Source: Catalinimonas alkaloidigena (GTDB lineage: Bacteria > Bacteroidota > Bacteroidia > Cytophagales > Cyclobacteriaceae). From it: a stretch of 64,000 bases of DNA. Positions 1 through 64,000 of the stretch are shown one piece after another. Location of the stretch: positions 811,001 to 875,000 of the forward strand of contig NZ_JAQFIL010000001.1 in NCBI RefSeq assembly GCF_029504655.1. Reading direction: 5' to 3'. The position numbers were made by a program, and so were the translations under genes. The notes under the pieces were generated by a model that was given only the letters and a program-made list of their open reading frames with translations, was not told the DNA's origin and did no database searches. Every line of letters begins with the position of its first letter. Within the stretch, counting starts at the first letter, position 1.

Positions 1-1185
1 ATTCCCGGAGGGTCCTTTACCGGGGAAGGTCTGGAAAATGATTATTTCATCCAGGACGCGGAAGGCAATCCCAAATTATTCAAAGCCGGTTTCCCCGAGC
101 CGGATATTTATCTGATTGACGCACAGAATCCCGCAGCAGTAGACTGGTATGTAAAGCTCTGCCAGAAGTGGATGGATTTTGGGGTGGATGGTTTCAAAGA
201 AGATCTATTTGGCTATCCCCAATCTTTACCTGATGATTTGATTGACCCCATAAACAGAGCCTTGATGGATAAAGGTGTATATATCATGGGCAGAAATAAT
301 TACCTGGGTTCCCCCGCTGATATTCACCGTTACAATGATTTTAATTATAATCAGCCGCAGGATCGTGGCCCGCTCAACGGCCTGGCTTATGCCTATGCGG
401 GCTTTCCTTATGTATACCCTGACATCATAGGCGGTACAGGGCTGGCTACCGGTAGATTTGGCGATGAACCCCAAGAGCAATTACGGGTATATCTGATGCG
501 CTATGCCCAGTATGCAGCCGTAAATCCTTCCATGTCCTACGGTTATGGTCCCTGGCAGTTTGATAAAGAGACCAATGCAGTAGCTTTGGAAGCTGCCCAA
601 CTGCATGAGCGCCTGCTTCCCTATATCTATGATGCCGCTTTAGATGCTTATGAAACCGGCTATCCCTATCCCATGACACCCATGCCTGTTGCTTATCCTG
701 AAGATGAGCAGGTATACCATCTGGCAGATACCAGTCGCCGGAGTTATCAGTGGATGATAGGCGAGTCCTTACTGGCTACGCCTCTCTTTGGAGATGATTA
801 TGCTACTGCTGAAGGACGGGATATCTATTTACCTGAGGGAAAATGGATGGATTATGACAGCGGAGAGACCTTTGAAGGTCCTACGACACTGGAAGATTAC
901 CCTTTACCCATCGGTAAAACGCCTTTGTTTGTTGGCGGCAAAGGTATCGTAATAGAATTAAAAGATGGGGTGCTGAAAGCCAGAGTCTATCCCATTGCGC
1001 AGGAAACAGAAATGATTTTTACCGATAAAGACGGAGAAACCCAGAGTACGATCAGCATTGTAAGCCCCGACTGGGAAAATGCTAAAATCCTCAATACGAC
1101 CAGTGGGGAAGAAGTAGCGTTTGAGGAAATCAATCATGCTATGGAGTTCACCTTGAATCCGGGTGAATCTTATCGGGTGGAATAA
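1..1185 (+). CDS. Glycoside hydrolase family 31 protein, C-terminal part (5' end outside window)
   Basis: The reading frame is open from base 1, so the N-terminus lies outside the window; 394 codons are visible. GH31 enzymes are retaining alpha-glycosidases (alpha-glucosidase, alpha-xylosidase and relatives). The stretch around visible residues 57-72 contains WMDFGVDGFKED, which fits the end of a GH31 barrel strand; the Asp at visible residue 68 is the likely nucleophile. It is followed by an RNNY...DIIGG segment and by C-terminal beta domains (QWMIGESLLATPLF, then an all-beta tail ending in NPGESYRVE) as in the family. The acid/base residue cannot be assigned with confidence. The gene is 16 bp upstream of a GH2 gene and is probably the first visible member of a four-gene operon. 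Exact substrate is unknown. Confidence 0.85.
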   Translation: MPGGSFTGEGLENDYFIQDAEGNPKLFKAGFPEPDIYLIDAQNPAAVDWYVKLCQKWMDFGVDGFKEDLFGYPQSLPDDLIDPINRALMDKGVYIMGRNNYLGSPADIHRYNDFNYNQPQDRGPLNGLAYAYAGFPYVYPDIIGGTGLATGRFGDEPQEQLRVYLMRYAQYAAVNPSMSYGYGPWQFDKETNAVALEAAQLHERLLPYIYDAALDAYETGYPYPMTPMPVAYPEDEQVYHLADTSRRSYQWMIGESLLATPLFGDDYATAEGRDIYLPEGKWMDYDSGETFEGPTTLEDYPLPIGKTPLFVGGKGIVIELKDGVLKARVYPIAQETEMIFTDKDGETQSTISIVSPDWENAKILNTTSGEEVAFEEINHAMEFTLNPGESYRVE

Positions 1186-1201
1186 AAAAATAGACTGAAT
1201 T

Positions 1202-4033
1202 ATGGAAAAGTACCATAGAACTATATTACGCATTACCCTAACCTTTCTTCTCATCAGTTTTGGTGGAGTATTGTTAGCGCTTGCCCAGTCTGAGTACCGA
1301 CATTCTCTTAATGGTGAATGGTCTTTTAAAACGGATTTATACAATCAGGGTGAAAAAGAGAACTGGTACCAAAGTGAAGTTGATTTAGCCGGCTGGGACG
1401 AGATGGAAGTACCGGGAAACTGGGATGTGAAAAATGAATATGCCGATTATGTAGGGAAGGCCTGGTATACACATGATTTCAATGTGAATGAGAGTTGGGA
1501 AAATAAAAATGTGCGTATTTACTTTGAGTCAGTCTACAATGATGCGCAGCTCTGGATCAACGGTAAAAAAGTAGGGGAGCATCATGTAGGCTTTTTACCC
1601 TTTTGGTTTGATATCAATAGCTATCTGAAGTTTGGTGAGAGAAACCGAATCACTTTGCAGGTAGATAATACCTTCAAACGGGGAGCCATCTGGAACTGGG
1701 GAGGTATCAGACGACCTGTATGGCTGGAAGTCACCGAGCCGGTAAGGCTGGAATACCAGCATATCACAGCCATGCCTGATCTGGAGCAAGGTACTGCGGA
1801 GGTGAGTATCAAAGCTAAAATCTCCAATTTAAGCGAGCAAGCACAAACCGTAAACCTGCTGGCAAGTGTGCTGAAAGATGGGCGGCAAATATGGAAGGGA
1901 GATGCGCTTACCGTGAGCCTGTCACCGGACAGTGAAGAGGAAGTGAATATGAGCTTTAGCATGACTGAGGAACAACTTCAGCTTTGGCACTTTAACCATC
2001 CTGAGTTATACTTCTGCCAGCTCATTTTACAACAGGATAATAAAAGCATTCACCGCCTTACGGATCGCTTTGGCGTGAGAAAGATAGAGGTAAAAGGGGA
2101 AACGCTGCTCTTGAATGGAGAAGCGATTCGTAGCGTAGGTTTTAACCTTGTTCCCGAAGACCGCACTACAGGAAACGCACTACCGCTCTGGCGCATCAGG
2201 CAGGACGTGGACATGATGAAATCTCTGGGGGCTAATATGGCGCGACTGAGTCACCTGCCTCTACCTAAGGATTTTCTGGATTATCTGGATGAAAAGGGCA
2301 TCATGACTTTTGAAGAAGTCTCCCTTTGGGGTAAAGATGAAATGGTGGATCCTGAGCATCCCCTGCCCCAATACTGGTTGGATAAGATGGTTGAGGTAAA
2401 ATATAATCACCCCTCAGTCATCGGGTGGAGTATAGGTAACGAAATTGGTTTCGTTGACAGGAATCCCAAAGTGATGGAATATGTTGAAGGTGCCATCCAG
2501 CGTGCCAAAGCCCTTGATCCTACCCGTTTAGCCATCTATGTGTCTCATTCCGCTTCTGCTCAGGAAGATGATCCGGTAAAATACGCAGACATGATTATGT
2601 TCAACAGCTATGGAGCTTGGGGAGCAAGGGCAGAGAAAGTAAACCAACTGCATCCTGGCAAACCCATCTTCATGGCAGAGTATGGTCATAACCTGAATGA
2701 TGAAAATCTGAACGAAGCCCATATTGAGGCTGCTGAAATGCTTGATGAGTTCAGAGGTAAGGAATACATGGCAGGCGTTTCTCTCTGGACTTTCAATGAC
2801 TACCGTAGCTTCTGGAAAGCCAATGAAAGCTGGACGACCCCGCCATCGCAAAACCGAACCTGGGGCGTGGTAGATGTCTTCCGTCAGAAAAAGCGGCCCC
2901 ATTATGCTTTCAAAAGAGAGTATGCACCGGTTAAGGATATGACTGTAAAAATGAATGGAAATGAAGTTACTGTGTCTATTATGCCTCGTAATAGATTGGA
3001 CATACCTGCTTATACTTTAAGAGACTACACACTGGTTTGGAAGCTAGTGCAAAAGTCGGGTGAAGTAGTGGAAGGTGGCATAATCGGTTTACCTGAAATC
3101 AAGCCGGATGGTTCTCTCCTGCATAGAGGTTTTTCATGGGAAGAAGGTGATCAGTCTGCCTTTGGCCTGCGGGTAGAACTGCTGGATCCTCAATCTTATT
3201 CTGTGCGGGATACGACGATCTATTTTGCTGCTCCTGAAACACCTGAAATCCGCATCGTGCATACGGCTGATGAAGAAGCAAGAGTAGTGTTTACTCCCGT
3301 AGAGGGAGCGAGTGGATATAAAATAGTATACGGAAAAGATGGGTTGGATCAGGAAAGCCCGCTCACCATCAATGATTACATGGATATCCAAAATCTGGAT
3401 AAACTGGCCCGCTACCAATTCGCGGTGGTAGCAGTCAATAATGCCGGTGAAAGTGAAGCTTCTACCGCGGTGCAAGCCCAACTGGACGAAGATGAGTTGC
3501 CACCAATTATCCGGGCTACTATTCCTTTTGATGACCACTTTTTTATTGGCTATTCGGTAGACAGGCTGGACTACATGTACGAAATTGAATATGGTACTGA
3601 GCCGGGAGAATATAGCCAGCGCATAGGATTACGCAATGTAGGCGTATGTCAGCTGCCTAATTTAGTGCCGGGAGAGACATATTATTACCGCATGCGCAGC
3701 CGTAAGCAGTGGGGCTTCGCCAGTGAATGGACGCATGAGGTGGAGGTAAAATTAAAAGGAGGTGAAGAAAAAGAAAGCATAGCGCTCCAAGGTGTACTCA
3801 GGGACGCTGATCAAGCTGTACTTGTATTTGAGCCGGAAGATAGAGCCGTTGGATATCTGGTGAGTTATCGGGAAAAAAATAAACGGGATTGGTCAACAAA
3901 AGCCTTGAATGCTTCCCAGATAAGACATATCCTTATACCAGAGCTGAAGAAAAATAAAGCCTATACTTTTACATTGGAAGCCTTATTTGAACAGCAGCCC
4001 CTTACTCAAGACACTGATGCGTTAGGAAAATGA
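1202..4033 (+). CDS. Glycoside hydrolase family 2 enzyme (beta-galactosidase/glucuronidase type) with fibronectin-like C-terminus
   Basis: Exported retaining beta-glycosidase of 943 aa. Residues 1-29 form a signal peptide (hydrophobic run ending LALAQ). The jelly-roll sugar-binding domain (about 30-200), the immunoglobulin-like domain and the TIM barrel (about 300-600) follow in GH2 order. The acid/base motif SIGNEIGF puts the catalytic Glu at residue 414, and FMAEYGHN puts the nucleophile Glu at residue 493. After the barrel come two or three fibronectin type III-like modules (about 690-930), which may bind glycans or act as spacers. The stop codon overlaps the next start (ATGA), so the two genes are translationally coupled. 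The fold and catalytic residues are clear; the sugar specificity is not. Confidence 0.9.
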   Translation: MEKYHRTILRITLTFLLISFGGVLLALAQSEYRHSLNGEWSFKTDLYNQGEKENWYQSEVDLAGWDEMEVPGNWDVKNEYADYVGKAWYTHDFNVNESWENKNVRIYFESVYNDAQLWINGKKVGEHHVGFLPFWFDINSYLKFGERNRITLQVDNTFKRGAIWNWGGIRRPVWLEVTEPVRLEYQHITAMPDLEQGTAEVSIKAKISNLSEQAQTVNLLASVLKDGRQIWKGDALTVSLSPDSEEEVNMSFSMTEEQLQLWHFNHPELYFCQLILQQDNKSIHRLTDRFGVRKIEVKGETLLLNGEAIRSVGFNLVPEDRTTGNALPLWRIRQDVDMMKSLGANMARLSHLPLPKDFLDYLDEKGIMTFEEVSLWGKDEMVDPEHPLPQYWLDKMVEVKYNHPSVIGWSIGNEIGFVDRNPKVMEYVEGAIQRAKALDPTRLAIYVSHSASAQEDDPVKYADMIMFNSYGAWGARAEKVNQLHPGKPIFMAEYGHNLNDENLNEAHIEAAEMLDEFRGKEYMAGVSLWTFNDYRSFWKANESWTTPPSQNRTWGVVDVFRQKKRPHYAFKREYAPVKDMTVKMNGNEVTVSIMPRNRLDIPAYTLRDYTLVWKLVQKSGEVVEGGIIGLPEIKPDGSLLHRGFSWEEGDQSAFGLRVELLDPQSYSVRDTTIYFAAPETPEIRIVHTADEEARVVFTPVEGASGYKIVYGKDGLDQESPLTINDYMDIQNLDKLARYQFAVVAVNNAGESEASTAVQAQLDEDELPPIIRATIPFDDHFFIGYSVDRLDYMYEIEYGTEPGEYSQRIGLRNVGVCQLPNLVPGETYYYRMRSRKQWGFASEWTHEVEVKLKGGEEKESIALQGVLRDADQAVLVFEPEDRAVGYLVSYREKNKRDWSTKALNASQIRHILIPELKKNKAYTFTLEALFEQQPLTQDTDALGK

Positions 4034-5124
4034 TTAGTACAAAAGACATATTGCCCATTCTAATCTTGCTCTCTTTGCTCCTGTCCTTTTCTGGAAAAGA
4101 AACTGTACGCAGAGAGAAAGCTTTTGATGTTTATACACAGGATTCTATCCGTATGGAGGTAGAACTGGTATACAATGCGGACAATCTTCCTGATCATTAT
4201 TTTAGTCATGTTCGCACTCCGGTCTGTGAAGACGGACTTTGTGATTTGCTGGTCATTGACCTGTACTGGGACCTGCTGGGCAATTTCCGGAAATACGAAA
4301 CGGTCAGTGGACGTCCGCTAACCAAGTTTGATCATGAAGCCTTTAAGGAAGAAGATCATGAGAAACTACAGAAAATATTAACAGACAGCCGCTCTCTCCT
4401 GGGTGAAAATCAATTAGAGGACTTGATTGATGAGGGTACTAAAAAAGTATCGGAAGAAGTGGATGCCGTGACTGGCGCTACCAAAAAATCGGTAGAGAAT
4501 GCAGTAGTAAGCGGAGCGGTGTATAGCACCTATGTGCTCTGGCATATCGTTCATGGAGAAATCGCGGAGCGCATTCCTAAGCATACCCAAAGTATATGGA
4601 ACGAAAATATACTTGAGCATTTCCTGACGGCTGACAATTACGATTATCAGTACCATGCGCTGGATCAGCTTTCCCCAGAGCAGTATGAGGAATATATGCC
4701 TGAAGTTCTGCGTATGCTTGATGGTGAAAGCATATTTGTTGCGCTCTACACTTTAGCCCATCTGCCTGCGCAGCAACTGAAAAATGAAAAGTGGCAGATA
4801 GCGCTTGCCAGGTGTTATCCGGACTTAAGTTATCGTGCTCAGAACAAGCTCCTGGAAAGATTAAGTGAAACGAAACTGAGTGGTGAAAGCATGGAAATAC
4901 TGGCAGGCGCTATGGACAGCATGAACATTATCCAGCTGGAAGCAGTGTTAGGGATTTTCCTGAAAAACAAAAGTTTGCTGACCAGTGAAAGCATATACAA
5001 GCTAACTGCACTGCTGAAGCAGGCTAAGTCTGTCTATGCCGATAAAGTATATCAGACGCTTAAAGCTATGAAGCTGAAAGATAAAAAGATCAGAAAAGCT
5101 ATTAAGAATTATGAAAACAATTGA
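4030..5124 (+). CDS. Exported FMN-binding-domain protein with flavinylation motif and helical repeat tail
   Basis: 364 aa with an N-terminal signal peptide or anchor (residues 5-22, ILPILILLSLLLSFSG). Residues about 70-170 resemble an FMN_bind domain, and DAVTGAT at residues 145-151 matches the Dxx(S/T)GAT sequence at which ApbE-type transferases attach FMN to Thr (here Thr151); this link to flavinylation comes from knowledge of RnfG/NqrC and related extracytosolic proteins. The rest (about 190-364) is a helical repeat region, HEAT-like in appearance. The start overlaps the GH2 stop by 4 bp and the next gene encodes an FAD-dependent oxidoreductase, so a redox role in glycan processing is possible. 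That role is inference; no partner reductase is visible. Confidence 0.65.
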   Translation: MISTKDILPILILLSLLLSFSGKETVRREKAFDVYTQDSIRMEVELVYNADNLPDHYFSHVRTPVCEDGLCDLLVIDLYWDLLGNFRKYETVSGRPLTKFDHEAFKEEDHEKLQKILTDSRSLLGENQLEDLIDEGTKKVSEEVDAVTGATKKSVENAVVSGAVYSTYVLWHIVHGEIAERIPKHTQSIWNENILEHFLTADNYDYQYHALDQLSPEQYEEYMPEVLRMLDGESIFVALYTLAHLPAQQLKNEKWQIALARCYPDLSYRAQNKLLERLSETKLSGESMEILAGAMDSMNIIQLEAVLGIFLKNKSLLTSESIYKLTALLKQAKSVYADKVYQTLKAMKLKDKKIRKAIKNYENN

Positions 5125-5144
5125 CGAACGCAATACAACAACCT

Positions 5145-7031
5145 ATGAAAACATTACAATGCACACTATTGCTACTTTTATTTACCGGACTACTCTTCAC
5201 CCATAAAGCTGTGGCACAGCAGAGTGCCGACAAAGCCACGGTTTTTGTGGAAACAGAATCTTTCAGCGAGAAAGGAGGCTGGAAAGTCGATCAGCAAGCC
5301 TTTGATGTCATGGGTTCTTCTTATCTGCTTGCCCACGGCATGGGAAGACCAGTGCAAAACGCCTCTACAGAAGTGGAGTTTCCTGAAAAAGGAAAATACT
5401 ATATCTGGGTAAGAACCAAAGACTGGGCACCCTATCCAAAAGGTCCTGGTAAGTTTAAAATTTTAATCAATGACCAGCCTTTGGAACAGGTGTTTGGTTC
5501 CAGCGGCTCTGAAGGTTGGCAATGGTACCATGGCGGGACTACCGAAATCAAGGATACGCAGGTGAAGCTTGCGCTGGAAGACATGAGCGGTTTTGACGGC
5601 AGGTGTGATGCCCTGCTTTTTACCAAAGACAAAAACTTTAGGGCCCCCCAGGAAAATGATGCTTTGCTGGCTTATAGAAAAAAGATGCTGGGCCTTAGCG
5701 ACAAGCCCAAAGTCGGAGGACATTATGATTTGGTAGTGGTAGGAGGCGGAATGGCGGGCACCTGTGCGGCCATTTCGGGAGCCAGAATGGGATTGAACGT
5801 TGCATTGATACAGAACCGTCCCGTACTGGGAGGAAACAATAGCTCCGAAATCAGGGTACACCTAATGGGTGATGTGGATAAAAACTACTACTCCAAGCTG
5901 GGCAGAATAGTGCGTGAACTGGATAACGGTGATCCGGGTAATGGCAATCCGGATGGAGACCGCTACGGCGATAAAAGAAAGTTATCGGTCGTAAGTGCAG
6001 AAGAAAATATATCGCTCTTTCTCAACACTCACGTAGATCAGGTAGAAACCAAAGACAACAAAATCATAGCTGTTATCGGCAGAAATATTGAAACTAACCA
6101 GGAGTACCGTTTCAGCGGAGAACTGTTTTCTGATTGTACCGGCGATGGAACAGTAGGCTTTCTGGCCGGCGCGGATTATAGGGTAGGTAGGGAAAGTCAG
6201 GAAGAAACCGGTGAGTCATTAGCCCCCAAAAAATCTGACGACTTTACGCTGGGTACTTCTAACCTCTGGGCATCGGTGGAAACAGATTCCGCTACCACTT
6301 TTCCTGAGACTCCCTGGGCTATACAGTTTTCAGACGAATACCACATTGATGAGCATAAAGCCGACTGGCAGTGGGAAACGGGTTTTGGCAATTTCAATAC
6401 CATCAAAGAAGCAGAAGAGATCAGAGATCATAACCTGAGAGCCATTTATGGTAATTGGTCGTATCTTAAAAATGAGAAAAAAGAAAAATATAAAAACTAC
6501 GAATTAGCCTGGGTAGCATATATAGGCGGTAAAAGAGAATCCAGAAGGTTGCTGGGGGATCATATCCTCACCCAGATGGACATACAGGAAGGCAAGATGT
6601 ATCCTGACGCTACCGTTACTGCTACCTGGACCATTGACCTGCATTTTCCGGATGAGGAAAATTCGCAATACTTTCCCGGAGAAGAGTTTTTTGCGGCTAC
6701 CAAGCATATCAGGGTAAAGCCCTATACCATTCCTTACCGCTGTCTGTATTCACGCAACATTGAAAACCTGTTTATGGCCGGACGTGACATCAGCACAACC
6801 CATGTAGCTTTTGGAAGTACCCGCGTGATGCGTACCTGCGGTATGATGGGTGAGGCAGTAGGTTATGCGGCTTATGTAGCCCGAAAACACAATACCAATC
6901 CCCGGGGCGTATATCAGCAACATCTGGATGAATTCATAGGAATACTGGAAAGTCCTTCTATGGATCTACAGTCAAAACCTATCAATCAGGAACTAAAAAG
7001 AAGAAAAAAAATTAAAGCAGTCACCGCTTAG
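5145..7031 (+). CDS. Exported FAD-dependent oxidoreductase with N-terminal carbohydrate-binding-like domain
   Basis: The start is taken at the ATG at 5145, not the upstream in-frame TTG at 5121, because MKTLQCTLLLLLFTGLLF...AVAQ then forms a clean signal peptide. The mature protein starts with a beta-rich module (about residues 30-170, with IWVRTKDWAPYPKGPGKFKI) like those on Bacteroidetes glycan enzymes. From about residue 195 the Rossmann FAD motif VVVGGGMAG (glycines near 200-205) and LGGNNSSEIR follow, typical of the FAD_dependent oxidoreductase family PF12831. The C-terminal AGRDISTTHVAFGSTRVMRTCGMMGEAVG is the second FAD-contact block. The gene lies 20 bp after the flavinylation-motif protein. 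Substrate oxidation, for example of a glycan hydroxyl group, is inferred from context only. Confidence 0.85.
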   Translation: MKTLQCTLLLLLFTGLLFTHKAVAQQSADKATVFVETESFSEKGGWKVDQQAFDVMGSSYLLAHGMGRPVQNASTEVEFPEKGKYYIWVRTKDWAPYPKGPGKFKILINDQPLEQVFGSSGSEGWQWYHGGTTEIKDTQVKLALEDMSGFDGRCDALLFTKDKNFRAPQENDALLAYRKKMLGLSDKPKVGGHYDLVVVGGGMAGTCAAISGARMGLNVALIQNRPVLGGNNSSEIRVHLMGDVDKNYYSKLGRIVRELDNGDPGNGNPDGDRYGDKRKLSVVSAEENISLFLNTHVDQVETKDNKIIAVIGRNIETNQEYRFSGELFSDCTGDGTVGFLAGADYRVGRESQEETGESLAPKKSDDFTLGTSNLWASVETDSATTFPETPWAIQFSDEYHIDEHKADWQWETGFGNFNTIKEAEEIRDHNLRAIYGNWSYLKNEKKEKYKNYELAWVAYIGGKRESRRLLGDHILTQMDIQEGKMYPDATVTATWTIDLHFPDEENSQYFPGEEFFAATKHIRVKPYTIPYRCLYSRNIENLFMAGRDISTTHVAFGSTRVMRTCGMMGEAVGYAAYVARKHNTNPRGVYQQHLDEFIGILESPSMDLQSKPINQELKRRKKIKAVTA

Positions 7032-7465
7032 ACTACGTAAAAAATAGCGCTAAACGCATGAAGCATTTTTGTGAGTTATTTTATTGCCTCAGAAATTTAG
7101 GTTCAGCTGAAGTTAGTTTCTGATCTATAAAGCAAGTGCTATTGGTCGCATTGGCTTATTTAAAAAATATTCAGTGCTCTTTAGCCTTTTTTTGCAATGA
7201 AACTCTGATTCTACCTAAGAATTAATAGATCCGAACAGAGATGACTTGATGCCAACCCCAGCCAATGAGTTAATATCAAATAATAATCTGACTTAGCAGC
7301 TGAATTGGTGGGAACTTAAAAATATGATTTGGTATAAAGGTACTGGCTCAACTGCGCCAGTACCTTTTTTATTCTGTCAAAAGTAGAGCGTTTCGTGCAA
7401 TCCTTCGCATTAAAGTCAGATGCTGATGTAGCACTTACAAAAAAAAGCGTTTATTTGGGTAGTCT
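7032..7465. other. Intergenic region between glycosidase operon and GH78 gene
   Basis: 434 bp without a supported gene. Its one clear element is the terminator at 7339-7370. The first 300 bp show no ORF, tRNA or repeat that I can support. The promoter of the GH78 gene should lie between the terminator and 7480, but no convincing TTTG/TAnnTTTG pair is visible. Confidence 0.6.
7339..7370 (+). terminator. Rho-independent terminator of the GH31-GH2-FMN-FAD operon
   Basis: Perfect 9-bp stem (GGTACTGGC / GCCAGTACC) with an 8-nt loop, followed directly by six T. It lies 308 bp after the FAD oxidoreductase stop and before the GH78 gene. Confidence 0.85.
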
Positions 7466-7480
7466 ATGCGCTATGAGAAA

Positions 7481-9904
7481 ATGAAATATATTCTAATCCT
7501 TCTTCTTCTGCCAGGGCTGTTTGCCTGCAATAGCAATGAAAAAGACGTAAATCAGCTTATATTTTACAAAAACCAGCCAGCCAACTGGATTACTGATGGT
7601 AGGGAGTTACCAGACAGTGATTCTCTATTTTATCTTAACAATCCAGCACCAGTTTTTAGAAAAGCATTCAGCATAAATAAGCAGATCGAGGCTGCGACAC
7701 TCTATATCACTGCAGCTGGCTACTATCAGGCTTCGCTCAACGGTGCACGCATAGGCAAAAATGTACTTGACCCTGCCTGGACGGATTTCAGTAAGAGAAT
7801 CTATTTTTCCGAATACGATGTGACTTCCCTCATTGGTGACGGAGAGAATTGCATGGGCGTATTGCTGGGCAACGGCTTTTACAATCCTCTGCCCATGAGA
7901 AAATGGGGGCGAAGGAACCCCCGGGTAGATCTCCATGTGGGTAAGCCTGCTTTCATCGCCAAACTCCTCATCAACTATGCAGACGGATCTTTTGATGAGC
8001 TTATTTCGGACACTTCCTGGAAGTACAATTATGGGCCGCTCATCAAAAATAGTGTATACCTGGGCGTAGCTTATGATGCCCGAGAGGAAATTGATGACTG
8101 GAACAAACCTGATTTTGATGCCAGTGCCTGGCAGCCTGCCCTGGTTGATGAAGGTCCCGGAGGTAAACTGCAGCCAGCCTTTTTTCCTCCCGTTCAGGTT
8201 ACGCAAGAAATATCACCTGTAGCTATTTACACTCCTGAGCCTGGGGTATGGATGGTAGATATGGGCGTAAACTTTACCGGAACGTATAAAATAAAACTGG
8301 CCGGCGACTACGGGGATACCATTTCCTTCCGTTTTGGTGAGCGTATTTACGAGGATAGTACACTAAATCCCATGACCACTGTCATCGGGCAGATCAAGAA
8401 AAAAGGTATCGGAGGACCCGGTGCCCCCGATGTGGCCTGGCAGACCGATAGTTATGTGATCAGTGATGATACCACCAACTGGTTTCAGCCTGACTTCACC
8501 TATCATGTGTACCGCTATATGGAGATCAGGGGGCTGAGTGAAAAACCGGACATTTCAGATGTTACTGGCCTGGCGCTGAACTCTACTGTTGCCGGTCAGA
8601 ATCATTTTTCCAGCTCTTCAGCCTTGCTCAATCAAATTCAGGAAGCCACAGAACGTACCTTTCTTTCTAACCTGGTAAGCGTGCAGTCTGACTGTGCCGC
8701 CCGGGAAAAATTCGGTTACGGGGGTGATCTCAACGCCACCAGTGAGTCGTTTATTTACAACTACGACATGCAGTCATTCTACCGCAAAACCATATACGAC
8801 TGGGTAGACGCGATGAATGACTCTACCTTTGTGGATACAGCCCCTTATGCCGGAGTACAATACTGTGGTATCAGCTGGGAATCAGCATTCCTGACTACCC
8901 AGTATTACCTCTACCTCTACTACAATGATACTGATATTGTCAGGGAGCTTTATGCCTTGGATAAGCAATGGATGGATAAAGTCGCCCGGATTCATCCGGA
9001 TGGTCTGGTGGAAGAGGGCCTCAGCGATCATGAGTCTCTGAAGCCCGTACCGGTGGAACTGACCGGAACCACCCATTACCTGCAGTGCGCCCGTATCATG
9101 CAGGAGTTTGCTACCCTCATGGGAGACCAGGAAAGTGAGCAGCAATACCGGCAACTGGCCGGTAAACTGGAAACACTGGTCAGAAAAAAATTCTGGGACC
9201 AGCCGGTAACAGGAGACATCAACCGCCAAACTCTGTTTTCTACCCTGCTGTACCATGATATCGTTCCCGAAGAAGAAATTGAGGCAGCCCGGGACTCTTT
9301 GCTAAACGCAGTCAATAAGGCGACTTCCGGACACTTTATCACCGGTATCTTCGGGACCAAATATGTGCTGGAGACCCTTTCCGAATACGTCTCCGCTGAC
9401 AGGGTTTTTGAGATTGTCAACAGCACTGAGTATCCGGGCTGGGGCCATATGATTGATAATGGCGCTACCACCATCTGGGAAACCTGGAAAGAGAGCGACA
9501 ATGTGTACTCCAATAACCACCCTATGTTTGGCTCAGTAACCGAATGGTACTACCGCTGGCTGGCTGGCATTCGTCCGGATGATGACTACCCGGGTTTTGA
9601 GACATTTACGCTGGCCCCCTCTATGCCCGGGGGGCTTGATTCGGTGGACTGCACCTATCATTCTCCTTATGGGGCTATCGTCTCCAGGTGGGAAAAACTG
9701 GCAGCCGACACTTACAGATATACCTTCGCTGTGCCTGACGGTAGTTCAGCAAATGTGCAGCTACCCCTTGGGCCAAACCAAAAGATATCGCTCACCAGCA
9801 GTCAGGATGAGCTTGATCCCGGTACCATTGAAGGCCTGGAAACTGGAAGCTTTAGATTGCAGGGAGGTGAATATACTTTTACTATATTGCCAGTGAGTGG
9901 ATAA
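7481..9904 (+). CDS. Alpha-L-rhamnosidase-like lipoprotein, glycoside hydrolase family 78
   Basis: Start placed at the ATG at 7481 (an upstream in-frame ATG at 7466 adds five residues) because MKYILILLLLPGLFAC gives a lipoprotein signal with lipobox LFAC. The N-terminal beta domains (YYQASLNGARIGKNVLDPAWTDFSKRI region) and the later alpha/alpha barrel match GH78. SDCAAREKFGYGGD corresponds to the conserved GH78 acid-bearing DCPxREkxGWxGD region, and TTIWETWKESDN to the second active-site segment. Family members are inverting enzymes that release L-rhamnose. It is followed 28 bp later by the sulfatase, suggesting a rhamnose-containing, perhaps sulfated glycan such as ulvan as target; that substrate is inference. 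Confidence 0.88.
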   Translation: MKYILILLLLPGLFACNSNEKDVNQLIFYKNQPANWITDGRELPDSDSLFYLNNPAPVFRKAFSINKQIEAATLYITAAGYYQASLNGARIGKNVLDPAWTDFSKRIYFSEYDVTSLIGDGENCMGVLLGNGFYNPLPMRKWGRRNPRVDLHVGKPAFIAKLLINYADGSFDELISDTSWKYNYGPLIKNSVYLGVAYDAREEIDDWNKPDFDASAWQPALVDEGPGGKLQPAFFPPVQVTQEISPVAIYTPEPGVWMVDMGVNFTGTYKIKLAGDYGDTISFRFGERIYEDSTLNPMTTVIGQIKKKGIGGPGAPDVAWQTDSYVISDDTTNWFQPDFTYHVYRYMEIRGLSEKPDISDVTGLALNSTVAGQNHFSSSSALLNQIQEATERTFLSNLVSVQSDCAAREKFGYGGDLNATSESFIYNYDMQSFYRKTIYDWVDAMNDSTFVDTAPYAGVQYCGISWESAFLTTQYYLYLYYNDTDIVRELYALDKQWMDKVARIHPDGLVEEGLSDHESLKPVPVELTGTTHYLQCARIMQEFATLMGDQESEQQYRQLAGKLETLVRKKFWDQPVTGDINRQTLFSTLLYHDIVPEEEIEAARDSLLNAVNKATSGHFITGIFGTKYVLETLSEYVSADRVFEIVNSTEYPGWGHMIDNGATTIWETWKESDNVYSNNHPMFGSVTEWYYRWLAGIRPDDDYPGFETFTLAPSMPGGLDSVDCTYHSPYGAIVSRWEKLAADTYRYTFAVPDGSSANVQLPLGPNQKISLTSSQDELDPGTIEGLETGSFRLQGGEYTFTILPVSG

Positions 9905-9932
9905 ACCAATAGAAATTAAACACAGAATCTCA

Positions 9933-10025
9933 ATGATCAAAAAGCTATTACACATCACGTTCTCAATCTTTATCTTCGGTGCATGCTCAGAAGCAGAGCA
10001 ATGCAGAGGCTCCACAGCGCCCTAA
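9933..10025 (+). other. Orphan lipoprotein signal peptide ORF in a different frame from the sulfatase
   Basis: An ATG at 9933 opens a 30-codon frame MIKKLLHITFSIFIFGACSE and ends at TAA 10023-10025. It is a textbook lipoprotein signal with lipobox FGAC, exactly where the downstream sulfatase should have its own signal, but it is read in the neighbouring frame. The sulfatase frame has no ATG between the TGA at 9934 and its first conserved residues. An extra base (or two missing bases) between about 9980 and 10000 would explain it. Confidence 0.7.
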
Positions 10026-11535
10026 TATTCTTTTCATCATGTCTGACGACCACGCCTACCAGGCCATCAGTGCCTATTCGGATGAGTTAATCCATACGCC
10101 CAACATAGACCGTTTGGCTGATGAAGGCATGCTATTTACCAATGCCTCGGTGACCAATTCCATCTGTGCACCTTCCCGGGCGACTATCCTGACCGGGAAG
10201 CATACCCATATCAACGGTAAGATTGACAATGTCATGCCCTTTGATACCACGCAGACTACCTTCCCTCAGCTGTTTCAAAAGGCAGGATATGAAACCGCCA
10301 TGTACGGCAAGCTGCACTTTGGCAATAACCCCAAAGGGGTAGATGATTTCATGATTTTACCGGGACAGGGCAGCTATATCAACCCTCGCTTTATCACATC
10401 CGAAGGAGACACCACCATCACCGGATACGTAACCGATATCATCACTGACCTGACCATTGACTGGCTGGATCAAAAAAGAGACAAAGAAAAACCTTTTCTG
10501 ATGATGTACCTCCACAAAGCACCCCACCGTGCCTGGTGGCCCAGCCCTGAAAAATTTAAGGAGTTTTCTGCCAAAACATTTCCTGAACCTGAAACGCTGT
10601 ATGACGACTACCAGAACAGAGGAACAGCAGCCAAAGAAGCTGCAATGACCATCTCGGATGAAATGCTGCTAAGCTACGATAATAAGGTGCTTCCCCGAGC
10701 CATTTCAACTGCAGTTGTAAAGGATGATCCACGAAATGTAAAATACTTTGAAGGCAGTGAGTATCCTCGTATCAACGAAGAACAAAGCATGCTGTACCAA
10801 CCCATCCTGGATTCTATCGCTGATTCCTTTGAGGCTAACTGGCCCAACATGACTGATAAAGAAAAAACGAGCTGGAAATACCAGCGTTACATGCAGGATT
10901 ATCTGGCCTGTATTTCTTCGGTAGATGATAATGTAGGCCGTGTACTGGACTACCTGGATGAAAGCGGGCTGGCTGAAAATACCCTCGTTGTTTATACTTC
11001 TGACCAGGGATTTTATCTGGGCGAGCACGGATGGTTTGACAAAAGGTTTATCTACGACGAGTCTTTCAAAACGCCGCTGTTGATTCGCTGGCCCAACGAA
11101 ATAGACGCAGGTACAACCACCGATGAGATGGTACAGAACCTGGATTTTGCTCAGACTTTATTAGAAGCGGCTCAGATTGCTGCCCCTGACGACATGCAGG
11201 GAGAAAGCCTGATACCCCTGCTGAAGGGTGATACGGACAGCTGGACCCGCGATGCGGTCTATTATCACTATTATGAGTATCCCGGAGCACATATGGTGAA
11301 GCGACACTATGGCATCGTAACCAAAGATTATAAACTGGCACACTTCTACCACGATGTTGATGAGTGGGAGCTTTACGACCGAAAAAATGATCCGCAGGAG
11401 ATGAGGAATGTCTATAATGATCCGGTTTATTCTGAAGTGCTGGCCCGCCTTCATAAGAAGCTCAATGAGCTGAGAACCAAGTACAAGGATTCAGAAGAAC
11501 TGGACAACAGATACATAGAACTGTATAATAAGTGA
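9979..11535 (+). CDS. Sulfatase (type I, Cys-formylglycine), signal peptide frameshifted
   Basis: Sulfatase of the alkaline-phosphatase superfamily that hydrolyses sulfate esters. The only start in frame is a GTG at 9979, giving 518 aa. RPNILFIMSDDH carries the metal-binding Asp pair (23 and 24), and SICAPSR holds the C-x-P-S-R motif whose Cys63 is converted to formylglycine. GKHTHING, YTSDQGFYLGEHGWFDKR and the C-terminal DPQEMRN block are all intact. The body therefore looks functional, but the export signal lies in another frame at 9933. Either the gene was damaged by a recent single-base indel, or the cytosolic form starts at GTG, or the sequence has an error. Its place next to GH78 suggests desulfation of a rhamnose-containing glycan. 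Confidence 0.85.
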   Translation: MHAQKQSNAEAPQRPNILFIMSDDHAYQAISAYSDELIHTPNIDRLADEGMLFTNASVTNSICAPSRATILTGKHTHINGKIDNVMPFDTTQTTFPQLFQKAGYETAMYGKLHFGNNPKGVDDFMILPGQGSYINPRFITSEGDTTITGYVTDIITDLTIDWLDQKRDKEKPFLMMYLHKAPHRAWWPSPEKFKEFSAKTFPEPETLYDDYQNRGTAAKEAAMTISDEMLLSYDNKVLPRAISTAVVKDDPRNVKYFEGSEYPRINEEQSMLYQPILDSIADSFEANWPNMTDKEKTSWKYQRYMQDYLACISSVDDNVGRVLDYLDESGLAENTLVVYTSDQGFYLGEHGWFDKRFIYDESFKTPLLIRWPNEIDAGTTTDEMVQNLDFAQTLLEAAQIAAPDDMQGESLIPLLKGDTDSWTRDAVYYHYYEYPGAHMVKRHYGIVTKDYKLAHFYHDVDEWELYDRKNDPQEMRNVYNDPVYSEVLARLHKKLNELRTKYKDSEELDNRYIELYNK

Positions 11536-11552
11536 TCTGGTTTTGCCTGTCT

Positions 11553-11933
11553 ATGACCACTGTAATCCGGATTGCCCTGCTGGTTTGCCTCTGTTTTTTG
11601 TGTTTACACTTCATAGTGATTTGGTAAAACACAAGAAGTTAGTAGAGAAAATCAGCACCCTGAAGACCACCATCATCGGTTTCGTCCTCAACTTTTTGGA
11701 TGTACTGGGCACCGGTGCCATTGCTCCACTGACGGCTTTACTAAAATCTACCCGGCAAACAGAAGGCCGGGTACTTTTTGAATGTCACCAAAATGATTCC
11801 TGTCCTCATACAGGCATTGGTTTTTATCCAGCTCGTAGAAGTAGAGTCTATTATATCGGTGAGTATGTTGCTGTCCGCTATCCTGGGAGCAGGAATAGTG
11901 TACAGCTTAGCGGTAAAGAAAATTCAGTTATGA
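11553..11933 (+). pseudogene. Decayed TSUP/TauE-like membrane permease fragment
   Basis: Pieces of one protein are spread over three frames. An ATG at 11553 opens MTTVIRIALLVCLCFLCLH and stops quickly. In another frame DLVKHKKLVEKISTLKTT then FVLNFLDVLGTGAIAPLTAL resembles the first helices of TSUP family sulfite/anion exporters. After about 11775 a third frame reads LNVTKMIPVLIQALVFIQLV then SMLLSAILGAGIVYSLAVKK and ends at TGA 11931-11933. That is only about 120 residues of a protein normally near 300 aa, with at least two frameshifts and no C-terminal half. The family call rests on my memory of the sequence pattern. Confidence 0.65.
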
Positions 11934-11969
11934 AATTGATACATATACTTTAGCGTAAAGAAAAGCCTG

Positions 11970-13154
11970 ATGCTAAATCAACTTCAGCGCGCCACACTAC
12001 AATGTCAGGGATTAACGACAAGGTATCCGTTTGGAAAGGGTAAGCAGGCAGTGCTCTCTGCCCTGGAGCGTCTTGGCTATATCCAAATTGATACGCTCTC
12101 AGTCGTTGAACGCGCCCATCACCATACCCTATGGACAAGGATACCAGGCTACCAGACTGAGTACTTAGCGCAGTTGGTAGAAGAGCGTAAGGCATTTGAA
12201 TATTGGTTTCACGCCGCTTCTTACTTACCCATGAAGGATTACCGCTACGCCTTACCACAAATGCTTCAGGTCAGACGAGGAGAAGCTCCTTATTATAGAA
12301 ATGCTGATCCCAAAGTGCTGGATGATGTAATGGATAAAATTCGTATTGATGGTCCACAGAAAGCGAGAGATTTCACATCTTTTTCTAAAAAACCGGGAAG
12401 TTGGTGGAACTGGAAGCCTACAAAAATTGCCTTGGAACAACTTTTTATGCAGGGAGATTTAATGGTATGCGGACGTGAGGGTATGGAAAAAATCTATGAC
12501 CTGACAGAAAGAGTATTACCCAAAACTACCAATACCACTGAGCCCAGTGCCTGGGAGTTTGCCGAATATCTGGTCAACACGTATTTGCGGGCTTATGGAG
12601 TTACCACAGTTAAACAAATCACCCATCTGAGAAAGGGTAATGCTCTGCGAAAAAATACGGAACTCGTGCTGCAAAGCATGCTGGAAGAAAAAACAGTGCA
12701 AGAGATACATTTGGATGGCATGCCGACTATGTATGCACTCAGCGAGCTACTTGAAAACTCAATCAAAAAGCCGTCTTCCGGCATCAGACTATTATCTCCT
12801 TTTGATAATGCATTGATTCACCGTGAGCGTCTGGCGCTGCTTTTTAATTATGATTTTCGTCTTGAGTGTTATGTTCCGAAAGCAAAAAGGCAGTACGGCT
12901 ATTTTTGTTTGCCCATATTATTTGGCGACGAATTTATAGGGCGTATAGATTGCAAAGCACACCGTAAAGACAATCAATTTGAGCTTATTCATCTGCACAT
13001 AGAAAAGAAACAGGATGCCATAGCCTTGTGGTTGAAACCATTGATGAAAGCCGTACAGCAGTTCGCGATTTTTAATGGTTGTCCATCCATCAAAATTTCT
13101 CAGGTAAGCCCTGCCAAATTATCAGAGATGGTAAAACGCTCTTTTGAAGAATAA
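11970..13154 (+). CDS. YcaQ/AlkX-type winged-helix DNA glycosylase-like protein (HTH_42)
   Basis: 394 aa cytosolic protein of the winged helix DNA-binding family PF06224. E. coli YcaQ (AlkX) unhooks DNA interstrand crosslinks and uses a Q-hydrophobic-D motif. Here YIQIDTLSVVERAHHHTLW contains Gln39-Ile40-Asp41 at the expected place, followed by FEYWFHAASYLPM. Central winged-helix repeats and a C-terminal segment (LRLLSPFDNALIHRERL region) complete the family pattern, and length is normal. It stands alone between a decayed permease and a DUF2071 gene. A role in repair of alkylated or crosslinked DNA is family knowledge; activity here is untested. Confidence 0.82.
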   Translation: MLNQLQRATLQCQGLTTRYPFGKGKQAVLSALERLGYIQIDTLSVVERAHHHTLWTRIPGYQTEYLAQLVEERKAFEYWFHAASYLPMKDYRYALPQMLQVRRGEAPYYRNADPKVLDDVMDKIRIDGPQKARDFTSFSKKPGSWWNWKPTKIALEQLFMQGDLMVCGREGMEKIYDLTERVLPKTTNTTEPSAWEFAEYLVNTYLRAYGVTTVKQITHLRKGNALRKNTELVLQSMLEEKTVQEIHLDGMPTMYALSELLENSIKKPSSGIRLLSPFDNALIHRERLALLFNYDFRLECYVPKAKRQYGYFCLPILFGDEFIGRIDCKAHRKDNQFELIHLHIEKKQDAIALWLKPLMKAVQQFAIFNGCPSIKISQVSPAKLSEMVKRSFEE

Positions 13155-13313
13155 ATTCCGACAATAGCATAATTGAGCATCAAAAAAACTCCACTGCAGG
13201 TTTTGTGCATAACAGCATGCGAAGTATCATTCAGAGGCGCTGTAAATGATAAAAAAAATGTAAATTATCTGTGTCTTTGGTGGTTCAGCTGAAGCATTTA
13301 ACATGAAATCAAA

Positions 13314-14027
13314 ATGAGCTTTTTGAGCGCAGAGTGGAGAAAACTCGCACTGGCAAATTATATCGTTGATAAAAAACTACTTTCTCAATATGTGCCTGCC
13401 GGAACGGAATTAGATTTCTGGGAAGGAAGATGCTATGTCAGTCTGATCGGTTTTATGTTTCAAAACACCAGGCTTTTAGGCATTAAAGTCCCATTTCATG
13501 TCAACTTTGAAGAAGTGAATTTGCGTTTTTACGTGAAAAGGCTTGAGCATGGAGAATGGAAAAGAGGTGTGGTTTTTATCAAAGAGATTGTACCCAAATG
13601 GGCTTTGGCCTTCGTAGCTAATTCTTTGTATAAGGAGAATTATGAAAGCCTACCCATGAAACATGTATGGGCAACAGAAAGTAATCAACGAATTATTGAA
13701 TATACATGGAAAAGGCTTACTAAGTGGAATAAATTCCAGGTTCAGGCCAGCATTGCCCATCATGAGATGGAGTCAGGCAGTGAAGCGGAGTTTATCACTG
13801 AGCACTATTGGGGATACGCTAAAGTGAACGATCATAAAACGAATGAGTATGAAGTCACACATCCGAGATGGAAAACTTATCAGGTGATTGACTATCAAAT
13901 AGATGTTGACTTTGAAGCCAACTATGGTCCTGCATTTGGTTTTTTAAAGCATGAAAAGCCGGTATCAGTCATGCTGGCCGAGGGCTCTGAGATTACCGTA
14001 GAAAAGAAGAAAGCAGTAAGTATTTGA
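13314..14027 (+). CDS. DUF2071 (YqjF-like) protein
   Basis: 237 aa soluble protein without a signal peptide. The opening (AEWRKLALANYIVDKKLLSQYVPAGTELDFWEGRCYVSLIGF), FEEVNLRFYVKR and GVVFIKEIVPKWALAFVANSLYKENY match the DUF2071/YqjF family, which is related in fold to acetoacetate decarboxylase but has no agreed function. It starts 159 bp after the YcaQ-like gene and faces the metal transporter operon tail to tail. I see no promoter elements or terminator that I would defend. Confidence 0.8.
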   Translation: MSFLSAEWRKLALANYIVDKKLLSQYVPAGTELDFWEGRCYVSLIGFMFQNTRLLGIKVPFHVNFEEVNLRFYVKRLEHGEWKRGVVFIKEIVPKWALAFVANSLYKENYESLPMKHVWATESNQRIIEYTWKRLTKWNKFQVQASIAHHEMESGSEAEFITEHYWGYAKVNDHKTNEYEVTHPRWKTYQVIDYQIDVDFEANYGPAFGFLKHEKPVSVMLAEGSEITVEKKKAVSI

Positions 14028-14105
14028 CTTCCCAACAATAGCCGGGCATCATTTTATAAACATCATTCTGTCCAGGTGCTGGCGGGAAGAAAACCTCCAA
14101 AATCA

Positions 14106-15008
14106 TCAATGAAAATCCAGGTCTACAACTTGTTTGTCTTTTTTGCTAAATGATTGTTTAGCAGTCAGCAGGCCCCCTTGTGGAGCAAAGAGAAAGGCCA
14201 GCATAAATTCCAGTCCGATGCAGGCTGCCATCGCTCCGGCGATAGAACCATCTACCGCCACGGCCAGTAGGTAGCCACCTACCGCCGCCACAATGCCTGC
14301 ACCTACTGCAATGAATAACATCTTCCTGAGGTTTTCAGTGAGCAGATAAGCAGTGGCTGCCGGGCCTATCAGAAAAGCTACCACTAGTATGGCTCCTACT
14401 GATTCAAAAGAAAGTACAGTAGTCAGTGAGACCGCGCTCATGAGCGCATAGTGCCAGAAAGCGGTTGAAATGCCTACGGTGGCCGCCAGCATAGGATCAA
14501 AACTGGTGATCAGTAAGCCTTTGTAGCCGATGAGTACAAAAGCCAGCACGATCAACAGATTAGCACCCATCAGCCACACACTGATCGGTCCCAGATTGCT
14601 GCCATTATTGCTGATCCACACATCCAGCGGGACATAAGCGATTTCTCCGTATAATACGCATTCCTGATCCAGATCCACTTTGTCAGCAAAAAAAGTGATG
14701 AGAATGACACCTATGGCAAAGAGCCAGGTAAAAGAAACGCCAATGGCAGCATCTACCTGAAGCTTGCCATTTTTGTGCAGCACTTCTATCAGTACCGTAG
14801 TAAGCACGCCAAACAAGGCCGCACCTATCAGCATGGGCAAAGAAGCACGGGTTTGCGCCACCAGATAAGCCAGCACGATGCCCGGCAATACCGCATGGGA
14901 GATGGCATCACCAACCATTGTCATTTTTCTGAGCAGCAGAAAGCAACCCAGCAGGGCGCAGCTTGATGCAACCAGCGCGCCGGTGAGTATGATCCAAAAA
15001 TCATCCAT
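14106..15008 (-). CDS. Metal ABC transporter permease (ABC-3 family, Mn/Zn/Fe)
   Basis: 300 aa integral membrane permease with eight or nine hydrophobic helices. FWIILTGALVASSCALLGCFLLLRKMTMVGDAISHAVLPGIVLAYL is the typical ABC-3 start, with the conserved GDAISHAVLPG segment, and SVGAILVVAFLIGPAATAYLL is the later signature. It overlaps the upstream fused permease by 8 bp, so it is the last gene of the four-gene operon 14106-17991 (binding protein, ATPase, permease-DtxR, permease). The two permeases probably form a heterodimer. Substrate is a divalent transition metal, with Mn or Fe favoured because the partner carries a DtxR-like domain. Confidence 0.9.
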   Translation of the reverse strand: MDDFWIILTGALVASSCALLGCFLLLRKMTMVGDAISHAVLPGIVLAYLVAQTRASLPMLIGAALFGVLTTVLIEVLHKNGKLQVDAAIGVSFTWLFAIGVILITFFADKVDLDQECVLYGEIAYVPLDVWISNNGSNLGPISVWLMGANLLIVLAFVLIGYKGLLITSFDPMLAATVGISTAFWHYALMSAVSLTTVLSFESVGAILVVAFLIGPAATAYLLTENLRKMLFIAVGAGIVAAVGGYLLAVAVDGSIAGAMAACIGLEFMLAFLFAPQGGLLTAKQSFSKKDKQVVDLDFH

Positions 15009-16296
15009 TTTGATTGGGGTTATAAGTAATCGGCCTGTCGTGGGGGTCTACCAAAGGGTAAGCCAGCTGGCTCTCTAACTCCTGTTCCAGTTCAGGCGTG
15101 ATGATATGCTCAATAGCTTCTGCATCTTCGTGAACGTGATCGGCAGGCAACTGCATATACTGGGTAAGGTAAAGCTCCCAGAGGCGGTGAATCCTGGTAA
15201 TCCTTGCACCTGCTTCTATGCCTTTCTCAGTCAGGCCAGCCTGTTGGTTGTATAGCTTAACCAGTTTCCTGCGTTTTAGCTTTTTAAGCCCTTTCAGCAG
15301 GTTAGCCTGCTCAAACGCTCTTTTTTGCTGTATCTCATCAAAGCTACGCATCTGTCCGAATCTGCCATCATCTTCGCCTAAGTGGTACAGGCACTTTAAG
15401 ATATTCTCCCGCAGCATCTTGCGTTCGTTTCTTTGCCTTTGTAAAATGTTGTATAAAACCCCTTTGCGCCGCCCCAGCATGACGGAAACAAAGGTAAATA
15501 ATGTCAAAACCGTAACAATCCAGGGGCCGGTAGGCATGCGGGGAATTTCGTAAGAGACATATGTGCCCAGCAGTCCGGAAGCTACTGAAAATAGTACCGC
15601 CAGTATCACCATGATGCCCAGCTTATTGGTCCAGTAGCGGGCAGCGGCTGCCGGAGTGATCAGAAAGGCCGCCATCAGTACCACACCCACCGCCTGTATG
15701 CCGATGGCAATGGCCAGCACGGTAAGCACAGAGAGTAGAAATTCTAACTTCCTGACCGGAAAACCTTTGACCAGTGCAAAGTCACGGTCAAAAGAGATGA
15801 GCTTGAAAGTGTTGAATAGAGCGATGACGATAATGAGCAGTATGGCGCTGAAAATTGTAAACACCACTACATCCTGCTGATCCATAGCAGCGGCTTTGCC
15901 AAACAAAAACTTATCCAGACCCGATTGGGCAGCGTTGCCACTGCTCTGAATGATGGTCAGCAGCAATATACCGATGCCGTAGAACACGGAAAGCACCAGC
16001 CCCAGGGCAGCATCAGTTTTAAGCTTGGAGCGCTCCACGATCAGGTCAATCAGCAATACGCCCAACCAGCCGCTTACAAATGCCCCCACCAGCAGAATCA
16101 GGGGGTTTTTGGTCTGAGCGATCATAAAGGCCAGGCAGATACCGGGCAGAATGGCATGGGCGATGGCATCTCCGATCAGGGCTCTTTTCCGCAGAAAGGT
16201 AAAGCAGCCCACTACGGAGGCGCTGGTACAGATCAGGCTTACCGCAATGATCACCCAGCGTACATTCGGGTCTTGTAAAGGGCTAAGGAAATCCAT
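15001..16296 (-). CDS. Metal ABC transporter permease fused to C-terminal DtxR-like metal-sensing domain
   Basis: 431 aa. Residues 1-285 are an ABC-3 permease (RKRALIGDAIAHAILPG, then LMAAFLITPAAAARYW). Residues about 290-431 are not permease: NERKMLRENILKCLYHL and LLKGLKKLKRRKLVKL read like the winged helix of a DtxR/MntR repressor, and GLTEKGIEAGARITRIHRLWELYL with HVHEDAEAIEHIITPELEQELE matches its metal-binding and dimerization helices (HRLWE, HEDAE, EH). The domain should face the cytosol. It may gate transport according to internal metal, or bind DNA at the membrane; both are inference. Similar fusions occur in other Bacteroidetes. The gene lies 3 bp after the ATPase gene. Confidence 0.88.
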   Translation of the reverse strand: MDFLSPLQDPNVRWVIIAVSLICTSASVVGCFTFLRKRALIGDAIAHAILPGICLAFMIAQTKNPLILLVGAFVSGWLGVLLIDLIVERSKLKTDAALGLVLSVFYGIGILLLTIIQSSGNAAQSGLDKFLFGKAAAMDQQDVVVFTIFSAILLIIVIALFNTFKLISFDRDFALVKGFPVRKLEFLLSVLTVLAIAIGIQAVGVVLMAAFLITPAAAARYWTNKLGIMVILAVLFSVASGLLGTYVSYEIPRMPTGPWIVTVLTLFTFVSVMLGRRKGVLYNILQRQRNERKMLRENILKCLYHLGEDDGRFGQMRSFDEIQQKRAFEQANLLKGLKKLKRRKLVKLYNQQAGLTEKGIEAGARITRIHRLWELYLTQYMQLPADHVHEDAEAIEHIITPELEQELESQLAYPLVDPHDRPITYNPNQNG

Positions 16297-16299
16297 CGT

Positions 16300-17079
16300 C
16301 TATTCTTTTTCTCGTACCGGATGTTGGTGCTGCCTGAGAATTTCACCGATCTCACTAAGAATGTTCAGCCGCCCTCCGTAGGTTTCGGTAAGGGTAGTTT
16401 CGGTATACACCTCTTTCGTCTTGCCCGCGGCGATCAGTCGGGTATTCATCATGATCAGCCAGTCGTAGTAACGATGGGCAGTCTGTAAGTCATGATGCAC
16501 TACAATGATGGTTTTACCTTCGTCTCTCATCTCCCTCAGCAGACTGATGATGGTATCTTCGGTAGCAGCATCCACACCGGCCATGGGTTCATCCAGCAGG
16601 TACAGGTCGGCTTCTAATGCCAGTGCACGGGCAATAAATACGCGCTGTTGCTGCCCTCCCGAAAGCTGGGAAATCTGTCGATTGACAAACTTCTCCATAC
16701 CTACCTTCTGAAGGCATTCCAGTGCGATGGCTTTATCTTCTTTAGTAGTTCTCCTGAACAGGTTTTTAGGGTTATAACGCCCCATCAATACGGTGTCCAG
16801 CACGCTTACGGGAAAGTCCCAGTCTACCGAATTCCGCTGGGGCACATAGGCTATGCGTCCTCTCACCTTGTCCAATGGCTGACCGAATATTTTGACATAC
16901 CCGCTGCTGGGTTCAACTAAGCCCATAATCGCTTTGATCATGGTGGTTTTGCCCGAGCCATTGGGACCGATAATGCCCACCATTTGCTTTTCAGGAATTT
17001 CGTAATCTACGTTCCACACAGCAGGCTTGTTCTGGTAAGTCACTGTCAGGTTATGTAGTTCCAGTATTGGCTGTGCCAT
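16300..17079 (-). CDS. Metal ABC transporter ATP-binding protein
   Basis: 259 aa ABC ATPase. Walker [10 protein letters not shown] (about residues 36-44), Q-loop [15 protein letters not shown], signature LSGGQQQR, Walker B LYLLDEP and H-loop VVHHDL are all present. The [10 protein letters not shown]-loop is characteristic of Mn/Zn-type importers such as MntB, SitB and TroB. It lies between the binding protein (6 bp away) and the fused permease (3 bp away) and powers the importer. Confidence 0.93.
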
Positions 17080-17085
17080 AGGTTG

Positions 17086-17991
17086 CTATTTTAATGATGC
17101 TACAATGGTATTCACATTAGCCCTTACGGTACCTATATAGGTGCCTGCGTCTGTCCCTTTTTCGCCCAGGGCGTCAGAATAAAGTGTGCCGCCTATGCTC
17201 ACCTCATGTCCTCTTTCTCTGGCTCCCGAAACTACTGATTCCAGTGATTTGCTAGGTACAGAAGATTCTACAAATACCGCTTTGATGCCTCGCTCACTGA
17301 TAAAGTCTACCAATGCTGAAATATCTTTCAGGCCAAACTCGGAGATGGTGGATATGCCCTGCAAGCCTCTTACTTCTATATCATAAGCCTGGCCAAAATA
17401 GTTAAAGGCATCGTGTGCGGTGATGAGCACCCGGCTTTGTTGAGGGATAGATTCAATCTGCGTGCTGGTCCACTGATGTAGCTCAGCCAGTTTTTGGGTA
17501 TAAGCCTCAGTATTACTTTTGTAATAGGTAGCGTTAGCTGTATCTACTTCTGCAAGTTTCTCTCCCATATAAGCTACTGCTTCGTTCCATAAGGAAACAT
17601 CAAACCAGATGTGGGGATCATAAACATTCTCTTCCAAGGCTATCAATCTTTGCTGACCAATGCCATCCGCTACGGCAAATACTGGTTTTTGGGTAGATAG
17701 TTTTTCCAGCACTTCTCCCATTTTACCTTCCAGATGGATGCCATTGTACAAAATAATATCCGCTTCACGTAATTTGCTGAGATCGCTGCGGGTAGCTTTG
17801 TAAAGGTGAGGGTCTACACCCGGACCCATCAGTCCTTCTACTACTGCTGAATCTCCTGCAATATTAGCTGCCGCATCGGCAATCATACCGGTGGTGGCAA
17901 CTACATATAATTTATGCTGGCTATCTTCTGCTGAAGGGCCGCTACAGCTAATGAAGAAGGCTGCCAGAAATATCCAAAGTAAATGTCTCAT
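17086..17991 (-). CDS. Metal ABC transporter substrate-binding lipoprotein (ZnuA/MntA family)
   Basis: Start set at 17991, where MRHLLWIFLAAFFISC gives a lipoprotein signal with lipobox FISC; a longer in-frame start at 18069 adds 26 polar residues and would bury the signal. Metal ligands expected for cluster A-I binding proteins are visible: His in VDPHLYK, His in YDPHIWFD, Glu in VFVESSVPS and Asp in LYSDALG. No His-rich loop like that of zinc-specific ZnuA follows the first ligand, which favours Mn/Fe. First gene of the operon, with 6 bp to the ATPase gene. Confidence 0.9.
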   Translation of the reverse strand: MRHLLWIFLAAFFISCSGPSAEDSQHKLYVVATTGMIADAAANIAGDSAVVEGLMGPGVDPHLYKATRSDLSKLREADIILYNGIHLEGKMGEVLEKLSTQKPVFAVADGIGQQRLIALEENVYDPHIWFDVSLWNEAVAYMGEKLAEVDTANATYYKSNTEAYTQKLAELHQWTSTQIESIPQQSRVLITAHDAFNYFGQAYDIEVRGLQGISTISEFGLKDISALVDFISERGIKAVFVESSVPSKSLESVVSGARERGHEVSIGGTLYSDALGEKGTDAGTYIGTVRANVNTIVASLK

Positions 17992-18098
17992 ACGCCTAGC
18001 GCTCCGGTGATTATTGTAGAAAAAATAAAAAATCGGATTTGTATCTACAATTTCATCTCCGGACCACATTAATATTTTAGTTGGTCTTACACTCTTTA

Positions 18099-18136
18099 TT
18101 TAGCAAATTTTAATTTAATAATTTGACTTGCCTAAA
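18099..18136. promoter_or_regulatory. Possible metal-regulator operator upstream of the importer operon
   Basis: Two near-inverted half sites, TTTAGCAAA at 18099-18107 and TTGCCTAAA at 18128-18136, lie about 110-145 bp upstream of the binding-protein start. They resemble widely spaced DtxR/MntR half sites, but the match is imperfect and the surroundings are very AT-rich. Confidence 0.25.
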
Positions 18137-18188
18137 TATAATCCTAAACTACTGCATTATTGTATAAGTTCAAAAGTTTTATACTCTT

Positions 18189-18695
18189 CTATTCATATTC
18201 TGCATAAGCATCTTCTTCTTTTTCGTCAATTAAGATTTTTAAGAGCGCCCTGAGTTGTTTTGCGCTCACAAAGCCCACCCGCTGGTATATGATTTCATAG
18301 TCGGCGTTGAGAAAGCAAAGGGTAGGGAAGCTGAGTTTTCCTTCCACATTACCCAATAGCTGGGCCAGTTCGTGCTGCCCTGTGCCATTGCCGGTAGGGC
18401 GATACTGAAAAGCCTGCCCCTGCAGCATGATATCCTGCTTGCTCTCCGCATCCAGACTTATAAAGTAGAAGGCACTCTCCAGCCTTGCTCGTACGGTCTC
18501 ATCCTGAAAAGTGGTATGCTTCATGTTCTGGCAATATCTACACCAGTCGGTATGGATAAATACCAGCACAGGTCTTTCCTCTATCTGTTGCAGGCTATCT
18601 AGCTGCTGAAAAGAAAAGGCAGACCCAGCCTGACCATAGCCAAGCTGGGTGCTTCCAAACCAAATCCATAACAAACCAATAAAAACCCGAACCAT
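18189..18695 (-). CDS. Exported thioredoxin-family protein
   Basis: 168 aa with a signal peptide (MVRVFIGLLWIWFGSTQLGYGQ). FIHTDWCRYCQNMKHTTF holds a CRYC redox motif (Cys52/Cys55) in the Thioredoxin_7/DsbD-gamma-like context, and SFPTLCFLNADYEIIYQRVGF supplies the cis-Pro region. It starts 5 bp after the TonB receptor stop and is surely co-transcribed with it. Because the receptor plug has its own Cys pair, the thioredoxin may keep it or the bound metal in a given redox state; that is inference. Confidence 0.85.
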   Translation of the reverse strand: MVRVFIGLLWIWFGSTQLGYGQAGSAFSFQQLDSLQQIEERPVLVFIHTDWCRYCQNMKHTTFQDETVRARLESAFYFISLDAESKQDIMLQGQAFQYRPTGNGTGQHELAQLLGNVEGKLSFPTLCFLNADYEIIYQRVGFVSAKQLRALLKILIDEKEEDAYAEYE

Positions 18696-18700
18696 ATTCT

Positions 18701-20992
18701 TTATTGAATTACATATCTCACTCCTAAAAAACCTCTGATTCCCTGATTGGGCGCATATACATAAGCCGGATCAAATGTTAGCCCATAGGGATTGTTAGGT
18801 GTAGGAACCACCTCTCCTCCCTCACCGAAAGTTACTTCCCTGTCAAAAGGATCATCAGGGCGCGCGATGCTGTTAGCCGGAGGCGTGAAGTTCAACAGGT
18901 TTTTTACGCCTCCATAAATTTCCCAGGAGCCTCCCGACTGCGCCCAGCTCAGTTGTATGTTCTGCAGGCTCCACCAGGGCGACATCTCATCGCGTGGATC
19001 CAGATCACTGAGCAAAGGCAAGCGCATGGGGCCATAAAGGTTTCCGGTATAATCTATACCGAGGTTGAGCTTGTCAATCGTATAAGATACTGCCCAGGTA
19101 CCTGTCCAGCGTTCGGTCAAAACAGGTCTGCGTTTCTCCAGCTTACCTTCAGCATCTTCTTCGGCAAAGAATACATTCATAAAGCTACCACCTGCCAGCA
19201 CATTGATGCCGTTGGCAAACTCAGTATCCAGATTAACTGAAATTCCCTGCGTTACCGCGTAAGCATCCAGGTTGCGGTAGATAATCTGGTTAGGATCAGT
19301 ATCGTAATCCGGCAAAATCTGGTTAGTGAAATAGGTGTGCCATGCCGTAGCATCCAGCCCGATGTATGAGCCCTCTCTGAGATACATCTTTTTGATGTAG
19401 TTCAGATTTAGGTTATAACTCTGTTCAGGGTGCAGTGCTTCAGCGATCACCACTTCCCGTGATCCGGTGAGGGCGGCGTGTTCTTCAGTAAACAAATTAA
19501 CAACCCTAAAGCCGGTACCGGCATTCAGGCGAAGGATGTTATTGTCATCCAGAGTAATTTTATAGGCTAAACGAGGGGTGAATATGCTTCCGTGATTGGA
19601 ATTATAATCATAACGCATACCTAATAACAATCGCTGTCTGTCGGTGAGTGAGATATCGTCCTGCACAAATAAACCGGGCAGCCAGGTTTCGTCAGCAAGA
19701 TTTCTATCTTCGCTGGCGGTAGCTGGTGTATTATCATCATAATAGGTATAGCGAAGGGCAGAGCCAAGCAGGAGATCGTGGCTTTTCACATTTTTATCCC
19801 AGGTGAGCTGACCAAAAGCAATTTTCTGATCGGCCATGTAGGGAACATCGCCATAGTAGGAGTTTTGGTTATGAGCGTTATAAGAAAAAGTAAAAAGCAT
19901 TTCTTCTTGTACAGGCAACTGATAGTTACCGATCAGCTCCCAGCGCTTGGTATAAATGCTCTCCCCATATACTTCATCGCCACCTCTGTAGTCCGGAGCC
20001 CAGTTCATTTCTCCACCCCATCGGTCTTCGTATAAGTAGCGACCTGCCAGCGAAAAAAGGCGGTTATCTTTGCGTTCAAAATTCCACTTCTGAAAAATAG
20101 AAAGTCTGTCCTGCAGCGTGACATCCGTAAAGCCATCATTATTATTGTCAATCGACTTATTGTAATTGAAATAATTGACACCTGTTAATACTGATACCTT
20201 ATCGCCAAGTTTTAGACGGTGCCCCACGTCAATATTATATTCCTGCCAGCTGGTAGACATGACATCTATCGAAAGCGGAAGAGCGTTCTTAGGATCTTTG
20301 GTGATGATATTGATCAGGCCGCCTACTGCCTCGGAACCATAAAGAGAAGAAGCAGGCCCTTTGACAATTTCAATACGGCGAATCATGGAATTAGGGATGC
20401 CAAACAGCCCGTACACACTTGCTAAACCACTGACGATGGGCATCCCGTCAATTAGAATCATGGTGTAAGGGCCTTCCAGTCCATTGATATGGATGTCACC
20501 GGTATTACACACATTACAGTTGAGCTGAGGACGCACGCCATTAACATTTTGCAGCGCATCATAGATAGTAGGTGTAGGGTTCTTCTTGAAGAAGGTAGGA
20601 TTATATACTTCTACCGGCACAGCACTTTCCAGCCGGTTCACCTCTTTGAGCGTGCCAGTGATGACCACTTCTTCTAACGCATCTGCAACTTCGCTAAGGT
20701 TAAAATTTACTGTGAGCTTTTGCCCTTCTTTCAGGTTTATACTTTTTGTGAGAGCTTCATAGCCAACACTACTTGCGCGTAGTTGGTAAGTTCCTGCTTC
20801 CAGGTTTTGAAGCACAAAATAACCTTCCCCATTGGCTGATGCTCCTTGTTTGGTACCGAGGATTTCTACATTGGCAAAAGGGATAGACTGTTCATCAGCG
20901 GTAATTTTGCCCGCAATCCTTCCTTCAGCTTGACCATAAACTGCATAAATAGTTGACAAACTAAGGGATATGATCGTAAAGAGTGTTTTCAT
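18701..20992 (-). CDS. TonB-dependent outer membrane receptor with CxxC in plug domain
   Basis: 763 aa. A signal peptide (ends YAVYG) precedes a carboxypeptidase-regulatory-like domain (about 25-105), a plug (about 120-230, VNGVRPQLNCNVCNTGDIHINGLEGPY and IEIVKGPASSLYGSEAVGGLINIIT) and a 22-strand barrel ending FLGVRYVIQ. Cys159 and Cys162 form a CxxC inside the plug, unusual for siderophore receptors. The neighbours are a metal ABC importer downstream and a thioredoxin in the same operon, and a DtxR-type palindrome sits upstream. Uptake of a metal or metal complex is therefore likely; the ligand cannot be named from sequence. Confidence 0.88.
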   Translation of the reverse strand: MKTLFTIISLSLSTIYAVYGQAEGRIAGKITADEQSIPFANVEILGTKQGASANGEGYFVLQNLEAGTYQLRASSVGYEALTKSINLKEGQKLTVNFNLSEVADALEEVVITGTLKEVNRLESAVPVEVYNPTFFKKNPTPTIYDALQNVNGVRPQLNCNVCNTGDIHINGLEGPYTMILIDGMPIVSGLASVYGLFGIPNSMIRRIEIVKGPASSLYGSEAVGGLINIITKDPKNALPLSIDVMSTSWQEYNIDVGHRLKLGDKVSVLTGVNYFNYNKSIDNNNDGFTDVTLQDRLSIFQKWNFERKDNRLFSLAGRYLYEDRWGGEMNWAPDYRGGDEVYGESIYTKRWELIGNYQLPVQEEMLFTFSYNAHNQNSYYGDVPYMADQKIAFGQLTWDKNVKSHDLLLGSALRYTYYDDNTPATASEDRNLADETWLPGLFVQDDISLTDRQRLLLGMRYDYNSNHGSIFTPRLAYKITLDDNNILRLNAGTGFRVVNLFTEEHAALTGSREVVIAEALHPEQSYNLNLNYIKKMYLREGSYIGLDATAWHTYFTNQILPDYDTDPNQIIYRNLDAYAVTQGISVNLDTEFANGINVLAGGSFMNVFFAEEDAEGKLEKRRPVLTERWTGTWAVSYTIDKLNLGIDYTGNLYGPMRLPLLSDLDPRDEMSPWWSLQNIQLSWAQSGGSWEIYGGVKNLLNFTPPANSIARPDDPFDREVTFGEGGEVVPTPNNPYGLTFDPAYVYAPNQGIRGFLGVRYVIQ

Positions 20993-21029
20993 AAGCTTAA
21001 AGTTGGATAAACCAATTCATTATTAATTT

Positions 21030-21093
21030 CAAAGCTAGATAATTTTAAAGTAATAAAAAATAATAATTAGGTTAATCTAATAAATTTATTAGA
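21030..21093 (-). promoter_or_regulatory. Promoter and DtxR-type palindromes of the TonB receptor-thioredoxin operon
   Basis: On the minus strand TAGCTTTG (21030-21037) matches the Bacteroidetes -7 element TAnnTTTG, 38 bp before the receptor start. Just upstream lie TTAGGTTAATCTAA (21067-21080), one mismatch pair from a perfect palindrome and close to the TTAGGTTAACCTAA half of DtxR/IdeR operators, and the perfect 18-bp palindrome TCTAATAAATTTATTAGA (21076-21093). A clear -33 TTTG is not seen. Repression by a metal-dependent DtxR-family protein is the likely reading. Confidence 0.45.
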
Positions 21094-21251
21094 ATATATA
21101 CGGAGCAAAAGTTTTTTTGGTTTGACTTCACTTTGATAATGAATAATTACGAGGGGAAATAATGAAAGAAAAAAGCCTTTCAAAAGGTGAATTTGAAAAT
21201 CTTCATCTGTTGATGAGCAAGGATTAATTTTCTTCCTCACATCATTGATAT

Positions 21252-21369
21252 GTTTGGAATTATACTACGGTACATTTTCTGAAGTGGGCTGTGGGACACA
21301 AGCCCACGGCGTCTGAGCCTCGGTTTGTGTCTTCACAAACCGAAAATGTACCGTAGTATAGTTTGGAAT
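21252..21369. mobile_element. 100-bp MITE-like element with 18-bp perfect terminal inverted repeats and 9-bp target duplication
   Basis: The element spans 21261-21360. Its ends are a perfect inverted repeat, TATACTACGGTACATTTT (21261-21278) and its complement (21343-21360). Inside are two further hairpins: GTGGGCT/AGCCCAC (21284-21290, 21301-21307) and CGGTTTGTG/CACAAACCG (21321-21329, 21334-21342), so a single strand would fold as a three-way junction. The same nonamer GTTTGGAAT flanks it on both sides (21252-21260 and 21361-21369), as expected of a target duplication. It carries no ORF and sits 1 bp beyond the HTCS stop codon. Its ends do not match the ISAs1 element in this window, so the mobilizing transposase is elsewhere. 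Confidence 0.8.
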
Positions 21370-21370
21370 A

Positions 21371-24300
21371 CTAAGAAACTACTGCCGCCGCATATTCGGA
21401 AGGAGTTTGTCCGTATTGCTTGTGGAAACTCTTGCTGAAGTAAAAAGGATCGTTGAATCCCACAGCATAGGCTACTTCTGCAATGCTGCCTGAGTCCCGG
21501 CTTAATAAGTCTGCTGCTCTTTTCAGACGCATCATGCGGATAAAATCTCCTGGTGCCTGGTTGGTCAGGGCTTTGAGCTTGCGGTACAGTTGTACCCTGC
21601 TCATGCCCAGCTCCTTACCCATGCTTTCTACACCAAAAGTAAAGTCTGCCATGTGCGCTTCCATGATTGCCAGCAGCCGCTGTAGGAACTGCTCATCGGC
21701 TGAGCTTACTTTGACCGAGCTGGGCTGCAGGGTGATCTCCCGGCTGAACTGCTCTCTGAGCTTTCTGCGGCTCTCAATCAGGTTTTTGATCCTGACCAAA
21801 AGCTCATCGGCTTTGAAGGGCTTGATGATGTAGTCATCGGCTCCGGTCTCCAACCCTTCTATCTTGTCTCCTCCACTGGCTTTGGCGGTGAGCAGAATCA
21901 CTGGAATGTGAGCGGTCTTTTCATTGGTTTTGAGCTTCTGACATAGTTCCACCCCATCCATCTTCGGCATCTCTACGGTAGGCATCATCACATCGCTTAA
22001 GATCAGGTCGGGGATGTGTTCAATGGCCTGCTGATAAGCGGCCATACCATTCGCTGCTTCCATGACCCGGTAGACAGCCTGCAGGTTCTCCCGGATGAAT
22101 GCCCGCACATCGGCATTGTCTTCTACGACTAAAATCAGAGGCGCTTCTGAATGGCTTTCGGAGATTGGTGATCCATTCGTTTGGTAGCCGGAAGCGGCTG
22201 GGGGTAATACCTGTTCTTTTCCATTACCCTCTTGACCTACTACAATTTCGGCGAATTCAGTCTGCCAGAGGGGAAGTTTTACTGTAAAACAGCTGCCTTT
22301 TTCGGCTTCACTGCTGGCTGAGACTTCTCCGCCGTGTAGTTCTACCAGTTCCCTGACCAGCGACAGACCGATGCCACTGCCTTCGCTAGCCTGCTGGCTG
22401 TCATCTGCCTGGTAGAAGCGGTGGAAGACATGAGCCAGTTGCTCTTCAGACATACCTACCCCACTGTCCTGTACTTTGAGTTCCAGCAGGCTGAGCTGAG
22501 CAGCATCCTGAGGTTTCTGGACAGGAGTAGTGATTGATTTTTCCGCGGCATGCAGGCGGGCAGAGAAAGTAATACTTCCTCCTGCTGGTGTAAACTTGAA
22601 AGCATTGGAAAGCAGATTGGTGATGATCTTCTCCAGCTTGTCAGCATCAAAGTACACTACAGGGCGATCATTAGGATACTGAAAATGATAGCTGATCTGC
22701 TGTCGCTCGGCCAGGGTGGTAAAAGACAGTCCGATGGACTGGAGGAAAGGTACAATGGCGCCGGCTTTTACTTCTGCCTGCATCCTGCCAGCTTCCAGTT
22801 TGGAGAGGTCCAGCAGCTGGTTGATGAGGTGCAGGAGTCGCTGGGCGTTGCGCTGCATCATGCTGAAGAGGGAGTGCTCTTTGGCATAGGCAGGCTCAGT
22901 CATCAGTTTGTCAAGTGGTCCCAGAAGAAGAGTGAGGGGGGTACGGAACTCATGGGAAATGTTGGCGAAGAAGCGGCTTTTGAGCTGGTCTACCTCATGC
23001 ATTTTCTCGGCTTCCATGCGCTGTATATTCAGTTCATGTCTGAGTCTTTCTCTTTTGACGGTGTATTGTCTGAGGCTGTACAGAAGGCTCAAGCCCAAAA
23101 CAGTATACAAAGCATAGGCCCAGCCGGTCTGCCACCAGGGCGGGAGGATGGTGACCACTATTGTTGCTCCTTCTTCGTTCCAGATCCCATCGTTGTTGGA
23201 AGCTTTGACCCGGAAAGTATATTCTCCGGGATCCAGGTCGGTATAGCTGGCAAAGCGGCGGGTATCGCTGTAAACCCAGTCTTTGTCTACACCTTCCAGC
23301 ATATAGGCATACTGGTTTTTCTCAGGAGCATCATAATTGAGCGCGACGAAGTCAAAAGAGAGGAAATTCTCATCGTATGCTAATTCAATTGATCCGGCAG
23401 GGACTTCTCTATCTTCATCCATCATCTGAAAGCCGGTGATGTAAACCGGAGGTACAGTAGTATTATCCTGAATGCTATCCGGATCAAAGATGACAAAGCC
23501 ATTGATACTGCCAAACATTAGCTTACCATCACTCGCATATACACTCCCTACTCTAAATTCATTGGCAGGTAATCCATCATTTACATCAAAGTTGCGAAAT
23601 TCTTTTGTTTTTGGGTTAAAGCGACTGATGCCGTTGGTAGTACCCAGCCATAAGTTTCCACCTTCATCACCAATAATACTCACGATATGGTTACTGGGTA
23701 GCCCATCTTTCATGGTGAAGTTTGTAAACGTATTGGTTTTAGGGTCTAAACGGTTGAGTCCTCCCTGCTTAGTACCTGCCCATATGATACCCTCCGGATC
23801 TTCGTAAAGCGCATGGACAATTTTATAGTTTAAGAATTTTTGCGAGGATGTAAGCTGAACAATATTTGAAATTGAGGCCTGAGTGTTGGGTTCTAAGCGA
23901 TTGTGTCCTTTCTGATAGACGGTTGCATTGATTGTATCCTCAGTATTGACAGTATAATTTGGAAGGTAAGTTGTAAAAGTATTGGTTTGCTGATCCAAAC
24001 GAGCAAGCCCTCCCGAAAATCCCATCCATATATCACCATTTTGACTTGCCAATATATCATAAACTGATAGATATAATAAACTATTAGCCATTCTGGAGTC
24101 ATAGTCGTAATAAGTAAAACTTTTGGTATTCGGATCAAAAGAAGCTATAGGGGAAATAATAGGATATACAAAGCAATTACCTTTTCCAATCCATATTTTA
24201 CCATTCGGATCTTCAACGATTTGTTCTACAGGTATATCGGTAGGGTAGCGAGTAAACTTACCCGTACTTCTGTCTCTCATATATAGCGCTTCCACTGTTC

Positions 24301-25597
24301 CTACCCAGAGCCTGTTTTTCTTGTCCAGATGTAATGACCAAACCTGATTAGTTGCTAAACTTCCCGGATCGGTAGGATCTGCCGGATAGTGTATGATGCT
24401 ATTTGTATTTGAATCAAACTGGTACAGTCCCTCAAAAGAATTAAAATAAAAAAAGGAATCCCCTCCCGTACCCAGCCAAATATTTCCCTCATTATCCTCT
24501 ACCAAAGAACCAATCGTATTCTTATCAAGTATAACAGATAGAGAAGTGGGTACAATTTGTTGGGTTTGGAATCTTTTGGGATGTGCTGCTACTTTGTTGA
24601 TGCCATTTACCGTACAAACCCAAAATGTACCTGACCGGGTTTTATACACTGCATTTGTTTGCTTATGGCTGAGACTGCCCGGTTTTTCCGGATTGGCCTC
24701 TATGGTTAATACCTGATCAGTTTGTTTGTTAATACGATAAAGCCCTTCAGAACCGCAAACCCATAAATAATCCGGTTCAACTCCATAAATAAAAGGGTGT
24801 TGCTTTTTGATCTGGCCGCCAGGGTTGTATCGGGTAAAATAAAAAGGTTTTTTATTGGTATCCATACGAAACAAACCTTCTTCATATGAACCTGCCCAGA
24901 GTATACCTTCTTCATCAATATAGACGGAATTACAATTGGGTTGGCGATCTAAGGAAGCATCTAAAACCATGGGAGTGAATTTTCCTGTTTCCTTGTCCAG
25001 TTGATAAATTCCGTTTTCACCGCTTGTCCATAGACGTTGAGAGTTATCTTCAGTGATACTTTTGAACCATAGCATTTTGCCAGGGGGAACATAGGGGGTA
25101 AACTGACCTGTCGAAGGATCAAACCGGACAATACCTCCTACTGCACTTAACCAGAGAATACCATCCTGGCTTTCATGGATTGACCAGATATAATTCCATT
25201 TGTTGATACCTACCGGTTCTATATCAAAGTGCTTCACTTCACCGGTAAATTTATCCACCTGATGAAAACCTCCTCCATAGGTAGTTACCCATAATCTACC
25301 TGTTTTATCTTCGTGTATATCTGAGATGTAGCTATGATTTAAAGTATGCTCAGGATCATCGGGGTCCGGTCGGAAAACTGTAAAGTTATAACCATCATAT
25401 TTATTTAGCCCATCTAATGTGCCAAACCACATGAAACCTTCGCTATCCTGCTCAATACATTTTACAGTGTTTTGTGAGAGGCCCTGCTGATCGGTTAGGT
25501 ATTCAAAACGAAACTCTTCTTCCTGGGCATAACCTATCGCAACAAAAAAATAGAGGCATGCAAAAAGAGTAGCGGTTGTGAGTAGTATTCGTTTCAT
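21371..25597 (-). CDS. Hybrid two-component system sensor/regulator (HTCS)
   Basis: 1408 aa from the ATG at 25597, chosen over 25618 because MKRILLTTATLFACLYFFVAIGYAQ is a clean signal peptide. Order: about 14 Reg_prop beta-propeller repeats (30-730), Y_Y_Y domain (about 740-810), a transmembrane helix (WAYALYTVLGLSLLYSL), HisKA with FANISHEFRTPLT (His882), HATPase with DKLEKIITNLLSNAFKF and SGVGMS, a receiver with VVEDNADVR and LILSDVMMP (Asp1202), and a C-terminal AraC HTH ending VGFNDPFYFSKSFHKQYGQTPSEY. HTCS proteins bind glycan fragments outside and switch on polysaccharide loci. No polysaccharide locus is directly adjacent. The receiver has an extra TVEMPK between DVMMP and MDG. Confidence 0.95.
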   Translation of the reverse strand: MKRILLTTATLFACLYFFVAIGYAQEEEFRFEYLTDQQGLSQNTVKCIEQDSEGFMWFGTLDGLNKYDGYNFTVFRPDPDDPEHTLNHSYISDIHEDKTGRLWVTTYGGGFHQVDKFTGEVKHFDIEPVGINKWNYIWSIHESQDGILWLSAVGGIVRFDPSTGQFTPYVPPGKMLWFKSITEDNSQRLWTSGENGIYQLDKETGKFTPMVLDASLDRQPNCNSVYIDEEGILWAGSYEEGLFRMDTNKKPFYFTRYNPGGQIKKQHPFIYGVEPDYLWVCGSEGLYRINKQTDQVLTIEANPEKPGSLSHKQTNAVYKTRSGTFWVCTVNGINKVAAHPKRFQTQQIVPTSLSVILDKNTIGSLVEDNEGNIWLGTGGDSFFYFNSFEGLYQFDSNTNSIIHYPADPTDPGSLATNQVWSLHLDKKNRLWVGTVEALYMRDRSTGKFTRYPTDIPVEQIVEDPNGKIWIGKGNCFVYPIISPIASFDPNTKSFTYYDYDSRMANSLLYLSVYDILASQNGDIWMGFSGGLARLDQQTNTFTTYLPNYTVNTEDTINATVYQKGHNRLEPNTQASISNIVQLTSSQKFLNYKIVHALYEDPEGIIWAGTKQGGLNRLDPKTNTFTNFTMKDGLPSNHIVSIIGDEGGNLWLGTTNGISRFNPKTKEFRNFDVNDGLPANEFRVGSVYASDGKLMFGSINGFVIFDPDSIQDNTTVPPVYITGFQMMDEDREVPAGSIELAYDENFLSFDFVALNYDAPEKNQYAYMLEGVDKDWVYSDTRRFASYTDLDPGEYTFRVKASNNDGIWNEEGATIVVTILPPWWQTGWAYALYTVLGLSLLYSLRQYTVKRERLRHELNIQRMEAEKMHEVDQLKSRFFANISHEFRTPLTLLLGPLDKLMTEPAYAKEHSLFSMMQRNAQRLLHLINQLLDLSKLEAGRMQAEVKAGAIVPFLQSIGLSFTTLAERQQISYHFQYPNDRPVVYFDADKLEKIITNLLSNAFKFTPAGGSITFSARLHAAEKSITTPVQKPQDAAQLSLLELKVQDSGVGMSEEQLAHVFHRFYQADDSQQASEGSGIGLSLVRELVELHGGEVSASSEAEKGSCFTVKLPLWQTEFAEIVVGQEGNGKEQVLPPAASGYQTNGSPISESHSEAPLILVVEDNADVRAFIRENLQAVYRVMEAANGMAAYQQAIEHIPDLILSDVMMPTVEMPKMDGVELCQKLKTNEKTAHIPVILLTAKASGGDKIEGLETGADDYIIKPFKADELLVRIKNLIESRRKLREQFSREITLQPSSVKVSSADEQFLQRLLAIMEAHMADFTFGVESMGKELGMSRVQLYRKLKALTNQAPGDFIRMMRLKRAADLLSRDSGSIAEVAYAVGFNDPFYFSKSFHKQYGQTPSEYAAAVVS

Positions 25598-25922
25598 AAG
25601 CCTGGAGGTTAGATACATATCACACTCAGGGTTAAAATAAAAGCGTGATCGTATTGTAGATATCTCTTTTAGGTTCAGTAGAAGCGAGCTGGAATCTTAC
25701 TGAAACCATGTATTAGTGGCATTAATGCAAAAACCAGAAGGAAAACTATTCTGTTATTTGTCAAGTAATAGTAGTGAGAAGGTAATGATTTTTTTATAAA
25801 TATTCATTGGAATGATTATAAATATCACGCTAAAAGCTCAACTACTGGCTAATTTGTAAATACTTTCCCAGGTCAATATCTGTTGACCTGTACACTTTAC
25901 GGATGCAATAAAACTGAGGAAA
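25598..25922. other. Intergenic region upstream of HTCS with an 8-bp inverted repeat
   Basis: 325 bp between the EthD gene stop and the HTCS start, both on the minus strand. The only structure seen is CAGGTCAA-N6-TTGACCTG at 25869-25890, without a T-run on either side; it could be an operator or a weak transcription stop. No ORF is supported here. Confidence 0.5.
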
Positions 25923-26243
25923 TTAACCCATGTTATCATACTCATCTACCATTACCGCATAGGTTTTTTCCATGTCCAGAAAAGTGCTGGCATCTTCATT
26001 GGCGGCTACCATTTCAGGCGAACTCATCGCCAGCGTCATGGCTTCATCATGATCAAACCACAATTCACCTATCGCATCGGGCGCATTTGGGTTGGCGTTG
26101 GGCTTCACATCGTTGAGTATCTCTTTGTTCAAGCCTTTTACTTTACTTACGATAGAGATATGACGGTCGCTCCTTAATTCTGCAATGCAGTCCTCATGGC
26201 TAAACCCAGCCTTTCTGAATATGATAAAAACTACTTTGCTCAT
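25923..26243 (-). CDS. EthD-family protein
   Basis: 106 aa when started at the ATG at 26243 (MSKVVFIIFRKAGFSHEDC); a longer start at 26267 adds eight residues. The FRKAGFSHEDC opening, the central acidic/Asn-rich region and FDHDEAMTLAMSSPEMVAANEDASTFLD match small ferredoxin-like EthD proteins, named for ethyl tert-butyl ether degradation but widespread and mostly of unknown role. Dimeric alpha+beta barrel fold expected. It stands alone between a metalloprotease-like gene and the HTCS. Confidence 0.75.
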   Translation of the reverse strand: MSKVVFIIFRKAGFSHEDCIAELRSDRHISIVSKVKGLNKEILNDVKPNANPNAPDAIGELWFDHDEAMTLAMSSPEMVAANEDASTFLDMEKTYAVMVDEYDNMG

Positions 26244-26408
26244 GACTATTAGGTTTTTTTCTGACAATTAAAGCCTCATTCATATGCATTAAAGTTACGC
26301 AACAGCCTTAGAAGAAGCTGGTAAATATGTTACCATCTTTGGTAATTTGGTTACATGGTGTGAAAATCAAAATAAGCTTGAGTGCTTACTTATATCTGGT
26401 AATATAGC

Positions 26409-26948
26409 TTAAGGATTATTTTGGGAGGCTAAAGTAGGGGATTGTATAGGATAGCCTTCATCAAAAATATTGACAAGCTCTCTATCATGACGATAGGCTT
26501 CCTGCTCCCAGGGGGCTAGTAAACGATCTTTATTGTGTAGATATGAGTATTGAGTACCTTTCCATATTATGTGATGCCTGTTGACCACTTCCAGTTCTCC
26601 TTTCACATACTGTTTGACATGGATCATTTCGTGAGCCAGCGCAAGTTTTTGCCTTTTTTTATTCAAATGAGCATCTATACGTACTTCAATAAGTTGATCG
26701 TTAGGATAACCATTATTGGGAAAGGTCTTCTGCACATAAGTAACTGCCTTCATATTCTCCGGCATTTTGTTGTAGAAGCCGATATGAATGAAAACATTTT
26801 CGTCAACATCAAGATGCTTTAGGTGCTGAGATACCTGAGCAAGTATGCCCAAAGAATCTTTACTTCCACTGATGTATACAGTAGGTTGAGATAAAGAGAT
26901 ACCTACTCCCAAAACACCTAACAGTAATAACAATACTAGCTTTATCAT
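26409..26948 (-). CDS. Small exported HExxH protein, putative metalloprotease
   Basis: 179 aa with a signal peptide (MIKLVLLLLLGVLGVGISLSQP). LALAHEMIHVKQY supplies a HEMIH zinc motif (His106, Glu107, His110), and the following WEQEAYRHDRELVNIF has a conserved-looking Glu that could be the third ligand. No family name comes to mind; such short single-domain HExxH proteins occur in many Bacteroidetes. Proteolytic activity is inferred only from the motif. Not obviously in an operon: 141 bp to the EthD gene and 164 bp to the MltF-like gene. Confidence 0.65.
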   Translation of the reverse strand: MIKLVLLLLLGVLGVGISLSQPTVYISGSKDSLGILAQVSQHLKHLDVDENVFIHIGFYNKMPENMKAVTYVQKTFPNNGYPNDQLIEVRIDAHLNKKRQKLALAHEMIHVKQYVKGELEVVNRHHIIWKGTQYSYLHNKDRLLAPWEQEAYRHDRELVNIFDEGYPIQSPTLASQNNP

Positions 26949-27112
26949 TGGACAGGAGGTTAAGATTGACTAATGAATTAAAGCTAGCCAATAAGTCAGG
27001 AACAGGCTGTAAATATTATTTCAAATGCTGGTAATCTGGTAACTGGTAAAAATGAGATACTCTCTTAGTAGGTATAAGCCGGGAATGGGGCTATAAAACA
27101 AAAAGAAAAGGC

Positions 27113-28561
27113 CTAGACGGCCTCATCTTCATTCAGTTCCGCGATCAGGTCTACGTAGCGGTTGTAGCGACTGGTGATCTCTTTGACATATTTGTAGGGT
27201 TCAAGCCCACGACAGTAGCCATATTTGACTACGGCATCTCTATAATACTCTTTTTGTGCTTTGAGCAGTATGCAGTCTTCCACATTATTGTCCCAAACCA
27301 GTGAGTCCTTGCCCAGCTTGGCTGCCAGTCTTTGTGCATCTTCTACATGATAGGGGCCCGCATTGTAAGAGGCCAGCATAAACTTCACTTTCTGTGACTC
27401 ATCGGGGATATGACTCCAGAACTCATTCAGGTGATTCAGATAGGCAATGCCCGCCTGAAGGTTCTGCTCAGGATCATTGAGGTTGGTAACGCCAAAAGAT
27501 TGAGCGGTACGAGGCATCACCTGCATCAGCCCGCGAGCACCTGCCCAGGACCTGGCTCTGATCTGGAAGCGGGACTCCTGAAAAGCCTGAGAAGCCAGCA
27601 GACGCCAGTCCCAGCCCAGACTATCGGCATATTGCTGTAGCAGACTGTCAAACTCAGAGATTTTTCCGGTTCTGGCGAGTGAGGAATATTCGTACTCATG
27701 GCGTTCTCTAAACTTACGCTTGTTCTTGAAATAGCGATTGTAGATCACATTAAAGGTAGCTGTCCGCTGAATTTTGTTGAGCCACTGGTTCACCTCTTCC
27801 AGCAATTCGGGGGAGGAGGTACGGACTGCCCAGGCGATGTCCTGTTGTTCGGAAACAGGCAGCTGCACATCAACATTTTCGTGTAGTGTCTGGGTAATCT
27901 CCGCGATGTTGTTGTCAGCTAGGGTGTAGTCAATCAGCCCTTCAGCAACTTCAGCGATCAGTGCTCCTGTTTCTTTGGTTCCGCTGGCTTTTCTGACCTT
28001 AACCTGGCCTTTGATGTTTTCAGAAAGTTCTTTAAGCCTCTCATAATATGAAGAATTCTTCCTGACGTATATTTTCTTGCCTGCCAGTTGAGAAGTGTCT
28101 CTCAGCAGCACGGCTTCTATTTCTTCCTTCTCCATGTCTTTCCAACCTTCAGGCATTTGCTGAACCAATCTTTGTTCTACTTGACGTAAAGGCACTGTGA
28201 ATGCCATTTGCTCCTGACGGCTAGGGGTGATGGTTAAGTTGTGGGCGATGATGTCGCCTTCTCCACTGCGGAGCATATTGGTAAGTTCGTCTATATCTTC
28301 TGCTACTTTGATTTCCAGGTCCAGCGCTAAAGACTCCGCAAAGCGCTGCATGAGCTCGTATTCAAAACCCATGGTCTTACCACGGTATAAGAAATAACTG
28401 GTGGGGCTATAGGTGGTAAGCGCAATCAGCGTACCTCTTTCTTTGATCTCCGGCAGATCATAAGTGATCTCATCAGCCAGCCGATCATTGCATTGGTTAA
28501 GTCCGAGAAAAATGAAAAGTGATGCAAACAGAAAAAGCGCTGATGATTTTCGGGTAATCAT
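27113..28561 (-). CDS. mltF: MltF-like lytic murein transglycosylase with periplasmic solute-binding domain
   Basis: 482 aa lipoprotein-like protein (FLGLNQC near residue 24). Residues about 35-275 are a bacterial solute-binding protein type 3 domain (YDLPEIKERGTLIALTTYSPTSYFLYRGKTMGFEYELM); residues about 290-460 are a family 1 SLT domain with LASQAFQESRF (catalytic Glu329) and SWAGARGLMQVMPRTA followed by ASYNAGPYHVEDA. This is the MltF architecture: cleavage of the glycan strand of peptidoglycan, controlled by the binding domain. The gene is single and divergent from the deacetylase-like gene at 28913. Confidence 0.9.
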   Translation of the reverse strand: MITRKSSALFLFASLFIFLGLNQCNDRLADEITYDLPEIKERGTLIALTTYSPTSYFLYRGKTMGFEYELMQRFAESLALDLEIKVAEDIDELTNMLRSGEGDIIAHNLTITPSRQEQMAFTVPLRQVEQRLVQQMPEGWKDMEKEEIEAVLLRDTSQLAGKKIYVRKNSSYYERLKELSENIKGQVKVRKASGTKETGALIAEVAEGLIDYTLADNNIAEITQTLHENVDVQLPVSEQQDIAWAVRTSSPELLEEVNQWLNKIQRTATFNVIYNRYFKNKRKFRERHEYEYSSLARTGKISEFDSLLQQYADSLGWDWRLLASQAFQESRFQIRARSWAGARGLMQVMPRTAQSFGVTNLNDPEQNLQAGIAYLNHLNEFWSHIPDESQKVKFMLASYNAGPYHVEDAQRLAAKLGKDSLVWDNNVEDCILLKAQKEYYRDAVVKYGYCRGLEPYKYVKEITSRYNRYVDLIAELNEDEAV

Positions 28562-28912
28562 GTTTCATGGTTTTATTTATCAATGTTCTATGTATATAAA
28601 ACAAAAAAAAACGTATTGTTCAAATTTTAGGCTTATGCAAATAAATAATATGATTATACCAATTAAATTTTACTGTTCCGACATAATCGTCTAAAGAGTA
28701 GGTGCATCAAAGCTTAATCATATCTACCTATTTTAAGCGATTTGATTGAAGTGGTGGGTTGCTTTCTATGGGTTAGGGGCTATCCACATTCGGTGCCATG
28801 AAACTTTGGATATTCGCTTCAGCAGCAAAACGCTTGTTTTTGGTAAATGAAATGGATAATTTTTTCACTGGAAATAATAAAACTGATCAAATTACCCTAG
28901 CTTCACATATCA
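28562..28912. other. Divergent intergenic region between MltF-like and deacetylase-like genes
   Basis: 351 bp that must contain both promoters. It is AT-rich. I see no convincing -33/-7 pair, hairpin or small ORF. Confidence 0.5.
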
Positions 28913-30292
28913 ATGAACTCAAACTTTAATTATCCTGGCCGCAGACATTTTGTCAAGCACACTGCCCTAGCCGGAGCGGGCATCGTAGTAGGAGCAGACA
29001 GAAGTCTGTTCGCTCAATCACTTTTTGCTGATAAGGTAAAAGTATTGAACCCTAAAGATCAGGTCCCAGTGAGCTTTATCATTGACGATTCTACTACTTT
29101 GGTGAATATGGCTTATTATGGCATTCCGCAATTCAAGGAAGTGTTTCCTGATCAATATCGGCAGGATTGGAAGAAGCTGCCCCAGGAGATTCCCGATGAT
29201 TTTGTAAGGGAGTTCAGAGATTACTGCCAGCAGCATGGGGTAAAAGGCAAATACAGTATTGTGCCATACCCTGCCTGTACGGGCTGGGTAGATCGCTTTA
29301 TTCCGGGCTGGTCAAAGCAGGAACTTCAGGACAGCCTGAAACTGGTGCGGGAGACCATGCAGCCCGACTGGGACATTCATCCCGAGATGATCAGCCACAC
29401 CAGAGTAATAGACATCAAAACCGGACGCCCCTTTCCTTATGCTGATGAACAGTATATGGAAAACTGGGGCTGGAGCCAGGATAAGAGTGCCGATGAACTG
29501 GGAGAGTATCTTGCCTATGCACTCAATGTGCTGAAAAATGCTGAACTAGATTGCGAAGGTGTGACAACCCCTGGGGGCTTTGCCAGTGAAAACAAGGAAA
29601 ATCTGGCTCAGGCTACCCTGGCAGCGGTGAGAGAGGTATATGGAAATGTAGATGTGTCGCATTATTTCAGAGATCTCTACACTGAGCCTACCCAAAGCGT
29701 AGTGCCACTGGTCAAGTACCCGGCTGACTTGCGTGGCAATGATCCTAAGTGTGTAGTATCAGTAATTGGCTGTACCGGCGACTGGTTTGGTGGCTGGGAT
29801 GGGCTGACGCCTGGCTCGGTAGATAAATTTATCACGGAAGACTTAAGCCAGGGACGCATGGTAGAAGTCATGGACAGTGGTGAGCCAGCCATTATGGTTT
29901 GTCACTGGCCGGGTATATATTACAATGGAGAAAAAACAGGGTTCAACATTTTTAAAGAGGTAGTGAGTCGCCTGGAGCAGAAGTACGGTACCCTAAACTG
30001 GATGAAGAACAGTGAAATCGCTCGCTACTGGGCTGCCAAAGAGCTGACTGAGATTAACTATGATGGCAAAAAAGTGAGCCTGTATGCTCCCTTCTCAGCT
30101 AATCATTTTACTATACAAATTAGTGCTTCAAAAGCAAGAAAACTACGCCTGCTAAATGAAGGACAGCAACAAACGCTGGAGCAAGTGAAGTCCGGAGAGG
30201 CTTTGAAGCAAGGCAGTTACTATCATCAGGGAAATGATTTGATAGTATGTATCAATCTGAAGCGAGGAAATTCTGAGCTGTTGATAGGCTGA
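28913..30292 (+). CDS. Tat-exported polysaccharide-deacetylase-like protein
   Basis: 459 aa. The N-terminus GRRHFVKHTALAGAGIVVG is a twin-arginine signal, so the protein is exported folded. VPVSFIIDDSTTLVN opens a barrel with the Asp pair typical of NodB-like metal-dependent deacetylases. The later parts (KGKYSIVPYPACTGW, SHTRVIDIKTG, GVTTPGGFASENKENLAQA) are compatible with that fold but I do not see a full classical His-x3-5-His motif. Bacteroidetes encode many such relatives near glycan loci. The function assignment is tentative. The gene is single and ends in the terminator at 30321-30349. Confidence 0.55.
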   Translation: MNSNFNYPGRRHFVKHTALAGAGIVVGADRSLFAQSLFADKVKVLNPKDQVPVSFIIDDSTTLVNMAYYGIPQFKEVFPDQYRQDWKKLPQEIPDDFVREFRDYCQQHGVKGKYSIVPYPACTGWVDRFIPGWSKQELQDSLKLVRETMQPDWDIHPEMISHTRVIDIKTGRPFPYADEQYMENWGWSQDKSADELGEYLAYALNVLKNAELDCEGVTTPGGFASENKENLAQATLAAVREVYGNVDVSHYFRDLYTEPTQSVVPLVKYPADLRGNDPKCVVSVIGCTGDWFGGWDGLTPGSVDKFITEDLSQGRMVEVMDSGEPAIMVCHWPGIYYNGEKTGFNIFKEVVSRLEQKYGTLNWMKNSEIARYWAAKELTEINYDGKKVSLYAPFSANHFTIQISASKARKLRLLNEGQQQTLEQVKSGEALKQGSYYHQGNDLIVCINLKRGNSELLIG

Positions 30293-30320
30293 TATACTTA
30301 GCATATTTTAGAATAATAAA

Positions 30321-30354
30321 AGAAAGCGCCAAGATCACAGGTGCTTTCTTCCTT
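30321..30354 (+). terminator. Terminator of the deacetylase-like gene
   Basis: AGAAAGCGCC and GGTGCTTTCT form a 10-bp stem with one mismatch and a 9-nt loop, followed by TCCTT. It begins 29 bp after the stop codon. Confidence 0.6.
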
Positions 30355-30439
30355 ATCATTTCCGGACTGATAATCCCAGTGGTATCCGTCGGCCCGCTAA
30401 CATAGGTTACAAATCTACCATGACTGGAAAGTAGAGGGT

Positions 30440-30649
30440 TTACGCTGGCCTGCTGACCTCCTGAATGGCACCTGCTATATTATTTTCCCATCGGATAGCC
30501 ACGGAGCTTTCGGTGAATGTCGCACTCTGAGAAGCTGTAAAGTCATTAACACAGCTGCCATAATCAGAGCTACTGGCTGAGAAAGCATGGCTTACCAGGC
30601 CTAACAGGAATATCGCCAGGGCAAAAAGAAGTTTGAATGAGTCTTTCAT
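30440..30649 (-). CDS. Small exported protein of the GATGACC regulon
   Basis: 69 aa. MKDSFKLLFALAIFLLGLVSHAFSA is a good signal peptide, leaving a mature peptide of about 44 residues (SSSDYGSCVNDFTASQSATF and following) with a single Cys. I recognise no family. That it is a real gene is supported by the promoter at 30697-30724, which is identical in design to those of the CHAT/sigma locus 8-14 kb away; the -10 lies 48 bp before the ATG. It probably belongs to the same ECF regulon although it sits in another neighbourhood. Function unknown. Confidence 0.6.
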   Translation of the reverse strand: MKDSFKLLFALAIFLLGLVSHAFSASSSDYGSCVNDFTASQSATFTESSVAIRWENNIAGAIQEVSRPA

Positions 30650-30696
30650 GGCATTGGTGTTTTTATGTTGAAGAATGTATGTTGTCTACATTCCTT

Positions 30697-30724
30697 CTAT
30701 AGCGCTCCAATGAGAAAGGTCATC
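30697..30724 (-). promoter_or_regulatory. ECF-type promoter (GATGACC-N15-CTATAG), copy 6
   Basis: On the minus strand GATGACC (30718-30724) is followed after exactly 15 nt by CTATAG (30697-30702). Same elements and spacing as five promoters between 39328 and 44064. It drives the small exported protein at 30440-30649. Confidence 0.75.
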
Positions 30725-30815
30725 AATGAGAGGGAGTTTTTGTAATGGTGTTTATTCGTCAGGGGTTGATGGGGACGGCTCGTGCCTGCTAACATGTCTT
30801 GTGCTTTACATTTTG

Positions 30816-31208
30816 TTACTGAGCATGGAAAATGACTCTTTTCGCAAATAAAAAGACCATTAATTCCTTGCGAAACCAGCGTTTTCTCTTTCTCTCTGGC
30901 TCACTTACCCCTAATACACTTCGGAGAGCTGTACGATACCCGTCAAACGACCCCTGAAGGTCAGTTAGGGCCATAATCAGCAGAAAGATAGCCGTATAAA
31001 ACCCTAGTGCATTATGCAAGTTGTGATTGAATCTCTTTCGCTTCTCATACCATTTGAGTTTAAGCCCTTGCTTCCATGATTTTGCTTTTTGTGGAAACCA
31101 GATCACCAGCCCGCACATAATGAGAAGCGCAAATATCACGGTGCTCCACCTGACAATCGGCCGACCAATCTCGGTATCCAGCATCAGCCATCGGTGAAGC
31201 CTGAACAT
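30816..31208 (-). pseudogene. PepSY-TM protein, internal fragment
   Basis: 130 codons that match only the middle of a PepSY-associated transmembrane protein (normally about 370-400 aa): LHRWLMLDTEIGRPIVRWSTVIFALLIMCGLVIWFPQKAKSWKQG, then NHNLHNALGFYTAIFLLIMALTDLQGSFDGYRTAL. The N-terminal helix, the PepSY domains and the last helices are missing; a TAA stands just before the ATG, and the tail after residue 105 (KRKRWFRKELMVFLFAKRVIFHAQ) is not family sequence. In related loci an intact copy follows a TonB siderophore receptor and a DUF4374 protein, exactly as here, and reduces or releases iron from siderophores in the inner membrane. This copy is very likely dead. Confidence 0.7.
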
Positions 31209-31232
31209 TTACATAAAGAATTTAAATGAAGC

Positions 31233-31274
31233 AGGCTTTCTGGAGAGCAAAATGAATCGCTTCGCAGAAAGCCT
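31233..31274. repeat. 10-bp inverted repeat after the DUF4374 gene
   Basis: AGGCTTTCTG (31233-31242) and CAGAAAGCCT (31265-31274) with a 22-nt loop, in the gap between the DUF4374 gene and the PepSY fragment. No T-run follows, so it may be a processing or attenuation hairpin and not a simple terminator. Confidence 0.4.
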
Positions 31275-31305
31275 ACTGTATTGAATAACAAATAAAAATC
31301 ACATT

Positions 31306-32634
31306 TTAGAAAACACCGATGTAGTGGTTTCCTGCTTTGTTTGCCAGGGTAGCTCCTTTAGTAACTTCTCCTGTTTGACTGTTTAAAACATAAATATTTC
31401 CATCCTTACCTATGGGAGTCACTGCCATTAACAATTCATCTCCACTCACAAGAAAGCCCTGGTATTGATGAAGGCTAAGGTCGGCATCATCAGGTATTTC
31501 TTCTACACGCTCGGCAGTTTGGTTATTCAGGTCAACACGGGCTACATAGCTTTGGTCAGACTCACCATACCGATAAACAATGTAGCCTACACCATTCTTC
31601 ACATATCTCCAGGTCTGCACATAGACATCGTCAACTCCCAGCGCCTGATCCAGACTGAAAACATAGGAGTTGTCGTACTCATTATCTGCAGTGATCTTAA
31701 GTATATGAGAACCATTGGTATCTCTTTGGGTAGCCTGATAGATACTTCCATCTTCAGCCAGGAAGTTGACATTACTACGATATCCGGAGCAGTCACCATT
31801 GGCAACCGTAGATGTAATCACCTTCGGATTCTCCAGAGAAGGGTAATCTACTACCACAGACTTAGTGCCGAGTCTTTCCCATTCACTTTCTCTCTCACCT
31901 GTAGCAGGGTCGTACTTACGCATCCAGGTACCTATAATCAATTTGTCTTCTGCCTGATTCAACACCGGAGCATCTAAGCGGAAAATAGCATGTCCTTCGC
32001 TCTCTTCTTCTTCTGAAAGAGGGATTTCATATTGCTTATAATCGGAGATAAGCACATCCTGCAAGTCTAAAGCAAGTACAGTAGCTGTTCCACGGTAGTA
32101 TGCAAAGGTTTCTTCGGTCTCAGCATTGTTTGCGGTAATATCCGCTATATTAACCGCAATGCCCGTTTGATCGCCATCATATAGTTTTCCCCATCTGGGG
32201 GCAGTTCCGGCATATTGGGCAATACTGACTGTAACATCTTCTTCCACATAATTGGCACCACCCTGAACATCAAACCTGGAAAACTCACCGCCATTTTCTC
32301 CGGCATACGCTATGTTGAACAATGTTTCACCATCTTGTGAAACCTGCAAACGCGCGGTACGGTTAGATTTTACCGGTTCTCCTTCGTCATATAAATTGAT
32401 CGTTGTTTCCGGGTTGATGGCATCTTCGTAACTCACAGCGTAGATCATGGTTCCTCCATTGCCATCTCCAGGATCATCACCCATAAGGGCTCCCGCTACG
32501 GTCACCCAACGTGAGTCCTCCACCGGATCTTCTGTATCTACCGGGTCTGAAAGCTCGTCTTCATCACAACTGGTCAATGTAAAAGCAATTGCTATCGCAC
32601 TGAATAGCCAAAATTTAATAAACAGATTCTTCAT
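31306..32634 (-). CDS. DUF4374 lipoprotein of a siderophore uptake locus
   Basis: 442 aa from the ATG at 32634 (a start at 32643 adds three residues). MKNLFIKFWLFSAIAIAFTLTSC is a lipoprotein signal with lipobox LTSC, followed by an acidic linker and a beta-propeller-like body (for example VYVQTWRYVKNGVGYIVYRYGESDQSYVARVDL). DUF4374 proteins are nearly always paired with TonB siderophore receptors in Bacteroidetes and are thought to bind the siderophore at the outer membrane or periplasm. It starts 18 bp after the receptor stop and should be co-transcribed with it. Confidence 0.82.
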   Translation of the reverse strand: MKNLFIKFWLFSAIAIAFTLTSCDEDELSDPVDTEDPVEDSRWVTVAGALMGDDPGDGNGGTMIYAVSYEDAINPETTINLYDEGEPVKSNRTARLQVSQDGETLFNIAYAGENGGEFSRFDVQGGANYVEEDVTVSIAQYAGTAPRWGKLYDGDQTGIAVNIADITANNAETEETFAYYRGTATVLALDLQDVLISDYKQYEIPLSEEEESEGHAIFRLDAPVLNQAEDKLIIGTWMRKYDPATGERESEWERLGTKSVVVDYPSLENPKVITSTVANGDCSGYRSNVNFLAEDGSIYQATQRDTNGSHILKITADNEYDNSYVFSLDQALGVDDVYVQTWRYVKNGVGYIVYRYGESDQSYVARVDLNNQTAERVEEIPDDADLSLHQYQGFLVSGDELLMAVTPIGKDGNIYVLNSQTGEVTKGATLANKAGNHYIGVF

Positions 32635-32652
32635 GTTAAGCATGATAAAAAT

Positions 32653-35073
32653 TTACAAATTTGTGAGTGTATAGTTTAGTTTCAGATAAAAAGCCCTTCC
32701 TGGTTTTTGTACAGCGAAATTGTCATACACCTGACTATCAAAAATATTCCTCACATCGGCACTTACGACAAATTTTTTGTTGGGAAATATGTAATTGAGA
32801 CCGAAATCATGAATGAATTGGCGAGGGGTTCTGAAATCCTCAATCTCTAACCATGTGGTGTAAAAACGGTCAACAAAACCAAAGTTGTAAGACAGGTTTA
32901 AGTTAGCGTGCTTCGCTATCAGGTCTTTGAAGGTGTACTGTACAGCGCTGTTGATGGTAAAGAAAGGTTCATTAGGCAGCTGTTGGTTGAAGTTATCGTA
33001 GACATTACCATGGGTATCATATTGCATGTTGAATACCGAGTTAAAGCGGGACATATTCAGCATTACATTCAGACGTTTATCGTACAGGTAGTTTAGCTCC
33101 GCTTCAAAACCTAGGGACTTTGTTTTTCCTAAATTTTCAAAGGGATTGGTCTGTACTGCATCATTAATTCTGGGATTGATCCTTTGTACAATTTTATCTC
33201 TCGTATCCCGCACGAATCCTGTACCTGAAAATGACAGCTTATGGTCTTCTATCGTATAATTTCCAGCCTGAAACCCGATGTTTACATTATTGCTGATCTC
33301 AGGATTTATCCCCAGGTTCTCTACTATATTATCACCAGGGCTTCCGAATATTTCGTTTTCAGAGGGCATTCTGACGGCCTTCTCCGCGGAAGCAAGGATC
33401 ACCAGATGACGCATGGCGGAATAAGACAAAGCCACGCCATATCCGCTAGTATTTCTATTGCTGCTCACCCTATCTTCTGCACGCACGGATGCTCCATTTT
33501 CCTCTAGCAATATAGGGTCCATCCGCTTTATGCTTTGCTGATATAACTTGCCAAACAGATTGGCTTTCAGCCGTGAGTCAAGAGCGTTAAACTCATAGGC
33601 CAGAGAGGAAATATTCTTCTGCAAATCACGGGTGCCTATAAACTCTCGTTCTACAGCACTGCGCTTTTCATCCTGCTGAGTCCGGTCTATATTATAAAAG
33701 GCATGGCTGAAAATGAGCTTATGATGGTCATTGATAACGTAATTGAGCCCTGACCTGAAGGTAGCAATATTTCTGTCTATATGATTGATTGTGGGTGCGC
33801 CCTGCTGCGCTCCCTGGGGTCTTAAGATCGGGTTGCCATCCAGCCCTACACTCTTTTCGCCAAACCAGTTGTAGTTCCATTTGACCGTATCATTAACCAC
33901 CTGATCTCTATCACTCATGACTCCGTTAAAAGTAAGCTCCAAGCCGGGAATGAACAGATCATTTTTTCGGTAGGTAATACCAGCCACATTGGCCTGAGAT
34001 TTGGTAAACCTTCCTTTGTAGGGAATAGACATATAAGTGCCATGCTGTATCTCATTATAATCATCAGAACCATTGTAGCTGATGAAGAACTGATCGGCCC
34101 ACTTCACATTGGTAAAGCCAAGCGCTAGCTGACCACCAATAGATCGGTAGGCATCGTTAAACCTTTTGGCCCGCACATAATCATACCGACCGTTTGGCAA
34201 TATGTTCCTCACAAATTTGCCCCACACTTCATAATCATTGTCTGAGTAATTATAAAAACCAGACGCTTTTACAGTAAAGCCTGACTGATCATTGCGGTAC
34301 ATCCCGCTAAAGTTGCTTTGGAACGTATTAAAAGAGCCGTAAGAAACCGATGCTGTCAGGTTGTTGGCAACTTCTTTTTTTAAAACCACATTGATAGCCC
34401 CCCCTAAAGCATCATCAGCCAGGTGCGCGGGAAGTACGCCTTTGTATACCTCAATGCGCTCTATGAGGGCTGGTGGAATACTGTTCAGGCTGAAAGATCT
34501 ACCATAAGTAGATACGGGCAGGCCATCTATGAAAATCCGCACGGAGTTTCCTGACATCCCATTGAGGTTGTAGTCTACTGATGAACCTAAGCCTCCATTC
34601 TGGCGGACCCTCACTCCGGCAGTCCGGTTAAGCAAATCATTGGTCTGCACTGACTGGAGCGATGCAGCTTTCGTTTCTATCACATTAACAGCAAAGCCTT
34701 GGGTTTCAATTTCCTTCTTTTCGGTCATTCCCTCAACAATCACCTCGTTCAGCACGCTGGCATCTGCTCTTTCTAAAACCAAAGCCCCATCTACAGCGTG
34801 GCTGTCAACATTTATATTGTAAGCGTTTTTTTTAATTTCAATACTGCTGACTTCCAACTGGTGAGTTCCATAAGGAATATTGGCAATCTCATACCAGCCA
34901 TTCTCACTTGAGAGGGTATGTTTTTTAATAGAAGTAATGAAAACCGTAGCAAATGTCACGGGCGATCCATCTTCAAAAGTTAGTTTTCCGGAAATCTTTC
35001 CTGTCTGCGAAAAGCATAAGCTGGTTGAAAGAAAGCTCACAGTAATAAATGTCAGGACCGATGATCTCCACAT
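32653..35073 (-). CDS. TonB-dependent siderophore receptor
   Basis: 806 aa from the ATG at 35073 (an in-frame ATG at 35082 adds three residues). Signal peptide MWRSSVLTFITVSFLSTSLCFSQ, then a carboxypeptidase-regulatory-like domain (about 25-105), plug (about 110-230, with FAVNVIETKAASLQ, VDYNLNGMSGNSVRIFIDGLPV and IERIEVYKGVLPAHLADDALGGAINVVLK) and a beta barrel ending in aromatic residue-rich RAFYLKLNYTLTNL. Its partner DUF4374 gene, the PepSY remnant and an upstream Fur-like palindrome support an iron-siderophore role. The particular siderophore is not predictable. Confidence 0.88.
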   Translation of the reverse strand: MWRSSVLTFITVSFLSTSLCFSQTGKISGKLTFEDGSPVTFATVFITSIKKHTLSSENGWYEIANIPYGTHQLEVSSIEIKKNAYNINVDSHAVDGALVLERADASVLNEVIVEGMTEKKEIETQGFAVNVIETKAASLQSVQTNDLLNRTAGVRVRQNGGLGSSVDYNLNGMSGNSVRIFIDGLPVSTYGRSFSLNSIPPALIERIEVYKGVLPAHLADDALGGAINVVLKKEVANNLTASVSYGSFNTFQSNFSGMYRNDQSGFTVKASGFYNYSDNDYEVWGKFVRNILPNGRYDYVRAKRFNDAYRSIGGQLALGFTNVKWADQFFISYNGSDDYNEIQHGTYMSIPYKGRFTKSQANVAGITYRKNDLFIPGLELTFNGVMSDRDQVVNDTVKWNYNWFGEKSVGLDGNPILRPQGAQQGAPTINHIDRNIATFRSGLNYVINDHHKLIFSHAFYNIDRTQQDEKRSAVEREFIGTRDLQKNISSLAYEFNALDSRLKANLFGKLYQQSIKRMDPILLEENGASVRAEDRVSSNRNTSGYGVALSYSAMRHLVILASAEKAVRMPSENEIFGSPGDNIVENLGINPEISNNVNIGFQAGNYTIEDHKLSFSGTGFVRDTRDKIVQRINPRINDAVQTNPFENLGKTKSLGFEAELNYLYDKRLNVMLNMSRFNSVFNMQYDTHGNVYDNFNQQLPNEPFFTINSAVQYTFKDLIAKHANLNLSYNFGFVDRFYTTWLEIEDFRTPRQFIHDFGLNYIFPNKKFVVSADVRNIFDSQVYDNFAVQKPGRAFYLKLNYTLTNL

Positions 35074-35173
35074 ATGACACACACTGATTTAGGCAGAAAA
35101 ACTGCCATTATTCATATTTAGATTAATTATAAATAGGTGTGCAATTTTAGGAATAGTATCTTATTAAAGCAAG

Positions 35174-35196
35174 TTATTTAGATAAACTCTAAATAA
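35174..35196. promoter_or_regulatory. Fur-like palindrome upstream of the siderophore receptor
   Basis: TTATTTAGA-N5-TCTAAATAA is a perfect 9-bp inverted repeat, about 100 bp upstream of the receptor start and 122 bp upstream of the divergent hydrolase gene. A second weaker one, TATTTA-N9-TAAATA, lies near 35117-35137. Iron-dependent repression by Fur is inferred from context. Confidence 0.5.
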
Positions 35197-35317
35197 AATT
35201 ATAAGCTTTTTTCATCCGATTGGAGAGGCTTCCGTTCATTAGGATATGCATTGAGTAAAGCTTAGCGTAAACTCTGGCTCTTTTCGTGAGTTTAGTAATT
35301 GTATCTATACTATTACT

Positions 35318-36340
35318 ATGAAAAAAAGAATCTGGATTCCTCTACTCATCATTGTAGTCCTGCTTATAGCTTATCTTGTCGGGCCGATGCCTCCCAACCC
35401 TACGTATTCAGAAGCATGGCCGGAATTACCATCCTCTTTAACCAACTTGGAAAAGTATATCAAAATCACTGAAGCCAAGCATGCGGTGCGAGAAGATAAC
35501 CAGGCCAGAATTATTTGGCATAACAATACACCTCAGCTTAGCGAATATAGCTTTGTCTATCTTCATGGTTTTGCGGGTAGCTATCGTGACGGCTATCCAC
35601 TTAATGTAAGCGTCGCCGATACTTTTAATGCTAATATTTACCTTTCTCGCTGGGCTGGTCACGGCTTAAAACCATCAGTCGCTTTAAAAAGTTTTTCAGC
35701 AGAAGCCGCCTGGGAGTCGGCTAAGGAGGCTCTCGCGATAGGGCAGCGTATTGGACGAAAAGTAATCATTATGAGTACTTCTACCGGAGGCACACTGGCA
35801 CTGAAGCTGGCTTCCACCTATCCCGATTCAGTATTTGCGCTGATCAATATTTCTCCCAATATTCGGGATGATGCCTTCGGAGCATTTCTGTTGAATTCTC
35901 CCTGGGGATATGAAATTGCACATTTAGCAGCCTTGGGAGAGCATCGTAAAGTCAGGCATGAAAAAGAAATTGCTGCGCAATATTGGGACACCATATATCC
36001 AGCTGAAGCTTTGCTCAATCTTGAGGTATTAGTGACATCAACTATGCATGCGGAGACGTTCAATAAGATTAATTGTCCGATGATTACCTTATACTACTAC
36101 AAAAACTTTTTGTTAGAAGATGAACATGTAGAAGTAGACCGGTACCCGGAAGTTTATCAGGCGCTTTCTACTCCCGACTCGCTGCTTAGGCTTATTGCAC
36201 TCGGGGAGCCGGAAACGCACTTTATAGGCAGTGCCATCAAGTCAAAAAACTGGAGGGGTGCCCAGCAGGAAATCATCTTATTTTGTCGCCGAGTTCTAGG
36301 TATGCCTGTTTTGGCAGATTCTGCATCACAAGCTTTATAG
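35318..36340 (+). CDS. Membrane-anchored alpha/beta hydrolase
   Basis: 340 aa with an N-terminal transmembrane anchor (WIPLLIIVVLLIAYLVGPM, residues 5-23). FVYLHGFAGSYRDGYP is the oxyanion-hole region, IIMSTSTGGTLAL the nucleophile elbow (Ser in STSTGG), and GEPETHFIG near the C-terminus is a candidate catalytic His. The fold is that of alpha/beta hydrolases related to serine aminopeptidase S33/lysophospholipases. Substrate unknown. Divergent from the siderophore receptor and convergent with the HExxH protein gene. Confidence 0.78.
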   Translation: MKKRIWIPLLIIVVLLIAYLVGPMPPNPTYSEAWPELPSSLTNLEKYIKITEAKHAVREDNQARIIWHNNTPQLSEYSFVYLHGFAGSYRDGYPLNVSVADTFNANIYLSRWAGHGLKPSVALKSFSAEAAWESAKEALAIGQRIGRKVIIMSTSTGGTLALKLASTYPDSVFALINISPNIRDDAFGAFLLNSPWGYEIAHLAALGEHRKVRHEKEIAAQYWDTIYPAEALLNLEVLVTSTMHAETFNKINCPMITLYYYKNFLLEDEHVEVDRYPEVYQALSTPDSLLRLIALGEPETHFIGSAIKSKNWRGAQQEIILFCRRVLGMPVLADSASQAL

Positions 36341-36359
36341 AAACTGCCGGAGGCAGTTT
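36341..36359. terminator. Short hairpin between convergent genes
   Basis: AAACTGCC-GGA-GGCAGTTT, an 8-bp perfect stem directly after the hydrolase stop and 33 bp before the end of the opposing peptidase gene. No T-run, so termination is plausible but not certain. Confidence 0.4.
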
Positions 36360-36392
36360 CCCTGCTTATCAGGCCACTTGCGTATATTATTG

Positions 36393-37103
36393 TCAATCCG
36401 CGGTCAGCAAGTCATCAGGCAAATTATCCATCAGTTCTATGGCTTCTTCCGCTGACATATAAAACTGCTTGATTCTTTCCTTGTACTCCAGAGGAATATC
36501 AGTATGGTTTTGAATGAAATTTTTCTTAATCACCAGGTACTCACCCAGATTACAATGAATAGCTTGTACATCAGCAGTCCTTTCGGCTTCTATCATATAC
36601 TCGCGTGAAGTGAGATAGGACCAGCCAAACTTCATCAGAGCAAAAGCACTTTTATCCTGATAATCCATGATATGGCCGAGTTCGTGGGCCAGCCAGCCAA
36701 TAATTATATCTTTGGGCAATTTTTCTATCGGAATAGTATGACCTTCCATCTGAAAGTTGCGAGAAATTTTAATAACGTAATCTCTTTTACTTTTAGATTG
36801 AAAAAAACCATACCATTTAGGTTGAGCCTGCATAAAGGATTTATTGATCCTATCTTTGAACACGAAATCTATTTGTGTATTCGCCAGTTCGGGAAAATAG
36901 GATAATACTTCCGCAATCTCCTCTCTTATGATAGAAGGTGCTTTTTTGTTTTTTAAAATTTGTTTTTCACTCTCCTCAATTTTTGTCTCTACAAATTGCT
37001 TTGTTGCTACATCATGCTTATGATAAACAGTACTCGCATCGTTTTGGCCAAAATTGAAGGTAGAGAAAACTATTAACAGTAAAACTGATAAGTGTTGGAA
37101 CAT
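36393..37103 (-). CDS. Exported HELGH metallopeptidase-like protein
   Basis: 236 aa from the ATG at 37103 (MFQHLSVLLLIVFSTFNFGQ is the signal peptide; a start at 37127 adds eight residues). IIGWLAHELGHIMDY holds a HELGH zinc motif (His140, Glu141, His144), and EYMIEAERTADVQAIHCNLG downstream fits the Glu/Asp-bearing third-ligand helix of gluzincin-type peptidases (ExxxAD). No named family is certain; M48-like is possible but the usual membrane helices are absent. Single gene. Confidence 0.65.
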   Translation of the reverse strand: MFQHLSVLLLIVFSTFNFGQNDASTVYHKHDVATKQFVETKIEESEKQILKNKKAPSIIREEIAEVLSYFPELANTQIDFVFKDRINKSFMQAQPKWYGFFQSKSKRDYVIKISRNFQMEGHTIPIEKLPKDIIIGWLAHELGHIMDYQDKSAFALMKFGWSYLTSREYMIEAERTADVQAIHCNLGEYLVIKKNFIQNHTDIPLEYKERIKQFYMSAEEAIELMDNLPDDLLTAD

Positions 37104-37496
37104 GCGTGGAGATATTTCAATTAACAATTCACATCATTACTGAAAAGCCAACAACATAGTCTTATTATGAGTTTATTATATGAAAAAATACCGCAACTTT
37201 TTTTTGATAAATGGGATTTTTATTCATCAAAAAGGTAAAAAAATAGCATTATTATGATTTTTTATTAGATCAAAAAATAATCATCGTAATAGAAGTTATT
37301 CTTATTTTTCACAGGCTCTATCTTTAAAAATAGTGAAAGATAACTTTTCAGTCATCACGAAAGGGCGTGGCCACGCAGAGTCATCCCGAAGGGATTCCTG
37401 CCTGATGGACTTTACCACTTGATAATGCCCCACAGAAAGTCAGTTGTTTGCTGGCTAGGGCAACTGATTGATAAAGCCCACTAGCTCGGATGGTGG
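37104..37496. other. Intergenic region with AT-rich inverted repeat
   Basis: 393 bp. TTTTTGATAAAT (37201-37212) and ATTCATCAAAAA (37222-37233) form an 11/12 inverted repeat. Near 37380 GTCATCCCGAAGGGAT resembles the ATCCC/GGGAT core of the direct repeats around the Zorya-like operon, suggesting a dispersed short repeat. No gene is supported. Confidence 0.45.
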
Positions 37497-38234
37497 CTAT
37501 TCCAGTTCTTCCAGTATCTCAAGGCTCTGCTTACGGTAGGCGCTGCCTTCCGCGGATAGTTCGTTGAGGATAGCTCTGGCCTCTTCTTCCTGCTCGTTCA
37601 ACAGATACGCCAGCGCCTGGTACCAATGGGCATCATTAGAAAATACAGAACTTTCGGTTTGCGCCACTTTCTCCAGATAGCCAAGAGCCTGGGCAGGGGC
37701 TTCTTCAGCCAGGAAGGAGATTCCCACATAATAGTTGAGTGTATCATTACTGGGGGCAGCTTTCAAGAGAGGCTGCCAGTAGCTTCTGGCTTCTGCATAT
37801 TCTCCCAGCTTATAAGATACCATGCCTTCAGCAAAATCCGTGCTGTTGGAGTAGCCAAGGGTAGTAGGTAGGCCGGTGGCTGGAGCAAAATAGGAAGCAT
37901 AGAGCGTAGCCGGTTGAGAAGGTTGCACACTGAAAAACCACCATCCGGCGAGGACAAAGAGTGCCAGAGAGGCTGCCACAGCCCAGGTGAAGTAAGAACG
38001 TCTTGATTGCATGGAGACTACAGGCGTCTCCTCCTCAAAGTGCGCTTCATGAATCTGATCCAGCATTTGACGCAATGACTCGGTTTCTATAGAAGAAATG
38101 AGTTTTTTGTGAAGTGCTACTTCCTCCCAAAGTGCTTCATCTTTTTCAAGTTCAGTCTCAAAGCTGTCCTTTTCAGAAGCTGAGAGCCTTCCGTGAATGT
38201 AATCTTCCATTTTTTCAAAAAGTTTTTCGTCCAT
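37497..38234 (-). CDS. Anti-sigma-factor-like membrane protein with periplasmic TPR
   Basis: 245 aa. Residues 1-80 are a soluble acidic N-terminus (DEKLFEKMEDYIHGRLSASEKDSFETELEKDEALWEEVALHKKL), the pattern of cytosolic anti-sigma domains in Bacteroidetes. A single transmembrane helix follows (AVAASLALFVLAGWWFF, about 88-104), then a periplasmic domain with three or so TPR-like helix pairs (FAEGMVSYKLGEYAEARSYW, YYVGISFLAEEAPAQALGYL, WYQALAYLLNEQEEEARAIL). It starts 10 bp after the sigma-factor gene, as expected for a sigma/anti-sigma pair. It probably holds the sigma factor until a periplasmic signal arrives. Confidence 0.75.
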   Translation of the reverse strand: MDEKLFEKMEDYIHGRLSASEKDSFETELEKDEALWEEVALHKKLISSIETESLRQMLDQIHEAHFEEETPVVSMQSRRSYFTWAVAASLALFVLAGWWFFSVQPSQPATLYASYFAPATGLPTTLGYSNSTDFAEGMVSYKLGEYAEARSYWQPLLKAAPSNDTLNYYVGISFLAEEAPAQALGYLEKVAQTESSVFSNDAHWYQALAYLLNEQEEEARAILNELSAEGSAYRKQSLEILEELE

Positions 38235-38244
38235 GATGCTTATG

Positions 38245-38820
38245 TCAAGACTGGGTTAGCACTATTTTTTTGAGCCGCTGCATGCAACGGTACTTTTCAT
38301 TTTTGGCTGAAGCCTCGCCAATAGTCATCACCTCAGCGATTTCCTGTAGGCTTTGCTTCAAAAAGTAGAAGCGTTTCAGTAAGTTCTGGCAACGTTCTCC
38401 TAACTGAGCAAACTGCTGCTGGAACTGAGACTGTTCTTCTTTGTCAATCCACTCTACCATCACCTCAGCCTCTTCCGCAGGTTCCATATACACTTCCTGT
38501 TTTACTTCGTAACGGGAGCTTGCTTTCTTCATTTTGTCCATCCATCGGAGTTTACAAATCTGTATCAGGTAAGTACTGAGCTTGACCCCTTCACGAAGCT
38601 GATAAGTGCCGGAGCGTATGTTGTTCCAAAGTGCGATAACTCCTTCCTGAAAGATGTCTTTGGCATCGTCTTCACTGCCTCTGTACTGAAATATTAACTG
38701 GCGCACTGCCGGAAAATTCTGGGTATAGAGGTATTCAAAAGCGCTTTGGTCATTTTTAAGTAATCCCTGATACAGGCTGGAGTCATCATATTCGGAGGCA
38801 GGCTTAGATTTCGTCGTCAT
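38245..38820 (-). CDS. ECF-type RNA polymerase sigma factor
   Basis: 191 aa. Region 2 is seen at about residues 28-95 (FEYLYTQNFPAVRQLIFQYRGSEDDAKDIFQEGVIALWNNI, then LSTYLIQICKLRWMDKMKK) and region 4 at about 135-188 (LGERCQNLLKRFYFLKQSLQEIAEVMTIGEASAKNEKYRCMQRLKKIV). It is followed directly by the anti-sigma-like gene. Five GATGACC-N15-CTAT promoters within 6 kb upstream, plus one 8 kb away, are the natural candidates for its regulon. Its own gene has no such promoter; the nearest is that of the 38904-39293 gene just upstream, so read-through could give positive feedback. Confidence 0.88.
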   Translation of the reverse strand: MTTKSKPASEYDDSSLYQGLLKNDQSAFEYLYTQNFPAVRQLIFQYRGSEDDAKDIFQEGVIALWNNIRSGTYQLREGVKLSTYLIQICKLRWMDKMKKASSRYEVKQEVYMEPAEEAEVMVEWIDKEEQSQFQQQFAQLGERCQNLLKRFYFLKQSLQEIAEVMTIGEASAKNEKYRCMQRLKKIVLTQS

Positions 38821-38903
38821 ATTTACAGTGGGTTACTCACCAGTACAGCAGGTTAAGATGAGAAAACAAACTGTAAAATATACATATAAATATTGATTTA
38901 CGA

Positions 38904-39293
38904 CTAATATGGCGCTCTTTGCGTGCCCATTCCCCGGTAAGAACTACTGTTTTGTACAGTGCCGGTAGGATACCCTCCATTATTGTAATCAGGCTGCGCA
39001 TTTCCAGGAGCCTGAGTAACCGTTTGATTCTGTGGTGCTTGTCGCATGGGCTGAGCAGGTAAATTACTACGATTCATCTGCCGTTCCGGTGCATATTGTC
39101 CATTCTGAGAGGACTGAGGTGCAGCAGGAGCATAGGGTTGCTGAGTAGCATAAGGCGCTTGCTGCGGTGCTGATGAAGTAGAATCGTCCATACCATAGGC
39201 AATAACCACACCGACTACAACGATCCACAGGATAACCTTTTTGGATTTAAATCCTGAGAAATAATCTTTAAGCATTTTTTCTGAAGTTTTCAT
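38904..39293 (-). CDS. Small membrane-anchored Gln/Pro-rich protein of the GATGACC regulon
   Basis: 129 aa from the ATG at 39293 (MKTSEKMLKDYFSGFKSKK); a longer start at 39326 is ruled out because it would fall next to the -10 element at 39328. One transmembrane helix (VILWIVVVGVVIAYGM, about residues 20-36) is followed by a low-complexity tail rich in Gln, Pro, Ala and Asn (SSAPQQAPYATQQPYAPAAP and so on). The tail should be extracytoplasmic. No known domain. It shares its promoter type with the three YDKGLQM paralogs and lies just upstream of the sigma factor. Confidence 0.6.
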   Translation of the reverse strand: MKTSEKMLKDYFSGFKSKKVILWIVVVGVVIAYGMDDSTSSAPQQAPYATQQPYAPAAPQSSQNGQYAPERQMNRSNLPAQPMRQAPQNQTVTQAPGNAQPDYNNGGYPTGTVQNSSSYRGMGTQRAPY

Positions 39294-39327
39294 AATCTTA
39301 AGTGTTTGAATGATTGTTTCTATCAAT

Positions 39328-39355
39328 GAATAGAGTAGGTGAGGGGAAGGTCATC
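39328..39355 (-). promoter_or_regulatory. ECF-type promoter (GATGACC-N15-CTATTC), copy 5
   Basis: Minus-strand GATGACC at 39349-39355 and CTATTC at 39328-39333 with exactly 15 nt between. The -10 is 35 bp before the ATG at 39293. Confidence 0.75.
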
Positions 39356-39450
39356 ATGAAAATGAGATTTTTTTTAGTCTGGCTTTCCAGCCCATGAAAG
39401 CTTCTATAAAAGCCACTTCAATCGCGTAGAATCAGCAACGCTATGAAAGC

Positions 39451-39481
39451 AAAAAGCCCGCGGCACAATGTCCACAGGCTT
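39451..39481 (-). terminator. Terminator of YDKGLQM paralog C
   Basis: AAGCCTGTGG and CCGCGGGCTT (minus strand) pair over 10 bp with two G-T pairs, 8-nt loop, then a T-run. Nearly identical in sequence to the terminator after paralog A at 42758-42791. Confidence 0.75.
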
Positions 39482-39505
39482 GGGGAAGATGGGTTAAGCG
39501 TAAGG

Positions 39506-40735
39506 TTAATAAGGGTATTCAGGCTCTATCTGCTGCCAGTCACCCTGGAGTGAATTCTGGTCAAAGCTAGGGTCATCAGTACGGTAGTAATCTCCCAGGC
39601 CATTGGTGTAATTGTAGTCATACTGTCCATCCATATGCCTCTCCTGTTCAGACCAGGGGTCATTAAAAGTGCTGCGCTCATGGATTTGGTCAATATATGC
39701 ATCCTGACTGCTGTAGCCATTTGTGCTGTATGAGCCGCTATTACTCATGCTGTTCATATAGCTATTATGCTGGGCATCCCGAATCTGGTTCATTTCACTT
39801 ATGTTTCTTTGGCTTGCGTCAAAAGCGGCCTGATTGTTAGCCATTCTTTGGCGGTGCGCTGCTGCGGCATTGGCACTGCGCTGCTGGTTGGCTACCGCCA
39901 TCTGCTGCATTACCTGCTGGTTGATCTGATCCATACGCTGCTCATGTGCAGGATTACTTACTGTATTCTCTCCTATTTTTTTGATGATAGCCTCAGACTG
40001 CTCATAATGTTTTGTCGGAGCAAGCATAAGCGCCATAGGCATTAATGTTCCCATTTCACCCATAACAGTGGACTGGGTAAGCTTGGCAATAGCTATTTTA
40101 CCTTTATATGCCTGTCCGTTTCTCTGCCCGTTTACTGCCACTTCCAGCGCGCTTACCCGCATACCCTGAGCACTCAGTTTCTGGGCCATTTTTCTAAAGT
40201 CTTTATTTTGCTCTCCCTCCTGGCTAGGGACTAAGTTAGCTACTGAAGCCTGATTTAATGTATTGTTAAGAATTAGCCCAAGCGCTTCCTGATAGGCTTG
40301 TTCAAAGCTTTTACGATTACGTACGCCGTACTCAAAAAGCTGGGCATAAGCCCGGCTCAACTCTCCTCCGGGACCGCTAATATCAAGTTTGAAGTTAATG
40401 GGGCGAGCTGTATTAGGGTCAAAAGCGATGTCTTGTTCCACTTTCCAGCCCTCAGGTAAAGTAATAGTGGAAATAGGCATTTGCAAGCCTTTATCATAAA
40501 TTACGACTTTTCTGTCATCATTGGCAGAGGCAGTAAAACTTGACTGAGGATTGGCTACTTGCTGCTGGGCATTGTCCTGATATTGTCCGCTCTCACTGAT
40601 GAAGCCTCCATTCTCAATATAACCTGCATCATAGCTGTTATCCTGATCATCAAAAAGAAAGAAAGAGCCGACGAGCAGAATGCCAGCGATGGCGATTATT
40701 TTTATAGTGCGAGAAAGTTCTTTAAAGGATTTCAT
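39506..40735 (-). CDS. Membrane-anchored YDKGLQM-family protein, paralog C
   Basis: 409 aa of unknown function. N-terminal anchor (IKIIAIAGILLVGSFFLF, residues 12-29), low-complexity linker, then a domain opening VVIYDKGLQMPISTITLPEGWKVEQDIAFDPNT (about 75-105) and containing ISGPGGELSRAY. A Gln/Asn/Ala-rich coiled segment (about 275-320) leads to a conserved tail: GYSSQDAYIDQIHERSTFNDPW, HMDGQYDYNYTNGLGDYYRT and SLQGDWQQIEPEYPY. The tail is almost identical to that of paralog A while the middle has diverged strongly. Driven by the promoter at 40775-40802. The extracytoplasmic domain probably acts in the envelope; no enzyme motif is seen. Confidence 0.7.
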   Translation of the reverse strand: MKSFKELSRTIKIIAIAGILLVGSFFLFDDQDNSYDAGYIENGGFISESGQYQDNAQQQVANPQSSFTASANDDRKVVIYDKGLQMPISTITLPEGWKVEQDIAFDPNTARPINFKLDISGPGGELSRAYAQLFEYGVRNRKSFEQAYQEALGLILNNTLNQASVANLVPSQEGEQNKDFRKMAQKLSAQGMRVSALEVAVNGQRNGQAYKGKIAIAKLTQSTVMGEMGTLMPMALMLAPTKHYEQSEAIIKKIGENTVSNPAHEQRMDQINQQVMQQMAVANQQRSANAAAAHRQRMANNQAAFDASQRNISEMNQIRDAQHNSYMNSMSNSGSYSTNGYSSQDAYIDQIHERSTFNDPWSEQERHMDGQYDYNYTNGLGDYYRTDDPSFDQNSLQGDWQQIEPEYPY

Positions 40736-40774
40736 AGTAAAGTAAATTTAGTTTTGTTATTCTGTTTATCTATC

Positions 40775-40802
40775 TATAGAACCAGTGGTCAGGAGGTCAT
40801 CA
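40775..40802 (-). promoter_or_regulatory. ECF-type promoter (GATGACC-N15-CTATAG), copy 2
   Basis: Minus-strand GATGACC at 40796-40802 and CTATAG at 40775-40780, 15 nt apart. The -10 is 40 bp before the start of paralog C at 40735. Confidence 0.8.
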
Positions 40803-40863
40803 GGCATCATCAAAAAAATTAAATTTTTTTTTACGTGGGGTTTCTGTCCAAGACAGGCCTGAC

Positions 40864-41400
40864 TTAATTATAGCTCATCATGTTGTTGGTCGGTGTGCCC
40901 ACCACCACTGAGTAATTCCATTTCCAGTCATTGTAAAGTTGCTGTGGTGCCTGAGCATAGGTCTGTCCGTTAGCAGGATCGCTTACTCGTATCAGTCCTT
41001 CTGGTGTAAGTCCTTGTAAGATGATGAAATGACCTACATTGGGATTATTACTGGGATTGACCAGGGCGATAAGTTTCCATCCATTGGCTAAAGTAGAGTA
41101 CAACTGTTCGGGCGATGCCGGGTAACTCACCTCCCAGGCTCTGAACTGATAAGACTGTAGTAGCTGCACTACCTCTTTGACATGAGCAGGGCGATTCTGC
41201 GGGCTTCCGGTCAGGCGGCTCACAATTTCTGTTTGTGTCTGATTGACCTGTGCCTGGGCGAGCACACTTTGCACACAGGCAGCCCAGCACCACATTGTGT
41301 TTTCCTGTACTCTGATCTGGGCCTGCGCCTCGCTTATGATTAAGACAAATAAGAGAAGAAGCAGGTAGCTGATTTTTTTGAATGACTGGGTACTTTTCAT
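40864..41400 (-). CDS. Exported papain-like cysteine peptidase (C70/AvrRpt2-like)
   Basis: 178 aa with a signal peptide (ISYLLLLLFVLIISEAQA). The mature protein is a compact papain-like peptidase: VQENTMWCWAACVQSVL gives the nucleophile Cys38 in a WCWAAC context, NPNVGHFIILQG gives His124, and RVSDPANG gives Asp141 as third member. This order and spacing matches PF12385-type C70 peptidases. It follows the small exported ORF at 41440-41649 by 39 bp and has no GATGACC promoter of its own, so the two are probably one transcript. It may process proteins of the same regulon; that is inference. Confidence 0.75.
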   Translation of the reverse strand: MKSTQSFKKISYLLLLLFVLIISEAQAQIRVQENTMWCWAACVQSVLAQAQVNQTQTEIVSRLTGSPQNRPAHVKEVVQLLQSYQFRAWEVSYPASPEQLYSTLANGWKLIALVNPSNNPNVGHFIILQGLTPEGLIRVSDPANGQTYAQAPQQLYNDWKWNYSVVVGTPTNNMMSYN

Positions 41401-41439
41401 CGTTCTGTAATTTTTTACTTGTCATTAAGTTATGGTGAA

Positions 41440-41649
41440 TCAGTTAGCGTACTCTTTTCTCATTTTCTGAGGTAATAAGGTGTCCGTAGAAACTCTGAAC
41501 CTGTTGGGATCAACGGTATAGAGCGCAGAGTGCATGCTGCTGCCTCTGTCCTCTAGCTTGTTGTTTACGTCGGGCGTATGATTTGTGAAAGCGAGTACGG
41601 CTTTTAACACTGCGATCAGGAAGAGTATGAGTATGTGCTGGCGTTTCAT
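41440..41649 (-). CDS. Small exported protein upstream of the cysteine peptidase
   Basis: 69 aa with a signal peptide (MKRQHILILFLIAVLKAVLAF) and a mature part of about 48 residues (TNHTPDVNNKLEDRGSSMHS and following) with no recognised domain. A GATGACC promoter lies 38 bp upstream, which supports it as a real gene. It is the leading gene of a two-gene unit with the C70-type peptidase, so it could be a propeptide, inhibitor or substrate of that enzyme. These roles are guesses. Confidence 0.6.
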   Translation of the reverse strand: MKRQHILILFLIAVLKAVLAFTNHTPDVNNKLEDRGSSMHSALYTVDPNRFRVSTDTLLPQKMRKEYAN

Positions 41650-41686
41650 GGCGTGAAAGTTTAAGAAGTTTAGCTTGTCTACTGAT

Positions 41687-41714
41687 ATATAGAGGAGTGC
41701 TGAGGCTGGTCATC
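41687..41714 (-). promoter_or_regulatory. ECF-type promoter (GATGACC-N15-CTATAT), copy 4
   Basis: Minus-strand GATGACC at 41708-41714 and CTATAT at 41687-41692, 15 nt apart. The -10 is 38 bp before the ATG at 41649. Confidence 0.78.
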
Positions 41715-41735
41715 AGATGCTGAGGAATTTTTCAT

Positions 41736-41770
41736 AAAAAAAAGCCACTGTATGAAACTACAGTGGCTTT
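41736..41770 (-). terminator. Terminator of YDRGLQM paralog B
   Basis: Perfect 12-bp stem (AAAGCCACTGTA / TACAGTGGCTTT) with a 6-nt loop, followed on the minus strand by a run of T. It lies 24 bp after the stop of paralog B. Confidence 0.85.
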
Positions 41771-41793
41771 GGGTGAAAGAGTGAGGCTATGGT

Positions 41794-42666
41794 TTAGTAT
41801 GTATTGCTTTGCATATAGTTCCAATCATTATAATCTGTATAATAGCTGGAATCAGGGTGCCAGCCAATTCTCTCAGGTATATATCTATCCATTGCCCTTT
41901 GGTAAGCTTTGTATAAGTGAAGACAGTATTCTTCAAAGGCGGGATTAGCCTGATAGCTGAATGCGATTTGCTCCTCTTTTTTCAGAGTTTCAGCCAACTT
42001 GTCCTCCGGTGCAGTGACAATACCTAGTGTTATTTGGCGTAGATCGTAATAGCTAGAAGTAGGATAAACAATCCTGACCAGACCCTGATAGGCTTCGCCA
42101 TCCAGTATCCCTTTGAAAGGGACTTCCAGATATTGATACGTACTGTCAATATCGATATAGGTACGCAGATAACGAGCTTCAGTGGGCTTGCCGGACCTTA
42201 TCTCTTCCAGATGCATTTCATCCATAAAACCTTTCAAACTCTGCTTGAGGAGCGGCTGTAATTCCTCTTCAAAGTCTTTAAAGTCCGAGGCTTTGCCAAG
42301 CTTATAATAACCATTATAGACGTGACTCCTGATTATTTCTCCCTCAGGGCCGTTAAAACTTAGAAAAAAATTGCTAAGACTACCTCCGCTGTAAGGATCA
42401 GTGGAAATGTCCTGCTGTACCAGCCAGTTGTGAGGTATCAGGTAAGACCCCCTGATCATTTGCAGGCCACGATCATAGACCGCTACTTTTTTGACTGTGT
42501 CGTTGAGTGCCTGGTCTTCTTTCATAAAAGCAATGCTACCAAGTTTGACTGCCTCCGTATCCTGCATATTCATATCTGGCATGATAGGATAGCCGATGAA
42601 CATTAAACCGAAGCAGATGGCCAATATGACTTCCGCAATGAGTAGAAAATAAGTGAAGGACTTCAT
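41794..42666 (-). CDS. Membrane-anchored YDRGLQM-family protein, paralog B
   Basis: 290 aa. The ATG at 42666 (MKSFTYFLLIAEVILAICFGLMF) is the start; the longer frame from 42696 is excluded because its ATG abuts the -10 element at 42697-42702. An N-terminal helix is followed by VAVYDRGLQMIRGSYLIPHNWLVQQDISTDPYSGG, clearly homologous to paralogs A and C, and FNGPEGEIIRSH matches their SGP-GEL-R block. It lacks the conserved C-terminal tail of the other two and ends in an acidic Tyr/Asp-rich stretch. Function unknown; envelope-located by topology. Confidence 0.68.
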   Translation of the reverse strand: MKSFTYFLLIAEVILAICFGLMFIGYPIMPDMNMQDTEAVKLGSIAFMKEDQALNDTVKKVAVYDRGLQMIRGSYLIPHNWLVQQDISTDPYSGGSLSNFFLSFNGPEGEIIRSHVYNGYYKLGKASDFKDFEEELQPLLKQSLKGFMDEMHLEEIRSGKPTEARYLRTYIDIDSTYQYLEVPFKGILDGEAYQGLVRIVYPTSSYYDLRQITLGIVTAPEDKLAETLKKEEQIAFSYQANPAFEEYCLHLYKAYQRAMDRYIPERIGWHPDSSYYTDYNDWNYMQSNTY

Positions 42667-42696
42667 AGCATAATTTCGTTTAGGAGTTCTACCCAT

Positions 42697-42724
42697 TTAT
42701 AGAAACCGAAGCACTAAGGTCATC
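42697..42724 (-). promoter_or_regulatory. ECF-type promoter (GATGACC-N15-CTATAA), copy 3
   Basis: Minus-strand GATGACC at 42718-42724 and CTATAA at 42697-42702, 15 nt apart. The -10 is 31 bp before the ATG at 42666 and fixes that start for paralog B. Confidence 0.8.
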
Positions 42725-42757
42725 ATACGCGAAAGGTTTTTTACTGAAAATACCCCT

Positions 42758-42791
42758 AAAAAAAAGCCCGTGGTACAATGTCCACAGGCTT
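42758..42791 (-). terminator. Terminator of YDKGLQM paralog A
   Basis: AAGCCTGTGG / CCACGGGCTT stem of 10 bp with one G-T pair, 8-nt loop and a T-run on the minus strand; near copy of the terminator at 39451-39481. Confidence 0.78.
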
Positions 42792-42815
42792 AGGGGAGAT
42801 AGGTTAAGCGTAAGA

Positions 42816-44003
42816 TTAATAAGGGTATTCAGGTTCTATCTGCTGCCAGTCACCCTGGAGTGAGTTCTGGTCAAAGCTAGGATCATTTGTGCGGTAGTAG
42901 TCTCCCAGGCCATTGGTGTAATTGTAGTCATATTGTCCATCCATATGCATCTCCTGACCAGACCAGGGGTCGTTGAAAGTACTACGCTCATGGATTTGGT
43001 CAATGAAAGCATCCTGACTGCTGTAGCCATTTGTGTTGTATGAACCACTATTTCTCATGCCATCCATAAAGCTATTATAGCTATCATCTCTTAATTGATT
43101 CATTTCACTAATATTTCTTTGGCTTGCATCAAAAGCTGCCTGGTTGTTTGCCATTCTCTGCTGATGGGCAGCACTTGAGTTAGCCATTTGCTGATTGTGG
43201 AAGTTGTTGAAGCGTTGCATAACGGTCTGTTGGATTTGTTCTCTGCGCTGCTCGTAAGCAGGGTTCAGGCTATAGCTCTCATCAATCATAGTCTTTACTT
43301 TGGTCAGAGATGCCAGCTTACCGGCAGGAGCGATTGAGCCGCTTACTGTCAGAGAACCTGCTTGTGAGCCTACTTTATTGATTTGAACGAAGCCTTCATA
43401 ACGCTGACCATTGTAGTAGCCGGATACCGGAGCTTTCAGGCACTGAATCTGAGTACCGCTGTTTACGAGTCGCTGATACACTCCGAGTTTCATGAGTGTT
43501 TGCTGAGCCTTTGGATCCTGCTCCAGATTGCCCACGCGCAACTGCTCAAGCTGTAAGCCTGAAAGGGCTCTCTGCAGTCCCTGCTCAAAGCTTATGCCTG
43601 ACATCGCTCCAAATTTGGTAGTACCCAAAGAGCGGATCAACTCTCCCTGAGGGCCGCTTATTTCTACATGATATCTGGCAGATTCATTGGTATTAGGATC
43701 TACGGCGATGTCCTGGCTTAGTTTCCAGTCTTCGGGAATGGTATATGTGCCTATAGGCATTTGCAAACCTTTGTCGTACAGTACGATCTTTCCGCCTTCA
43801 GAGGAAGGGTTAGAGGTGATTTGGTTGGCGGTAGCCGCAGTGGCTTGTCCGTCGTTTGAATACTGACCAGGCTCATAGACATAGCCGCCATTTTCAGCGT
43901 AGCTCTCGTCCTGATCGTCTAACATAAAAAAGCCTCCGGCGAGTATACCGCTGGCGATGATAAGTATTTTGCGGGTGCTGGATAGTTCTTTAAAAGATTT
44001 CAT
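42816..44003 (-). CDS. Membrane-anchored YDKGLQM-family protein, paralog A
   Basis: 395 aa, homologous along its length to paralog C. N-terminal anchor ILIIASGILAGGFFMLDDQ, domain opening IVLYDKGLQMPIGTYTIPEDWKLSQDIAVDPNT (about 72-104) and ISGPQGELIRS. The segment MANNQAAFDASQRNISEMNQ, found in both A and C, leads into the shared tail GYSSQDAFIDQIHERSTFND and DYNYTNGLGDYYRTNDPSFD. DNA similarity between A and C is highest over the last ~330 bp and runs past the stop codon into the terminator. Function unknown; likely an envelope protein induced by the local ECF sigma factor. Confidence 0.7.
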   Translation of the reverse strand: MKSFKELSSTRKILIIASGILAGGFFMLDDQDESYAENGGYVYEPGQYSNDGQATAATANQITSNPSSEGGKIVLYDKGLQMPIGTYTIPEDWKLSQDIAVDPNTNESARYHVEISGPQGELIRSLGTTKFGAMSGISFEQGLQRALSGLQLEQLRVGNLEQDPKAQQTLMKLGVYQRLVNSGTQIQCLKAPVSGYYNGQRYEGFVQINKVGSQAGSLTVSGSIAPAGKLASLTKVKTMIDESYSLNPAYEQRREQIQQTVMQRFNNFHNQQMANSSAAHQQRMANNQAAFDASQRNISEMNQLRDDSYNSFMDGMRNSGSYNTNGYSSQDAFIDQIHERSTFNDPWSGQEMHMDGQYDYNYTNGLGDYYRTNDPSFDQNSLQGDWQQIEPEYPY

Positions 44004-44036
44004 AGTGTTGAGGATTTAAATAGTTTGTTTACTTAT

Positions 44037-44064
44037 CTATAGAGCCGGTCATATCAAGGTCATC
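44037..44064 (-). promoter_or_regulatory. ECF-type promoter (GATGACC-N15-CTATAG), copy 1
   Basis: Minus-strand GATGACC at 44058-44064 and CTATAG at 44037-44042, 15 nt apart. The -10 is 34 bp before the start of paralog A at 44003. Confidence 0.8.
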
Positions 44065-44132
44065 ATGTTTTTCTTAGAAAAGATAAAAAATATTTTACTC
44101 AATCTTTATATGTAGAGTAAGCAGTATAAAAA

Positions 44133-47100
44133 CTAGCGCTTAAGCGATGCCTTGCGCTTTTGTAGGTGTCTGATAAAAAAGAGAGCGATTATGATGAAAA
44201 TGCCCAGGCCCAGTCCTATGCTCCAGCCTGCATATTGGGTGGAGTTCAAATGGATTTCAGTATTGTCACCGGTAAGCACCAGTCCACCCCAGTAGTAAGG
44301 AGATTGTAAACTGCCTTCTGCTTTTTCTAAAAAAGAGAGCTTGGCAGCCCTTAGCGCTTCTGCTGCCGTCATATTGTCATGAAGATGCCTGTAAAAACCC
44401 TCTGCAATTTGGTTGGACTGCTGATCGTCTATGCTCCACAGACTGTAGATCACAGTAGGACATCCGGCGTAGCGGAAGGCGTGAGCGAGCGATAACACCC
44501 CTTCTCCACGGCGGTACTTCCCCAGGCCTGTTTCGCAAGCGGTAAGTACTGCCAGTTGGACATTTAGTGGCTTACTGTACAATTCGTACGCATACAGATA
44601 GCCATCCTGCTCTTGCTGAGGTTGTGGGGTGAGTGCCAGAAAACTGTAGAGTGGAGACTCATTCTGAAGGCGGGCGTGGGTACCAAAATGCAATACGCTG
44701 GCCTCATTTGCCTGAGTGAGTAAAAGCGTTTCGGTAGCCGACTGCTCAGTGAGGGAAGTGCCCCATCCTTCTTCCTGTAATTGCCTGGCAAATGCCAGGG
44801 ACCAGGGGGTACGGAGCCAGCTCAAAAAGGTAGAGTCAGCTTGCTGATGCTGCGGCAGTTGATCCAGATAGTTATTTTTGAGGTCCTGAGAGAAGCCCGG
44901 TGCTATGCCTAAAACGCCCTTCCCGGCACTACCCCTGACAGTATTTGAGCCTGCTAAGCTATGGCCGTAATACACGCAGTAGTCTCTGAGGAGCCAGGGC
45001 CAGGCTGCCATCGGACTTTCTTCTGCTGTTTGATGCGTGAGTAGCGTCTCAAAGTTTAGATAATGCAAAGGCCCGTCAGCCAGAATTTTAACCGGAGCAT
45101 CAGCAGGAATGTCCAGTGGCTGCCAAAGTTGTTGGTAGAGGAAATATCCTAATGCAGCCTTTTGCTTTGCTTTCCCCTCTTGCCGGTAAAGCTGCTGATA
45201 CTGCTGCAGAGAATCCTGCCAGCCGGCAGGCATATTGAGCCAGCTGGTTTTCAGTTGCCTGGGCTCTATTTGCACAGTCAGTAGGGCAGAGTCCAGATCA
45301 AAATAGGCAAGCGCAGTATACTTTTGTTCAGCTAAACGAGCCTGTATTTCCTTTTTCGTCGGAGGCTGAATGGCATAGCGGGCTTCATAATACTGAGGGT
45401 AATCCTGCTTCAGCTGTTGTTGAAGTTCCTGCCAGGATTGAAGGATGGACTGTTGTTGTATAGCGATTTCGGCAGCCTCTTCATTATTCTCACTGTCCTG
45501 CTGGCGCAGCAGAGAAAAGCGGAGCTGCTCCTTTAAGACCTGGCTCCGGGCTACCAGGGAATCGGGAACCCCGGCAAAGCTTATCGCCTGTCGATCTTTG
45601 AAAGCCAGCTGTATCGTAGCGCCCCGGCTGGCCTGTATGCAGTTGAGCAATAAGTTCTCCCATACCTCCTGATCACCCTGCTCATACGCTAAAGCCCGGT
45701 GGGCCAGGACCGCACTCTGCCGGTAAAGGGTCTGTAACTGGTCGGATACCGATTCATACAGAGATGCATCATTGTAGAGGGATTGAAAAGTAGGCAGCCA
45801 ATGCTGCACCGCAGTAAAAATATTGCTGGCAATATGCAGGTCTTCTTTCTTAATGTTATGGCCCTGCGCCAGAAACAAGCCCAGGTGAAAATTAACCAGG
45901 TCCAGCACTTTAGGACTGTACACACGGATTTGTAGGGTATCCAACTGCTTAAAATCAGTAATAGGCGCATTCATGCCGGAAGCGCCTCCCCAGGCCATAT
46001 GCAGATAATTTCGTAAGCTATCCTGCATCTGAAGCTGCTCGTAAGCGATGGCCAACTGAAGCAGGTTTTCCTGAGCGTGGTGGTGAGTAAGCCCAAATTT
46101 CTGATGATAGATGTTGAAGGCTTTTTTCCAGTAGGAGATAGCTTGTGCCTGTTGATCAAGCTCCCAGGCGATGCTGCCTAATTCATAAAGCGCATCTGCC
46201 CGTTTAGGATGATCAGCCCCTACTGTCTCTGCCCGTATTTGCTCCGACTGTGCAAAATAGCTTTTAGCCTGCTGCCAGTCCTTTCTTTCCTCTGCGATAA
46301 GCCCCAGGTTAAAAAAGCTTTGCGCGATTTCAGCGGTCTCAGTCTTGTATAAGTCTCTTTTTTCTGCCAAAGCCGCCGAAAACATAGAATCTGCTTTTAC
46401 ATATTGTTCCTGCTGATAATAGGCTGCTCCCAGTGCATCCCTGATGTTGGCACGCTGATAATCGGGATAGCTGATGAGGGTATCCGCGATTTCCCAGGCT
46501 TGCAGGTAGTACGATTCCGCCGTTTTGCTTTCGTTGAGGTTGAGGTACAAAAGCCCCAGGTTGACATAGTTTTGTGCCAGGGGCAGATATCTTTCTCCTT
46601 TTCGGTTGGAAACGATGGCTTTCAGCAAAAAGGTTTTGGCCTGCTGAGGATCACCCATATCCAGTAAATGGGTGCTATAGTTATTGGCGAGTACTGCAAT
46701 ATGGGGATGTTCTTCCGGGAGGTGGTGTTGGAGGATGGTCCAGGCTTCAGCGATGGCTGCCTCTGCCTCCTCCAGCTTTCCCAGGGCCGAGAGAATGATG
46801 TAAAGTGTATTGGCGCTGTAACCCAGTTCCTTATCTACCGGGTCCAGCACATTTTTTCTCAACTGATGCGCATGCTTCACCCACTTTTCCGCTTCTCCAT
46901 AAGCTCCGGCCTGCATAGACATAAAGCCTTTCAGTTCATAGTACTTTGCCAGCTGGAAAGAGTCTGTGGCTGCTCTTCCGAGTTCTGTGTCTATACTTTT
47001 GCGGGAGTATTCCATGGCCTGCTCCAGATCCCCTTCGCCCATATAGGTGTAGCCAATCTCATGGTATACCTTGCTCAGCAATGAAGGGTTAAGGGTGAGT

Positions 47101-47399
47101 GCTGAGGCAGACAAAATACCTTCCAGTATGCTTCTTCCCTCATCATATGCATACTGCTGAATGTAGCACTTTGCCTCCCAGTATTGGTAAAAAACTAAGC
47201 TGTCATTTTGTTCTTCAGATTGTTGATATGTAGCCAGTTGATGATAGGCTTCAGCGGCCTCGGCATAGCTTCCCTGCTGGTACAAATTATCGGCATACTC
47301 GCGTGAAACGTTTTGTGCAAAACAATGACTGTTGGCCAGTAAGAAAAGGAAGGTCAGCACCCAAAATAGCCTGCTATGGTTTTGATGGCATTGTTTCAC
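44133..47399 (-). CDS. Exported TPR-CHAT protease with C-terminal membrane anchor
   Basis: 1088 aa. Signal peptide (LFWVLTFLFLLANSHCFAQ), about ten TPR-type helix pairs (residues about 30-480), a helical linker, and a C-terminal CHAT caspase-like domain (about 745-1045). The catalytic dyad is visible: VLHFGTHARL (His908) and LTACETGLG (Cys955), with GEGVLSLAHAFRYAGCPTVIYSLWSIDD following as in the family. A helix near 1056-1080 (YAGWSIGLGLGIFIIIALFFI) and a basic tail anchor it, so the protease faces the periplasm. CHAT enzymes are separase/caspase-like proteases. It lies upstream of the YDKGLQM paralogs but has no GATGACC promoter, so it may be constitutive and act as a sensor or processor for the regulon; this is inference. 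Confidence 0.88.
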   Translation of the reverse strand: MKQCHQNHSRLFWVLTFLFLLANSHCFAQNVSREYADNLYQQGSYAEAAEAYHQLATYQQSEEQNDSLVFYQYWEAKCYIQQYAYDEGRSILEGILSASALTLNPSLLSKVYHEIGYTYMGEGDLEQAMEYSRKSIDTELGRAATDSFQLAKYYELKGFMSMQAGAYGEAEKWVKHAHQLRKNVLDPVDKELGYSANTLYIILSALGKLEEAEAAIAEAWTILQHHLPEEHPHIAVLANNYSTHLLDMGDPQQAKTFLLKAIVSNRKGERYLPLAQNYVNLGLLYLNLNESKTAESYYLQAWEIADTLISYPDYQRANIRDALGAAYYQQEQYVKADSMFSAALAEKRDLYKTETAEIAQSFFNLGLIAEERKDWQQAKSYFAQSEQIRAETVGADHPKRADALYELGSIAWELDQQAQAISYWKKAFNIYHQKFGLTHHHAQENLLQLAIAYEQLQMQDSLRNYLHMAWGGASGMNAPITDFKQLDTLQIRVYSPKVLDLVNFHLGLFLAQGHNIKKEDLHIASNIFTAVQHWLPTFQSLYNDASLYESVSDQLQTLYRQSAVLAHRALAYEQGDQEVWENLLLNCIQASRGATIQLAFKDRQAISFAGVPDSLVARSQVLKEQLRFSLLRQQDSENNEEAAEIAIQQQSILQSWQELQQQLKQDYPQYYEARYAIQPPTKKEIQARLAEQKYTALAYFDLDSALLTVQIEPRQLKTSWLNMPAGWQDSLQQYQQLYRQEGKAKQKAALGYFLYQQLWQPLDIPADAPVKILADGPLHYLNFETLLTHQTAEESPMAAWPWLLRDYCVYYGHSLAGSNTVRGSAGKGVLGIAPGFSQDLKNNYLDQLPQHQQADSTFLSWLRTPWSLAFARQLQEEGWGTSLTEQSATETLLLTQANEASVLHFGTHARLQNESPLYSFLALTPQPQQEQDGYLYAYELYSKPLNVQLAVLTACETGLGKYRRGEGVLSLAHAFRYAGCPTVIYSLWSIDDQQSNQIAEGFYRHLHDNMTAAEALRAAKLSFLEKAEGSLQSPYYWGGLVLTGDNTEIHLNSTQYAGWSIGLGLGIFIIIALFFIRHLQKRKASLKR

Positions 47400-47497
47400 A
47401 TCCTAAGAAACTAAATTGAAGCTATATTCGCAATAGTTTACAGCTGAACGTTCAGGATAAAGGCAGATTATTATTAGCTAAAAAAACTAAAACCTGA

Positions 47498-47767
47498 TTA
47501 TCAAGTCCGATCCTGAAAAGTGTGCTGGAGTTTAATGAGAAGAAAATAGTAGGGCGGGAATTCAGGGATGTCTATACTTTTTTTCCTGAGCATCATATTT
47601 ATAAGGCAGTCTTGAGGAAGGTCAGTGACAGGAATGGTACAATCGGCAACGCTTTGCTCAAAAGGTATTGCATCGTGCTTGACTATGCCTAAGAGACCAT
47701 CTACACAAAGGAAGATCATGGCGAAAGACCTGGCTTTACAAAACTCTTTGCCGAGAATGTCAAATAA
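47498..47767 (+). pseudogene. Decayed C-terminal fragment, retropepsin-like aspartyl protease family
   Basis: In the 476-bp gap before the acylase gene a plus-strand frame reads LSSPILKSVLEFNEKKIVGR then KAVLRKVSDRNGTIGNALLK and RYCIVLDYA, stops at TAA 47690-47692, and continues in frame ETIYTKEDHGERPGFTKLFA to TAA 47765-47767. IGNALLKRYxxxxDYxxxxIY is the usual C-terminal pattern of bacterial retropepsin-like aspartyl proteases. The N-terminal catalytic part is missing and there is an internal stop, so only a remnant is left. The minus-strand 72-codon ORF here is its shadow. Confidence 0.55.
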
Positions 47768-47875
47768 TAATGCTCAACAGAGAAATAGAAAAAACACATA
47801 AATTCCTCAAGCAATCTATTCATTTGTACCTAAACCTGCTTTGAATTATCTTACCGGCTTACTAACTGCCCAACT

Positions 47876-50065
47876 ATGAAAAGCTATTGTTTTCTGCTGC
47901 TATTTATTGCTTTTGTAATATCGTGTAAACAAAATCAGGAAGAATCAAGAATAAAAGCCTGGAAGGCTCAGGCTGAGAATATTAGCATCATACGCGATGA
48001 TTTTGGTGTACCTCATATCTATGGCAAGACGGATGCGGACGCGGTTTTTGGAATGATTTACGCTCAGTGCGAAGATGACTTCAATAGGGTAGAGATGAAT
48101 TATATTACGGCTATCGGACGACTGGCAGAAGTGGAAGGGGAGGAAGCACTTTTTAATGATCTGCGTGCCCGGCTTTACATGACCGAAGCCGAAGCCAAGG
48201 CCTACTACGAAGCTAGTCCTGACTGGCTCAAAAAACTTTGTGATGCCTTTGCGGATGGTGCCAATTACTATCTGCATACCCATCCTGAAGTGCAGCCCAG
48301 ACTGATCACCCGCTTTGAACCCTGGATGCCTATGTACTTCAGCGAAGGTTCCATCGGAGGAGATATTGAAAGAATCTCTACCAGAAGGCTTCAGGCATTC
48401 TATGAAGAAAACCAATCGCTGGCCCTGAATGAATTTGGAGATGGGCTGGTACATCCCGATCCTTTTGAAGAACCCCAGGGTTCCAATGGTTTTGCAATTT
48501 CTCCGGAACTCACTAAGTCGGGAAATGCCATGTTGCTGATTAACCCGCATACCTCATTTTTCTTCAGAGGTGAGACGCATATGGTCAGTGAAGAAGGACT
48601 GAATGCTTACGGTGCCGTTACCTGGGGGCAGTTTTTTGTCTATCAGGGCTTCAACGAAAAGACTGGCTGGATGCATACTTCTACCCGCACAGACTGTATA
48701 GATGAGTTTCTGGAAACTGTAGTGGAAGAAGATGGGCAGCTCATGTATAAGTATGGAGATGAAATGAGGCCGGTAGAAGTATCGGAAGTAAGCCTTTTTT
48801 ATAAAGATGGAGAAGAGGTAAAAAGCAGGACTTTCCCGATGTACCGCACACACCATGGCCCAATCGTCAGGAAGCAGGACGAGCATTGGGTAGCGACCAG
48901 CATCATGTGGAAACCCATAGAGGCGTTTACACAATCCTACACCCGCACCAAAACTACTGGCTATGACTCTTTTCATGAGATGATGGCCATCAGTACCAAC
49001 TCTTCAAACAATACGGTCTATGCTGATGCTGAAGGAAACATCGCTTACTATCATGGAAATTTTGTGCCTAAAAGAGACACCAGCTTCAACTATGCTCAGC
49101 CAGTGGACGGCAGCAACCCGGCTACCGACTGGCAGGAACCTCATCCGCTCAGCGAGCAGCTTACCCTACTGAATCCACAGAATGGCTGGATACAGAACTG
49201 TAATTCCACGCCTTTCACCGCCGCAGCAGAGTTCAGCCCCAGGCGGGAAGACTTTCCTGCTTACCTGGCTCCTGATGATGAAAATTTCCGAGGCATACAG
49301 GCGGTAAGGGTTTTGACAGGCCAAAAAGATGTTACGCTGGATAAACTCATTAAGGTCGCTTATGATCCTTATCTGACTGCTTTTGAGATGTTGATTCCCG
49401 GCCTGCTGGAAGCTTATGATGGGGCAGGGCAGGATATGCCTGAGCTAAGTGCAGCGATTGATACACTCAGAAATTGGGATTATACCGTTTCTGGAAATTC
49501 AGTAGCCATGTCATTGGCTGTCTACTATGGGCAGCACTATCTGAAGGCGTCTACCGCACCTGAAGGTTTGAATTATATTGAAAGGGTTGCCTATTACGGA
49601 GAAGGGTCTCCTTATAAGGAGCGTTTACAAATCTTTGCTGAAGCCAGGCAAAATCTGGAAGATGACTTTGGGCAGTGGCAAACCGAATGGCGGGAGATCA
49701 ACCGTTATCAGCGGTTGAACGGTGATATTCAGCAGCCTTTTGACGATGATAAACCCAGTGTAGGTGTACCCATGGCTTCTTCCCGCTGGGGTGCTTTAGC
49801 CTCATTTGGCGCACGTACTTATCCGGGCACCAAGCGGATGTACGGAACTTCAGGCAACAGCTTCGTGGCCGTGGTAGAGTTTGGCGATAAAGTAAAAGCC
49901 AAGAGCCTGCTGGCGGGAGGGCAAAGTGGCGACCCCAACTCCCCGCACTTTGACGATCAGGTAGATATGTATGTGGATGCTGAGTTCAAAGATGTCGCTT
50001 ATTACCGCGAAGATGTAGAGGCCAGGGCTGCGAAGACCTATTATCCGGGACAAATAAAGGAATAG
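47876..50065 (+). CDS. Penicillin/acyl-homoserine-lactone acylase family lipoprotein
   Basis: 729 aa N-terminal nucleophile hydrolase. MKSYCFLLLFIAFVISC is a lipoprotein signal (lipobox VISC). The alpha chain region begins ISIIRDDFGVPHIYGKTDADAVFGMIYAQCEDDFNRVE; autocleavage should occur before Ser203 in PQGSNGFAISPELT, freeing the nucleophile. NPHTSFFF and later STNSSNNTVYADAEGNIAYYHGNF are family motifs. The class hydrolyses amide bonds, including penicillins and acyl-homoserine lactones; the natural substrate here is unknown. Single gene, tail to tail with the zinc-ribbon peptidase. Confidence 0.88.
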   Translation: MKSYCFLLLFIAFVISCKQNQEESRIKAWKAQAENISIIRDDFGVPHIYGKTDADAVFGMIYAQCEDDFNRVEMNYITAIGRLAEVEGEEALFNDLRARLYMTEAEAKAYYEASPDWLKKLCDAFADGANYYLHTHPEVQPRLITRFEPWMPMYFSEGSIGGDIERISTRRLQAFYEENQSLALNEFGDGLVHPDPFEEPQGSNGFAISPELTKSGNAMLLINPHTSFFFRGETHMVSEEGLNAYGAVTWGQFFVYQGFNEKTGWMHTSTRTDCIDEFLETVVEEDGQLMYKYGDEMRPVEVSEVSLFYKDGEEVKSRTFPMYRTHHGPIVRKQDEHWVATSIMWKPIEAFTQSYTRTKTTGYDSFHEMMAISTNSSNNTVYADAEGNIAYYHGNFVPKRDTSFNYAQPVDGSNPATDWQEPHPLSEQLTLLNPQNGWIQNCNSTPFTAAAEFSPRREDFPAYLAPDDENFRGIQAVRVLTGQKDVTLDKLIKVAYDPYLTAFEMLIPGLLEAYDGAGQDMPELSAAIDTLRNWDYTVSGNSVAMSLAVYYGQHYLKASTAPEGLNYIERVAYYGEGSPYKERLQIFAEARQNLEDDFGQWQTEWREINRYQRLNGDIQQPFDDDKPSVGVPMASSRWGALASFGARTYPGTKRMYGTSGNSFVAVVEFGDKVKAKSLLAGGQSGDPNSPHFDDQVDMYVDAEFKDVAYYREDVEARAAKTYYPGQIKE

Positions 50066-50094
50066 CTTCTTCGCCCCGGAAGGTATTCAGACGT

Positions 50095-51144
50095 TTATTT
50101 CTGCGCATGACATACCTGATGTACAAAGCGCAGCTTTTCAATCACAGGAGGCGGTATCACAAAAGGGTACATATCCGCTTGTCCCATGCTTCGATTGATG
50201 CTGTTCATCGCAAAAGTGAGTGGCAACCATAAATTGATGATATCGTCAAAGTTTGTCAGTGTGTAGGGATTGATATCCATATTGGCATCCATACTATCAT
50301 CTTGTTCGGCCGCCTGGGGAGAAACCTGTAAGCCGAAAGCGTAGGCAGTTTCCAGTGTGTCTAAGAGATGGAGGTAATGAGCCCAGGTCTCTGCCCAGTC
50401 TTCCCAGGGGTGGGCAGTAGCATATTCGCTGATAAAATTCTCCTTCCAGTTTGAGGGAGGCCCTTGTTGATAATGCCTTTTGAGTGCTTCGCTATAATCC
50501 TGGCGCTCATCGCCAAATAAACTGCGAAATGAAGAAAGAAAGTTAGAGTTGGCAATGAGCCTGTCCCAATAGTAATGTCCGACCTCGTGCCTGAAATGTC
50601 CGAGCAGGGTACGGTAAGGCTCTCCCATCTCCTCACGCCTTTTGGCACGCTCAGCGTCATCAGCTTCGGCAATGTTGAGTGTGATTAACCCTTGGTCATG
50701 TCCGGTAAGCACTGCTTCTTGCCGATCTGCTTTGAAGTCAAAGGCTAAGCCGGTTTCAGACTGTTGGGTTTTGCTTATAAGCGGAAGGTGTAAGCATAAC
50801 AAAGTGTAGATCAGCCGGTGTTTTGCTAATTCCATCTTTTGCCAAAGCTGCATATGGTTTGCTTCCTGTAAATTAGGTATTGTATGATTCAATTGGCATG
50901 CTTCGCAAAAAGGATCTTCTTGCTTAACAGGAATTAACCAGTTGCAAGCCTGATGCTGCGCATTCTCACAGTAACGGTACTGCTCAGACTTTCTGGGCAG
51001 GCTAAAGGTATTGCCAGGCTGAGCAGGTAGCGTGTACAGCTCCATGTCCTCTGCCAAAAAACCAAGTGTGCTTCCACAGCTTTCGCAGCGAGTATTTTCA
51101 AAATACAACAACTGCCCACATTGCTTACAGGTGAATAATTTCAT
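50095..51144 (-). CDS. Zinc-ribbon putative metallopeptidase (Peptidase_Mx-like)
   Basis: 349 aa cytosolic protein. It begins with a zinc ribbon (FTCKQCGQLLYFENTRCESCG), then a second Cys cluster (YCENAQHQACN and DPFCEACQLN). The catalytic part has GHFRHEVGHYYWDRLI with HEVGH (His186, Glu187, His190), and YATAHPWEDWAETWAHYLHLLDTLETA holds the third-ligand region. This is the layout of the putative zinc-binding metallopeptidase family PF15887. Function unknown; proteolysis is inferred from the motif. The ISAs1 insertion lies 137 bp upstream of its start. Confidence 0.82.
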   Translation of the reverse strand: MKLFTCKQCGQLLYFENTRCESCGSTLGFLAEDMELYTLPAQPGNTFSLPRKSEQYRYCENAQHQACNWLIPVKQEDPFCEACQLNHTIPNLQEANHMQLWQKMELAKHRLIYTLLCLHLPLISKTQQSETGLAFDFKADRQEAVLTGHDQGLITLNIAEADDAERAKRREEMGEPYRTLLGHFRHEVGHYYWDRLIANSNFLSSFRSLFGDERQDYSEALKRHYQQGPPSNWKENFISEYATAHPWEDWAETWAHYLHLLDTLETAYAFGLQVSPQAAEQDDSMDANMDINPYTLTNFDDIINLWLPLTFAMNSINRSMGQADMYPFVIPPPVIEKLRFVHQVCHAQK

Positions 51145-51280
51145 ATGGCTAAAAATTGAAGGCCTATAATGTAAATACTGAATATAAGCGGTAAATATCA
51201 GATTAAGTTTGATATTTCCTGTAAATATTTTTAAGTGGGCAAATGCTCATTATAATGATGCTGAGTAAACCTTAATTTTC

Positions 51281-52490
51281 ATGTTAATACAGGTTAAACG
51301 CATTTAATTTTTAGTCAAGTTTTTAAGAATGTTTAGCAGATAATTATCATCCCAACCTGCTGTCTTTCTTCTGTTCTTCACGCTTTCCTTATCTTGAACT
51401 TGATTGAGCAGTTGCAGAGCTAACTTCCGAGCGGTTGTCATATTCTCAGCAGCATTGCCTGTTTTAGTTCTACTCATATCTTCTCGGAATACAACATCAA
51501 GTTTCCAATGCAGATGATTTTCAATGCTCCAATGATTTCTAATGAGTTTATTAAACTCTTTAGCAGTAACCTCTAAACTGCTTAAATAGAAGCGGTTTTC
51601 ATAGGTAATTTTTCCACCCTTTTCCCGGTTTGCTTCCACCATTATGATTGACTTTAAATGTTTCCATTCTGATAAATCATCTAGTAATGCAAGCTGGGTT
51701 TCCACATAACAGACTCTCTTCTCAATGCGGCCACTACCAAAATCTATCCACTCATCAAAGCACATATGCTTTTTTCTTTTACTCATCCAGTCTGTAATCT
51801 GCTCATACATATGCTTATGATCTTTCTTGATAGCTATCAAATAGTCTCCTCCTTTCTCTATAATTAAATCGCACGGCGAACCGTCTGCATTCTTGAGCTG
51901 GCAACCGGCTGCATCACTGCTCACTAAGGAGCCTTCCAAATCCAAAGACTTCAACAATTCAGGAATAGCGGTCTTTTCATTGCTTTTAGCATCTACTTTT
52001 TCCTGACCTAATATCAAGTGGTGTTCGGCTACCCAGGCACTTAATATACAAATGCCGCTCTTCTTAAAGCCTGACTTTGCTGTACCGCAAAGCACCTTAC
52101 CATCCACGTTGATTTGGACAATACTACTTTTGATAAACCCTAATAACTCCTTAGACCAACGATACAGGCAACCTCCAAAAGCTGATTTGTCCATATATTT
52201 GAACACGCGATTAAAAGTGTCATGAGAGGGAATACCATTCGGTAGCTCTAAAAATCCTCTCAAGAATACCTCCTTTCGTTTACCATAGGCTTCTATCTCT
52301 TCAAAATCATCTGCTCCACTTACTATCGCACATAAGGCTATGACTAAAATATCTACCAGATTATGCTTCTTGCGCCGATTTATCCTAAAATCAGGAACGC
52401 TTCCAAAAACCTTTTGCCAATTCATCTGGCAAAGTTAGCTCTCTCCTCTTTTTTTACATACGTTTAAATGCGTTTAACCTGATGTTAATA
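51281..52490 (-). mobile_element. Complete ISAs1-family insertion sequence with 9-bp target duplication
   Basis: The element runs from 51290 to 52481 (1192 bp). Its ends are a perfect 18-bp inverted repeat, CAGGTTAAACGCATTTAA (51290-51307) and its complement (52464-52481). The target nonamer ATGTTAATA is present on both sides (51281-51289 and 52482-52490). One transposase gene fills it. Perfect repeats and duplication indicate a recent, intact insertion into the gap between the zinc-ribbon peptidase gene and the exonuclease-like gene; no gene is broken. Confidence 0.93.
51304..52425 (-). CDS. ISAs1-family transposase
   Basis: 373 aa DDE transposase. Motifs: QINVDGKVLCGTAK (first Asp), GSLVSSDAAGCQ (second Asp) and RNHWSIENHLHWKLDVVFREDMSRTKTGNAAENM (Glu, with the W-x-IE-x-LHW-LDV-F-ED signature of the ISAs1 group). 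The N-terminus NWQKVFGSVPDFRINRRKKHNLVDILVIALCAIVSGADDFEEIE is also typical (DDE_Tnp_1-assoc). Full length, without frameshift, so probably active. Confidence 0.95.
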   Translation of the reverse strand: MNWQKVFGSVPDFRINRRKKHNLVDILVIALCAIVSGADDFEEIEAYGKRKEVFLRGFLELPNGIPSHDTFNRVFKYMDKSAFGGCLYRWSKELLGFIKSSIVQINVDGKVLCGTAKSGFKKSGICILSAWVAEHHLILGQEKVDAKSNEKTAIPELLKSLDLEGSLVSSDAAGCQLKNADGSPCDLIIEKGGDYLIAIKKDHKHMYEQITDWMSKRKKHMCFDEWIDFGSGRIEKRVCYVETQLALLDDLSEWKHLKSIIMVEANREKGGKITYENRFYLSSLEVTAKEFNKLIRNHWSIENHLHWKLDVVFREDMSRTKTGNAAENMTTARKLALQLLNQVQDKESVKNRRKTAGWDDNYLLNILKNLTKN

Positions 52491-52656
52491 GAAGTTTTAC
52501 CCTTGCTAATCAAGATATGTTAACTGTGTAATGGCGAGAACAAAGGAAATAAAAGGAGCTTGAAAGTATCTAAGCTTTCAAGATTATAGGCAGATGATTC
52601 CAAGCCAATAAAAAATATAATTCCTTGAGAGCAATAGGTAATACTTCAGTGGGGAG

Positions 52657-53517
52657 TTATTTAAATTCTGCCATGACCGGCAGGTGATCGCTTAAAGCAA
52701 AAGAGCGCTCATCCAGGAGGTTGGTGCGGAAGTTACCTTCATACATAACTTTACAGCGCAGTAGTCTTTTGCCCAATGCTTCATTTACCCAAATGTAGTC
52801 TACCGTTCGGTTAGGAACAGTGCTTTTAATGGTATTCCTTTGTTCCACTCCTTTAGCCATATAACAGTCTTTGAGCCCTGCTTCTTTCCATCGCGCATAC
52901 TCATTTTGTATTGGCTCATGATTGAGGTCTCCCTGAAAGATAAAGTTGCGTTTATCTTTTGCATCAGCCTTAATCACTTTCAGCACTTCTTTCACCTCCT
53001 GCTCACGAATTACATCATCACTGGGATGCAAATGAGCGCTGTAGATCATCAGTTCTTCATCAGCAGTTTTGAGCAGGGCTTTGCCCCAATGCCGGGAAAA
53101 AAGATCACCGGGTTCTTTTTTTTCCACCAAGGGGCAGTTTTGGGTGGAGACAATTTCAAATTTAGTCAGCAAGGCTCCCGGAAATCCGCCGGGGAAATAA
53201 GTGTAGTCCATGTCTAGTTTTCGGGCCACTTTGCTCACCTCACTTTCAGCAGGCGCTTCCTGAAAAGTAATAATATCCGGGCGATATATGGCCATCTCTA
53301 AGGCCATCCTTTCAGGCATTTGAGCATGTACATCTTTTAAAATAAACTGTGTGTCGTCTGTCTTGGGATAGCCCTGAAAGGCATATACATTATAGGTGAT
53401 GGTGGTAATCTTTTTTTTAGGAAACCATTGCCAGCTTCTGGCTGACAGCGTGCCGGATGCCATAGCTAAATTGGTTAGGGTGAATAATGTGTTTTCAATA
53501 AATTTCCGTCTTTTCAT
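52657..53517 (-). CDS. Exported endonuclease/exonuclease/phosphatase family protein
   Basis: 286 aa. MKRRKFIENTLFTLTNLAMASGTLSA looks like an export signal (KRRKF, Tat-like but without a perfect motif). The body follows the EEP fold: TITYNVYAFQ, DIITFQEAPAES (metal-binding Glu), IYSAHLHPSDD (His), IFQGDLNHEP (Asp/Asn) and ALSDHLPVMAEF (Asp-His). Members hydrolyse phosphodiesters in nucleic acids, lipids or sugars; the substrate is open. Divergent from the enolase-family gene, with a 162-bp palindromic repeat between them. Confidence 0.82.
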   Translation of the reverse strand: MKRRKFIENTLFTLTNLAMASGTLSARSWQWFPKKKITTITYNVYAFQGYPKTDDTQFILKDVHAQMPERMALEMAIYRPDIITFQEAPAESEVSKVARKLDMDYTYFPGGFPGALLTKFEIVSTQNCPLVEKKEPGDLFSRHWGKALLKTADEELMIYSAHLHPSDDVIREQEVKEVLKVIKADAKDKRNFIFQGDLNHEPIQNEYARWKEAGLKDCYMAKGVEQRNTIKSTVPNRTVDYIWVNEALGKRLLRCKVMYEGNFRTNLLDERSFALSDHLPVMAEFK

Positions 53518-53888
53518 GCCTGTATTTTATGCGGGTTTCACCTAAATGTCGAAGACTTAGAAGCTGTTTGAATTAGTTTCTTTACGCTACAAACACGTCT
53601 TTTGAGCTACAACTTTGTTGCTTTTTCGGCCCGTAGCTTTGGCTACGCCCTTCAAAAGTGCCTCGTTTCGCCTCAAAACTCATTGTTTTCGCTAGTAAAT
53701 AAATAACTCAAACAGCTTCTGAAAACAACTAATCGCTTTCACAATTGTCACTCAGCTTATGCGCTTTAAGATAGTAGTATACCTCTTTTGGTCTGGCAAT
53801 CAAAAAATAATAATTTGTATTTTAGAAACGAGAAGCTTTATCCGGCAGACAGCCTATCGCAAATAATACTAAGCATACAACCTATACG
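53518..53888. other. Divergent intergenic region holding a palindromic repeat
   Basis: 371 bp between the exonuclease-like gene and the enolase-family gene. It holds the imperfect palindrome 53559-53720; 53721-53888 must carry the enolase-family promoter, of which I see no clear element. Confidence 0.5.
53559..53720. repeat. 162-bp imperfect palindromic repeat (MITE-like)
   Basis: The ends AGAAGCTGTTTGA (53559-53571) and TCAAACAGCTTCT (53708-53720) are a perfect 13-bp inverted repeat. Similarity continues inward with gaps (TTTAC, CTTTTGAG against its complement), and the centre has a short hairpin CGTAGC/GCTACG. No ORF and no clear target duplication. It looks like a dispersed palindromic repeat spread by a transposase encoded elsewhere. 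Confidence 0.6.
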
Positions 53889-55058
53889 ATGAAGATTAAA
53901 AAAGTTACCAGCAAAGTATACCAATGGAAAGGGGAAGTTAAAACCTCCGACACCATTTTTGCCACCCCACTGAGCACCTTGCCTTTCCAAAAGGATTCAC
54001 AGGCGCCTTTCCGCTTTTTCAGCTGGCTGGTGGTGGAAATAGAAACTGACAATGGCCTGACAGGCATCGGCAATGCCGGCCTTTCTCCCGACATCACCAA
54101 AAATATTATTGACAGCAGATTAGCCCCGCTTTTGGCCGGAGAGAATCCCTTGAATACCGAATATCTTTATGAGAAAATGTATCGCTCCAGTGTAGCTTAT
54201 GGGCGAAAAGGAGCCGTGATGGCTGCCCTCAGCGCGGTGGATATCGCCCTCTGGGATATCAAAGGGCTGCATTTGCGCCAGCCGGTGTTTATGCTTCTGG
54301 GCGGCAGAACCAAAGCTTCTATTCCTGCCTACTACAGCAGATTATATACTCGTAATTTGGATGAACTGCAAGAAGAAGCGGCCGCCTTTAAAGCCCAGGG
54401 GTTTGATGCTATGAAACTTCGCTGCGGTTACCCAATGACCGAAGGTCTGAAGGGCATGAAGAAAAATGTAGAGATGGTAAAAGTAGTAAGAGAAACTGTA
54501 GGCGATGAAGTAGATGTGATGCTGGATGCCTACATGGGCTTTGACTTTTATTTTGCCAAGCGCTTTCTCAAAGCTCTTGAGCCTTATAACCTTCGCTGGG
54601 TAGAAGAGCTTCTGCTACCCGACGAGATCTCCAACTTCGCGAAGCTTAAGCAGACCACAGATATTCCCATCTCCGGGGGGGAACATGAATTTGGTCGCTA
54701 TGGCTTTCATGAGTTATTGCAGGCCAATGCTCTGGATATCATACAATTTGATACCAATCGGGTGGGGGGCTTTACCGAAGCGCAAAGAATTTGTCATATG
54801 GCGCAGGTCCATGGGGTGGAGATAATCCCTCACGGCGGACAGATGCACAACCTGCATGTGGTAATGAGCTCATTTGCCAGTCCGATGGCTGAATACTTTC
54901 CTAAGACCCCGGTTGAAGTAGGTAATGAGCTATTCTGGTATATCTTTGATGGAGAAGCGGAGGCAGAAAACGGTCAACTGCAATTGGATGATCAGAAACC
55001 TGGCATGGGTTTGACCCTGAAAATGGAAGGGCTGGAAAATTTTGAAATCATTGAATAA
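53889..55058 (+). CDS. Enolase-superfamily sugar-acid dehydratase (mandelate racemase/muconate lactonizing type)
   Basis: 389 aa, cytosolic. Active-site residues in order: Lys176 and Arg178 in GFDAMKLRCGYP, metal ligands Asp213 (VMLDAYMGF), Glu239 (WVEELLLPDE) and Glu265 (SGGEHEFGRYGF), and His315 in IIPHGGQMH. The GEHE-RYGF and PHG blocks resemble L-rhamnonate dehydratase-type members, so dehydration of an aldonate (rhamnonate, fuconate or similar) to a 2-keto-3-deoxy acid is the best guess. The AraD1-like gene 102 bp downstream supports a non-phosphorylating sugar-acid pathway. Exact substrate uncertain. Confidence 0.85.
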   Translation: MKIKKVTSKVYQWKGEVKTSDTIFATPLSTLPFQKDSQAPFRFFSWLVVEIETDNGLTGIGNAGLSPDITKNIIDSRLAPLLAGENPLNTEYLYEKMYRSSVAYGRKGAVMAALSAVDIALWDIKGLHLRQPVFMLLGGRTKASIPAYYSRLYTRNLDELQEEAAAFKAQGFDAMKLRCGYPMTEGLKGMKKNVEMVKVVRETVGDEVDVMLDAYMGFDFYFAKRFLKALEPYNLRWVEELLLPDEISNFAKLKQTTDIPISGGEHEFGRYGFHELLQANALDIIQFDTNRVGGFTEAQRICHMAQVHGVEIIPHGGQMHNLHVVMSSFASPMAEYFPKTPVEVGNELFWYIFDGEAEAENGQLQLDDQKPGMGLTLKMEGLENFEIIE

Positions 55059-55160
55059 GTTCAGCCTGAAGTGGGGCGGCTTGAAAAGCTCGGCTTAATT
55101 TCCGATATGCACGGGAAGAAGTTATACAGTAAAGCAGGAATTTATCAATATATCGCTGAC

Positions 55161-56168
55161 ATGATACATTTAGTCCAGTTAATACACCCTAATGAAGGCA
55201 GGAGAATAGCCTTGGTAGATGAAGCCCGCCTGATACTCTTAGATAACCATTATTCTGTATATGAGCTGGCACAGGAAGCCTTGAAAGAAGGAAAAAAGCT
55301 GGGCGCTTGCATAGATGCTTCGCTCAGCCAAGGTACACTTGATTACGAAAAAGTTTATGAGTGCAAATCAGACTGGCAGCTTTTACCGGCTTTTGACCTG
55401 CCCGAGAATCCTGCTGCCTGTATAGTTTCAGGCACTGGACTCACCCATAAGAGCAGCGCCTTGAACCGGCAGAGCATGCATCAGGCAGAGCAGCATGAAT
55501 TGACAGACAGTATGCAAATGTACCAGTGGGGGGTGGAGGGAGGTAAACCTTCGGAAAATAGCATAGGCATTCAGGCGGAATGGTTTTATAAAGGACAAGC
55601 TGATGTGTTGCGAGCACACGGTGAGGCGCTGGAAGTTCCCTCCTTTGGAGAGGACGGTGGTGAAGAACCTGAAGTAGCAGGTATCTATGTCGTTGACTCC
55701 CATGGTACCCCCCGTAGACTGGGCTTCTGTACCGCCAATGAGTTCTCCGACCATAAGATGGAGAAAAAGAACTATCTGTACCTGGCTCCCTCCAAGTTGC
55801 GTAATTGTGCCATTGGTCCTGAACTGGTATTAGGCCATGACTTTCAGGATATAAGTGGTAAGGTGAGAATTTACAGGGAGGGTAAAAGTATCTGGACTAA
55901 AGAAATCCATACTGGAGAAAAATATATGGCGCACAGTCTGGCCAATCTGGAGTATCATCATTTTAAATATCCGGGACACAGAATACCTTTTCAGGCGCAT
56001 GTCCATTTTTTCGGTGCCGACGCCTTCAGCTTTGGCGAACAGATTCAATTGGAAGATAAAGACCTGATGGAAGTACATTGGGAGGGGATGGGTAGAGCAT
56101 TGAGGAATACTTTACATATTTCTTCAGAAAAAGAAAAGATGTTTTATATCCGAAAAATGGAAGTATAG
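55161..56168 (+). CDS. AraD1/GguC-type protein of the fumarylacetoacetate hydrolase superfamily
   Basis: 335 aa from the ATG at 55161 (MIHLVQLIHPNEGRRIALVDE), the normal beginning of this family; the frame is open further upstream (GTG at 55071, ATG at 55107) but those residues have no family match. GTGLTHKSSALNRQSMH, GIQAEWFYKG, GGEEPEVAGIYVVD (acidic metal ligands) and CIGPEL-like NCAIGPELVLG are family landmarks. AraD1 proteins are 2-keto-3-deoxy-sugar-acid dehydratases or related lyases. It should act on the product of the enolase-family dehydratase upstream. Confidence 0.8.
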   Translation: MIHLVQLIHPNEGRRIALVDEARLILLDNHYSVYELAQEALKEGKKLGACIDASLSQGTLDYEKVYECKSDWQLLPAFDLPENPAACIVSGTGLTHKSSALNRQSMHQAEQHELTDSMQMYQWGVEGGKPSENSIGIQAEWFYKGQADVLRAHGEALEVPSFGEDGGEEPEVAGIYVVDSHGTPRRLGFCTANEFSDHKMEKKNYLYLAPSKLRNCAIGPELVLGHDFQDISGKVRIYREGKSIWTKEIHTGEKYMAHSLANLEYHHFKYPGHRIPFQAHVHFFGADAFSFGEQIQLEDKDLMEVHWEGMGRALRNTLHISSEKEKMFYIRKMEV

Positions 56169-56624
56169 CGTAATTATTATATAAGGCGAGTCAATGCTGT
56201 AAGTCTTACCCTTATCTGTTCATCTACTCCCCCTGTCATCCCTTCAGAGATCTTTTGTAAGTTTGAAATGGGAAGCTATGGAATAATCTTGCATTATTTT
56301 ATGAGCAGTAATTTTTGATGCCTATCTGAATGCAGGTACAGCCTTATAGGCTCCTACTGAGATTTATGCCCCTAAACTTTTCTTCAAATAATCAGCAGGT
56401 TCCTTCCTGGATGACAAAGGAGGGAGGGAACTTTGTCAATATGAAATTCAACTGACTATTTAATAAAGACAGTAAAATTATTATTATAATGACTAATAAT
56501 TAAACTTTAGCAACATAAGGAGTTAAAAATTATTATTTTTGTCTACTTTGGTATAAACGGCTTGTTAGTTTTATCCCATTTGGAAACACAACAAGTAATA
56601 ATCAGACTAACCTAACTACCTATC
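56169..56624. other. Intergenic region upstream of the Zorya-like operon
   Basis: 456 bp: left copy of the direct repeat (56183-56427), then about 195 bp of very AT-rich sequence that must carry the operon promoter. No unambiguous promoter motif is visible. Confidence 0.6.
56183..56427 (+). repeat. Left copy of direct repeat flanking the Zorya-like operon
   Basis: About 245 bp that recur at 59410-59657 in the same orientation. Shared blocks include AAGGCGAG, CCCCTGTCATCCC, GTTTGAAATGGGA, CATTATTTTATGAG, TTTGATG, ACAGCCTTATA, TGAGATTTATG, TTTTCTTCAAA, AATCAGCAGGTTCC and TCCTGGA-GACAAAG. By eye about three quarters of positions agree. No ORF. Confidence 0.82.
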
Positions 56625-57833
56625 ATGATTACTATTCTCTTTATTGTTTTTACACTTGGTTTACCTTTCATATTCAGAAATAAATTACCTGCGAATACTT
56701 TAGCCAATATAGCTGCCTCCATTGGGATACTTGGAACATTCGTAGGAGTAACAATTAGTCTTTTTAATTTTGATGTAAATGATGTAGCGAGAAGTGTACC
56801 GCAATTACTTGAAGGTTTAAAGATAGCATTTATCACCTCCATCTCTGGCATGGGAGTTTCCTTATTGATTAAAGTTTTTCCTGACTTTTTTGGGCATGAT
56901 GTAGATTCTTCTGAAGAAACGCAAAGAAATTTCCAAATGAACGAGATGATGAGGGAACTCAGGTTGATTAATCAGGGTATTTCAGGAGAAAGAGAGGGTT
57001 CTTTATTCACCCAATTGAAGCAATTCAGGCACTCTAATGCTCATCGCTTAGAACTGATAGATAATTCATTAAGGGAGTTTGGGGAAAAGATGGTAGCAGA
57101 TAGTACTCAATCATTGATTGATGCATTAACACAGGTGATGCAGGATTTTAATACTAAGATTAATGAGCAATTGGGAGATAATTTTAAAAAGTTCAATGAA
57201 GCATTAGGTATAATGCACCAGTGGCAACAAGAATATGCGAAACAGGTGCAGCAAATGACAGATCAATTTTACCGCTCCCTTGAAACTATTGAGGAGTGTG
57301 AAGCAGTGCTACAGAGTATAAGCAAGGAAGCCAGTACCTACCATCAATCAGCGAAAAAACTAGATGTATTGTTGGAGAATCTGAATGTAAACCTGGTAGG
57401 ATTGAGCGAAATGTCTGAAAATGTGAAAGAAGCTTTTCCAATCATTGATAAGAAAATCAATGAACTGATTACTCGTTTTGCTTCTTCGGTAGAATCCGCG
57501 GTAAGGGAAAATAACCGTATGATGCAGTCTCAACGTGAAGCTATAGACTCACAAATCAATACTTTCCAGAAATCTTATGAAGAGATTGGGCAACAACAGC
57601 ATAAGTTAATCTCTGATCTAAGTGGCAGGATGGATAAATTGATGTTTGAAAACTCAGATCGTATCAAAACTCAAATGACTGCATTGGATGAAGAATTGGG
57701 AGAACAATTAAAGAAATCTATTGATTCATTGGGTAAGCAACTTACCTCGCTTTCTATGCAGTTTGTTGAGGATTACACACCTCTTACTACAAAACTCAAA
57801 GACCTTGTGCAACTTTCTTCACGCATCTCATAA
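56625..57833 (+). CDS. ZorA-like protein (MotA/TolQ-type proton channel subunit with long coiled-coil tail)
   Basis: 402 aa. Three hydrophobic helices lie in the first 90 residues: 3-17 (ILFIVFTLGLPFIF), 25-47 (LANIAASIGILGTFVGVTISLF) and 64-87 (LEGLKIAFITSISGMGVSLLI). GILGTFVGVT and LKIAFITSISGMG are the MotA/TolQ/ExbB-type channel motifs as seen in ZorA. The remaining ~310 residues are a long helical, mostly coiled-coil tail reaching into the cytosol. Together with the next gene it should form a proton-driven membrane complex that senses phage infection (Zorya knowledge). The 3' end overlaps the ZorB-like gene by 1 bp. AT-rich compared with its neighbours. Confidence 0.82.
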   Translation: MITILFIVFTLGLPFIFRNKLPANTLANIAASIGILGTFVGVTISLFNFDVNDVARSVPQLLEGLKIAFITSISGMGVSLLIKVFPDFFGHDVDSSEETQRNFQMNEMMRELRLINQGISGEREGSLFTQLKQFRHSNAHRLELIDNSLREFGEKMVADSTQSLIDALTQVMQDFNTKINEQLGDNFKKFNEALGIMHQWQQEYAKQVQQMTDQFYRSLETIEECEAVLQSISKEASTYHQSAKKLDVLLENLNVNLVGLSEMSENVKEAFPIIDKKINELITRFASSVESAVRENNRMMQSQREAIDSQINTFQKSYEEIGQQQHKLISDLSGRMDKLMFENSDRIKTQMTALDEELGEQLKKSIDSLGKQLTSLSMQFVEDYTPLTTKLKDLVQLSSRIS

Positions 57834-58546
57834 TGTTTTATCCTAGTAAGAATCAGGAAGCTCAGGAAGGAGAAAGTCAGTGGATATCTATCTCCGATCT
57901 GATGTCAGTGTTGATGATGATTTTTTTGTTCATCGCTATAAGTTATATGATCAATGTGGTTAAAGAAAGAGAAAGGATAAAAGAGATAGCTGTTGCTTAT
58001 AATCAGTTACAAGATGAACTCTATCAGGACTTACATAGTGAATTTGAAAATGATCTGGAAAAGTGGAACGCCAGCATTGACAGGCAAACTTTATCCATCA
58101 AATTTGAATCACCCGAAGTATTATTTGAGCAGGGTAGTGATGTTTTAAGAAATGAATTCAGAACTATTCTCATGGATTTTTTTCCTCGCTACATTAATAT
58201 TCTTACCAGTGAAAAATATATAGATGATATAGAAGAAATCAGGATAGAAGGCCATACTTCCAGTGAGTGGGCGACTAATAACTATCCTCAGGAAGCCTAT
58301 ATCGGAAACATGAAACTTTCTCAAGATCGTACCCGAGAAGTATTAGCTTATGTGCTTCTTTTAGATCAGGTCAAGGATAATAGAGCATGGATTAAAGATA
58401 AAGTTACGGCCAATGGTCTTTCTTCCAGCAAATTAGTAATAACAGAAGAGGGTGAAGAGGATAAAGATAAATCAAGAAGGGTTGAATTTAGGGTCAGAAC
58501 CAATGCCGAAAAAAGAATGGTTAAAATATTAACTGGAACAGAATGA
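57833..58546 (+). CDS. ZorB-like protein (MotB/OmpA-type)
   Basis: 237 aa. QWISISDLMSVLMMIFLFIAISYMI (about residues 16-40) is a single transmembrane helix beginning with an Asp (SISDLM), the proton-carrying residue in MotB-like plugs. Residues about 85-235 are an OmpA/MotB-like peptidoglycan-binding domain (PEVLFEQGSDVLRNEF, IRIEGHTSSEW, LSQDRTREVLAYVL, KSRRVEFRV). It overlaps both neighbours by 1 and 4 bp, so the three genes are translationally coupled. With ZorA it should form the stator-like core of a Zorya-type defence complex. Confidence 0.88.
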   Translation: MFYPSKNQEAQEGESQWISISDLMSVLMMIFLFIAISYMINVVKERERIKEIAVAYNQLQDELYQDLHSEFENDLEKWNASIDRQTLSIKFESPEVLFEQGSDVLRNEFRTILMDFFPRYINILTSEKYIDDIEEIRIEGHTSSEWATNNYPQEAYIGNMKLSQDRTREVLAYVLLLDQVKDNRAWIKDKVTANGLSSSKLVITEEGEEDKDKSRRVEFRVRTNAEKRMVKILTGTE

Positions 58547-59376
58547 AACTCACAGATTTTAGCAAGGACGATGACTTTAATAAGCTGAGGAAAATGATGG
58601 GGGCAAGCCTTCGGGACTATTCTTCTAAAGTAACATGGGAGGGAACAACAATCAGTACTGAACTTGATTTACACGGTGAAGTTGAGGTACCCTTTGAGTT
58701 ACTTACTGTTGAAGATGATAAGACAATTACATTAGCAGGTAGGAGAGTTTTAGTATATATCCGTGACCAACATGCAGAGTATTATCCAAATTACAGATAT
58801 CATCTTGCAAATTGTAGAACCTTAGTAGATTTTCAAAATAGTGGAAGGTTTAACAAATATGTTGCATCCATTAGAACAGATGGGACTTTTCGTGTTAATG
58901 TAATTCACGAAAATGGCGATGTTGAAAAAGATAAAGATGAAAACCTTTATGTATGTAAAAATTGCTTATCAGCACTTAATTACAAAGGTTATAACCAATC
59001 GTCTGAGATAAAAAGAAAGGTATTTAAAAATTTTGACCTGGATGAGTTTTTCAAATTGTACAACCGCCAGAATATTTTAAAGCCTACGAAAACTGATGCC
59101 ACAGCGCCGATCAATGATTACCCTCCTGAGTGGAATTTAATCTCATTAAATTACCGAATTAGGAAAAGCTTTAAGTGTGAGGAATGCAAGCTTGATTTGA
59201 GTCATACTCCTAAATACCTTCAAGTTCATCATAAGAATGGATTAAAGAACGAATGTGGTGAGGAAAATCTTGAAGCTCTATGTTTAAGGTGTCATGCTCG
59301 TCAGTCTGGGCATGGCCATATGTTTGCCCATCCTGATTACAATTCATTTATAACGCTGTATCCTGAACTGTCTTGA
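58543..59376 (+). CDS. HNH nuclease effector of the Zorya-like system (ZorE-like)
   Basis: 277 aa cytosolic protein. The C-terminal third is an HNH nuclease with structural zinc: Cys212/Cys215 (FKCEEC), His229-His230 (LQVHHKNG), Asn242 (EENLEAL) and Cys247/Cys250-His251 (CLRCHARQSGH). The N-terminal region has no family I can name but includes HLANCRTL and YVCKNCLSALNYKGY, whose Cys residues could bind a second zinc. Fusion of ZorA-ZorB with one HNH effector is the type II Zorya arrangement, where the nuclease is ZorE. Orthology of the N-terminal half to ZorE is not proven here. Confidence 0.78.
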   Translation: MKLTDFSKDDDFNKLRKMMGASLRDYSSKVTWEGTTISTELDLHGEVEVPFELLTVEDDKTITLAGRRVLVYIRDQHAEYYPNYRYHLANCRTLVDFQNSGRFNKYVASIRTDGTFRVNVIHENGDVEKDKDENLYVCKNCLSALNYKGYNQSSEIKRKVFKNFDLDEFFKLYNRQNILKPTKTDATAPINDYPPEWNLISLNYRIRKSFKCEECKLDLSHTPKYLQVHHKNGLKNECGEENLEALCLRCHARQSGHGHMFAHPDYNSFITLYPELS

Positions 59377-59409
59377 GTTTTAATTCCTGCTGCATGTTTA
59401 ATACTAAGT

Positions 59410-59657
59410 AAGGCGAGCTAATTCCATGAGTATTACACTTTAACTACTTTGCTAATCCCCCCCCTGTCATCCCGTCAGGGATCTTTTTTGGTTTGAAATG
59501 GGAGGTTTTGAATAAACTCCACATTATTTTATGAGTAGTGACCTTTGATGTCTTATGCTATTGCAAATACAGCCTTATATGCTCCGAATGAGATTTATGA
59601 TCTTTAAATTTTCTTCAAACAATCAGCAGGTTCCATCCTGGAGGACAAAGTAGAGGG
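59410..59657 (+). repeat. Right copy of direct repeat flanking the Zorya-like operon
   Basis: Second copy of the repeat at 56183-56427, same orientation, about 248 bp. It begins 34 bp after the HNH gene stop. The two copies start 3.2 kb apart and enclose exactly the three-gene operon. Confidence 0.82.
59469..59489 (+). terminator. Probable terminator of the Zorya-like operon, inside the right repeat
   Basis: ATCCC-GTCA-GGGAT stem-loop followed by CTTTTTT. The stem is only 5 bp, but the loop and T-run are well placed, 93 bp after the last stop. The left repeat copy has an imperfect version. Confidence 0.5.
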
Positions 59658-59802
59658 GTTTATTGCACCTCAAAGGATTTTGCTGCTTCTGATTTACCGA
59701 CTTTCTTATTCCTTCCTACTCATTCACTGAAGTTATGTGCCTTTCCGGCATTCGCAGTAATGATAGACTTTTGTGCTTCCCCTTTATCAGTCCTGGCTGA
59801 AT

Positions 59803-60039
59803 ATGAATTTATTGGATATGAACAAAGGCTTGTTCAGTGAAAAGAAGAGCAGCGGCAATGCAGGAGAAAATCAGGCCATTAAGGAATTGAGCGCCTGATA
59901 TGAGGACTTTCCTAAGCTGGCGCGTATCGCTTTCAAGGATAATCCACAGGTATTAGAGTCTTTTGGCATGGTGATGTCCACGCAGCAGAAAAAAAGGTGG
60001 AAAGCATTACTTAAGAATAAAATAAAACTGCCACCCTGA
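59803..60039 (+). pseudogene. Decayed small ORF with internal stop
   Basis: From the ATG at 59803 the frame reads MNLLDMNKGLFSEKKSSGNA then GENQAIKELSA, meets TGA at 59896-59898, and continues YEDFPKLARIAFKDNPQVLE then SFGMVMSTQQKKRWKALLKN to TGA 60037-60039. Composition and continuity across the stop suggest an inactivated gene of about 78 codons. I do not recognise the family. It may be a leftover of the mobile context around the Zorya-like operon. Confidence 0.4.
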
Positions 60040-60060
60040 AATTACTTCAGGTTGGCAGTT
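60026..60060. terminator. Terminator of the OmpH-family gene
   Basis: AACTGCCAACCTGAA and TTTCAGGGTGGCAGTT (minus strand) form a long stem of about 14 bp with one mismatch, then TTATTTTATTTT. It lies 19 bp after the OmpH stop. Confidence 0.78.
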
Positions 60061-60078
60061 CTTTACTTAAGAGCTAAA

Positions 60079-60717
60079 TTAATTAGCTGCTGTAGTGTCG
60101 GCAGGGGTTTCTGCGGTATTCTCAGCAGCATCCAGGCCTTTGTAACGCTTATTCAGACCTTCCACTACGGTTTTGGTAATGTCCAGGCTGTCGTCAGCAT
60201 ATAGTACGCCGCTATTTTTGGTATAAGTCAATACGACCTTAAAATTCTGGTCTGTACCATATTCTTCAAGGTAGTCAGCTACCTTATCATACAGTTCTTC
60301 CTGTACTTTGGCTTCGTCCTGCATCAGCTGGTTACTCAGGTTTTGCTGATACTGCATAAGGTTCTGCTGCTTCTTCATCAGGTCTTCTTCCAGCGCACGT
60401 GCCTGGTTCATGGTCATAGTACCCGCATTACGCTGAAAAGCGGTGATCTCACCTTGCAAACCTTTCGCGCGGTTTTCGTAGTCGGCCTGTAGCTTCTGGG
60501 CTTTTTCTTCTAACTCAGCTCTTTTGTCTTTGAAGAAGTCATAGTTCTCCAATAAAGTATCTGAATTAACATAAGCAATTTTAGGCATGGCACCAGTAGC
60601 CGTTGTGCCAGCAGTCTCTTCGGTCTGCGCAGGACTATCACCACTAAAGTGCAGCACATAAAGATAGATGACAGCGACTGCCAAAATACCATTAAGGATT
60701 AGGGATAAGTTTTTCAC
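60079..60717 (-). CDS. OmpH/Skp-family periplasmic chaperone
   Basis: 212 aa. N-terminal helix LILNGILAVAVIYLYVL serves as signal or anchor. After a low-complexity Thr/Ala linker the OmpH pattern begins (PKIAYVNSDTLLENYDFFKDKRAELEEKAQKLQADYENRAKG), with a long charged coiled coil (about 70-150) and a C-terminal beta return (FKVVLTYTKNSGVLYADDSLDIT). Skp-type chaperones hold unfolded outer membrane proteins as trimers with coiled-coil arms. A Thr/Ala-rich tail (AAENTAETPADTTAAN) ends the protein. Single gene between two terminators. Confidence 0.88.
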   Translation of the reverse strand: MKNLSLILNGILAVAVIYLYVLHFSGDSPAQTEETAGTTATGAMPKIAYVNSDTLLENYDFFKDKRAELEEKAQKLQADYENRAKGLQGEITAFQRNAGTMTMNQARALEEDLMKKQQNLMQYQQNLSNQLMQDEAKVQEELYDKVADYLEEYGTDQNFKVVLTYTKNSGVLYADDSLDITKTVVEGLNKRYKGLDAAENTAETPADTTAAN

Positions 60718-60755
60718 GATAAACTTTTTTGTTAATTACAATTTCTAATGAACAA

Positions 60756-60763
60756 CAAATATA
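60756..60763 (-). promoter_or_regulatory. Possible -7 element (TATATTTG) of the OmpH-family gene
   Basis: TATATTTG on the minus strand matches TAnnTTTG, 39 bp before the start at 60717. No well-spaced -33 TTTG is seen. Confidence 0.35.
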
Positions 60764-60877
60764 AGTAAAGCAAAACGAATGTTATACATGCTCGCTTATT
60801 CAAATATGAATTAACGTTTAAAGTATAGGTTGTCAAGCTTATGCGCTAGAAACCAAAATCATATTGTTAAAATTCCA

Positions 60878-60909
60878 AAAAAAACTCTTCTTCAGGGAGG
60901 AAGAAGAGT
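60878..60909 (-). terminator. Terminator of the nucleoside-permease-like gene
   Basis: Perfect 10-bp stem ACTCTTCTTC / GAAGAAGAGT with a 6-nt loop, followed on the minus strand by TTTTTTTT. It lies 38 bp after the permease stop. Confidence 0.88.
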
Positions 60910-60946
60910 CTGATGTTATGAAATCGCTCGGTAGTAAGCAAACTGT

Positions 60947-62209
60947 TTATACAGCTTTGGTTTCGGCGATCCCTTCGGCAGTGGCATCGTCAGTTGTTTC
61001 TCCCGGTTTTTTGATCTCCTTTTTCTCTCTGAAGAAAATAGTGAAGAGTACCAGTACAATCACTGAAAGCACGGCAGGTACCAGCCATATCTTATCCCAG
61101 AGATATTCATTGACATCATCGGAAACTATGGTATTTGCTTCTACGATGATGCCCGACAGCCAGGAACCAATGAACATACCTACGCCATAGGTAGCAAATG
61201 TAATCAACCCCTGCGCCGCGTTTTTTACCGCCTTGGGAGCTCTTTCATCCACATAAATTTGCCCGGTCACGAAGAAAAAGTCGTAACAGATGCCGTGCAG
61301 AATAATACCGCCATAGAGCATCCAGACCAGCTCTGTAGGGTTACCAAACATAAATAAAGCATAGCGTGCCCCCCAGGCTGCCATCCCTACCATCAGCATG
61401 ATTTTGTAACCAAATCTTTTGAAGAAGAAAGGCATCAGCAAAAGGAACAGAATTTCTGAGCCTTGTCCCATAGTCATCTTCCCAGCGGCATTCTCAACAC
61501 CTAAGTCATTGAGGAAGAGATTAGCGAAGCTATAATAGAAGGAGAGGGGAATACAGATGAGCAATGAAGCGATGAACAGGACTGAGAAAGAACGATCTTT
61601 CATTAACTTTAGCGCGTCCAGCCCTAAAATATCCTTTACACTGGCTTTCTGTCCTTTGCTTTTAGGCGGAGTATGGGGTAAGGTGAAGCAGTACAAGCCC
61701 ATCACCACAGATGAAGCGGAAGCAAGAAGGATAGGCGTGTTAAGAGCTTCAATATCCAGATAACCTACAATCAACCCTACGATAATCCAGCTGATAGTTC
61801 CCACTACTCTTATGGCGGGAAACTGCTCACCAGGATTTTCCATATTCTCAAAAGAAAGAGAATTGGTCAGAGCTATGGTAGGCATAAAGCAAAGTGTGTA
61901 AGCAATGATCACCGGATAAAAAAGGCTAAAATCTTCAATTTGGGCTAGCCAGTAAAGTAATGCCGCTCCAATAAGGTGCAATACTGCCAGCACCCTTTCA
62001 GTAGGAAAAAAACGGTCGGCAACCATACCGACAAAGAAGGGTGAAATCATAGCAGCTATCGCAAACGCACTGTAGGCCAGTCCAATTTGTGAGCCTTCAA
62101 ATTTAAGCGTAACGCCCAGGTAAGTACCTAAGGTTACATACCATGCGCCCCAGACAAAAAATTGCAGGAACATCATCCCAGATAGCTGCAAACGAGTTTT
62201 TATAGTCAT
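60947..62209 (-). CDS. MFS transporter, nucleoside permease (NupG/XapB-type)
   Basis: 420 aa with twelve predicted helices. MTIKTRLQLSGMMFLQFFVWGAWYVTLGTYL and IGLAYSAFAIAAMISPFFVGMVADRFF are typical of the nucleoside:H+ symporter family in Bacteroidetes. FMPTIALTNSLSFENM, IRVVGTISWIIVGLIVGYL and GICYDFFFVTGQIYVDERAP are further family landmarks. It probably imports nucleosides with protons across the inner membrane; in related loci some members take up other small glycosides. Single gene. Confidence 0.82.
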   Translation of the reverse strand: MTIKTRLQLSGMMFLQFFVWGAWYVTLGTYLGVTLKFEGSQIGLAYSAFAIAAMISPFFVGMVADRFFPTERVLAVLHLIGAALLYWLAQIEDFSLFYPVIIAYTLCFMPTIALTNSLSFENMENPGEQFPAIRVVGTISWIIVGLIVGYLDIEALNTPILLASASSVVMGLYCFTLPHTPPKSKGQKASVKDILGLDALKLMKDRSFSVLFIASLLICIPLSFYYSFANLFLNDLGVENAAGKMTMGQGSEILFLLLMPFFFKRFGYKIMLMVGMAAWGARYALFMFGNPTELVWMLYGGIILHGICYDFFFVTGQIYVDERAPKAVKNAAQGLITFATYGVGMFIGSWLSGIIVEANTIVSDDVNEYLWDKIWLVPAVLSVIVLVLFTIFFREKKEIKKPGETTDDATAEGIAETKAV

Positions 62210-62327
62210 AGCCAGAAAGTTTTATAATTGCCGCACGCTGTTCAAATAGCCCAATGAACGGATTTTTGATTTTAGTTTTCAAATTAGCCGTAAATTGTAT
62301 GATTCCAAAAAATAGAAAGGCTGAGTC

Positions 62328-62354
62328 AAAAAAAAAGCTCCATTTAACTGGAGC
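62328..62354 (-). terminator. Terminator of the RND adaptor gene
   Basis: GCTCCA / TGGAGC stem of 6 bp with 6-nt loop and, on the minus strand, nine T. It lies 35 bp after the adaptor stop. Confidence 0.75.
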
Positions 62355-62388
62355 GGAGAGGTTCATTTTCAAATGCAATATCAATAGA

Positions 62389-63777
62389 CTAGTCACTGCC
62401 CGGCCCAAAGTTACGGCCGCTGTTTTCAGCTTTTTTGATCTCACTTCCATCTTTGAGCTGCTGAGAAACCGCAATGTAGGGCCCTGAAACCACCCTGTCT
62501 CCTTCGGAGAGCCCTTCCAGTATTTCAATATTCTCATAGTCGCTGATGCCGGTTCTTACAATTACCCGTTCCACAGTATTTTCATCTTTCACCCTGAAGA
62601 CAACCTCAGCCAGGTTCTCTTCTTCATTAAAAGACGGATTATCCTCAGTTTCGCTACTGGATGTATCTTCCTGGTTTTCCCCTTCCGGCTGCGCTGAAGT
62701 ATTCTCAGGGCGGGTAGTAACGGCTGCCAAAGGTACGGATAGTGTGTTTTCTTTCTTTTGGGTGATGATATCCACGCTGGCAGTCATCCCCGGACGAAAA
62801 GGGTATTTTTTTTCTTCAAGCAGGTCCTGATAAGATTGATTGAGTAACAGGATACGCACTTCAAATTCGGTTACGGCTTCCGCGGTAACTTTTTCATTGG
62901 CAGTGCTGGCAATAGAAGTCACTATGCCTTGAAACTCCTTATCCATATATGAATAGGCATCTACGTCTACAACGGCAGTGTCACCCAGATCTACCCTGAT
63001 GATATCATTTTCATTGACATCTACCCTTACTTCCATACGGTTGAGGTCAGCGATACGTAACATCTCAGTTCCTGCCATCTGTGAGGTTCCTACTACGCGC
63101 TCCCCCTGCTCTACATCCAGCTTGGATACGATGCCGCTCACCGGTGCGTAAATATTGGTCAGGGAAAGGTTTTCACGGGCTTCTTCTACCGAAGCCTCAG
63201 CGCTTTTGACCGCGAAACGGGCTGCTTCTACAGTTTGTCTGGCAGATTCCAGCTCCTGCCTGGCCACCTGAAAGTTACTTTCAGCGGTTTCAAAATCAGC
63301 ATCAGAGATTACATTATCATTGTATAGGGATTTATTTCGTTCGTAAGCAGCCTGGGCCTGAGTGAACTGGGCGTTGGCACTGGCAGCTCTGGCTTCGGAC
63401 TGTGCCAGATTAGCGCGTTGCTGGTTAAGTGTAGCCAGGGTGCGGGATACTACCGACTGAAAGTTATCGGGGCGAATCTTTACCAGCAGGGCACCCATAG
63501 CAACAGAGTCACCCTCTTCTATATTGAGCTCAATAATTTCACCGGGTACTTCAGGGGAGATTTTTACTTCTTTTTCAGGTTGAACCGTACCGGAGGCCGT
63601 CACCCTTTCTATAATAGTACGGTGCTTCACCTGGGCAAAATTGACGGCGATGACATCATCCCTACCAATCCAGCCCATTTGTTTAGCTGCGAACAGCAGG
63701 CCTATAATAACAACGGCTACAACCCCTACGATGAGGACTGGATTTCTTTTTTTCTTTTTCTTTGTTTGTACGGGCAT
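62389..63777 (-). CDS. RND efflux periplasmic adaptor (HlyD/AcrA family)
   Basis: 462 aa from the ATG at 63777 (MPVQTKKKKKRNPVLIVGVVAVVIIGLLFAAK), the start that puts a basic run before the membrane anchor; an in-frame start at 63819 adds 14 residues. Order: anchor helix (12-30), barrel-sandwich half (VSPEVPGEIIELNIEEGDSVAMGALLVKI), long alpha hairpin (about 95-195, QAQAAYERNKSLYNDNVISDADFE), lipoyl return (TNIYAPVSGIVSKLDVEQGERVVG) and beta-barrel/membrane-proximal domains. A Ser/Glu-rich insert (about 385-405) interrupts the C-terminal part. It links an inner membrane pump to an outer membrane channel; the partner genes would be to the left in transcription but are not found before the MFS gene. 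Confidence 0.9.
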   Translation of the reverse strand: MPVQTKKKKKRNPVLIVGVVAVVIIGLLFAAKQMGWIGRDDVIAVNFAQVKHRTIIERVTASGTVQPEKEVKISPEVPGEIIELNIEEGDSVAMGALLVKIRPDNFQSVVSRTLATLNQQRANLAQSEARAASANAQFTQAQAAYERNKSLYNDNVISDADFETAESNFQVARQELESARQTVEAARFAVKSAEASVEEARENLSLTNIYAPVSGIVSKLDVEQGERVVGTSQMAGTEMLRIADLNRMEVRVDVNENDIIRVDLGDTAVVDVDAYSYMDKEFQGIVTSIASTANEKVTAEAVTEFEVRILLLNQSYQDLLEEKKYPFRPGMTASVDIITQKKENTLSVPLAAVTTRPENTSAQPEGENQEDTSSSETEDNPSFNEEENLAEVVFRVKDENTVERVIVRTGISDYENIEILEGLSEGDRVVSGPYIAVSQQLKDGSEIKKAENSGRNFGPGSD

Positions 63778-63891
63778 AAGACAAACGCTTGATTGTGTTT
63801 GTAAATTAGCATTTCTCACTGTAAATTTTTAAAACCGAGTGCGAAAACTATTGGTTTTTTTAAATGTGTTGACAAACCAAATGAATAAATG

Positions 63892-64000
63892 ATGCAAAAG
63901 GTAGTCGTATTATCCGGGTCGGGAATAAGTGCGGAAAGCGGAATTCCAACTTTTCGGGATTCCGGGGGCTTATGGGAAGGTCATGACATCAATGATGTAG
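63892..64000 (+). CDS. Sir2-family NAD-dependent protein deacylase, N-terminal part (cut by window end)
   Basis: The first 36 codons are visible: [20 protein letters not shown] then [31 protein letters not shown] is the sirtuin NAD-binding signature (normally GAGxSxxSGIPxFR). Sirtuins remove acyl groups from lysines using NAD. The ATG at 63892 is preceded by stops in frame. The rest of the gene is outside the window. Confidence 0.9.

Follow-up and report, generated by a model that had tools for sequence, protein, structure and literature searches.

Genes and promoter-like sites of the window

We analyzed a 64,000-nucleotide stretch of the Catalinimonas alkaloidigena genome (hereafter, the window), in which an ECF sigma factor gene lies among genes preceded by a two-part, promoter-like element. 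The minus strand contains six exact matches of GATGACC-N15-CTATW, five with CTATA and one with CTATT (39329-39355), compared to 0.04 expected from 100 dinucleotide shuffles, where the largest count was one. The relevant features are as follows.

44133..47399, minus: TPR-CHAT caspase-like protease, 1088 aa (CHAT PF12770, E 1e-43)
44038..44065, minus: promoter-like site TGATGACC-N15-CTATA, 34 nt 5' of the ATG of the 395-aa gene
42816..44003, minus: target, protein of the 'YDxGLQM' family with an N-terminal anchor, 395 aa, 3' of the 44038..44065 site
42698..42725, minus: promoter-like site TGATGACC-N15-CTATA, 31 nt 5' of the ATG at 42666
41794..42666, minus: target, shorter YDxGLQM paralogue, 3' of the 42698..42725 site
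41688..41715, minus: promoter-like site TGATGACC-N15-CTATA, 38 nt 5' of the ATG of the 69-aa ORF, which the C70/C39-like peptidase gene follows
41440..41649, minus: target, small ORF of 69 aa with a signal-like N-terminus, no family match
40864..41400, minus: exported papain-like C70/C39 peptidase, 178 aa (Peptidase_C70, E 8.2e-8)
40775..40802, minus: promoter-like site TGATGACC-N15-CTATA, 39 nt 5' of the ATG of the 409-aa gene
39506..40735, minus: target, YDxGLQM family, 409 aa, 3' of the 40775..40802 site
39329..39356, minus: promoter-like site TGATGACC-N15-CTATT, 35 nt 5' of the ATG at 39293
38904..39293, minus: target, small membrane-anchored protein of about 130 aa (the listed ORF begins at a TTG, 39326)
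38245..38820, minus: ECF sigma factor, 191 aa, regions 2 and 4, from profile matches and alignments
37497..38234, minus: anti-sigma-like protein, 245 aa, from TPR matches, alignment and an AlphaFold2 model
30698..30725, minus: promoter-like site TGATGACC-N15-CTATA, 48 nt 5' of the ATG of the decayed lipoprotein remnant
30351..30649, minus: remains of a decayed lipoprotein gene of the PD40 beta-propeller type

The six sites, with a spacer of exactly 15 nt on the minus strand, had been reported in an earlier sequence-only reading, and all were found again. Each is intergenic, and the chosen ATG follows CTATW after 34, 31, 38, 39, 35 and 48 nt, in agreement with the 31-48 nt given there. That reading located the sites correctly but gave each an extra base at one end (the pattern covers 27 bases, not 28; e.g. 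44038-44064), and its description of the promoters as identical was loose, since the common part is TGATGACC plus CTATW. It also placed an exported or membrane-anchored protein 3' of every site; by eye this holds for five, while the site at 30698-30724 precedes the decayed remnant. The remnant has a 69-codon frame, and its pieces, compared separately with nothing mended, correspond to residues 102-148 and 350-386 in an intact homologue; PD40 is present in the intact homologues. The earlier reading had foreseen neither the greater length of the -35 and -10 boxes nor the decay of the sixth target, nor the conserved module of sigma factor, TPR anti-sigma and CHAT protease described below.

The C70/C39 peptidase gene would be the second in an operon after the 69-aa ORF. 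The gene 3' of the 39329..39356 site is probably the first of an operon that ends with the sigma and anti-sigma genes, and homologues of its product are encoded immediately 5' of sigma in two other loci (L069 and L071). A search of the YDxGLQM family against solved structures yielded nothing useful (two matches, E >1), and Rfam gave no match in 30000-48000.

The element in its own genome and beside sigma homologues

The shorter pattern GATGACC-N15-CTATW has eight exact matches in the whole genome (7.92 Mb), compared to four for a reversed control: the six window sites, one within what reads as a SusD-like coding sequence and one remote intergenic site. With TGATGACC as the -35 box and spacers of 8 to 24 nt before CTATW, we recovered 24 matches, seven of them at spacer 15 and no more than five at any other. 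These seven are the window sites and the remote one, which lies 5' of a lipoprotein gene at C1:6.62 Mb; its product is 70.8% identical to a target inside the sigma cluster of genome G026 that bears the same site. The possibility that the motif is as common in coding regions was not borne out for the full TGATGACC-N15-CTATW, all seven matches in this genome being intergenic. Allowing one mismatch gave no enrichment genome-wide (125 matches, 186 for the control), so weaker or further targets cannot be named. Among 395 scanned genomes of the class, only the window genome had more than two matches. In relatives of G379, a genome with a close sigma homologue, scans recovered background only: one match each in 2 of 13 and 3 of 22 genomes, compared to 3 and 4 control matches. 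The TGATGACT variants had one match in G000, within an ORF of the other strand (two control matches), and none in G026. In G002 they had three, two of them in the cluster and one (L183) overlapping an ORF of the opposite strand.

We compared 18 loci (293,965 bases), consisting of the window's own and those of 17 sigma homologues (identity 40-77%). Across these loci TGATGACC-Nk-CTAT matched 36 times at k=15 and twice over the 25 other spacers tested; the element does recur beside homologues of this sigma in other genomes, a check that the sequence-only reading had proposed. The exact site was absent from four of the 18 loci (L107, L113, L114 and L119). In three of the four, TGATGACC is found a short distance 5' of sigma, combined with a different -10 (TCGATC, GCAATA or GGTATT), and L114 has no element 5' of sigma, not even TGATGACC. 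Together with the remote lipoprotein site these matches make 37 exact sites. A same-strand ORF start is close to every one of them and none lies inside an ORF of at least 100 aa. Two columns outside the search pattern are also conserved, an A two bases past CTATA (36/37) and a T after TGATGACC (32/37), giving the fuller element TGATGACC(TT)-N15-CTATAnA, and a de novo dyad search found the element again. On a tree of 72 sigma factors the element was clustered, with four changes compared to a shuffled mean of 16.2 (none of 500 shuffles as low). Of 53 more distant ECF loci, 52 lacked it in the 350 bp 5' of sigma.

A de novo search beside a second sigma clade recovered a dialect of its own, TGATGACA-N14-C(G/T/A)ATG. 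The gene neighbourhood of these clusters matches that of the first clade, and the -35 core is common to both. Three of four YDxGLQM-family copies in second-clade genomes (three genomes) have the second dialect; the G032 copy, away from its sigma, has no such site, and neither does the second-dialect locus L076. In region 4.2, the stretch NEKYRCM is invariant in 16 close sigma homologues and reads NNKYRCI in four aligned second-clade members. The motif-led genes also vary by lineage. In the Saprospiraceae-type loci the motif is 5' of genes for an FHA-trypsin protein and a PP2C phosphatase, the latter adjoined by a Ser/Thr kinase gene, suggesting that the circuit has lineage-specific outputs. 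These comparisons support the element and its spacing, its inheritance together with the sigma factor, and the gene neighbourhood.

Sigma factor, anti-sigma-like protein and TPR-CHAT protease

The sigma factor matched Sigma70_r2 (E 2.5e-10, 40.5 bits; cut-off 24) and TIGR02937 (74.3 bits; cut-off 42.9), with region 4 detected at 18.6 bits, under its cut-off of 24.1. Regions 2 and 4 only, in a protein within the usual range of about 170-200 aa, place it among the ECF (group IV) sigma factors, and the conserved -35/-10 pair at fixed spacing before both the sigma operon and the targets is that of an ECF regulon. In each of the 18 close loci, an ORF of 237-247 aa follows on the 3' side of sigma (17 of the ORFs aligned). 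The window's copy has a helical N-terminal domain, predicted to be cytoplasmic, one TM-like helix (about 83-103, AlphaFold2 model) and TPRs, the layout of a membrane anti-sigma encoded next to its sigma. It matched NF052375 over residues 10-117 (E 1.7e-7) at 31.5 bits, under the curated cut-off of 100, and a sequence search against solved structures returned TPR and other repeat proteins among the matches listed (60/102). Sigma and this TPR protein are paired in both clades, mostly with a TPR-CHAT protease too.

The CHAT protein of the window contains a CHAT domain with the catalytic His and Cys (HFGTH at 904, LTACE at 952), followed by a C-terminal TM helix (hydrophobic 1058-1076); its N-terminus is signal-like by eye and under the hydropathy threshold. 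From hydropathy and this reading by eye, the protease looks periplasmic. Across 20 CHAT ORFs the Cys pattern is present in 18 and the His pattern, having been the selection criterion, in all; five of the proteins are under the C-terminal hydropathy threshold. No motif site was found in the 300 nt 5' of the window's CHAT gene. Searched by sequence against solved structures, the CHAT protein matched kinesin light chain and other TPR proteins; none of the 26 matches at E <=1 was a Csx29 chain. A PADLOC scan of six proteins recognized no Cas protein.

The neighbourhood and topology suggest that CHAT cleaves the anti-sigma, a step to which we give an even chance. It is nearly as conceivable that CHAT is a separate neighbour and does not act on the anti-sigma, whose TPRs might respond directly or which other proteases might cut. 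We saw no full CHAT gene in L111 (contig read end to end), L112 (18 kb) or the shorter L110 (a piece), L115, L117 and L119, as a mere neighbour would allow. Against this, CHAT ORFs are found in 12 of the 18 close loci and in all seven second-dialect loci fetched, mostly adjoining the anti-sigma in the latter (directly 3' of its ORF in L076-L078, L080 and L081; nearly so in L079).

Proposed circuit and its relation to known systems

The homologue loci, the clustering on the sigma tree, the second dialect and the remote target all support the earlier assignment of the sites to the sigma factor at 38245-38820, and we hold with high confidence that they belong to it. That TGATGACC(TT)-N15-CTATAnA is this sigma's -35/-10 promoter, within the circuit proposed below, also seems highly likely, the CHAT step keeping its even chance. 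Sequence does not directly separate a promoter from a fixed two-box operator, and the paired boxes might be the site of another regulator encoded elsewhere that the sigma gene merely adjoins. We consider this improbable given the fixed 15-nt phase, the orientation of all 37 sites toward a downstream gene, the clustering on the sigma tree and the shared -35 core beside the second clade; no other regulator was seen in common among the neighbouring genes of the clusters that were read. A different ECF sigma of the same genome could be the user, as there are seven ECF matches at E 1e-10 (the window's own included) and ECF sigmas can overlap in promoter use. This appears quite improbable, since G001, a member of the same genus, does encode other ECF sigmas (best match E 1.5e-21) without this orthologue or the YDxGLQM family and has three matches of the shorter pattern, all inside ORFs; the scarcity of the element before distant ECF genes argues likewise. 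That the promoters were copied along with duplicated genes has a negligible chance: three window targets are of one family, but the targets span several unrelated families, and the sites are not simple duplications because identity is near the shuffle level in spacers (mean 0.34, shuffled 0.28) and in the 40 nt upstream (0.29, shuffled 0.28), in line with the unrelated spacers noted earlier; on flank identity, duplication was rejected as their origin.

In the circuit that we propose, the sigma very probably activates a limited group of genes, mostly for exported proteins, through a promoter that distant relatives retain with hardly a letter changed. We infer transcription from the sites, anti-sigma inhibition, the periplasmic topology, CHAT cleavage and the signal as follows. 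In the resting state, the single-TM anti-sigma would use its N-terminal domain to keep sigma at the membrane. A signal would arrive at the periplasmic TPRs of two proteins, the anti-sigma and the membrane-anchored TPR-CHAT protease, and render the latter active; the active protease would cut the anti-sigma, and the freed sigma would transcribe its own operon, the genes for the YDxGLQM anchored proteins and the papain-like peptidase, and at least one lipoprotein gene far from the cluster. The sigma may be autoregulated via the 39329..39356 site, and with sigma and anti-sigma downstream of such a promoter, a self-amplifying circuit is expected. The promoter code is readable and would allow the module to name its targets in many genomes, and the pair of dialects is natural material for studying joint sigma and promoter change.

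Among the papers listed in our literature search, none was on the promoter or on a non-CRISPR TPR-CHAT/sigma pairing; a published ECF group number or motif may still exist. The arrangement resembles RpoE-RseA-DegS of E. coli and SigW-RsiW of B. subtilis, systems that are also described in PMC10028731 and PMC8103513 and that combine an ECF sigma, a single-TM anti-sigma, a membrane-linked protease, an envelope location and autoregulation. It differs in that the candidate protease is a caspase-like CHAT protein rather than DegS (a PDZ serine protease) or PrsW, and in that the anti-sigma has TPRs outside. The short helical N-terminal domain followed by a TM helix (here by model) recalls the class I anti-sigma domains (ASDI) described in PMC7406223. 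According to that paper, ASDIs adjoin only 6% of Bacteroidetes ECFs compared to 32% across all phyla; this scarcity suggests that the anti-sigma here may be of another class, and it leaves the anti-sigma control of most Bacteroidetes ECF sigmas an open question.

The closest known logic is that of the type III-E CRISPR Csx29/Csx30/CASP-sigma system. In PMC10028731, a TPR-CHAT protease (Csx29), an inhibitor (Csx30) and an ECF-like sigma (CASP-sigma) are encoded together, and sigma motifs in the system's own locus are read as positive autoregulation. Unlike that system, no Cas7-11 was seen among the neighbouring ORFs, the CHAT protein showed no sequence match to Csx29 in the solved-structure search, and the TM helix of the anti-sigma and the C-terminal one of CHAT make both look membrane-bound with periplasmic TPRs. 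We tentatively suggest, at somewhat less than even likelihood, a widespread Bacteroidota module in which a periplasm-facing TPR-CHAT protein serves as the site-1 protease for a TPR membrane anti-sigma, with sigma clades and promoters co-diverging (TGATGACC-N15-CTATA and TGATGACA-N14-CGATG). If so, the module would be an envelope-sensing, non-CRISPR counterpart of the Csx29/Csx30/CASP-sigma circuit and might be its ancestral form. It also offers a case outside CRISPR in which control of a sigma factor by a caspase-like protease can be tested.

Sites in the window and its genome

The sequence-only reading had reported six minus-strand copies of GATGACC-N15-CTATW in the window, and these were confirmed: we found six sites, each spaced by exactly 15 nt and with a T before GATGACC (6/6), against 0.04 expected from shuffles, none of which held more than one. 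In the genome-wide scan it had proposed (7.92 Mb, 3 contigs), this shorter pattern gave 8 exact matches compared to 4 for the reversed control, the eighth lying in a SusD-like coding sequence, and with one mismatch allowed the motif was rarer genome-wide than the control (125 vs 186). TGATGACC followed by CTATW at spacers of 8 to 24 gave 24 matches that peaked at spacer 15 (n=7), with five at spacer 13 and two or fewer at every other spacer. The seven spacer-15 matches are the six window sites and one remote site. The features concerned, and others in the window, are:

C1:6622305-6622332, remote site, intergenic, 47 nt 5' of the ATG of a lipoprotein-like gene
Window 37497-38234, minus strand, anti-sigma-like gene
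Window 38245-38820, minus strand, ECF sigma factor gene
Window 44133-47399, minus strand, TPR-CHAT caspase-like protease gene
Window 51304-52425, minus strand, 373-aa ORF, from its sequence presumably transposase-like
Window 56625-59376, plus strand, Zorya type II-like anti-phage operon by PADLOC models (E-values: ZorA2 4.8e-90, ZorB2 1.8e-99, ZorE2 HNH protein 1.2e-72)

Elsewhere in this genome (C1:5943233-5946390), the one-mismatch site GAGGACC...CTAT occurs four times, each exactly 1,044 bp apart, and this regular spacing makes a 1,044-bp tandem repeat likely.

Three of the window sites precede genes for YDxGLQM proteins, our name for a family represented here by members of 395, 409 and about 290 aa whose N-termini are all hydrophobic. 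Another precedes a 69-aa ORF and then a papain-like C70/C39 peptidase gene, and another a small anchored protein gene followed by the sigma and anti-sigma genes. The sixth, 8.6 kb off, lies 5' of fragments of a propeller lipoprotein gene of the PD40 type. Intact homologues of this gene adjoin the sigma gene in loci L104 and L105 and genome G002, where the site is a TGATGACT variant. By our ORF reading, genes for a TonB-receptor-like protein and a lipoprotein (31306-35082, minus strand) separate this 30.7-kb site from the remaining cluster, and are perhaps an insertion that parted a decayed target from its sigma. The 395-aa target has 86% identity with a protein from Catalinimonas sp. 4WD22. 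Four database proteins (P0030, P0031, P0033 and P0046) share 39-42% identity with it over 82-83%; they come from MAGs labelled Burkholderiaceae, Eisenbacteria and Gammaproteobacteria, which could reflect wider spread, transfer or mis-binning.

The element and its neighbouring sigma

Motif occurrence beside orthologous sigma genes, which had been suggested as a check, was found in genomes G002 and G026 (sigma identity 70% and 64%), where the element precedes both the gene immediately 5' of sigma and other genes of the cluster. The reader's shorter pattern gave 4 exact matches across G002 (2 at the cluster) and 2 across G026 (2 at the cluster). A sigma profile built from three sequences, run against named genomes, returned 16 loci (L106 being the G026 contig), and 15 of these, with G002, G026 and the window, made an 18-locus set. 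In it, TGATGACC-Nk-CTAT (k=5-30) occurred 36 times at k=15 and once each at k=8 and k=30. At least one site was present in 14 of the 18 loci; L107, L113, L114 and L119 had no TGATGACC-N15-CTAT site. Of these four, L107, L113 and L119 carry TGATGACC no more than 350 bp from sigma, followed by another -10 box.

The 36 sites and the remote site (37 exact sites) share features outside the search pattern: T after TGATGACC in 32/37, then T in 29/37, and pyrimidines before CTAT. An A stands two bases past CTATA in 36/37, and a weaker GGTAAA lies 5-10 nt past it. Each of the 37 has an ORF start on its own strand at -65 to +130 nt, and not one falls within an ORF of at least 100 aa. By comparison, among 15 matches outside clusters in the ten genomes scanned with the reader's pattern, 12 were inside ORFs and 4 had that A. 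TGATGACC(TT) followed by CTATA is consistent with the promoter geometry known for ECF sigmas such as SigW.

Among 74 sigma rows, TGATGACC lay within 350 bp 5' of the sigma start in 12 of the 21 scoring above 190 with the A3 sigma profile vs 1 of the 53 others, a split that is partly by construction, since close members went into building A3. In seven further rows of the 21 a full site stood elsewhere in the locus; L114 and L152 had neither. A more independent test used a sigma tree of 72 rows, 18 of them labelled as carrying the element (including L107, L113, L119 and L154, with the -35 box only). The label required 4 changes, compared to a shuffled mean of 16.2, and 0/500 shuffles were as low; the element is clustered on the tree, yet not in a single clade. 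The earlier assignment of the sites to the sigma at 38245-38820 is supported: they are very probably promoters that this adjoining ECF sigma uses.

When 395 genomes of the class were scanned, TGATGACC-N15-CTATW matched in 75, and more than two matches occurred only in the window's genome. Despite the strong sigma match of G379, the few matches among its relatives speak against breadth of the element: 2 of 13 genomes scanned from its family (control, 3 hits) and 3 of 22 scanned from its order, the 13 included (control, 4 hits), with one match each.

A second dialect

A de novo 6+4 dyad search of 87 upstream regions, drawn from seven loci whose sigmas are more distant (33-37% identical), recovered TGATGAC with CGATG or ATGT after it. 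We found no first-dialect site in the seven loci. Over their 136.5 kb, TGATGACA-Nk-C.ATG(T/A/C), k=6-29, a pattern fixed after sites were seen, had 16 occurrences at k=14, two at k=15 and one at k=28; near-copies (two in L077, and pairs across L078, L079 and L080) mean that the 18 sites at k=14 and k=15 are not all independent. Six of the seven loci carry the dialect, and the same scan found no site in L076. In 20 whole genomes, TGATGACA-N15-GATG gave 34 matches vs 9 for the control; 11 of the motif matches lie no more than 10 kb from sigma (G003, G027, G040 and G044).

The YDxGLQM family was found in 8 of 79 relatives: G000 (apparently the window's own genome), G002, G026, the second-clade genomes G022, G032, G040 and G044, and, weakly, G052. 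In G022, G040 and G044 the family's copies are close to the second-clade sigma and carry the second dialect, so the family appears to be served by the dialect of whichever sigma clade adjoins. The G032 copy is located away from sigma and has no second-dialect site. With regions 4.2 and 2.4 bounded where we take them to be, a 4.2 KYRC core is common to aligned sigmas of both clades and region 2.4 differs more, which would fit a shared -35 and an altered -10 box.

Outputs and the CHAT module

Judged from gene content, regulon outputs appear to vary between lineages. Motif sites precede FHA-trypsin protein genes in L116 and L117, both Saprospiraceae-type loci, and PP2C phosphatase genes in L112, L116 and L117, with a Ser/Thr kinase gene adjoining the phosphatase gene, hinting at a phospho-signalling output in L116/L117. 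In L111 and L118 (a TGATGACT variant in the latter), the site is followed by a gene that has a pentapeptide-type relative, and then by a C1 papain-like peptidase gene. Second-dialect loci encode beta-lactamase-fold and Fib_succ_major lipoproteins.

In 18/18 close loci (17/18 aligned), sigma is followed by an anti-sigma-like ORF that contains a TM-like stretch. In the AlphaFold2 model of the window protein (mean pLDDT 80.2, pTM 0.56), three helices at the N-terminus precede a TM-like helix (83-103), and TPR helices are modelled confidently from residue 132 on; confidence is low over residues 50-110. TPR-CHAT ORFs above 900 aa occur in 12/18 close and 7/7 second-clade loci (20 ORFs); L118:494-7091 (plus strand) holds a tandem pair adjoining the sigma cluster. 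A C-terminal hydropathy threshold was passed by 15/20, mostly followed by basic residues, and the N-termini resemble signal peptides by eye, from which we infer a periplasmic protease. The 300 nt 5' of the window CHAT gene held no motif site, which would suit a sensor made at all times. Protease control of the anti-sigma is the best-supported mechanism, standing about evenly between right and wrong.

A sequence search of solved structures with the CHAT protein did not return Csx29, and we therefore do not class the module as a type III-E member. Csx29 of type III-E CRISPR is reported to be a TPR-CHAT protease that cuts Csx30, which inhibits an ECF-like sigma (PMC10028731), and the logic of the Csx29/Csx30/sigma system and that of the window module are alike.
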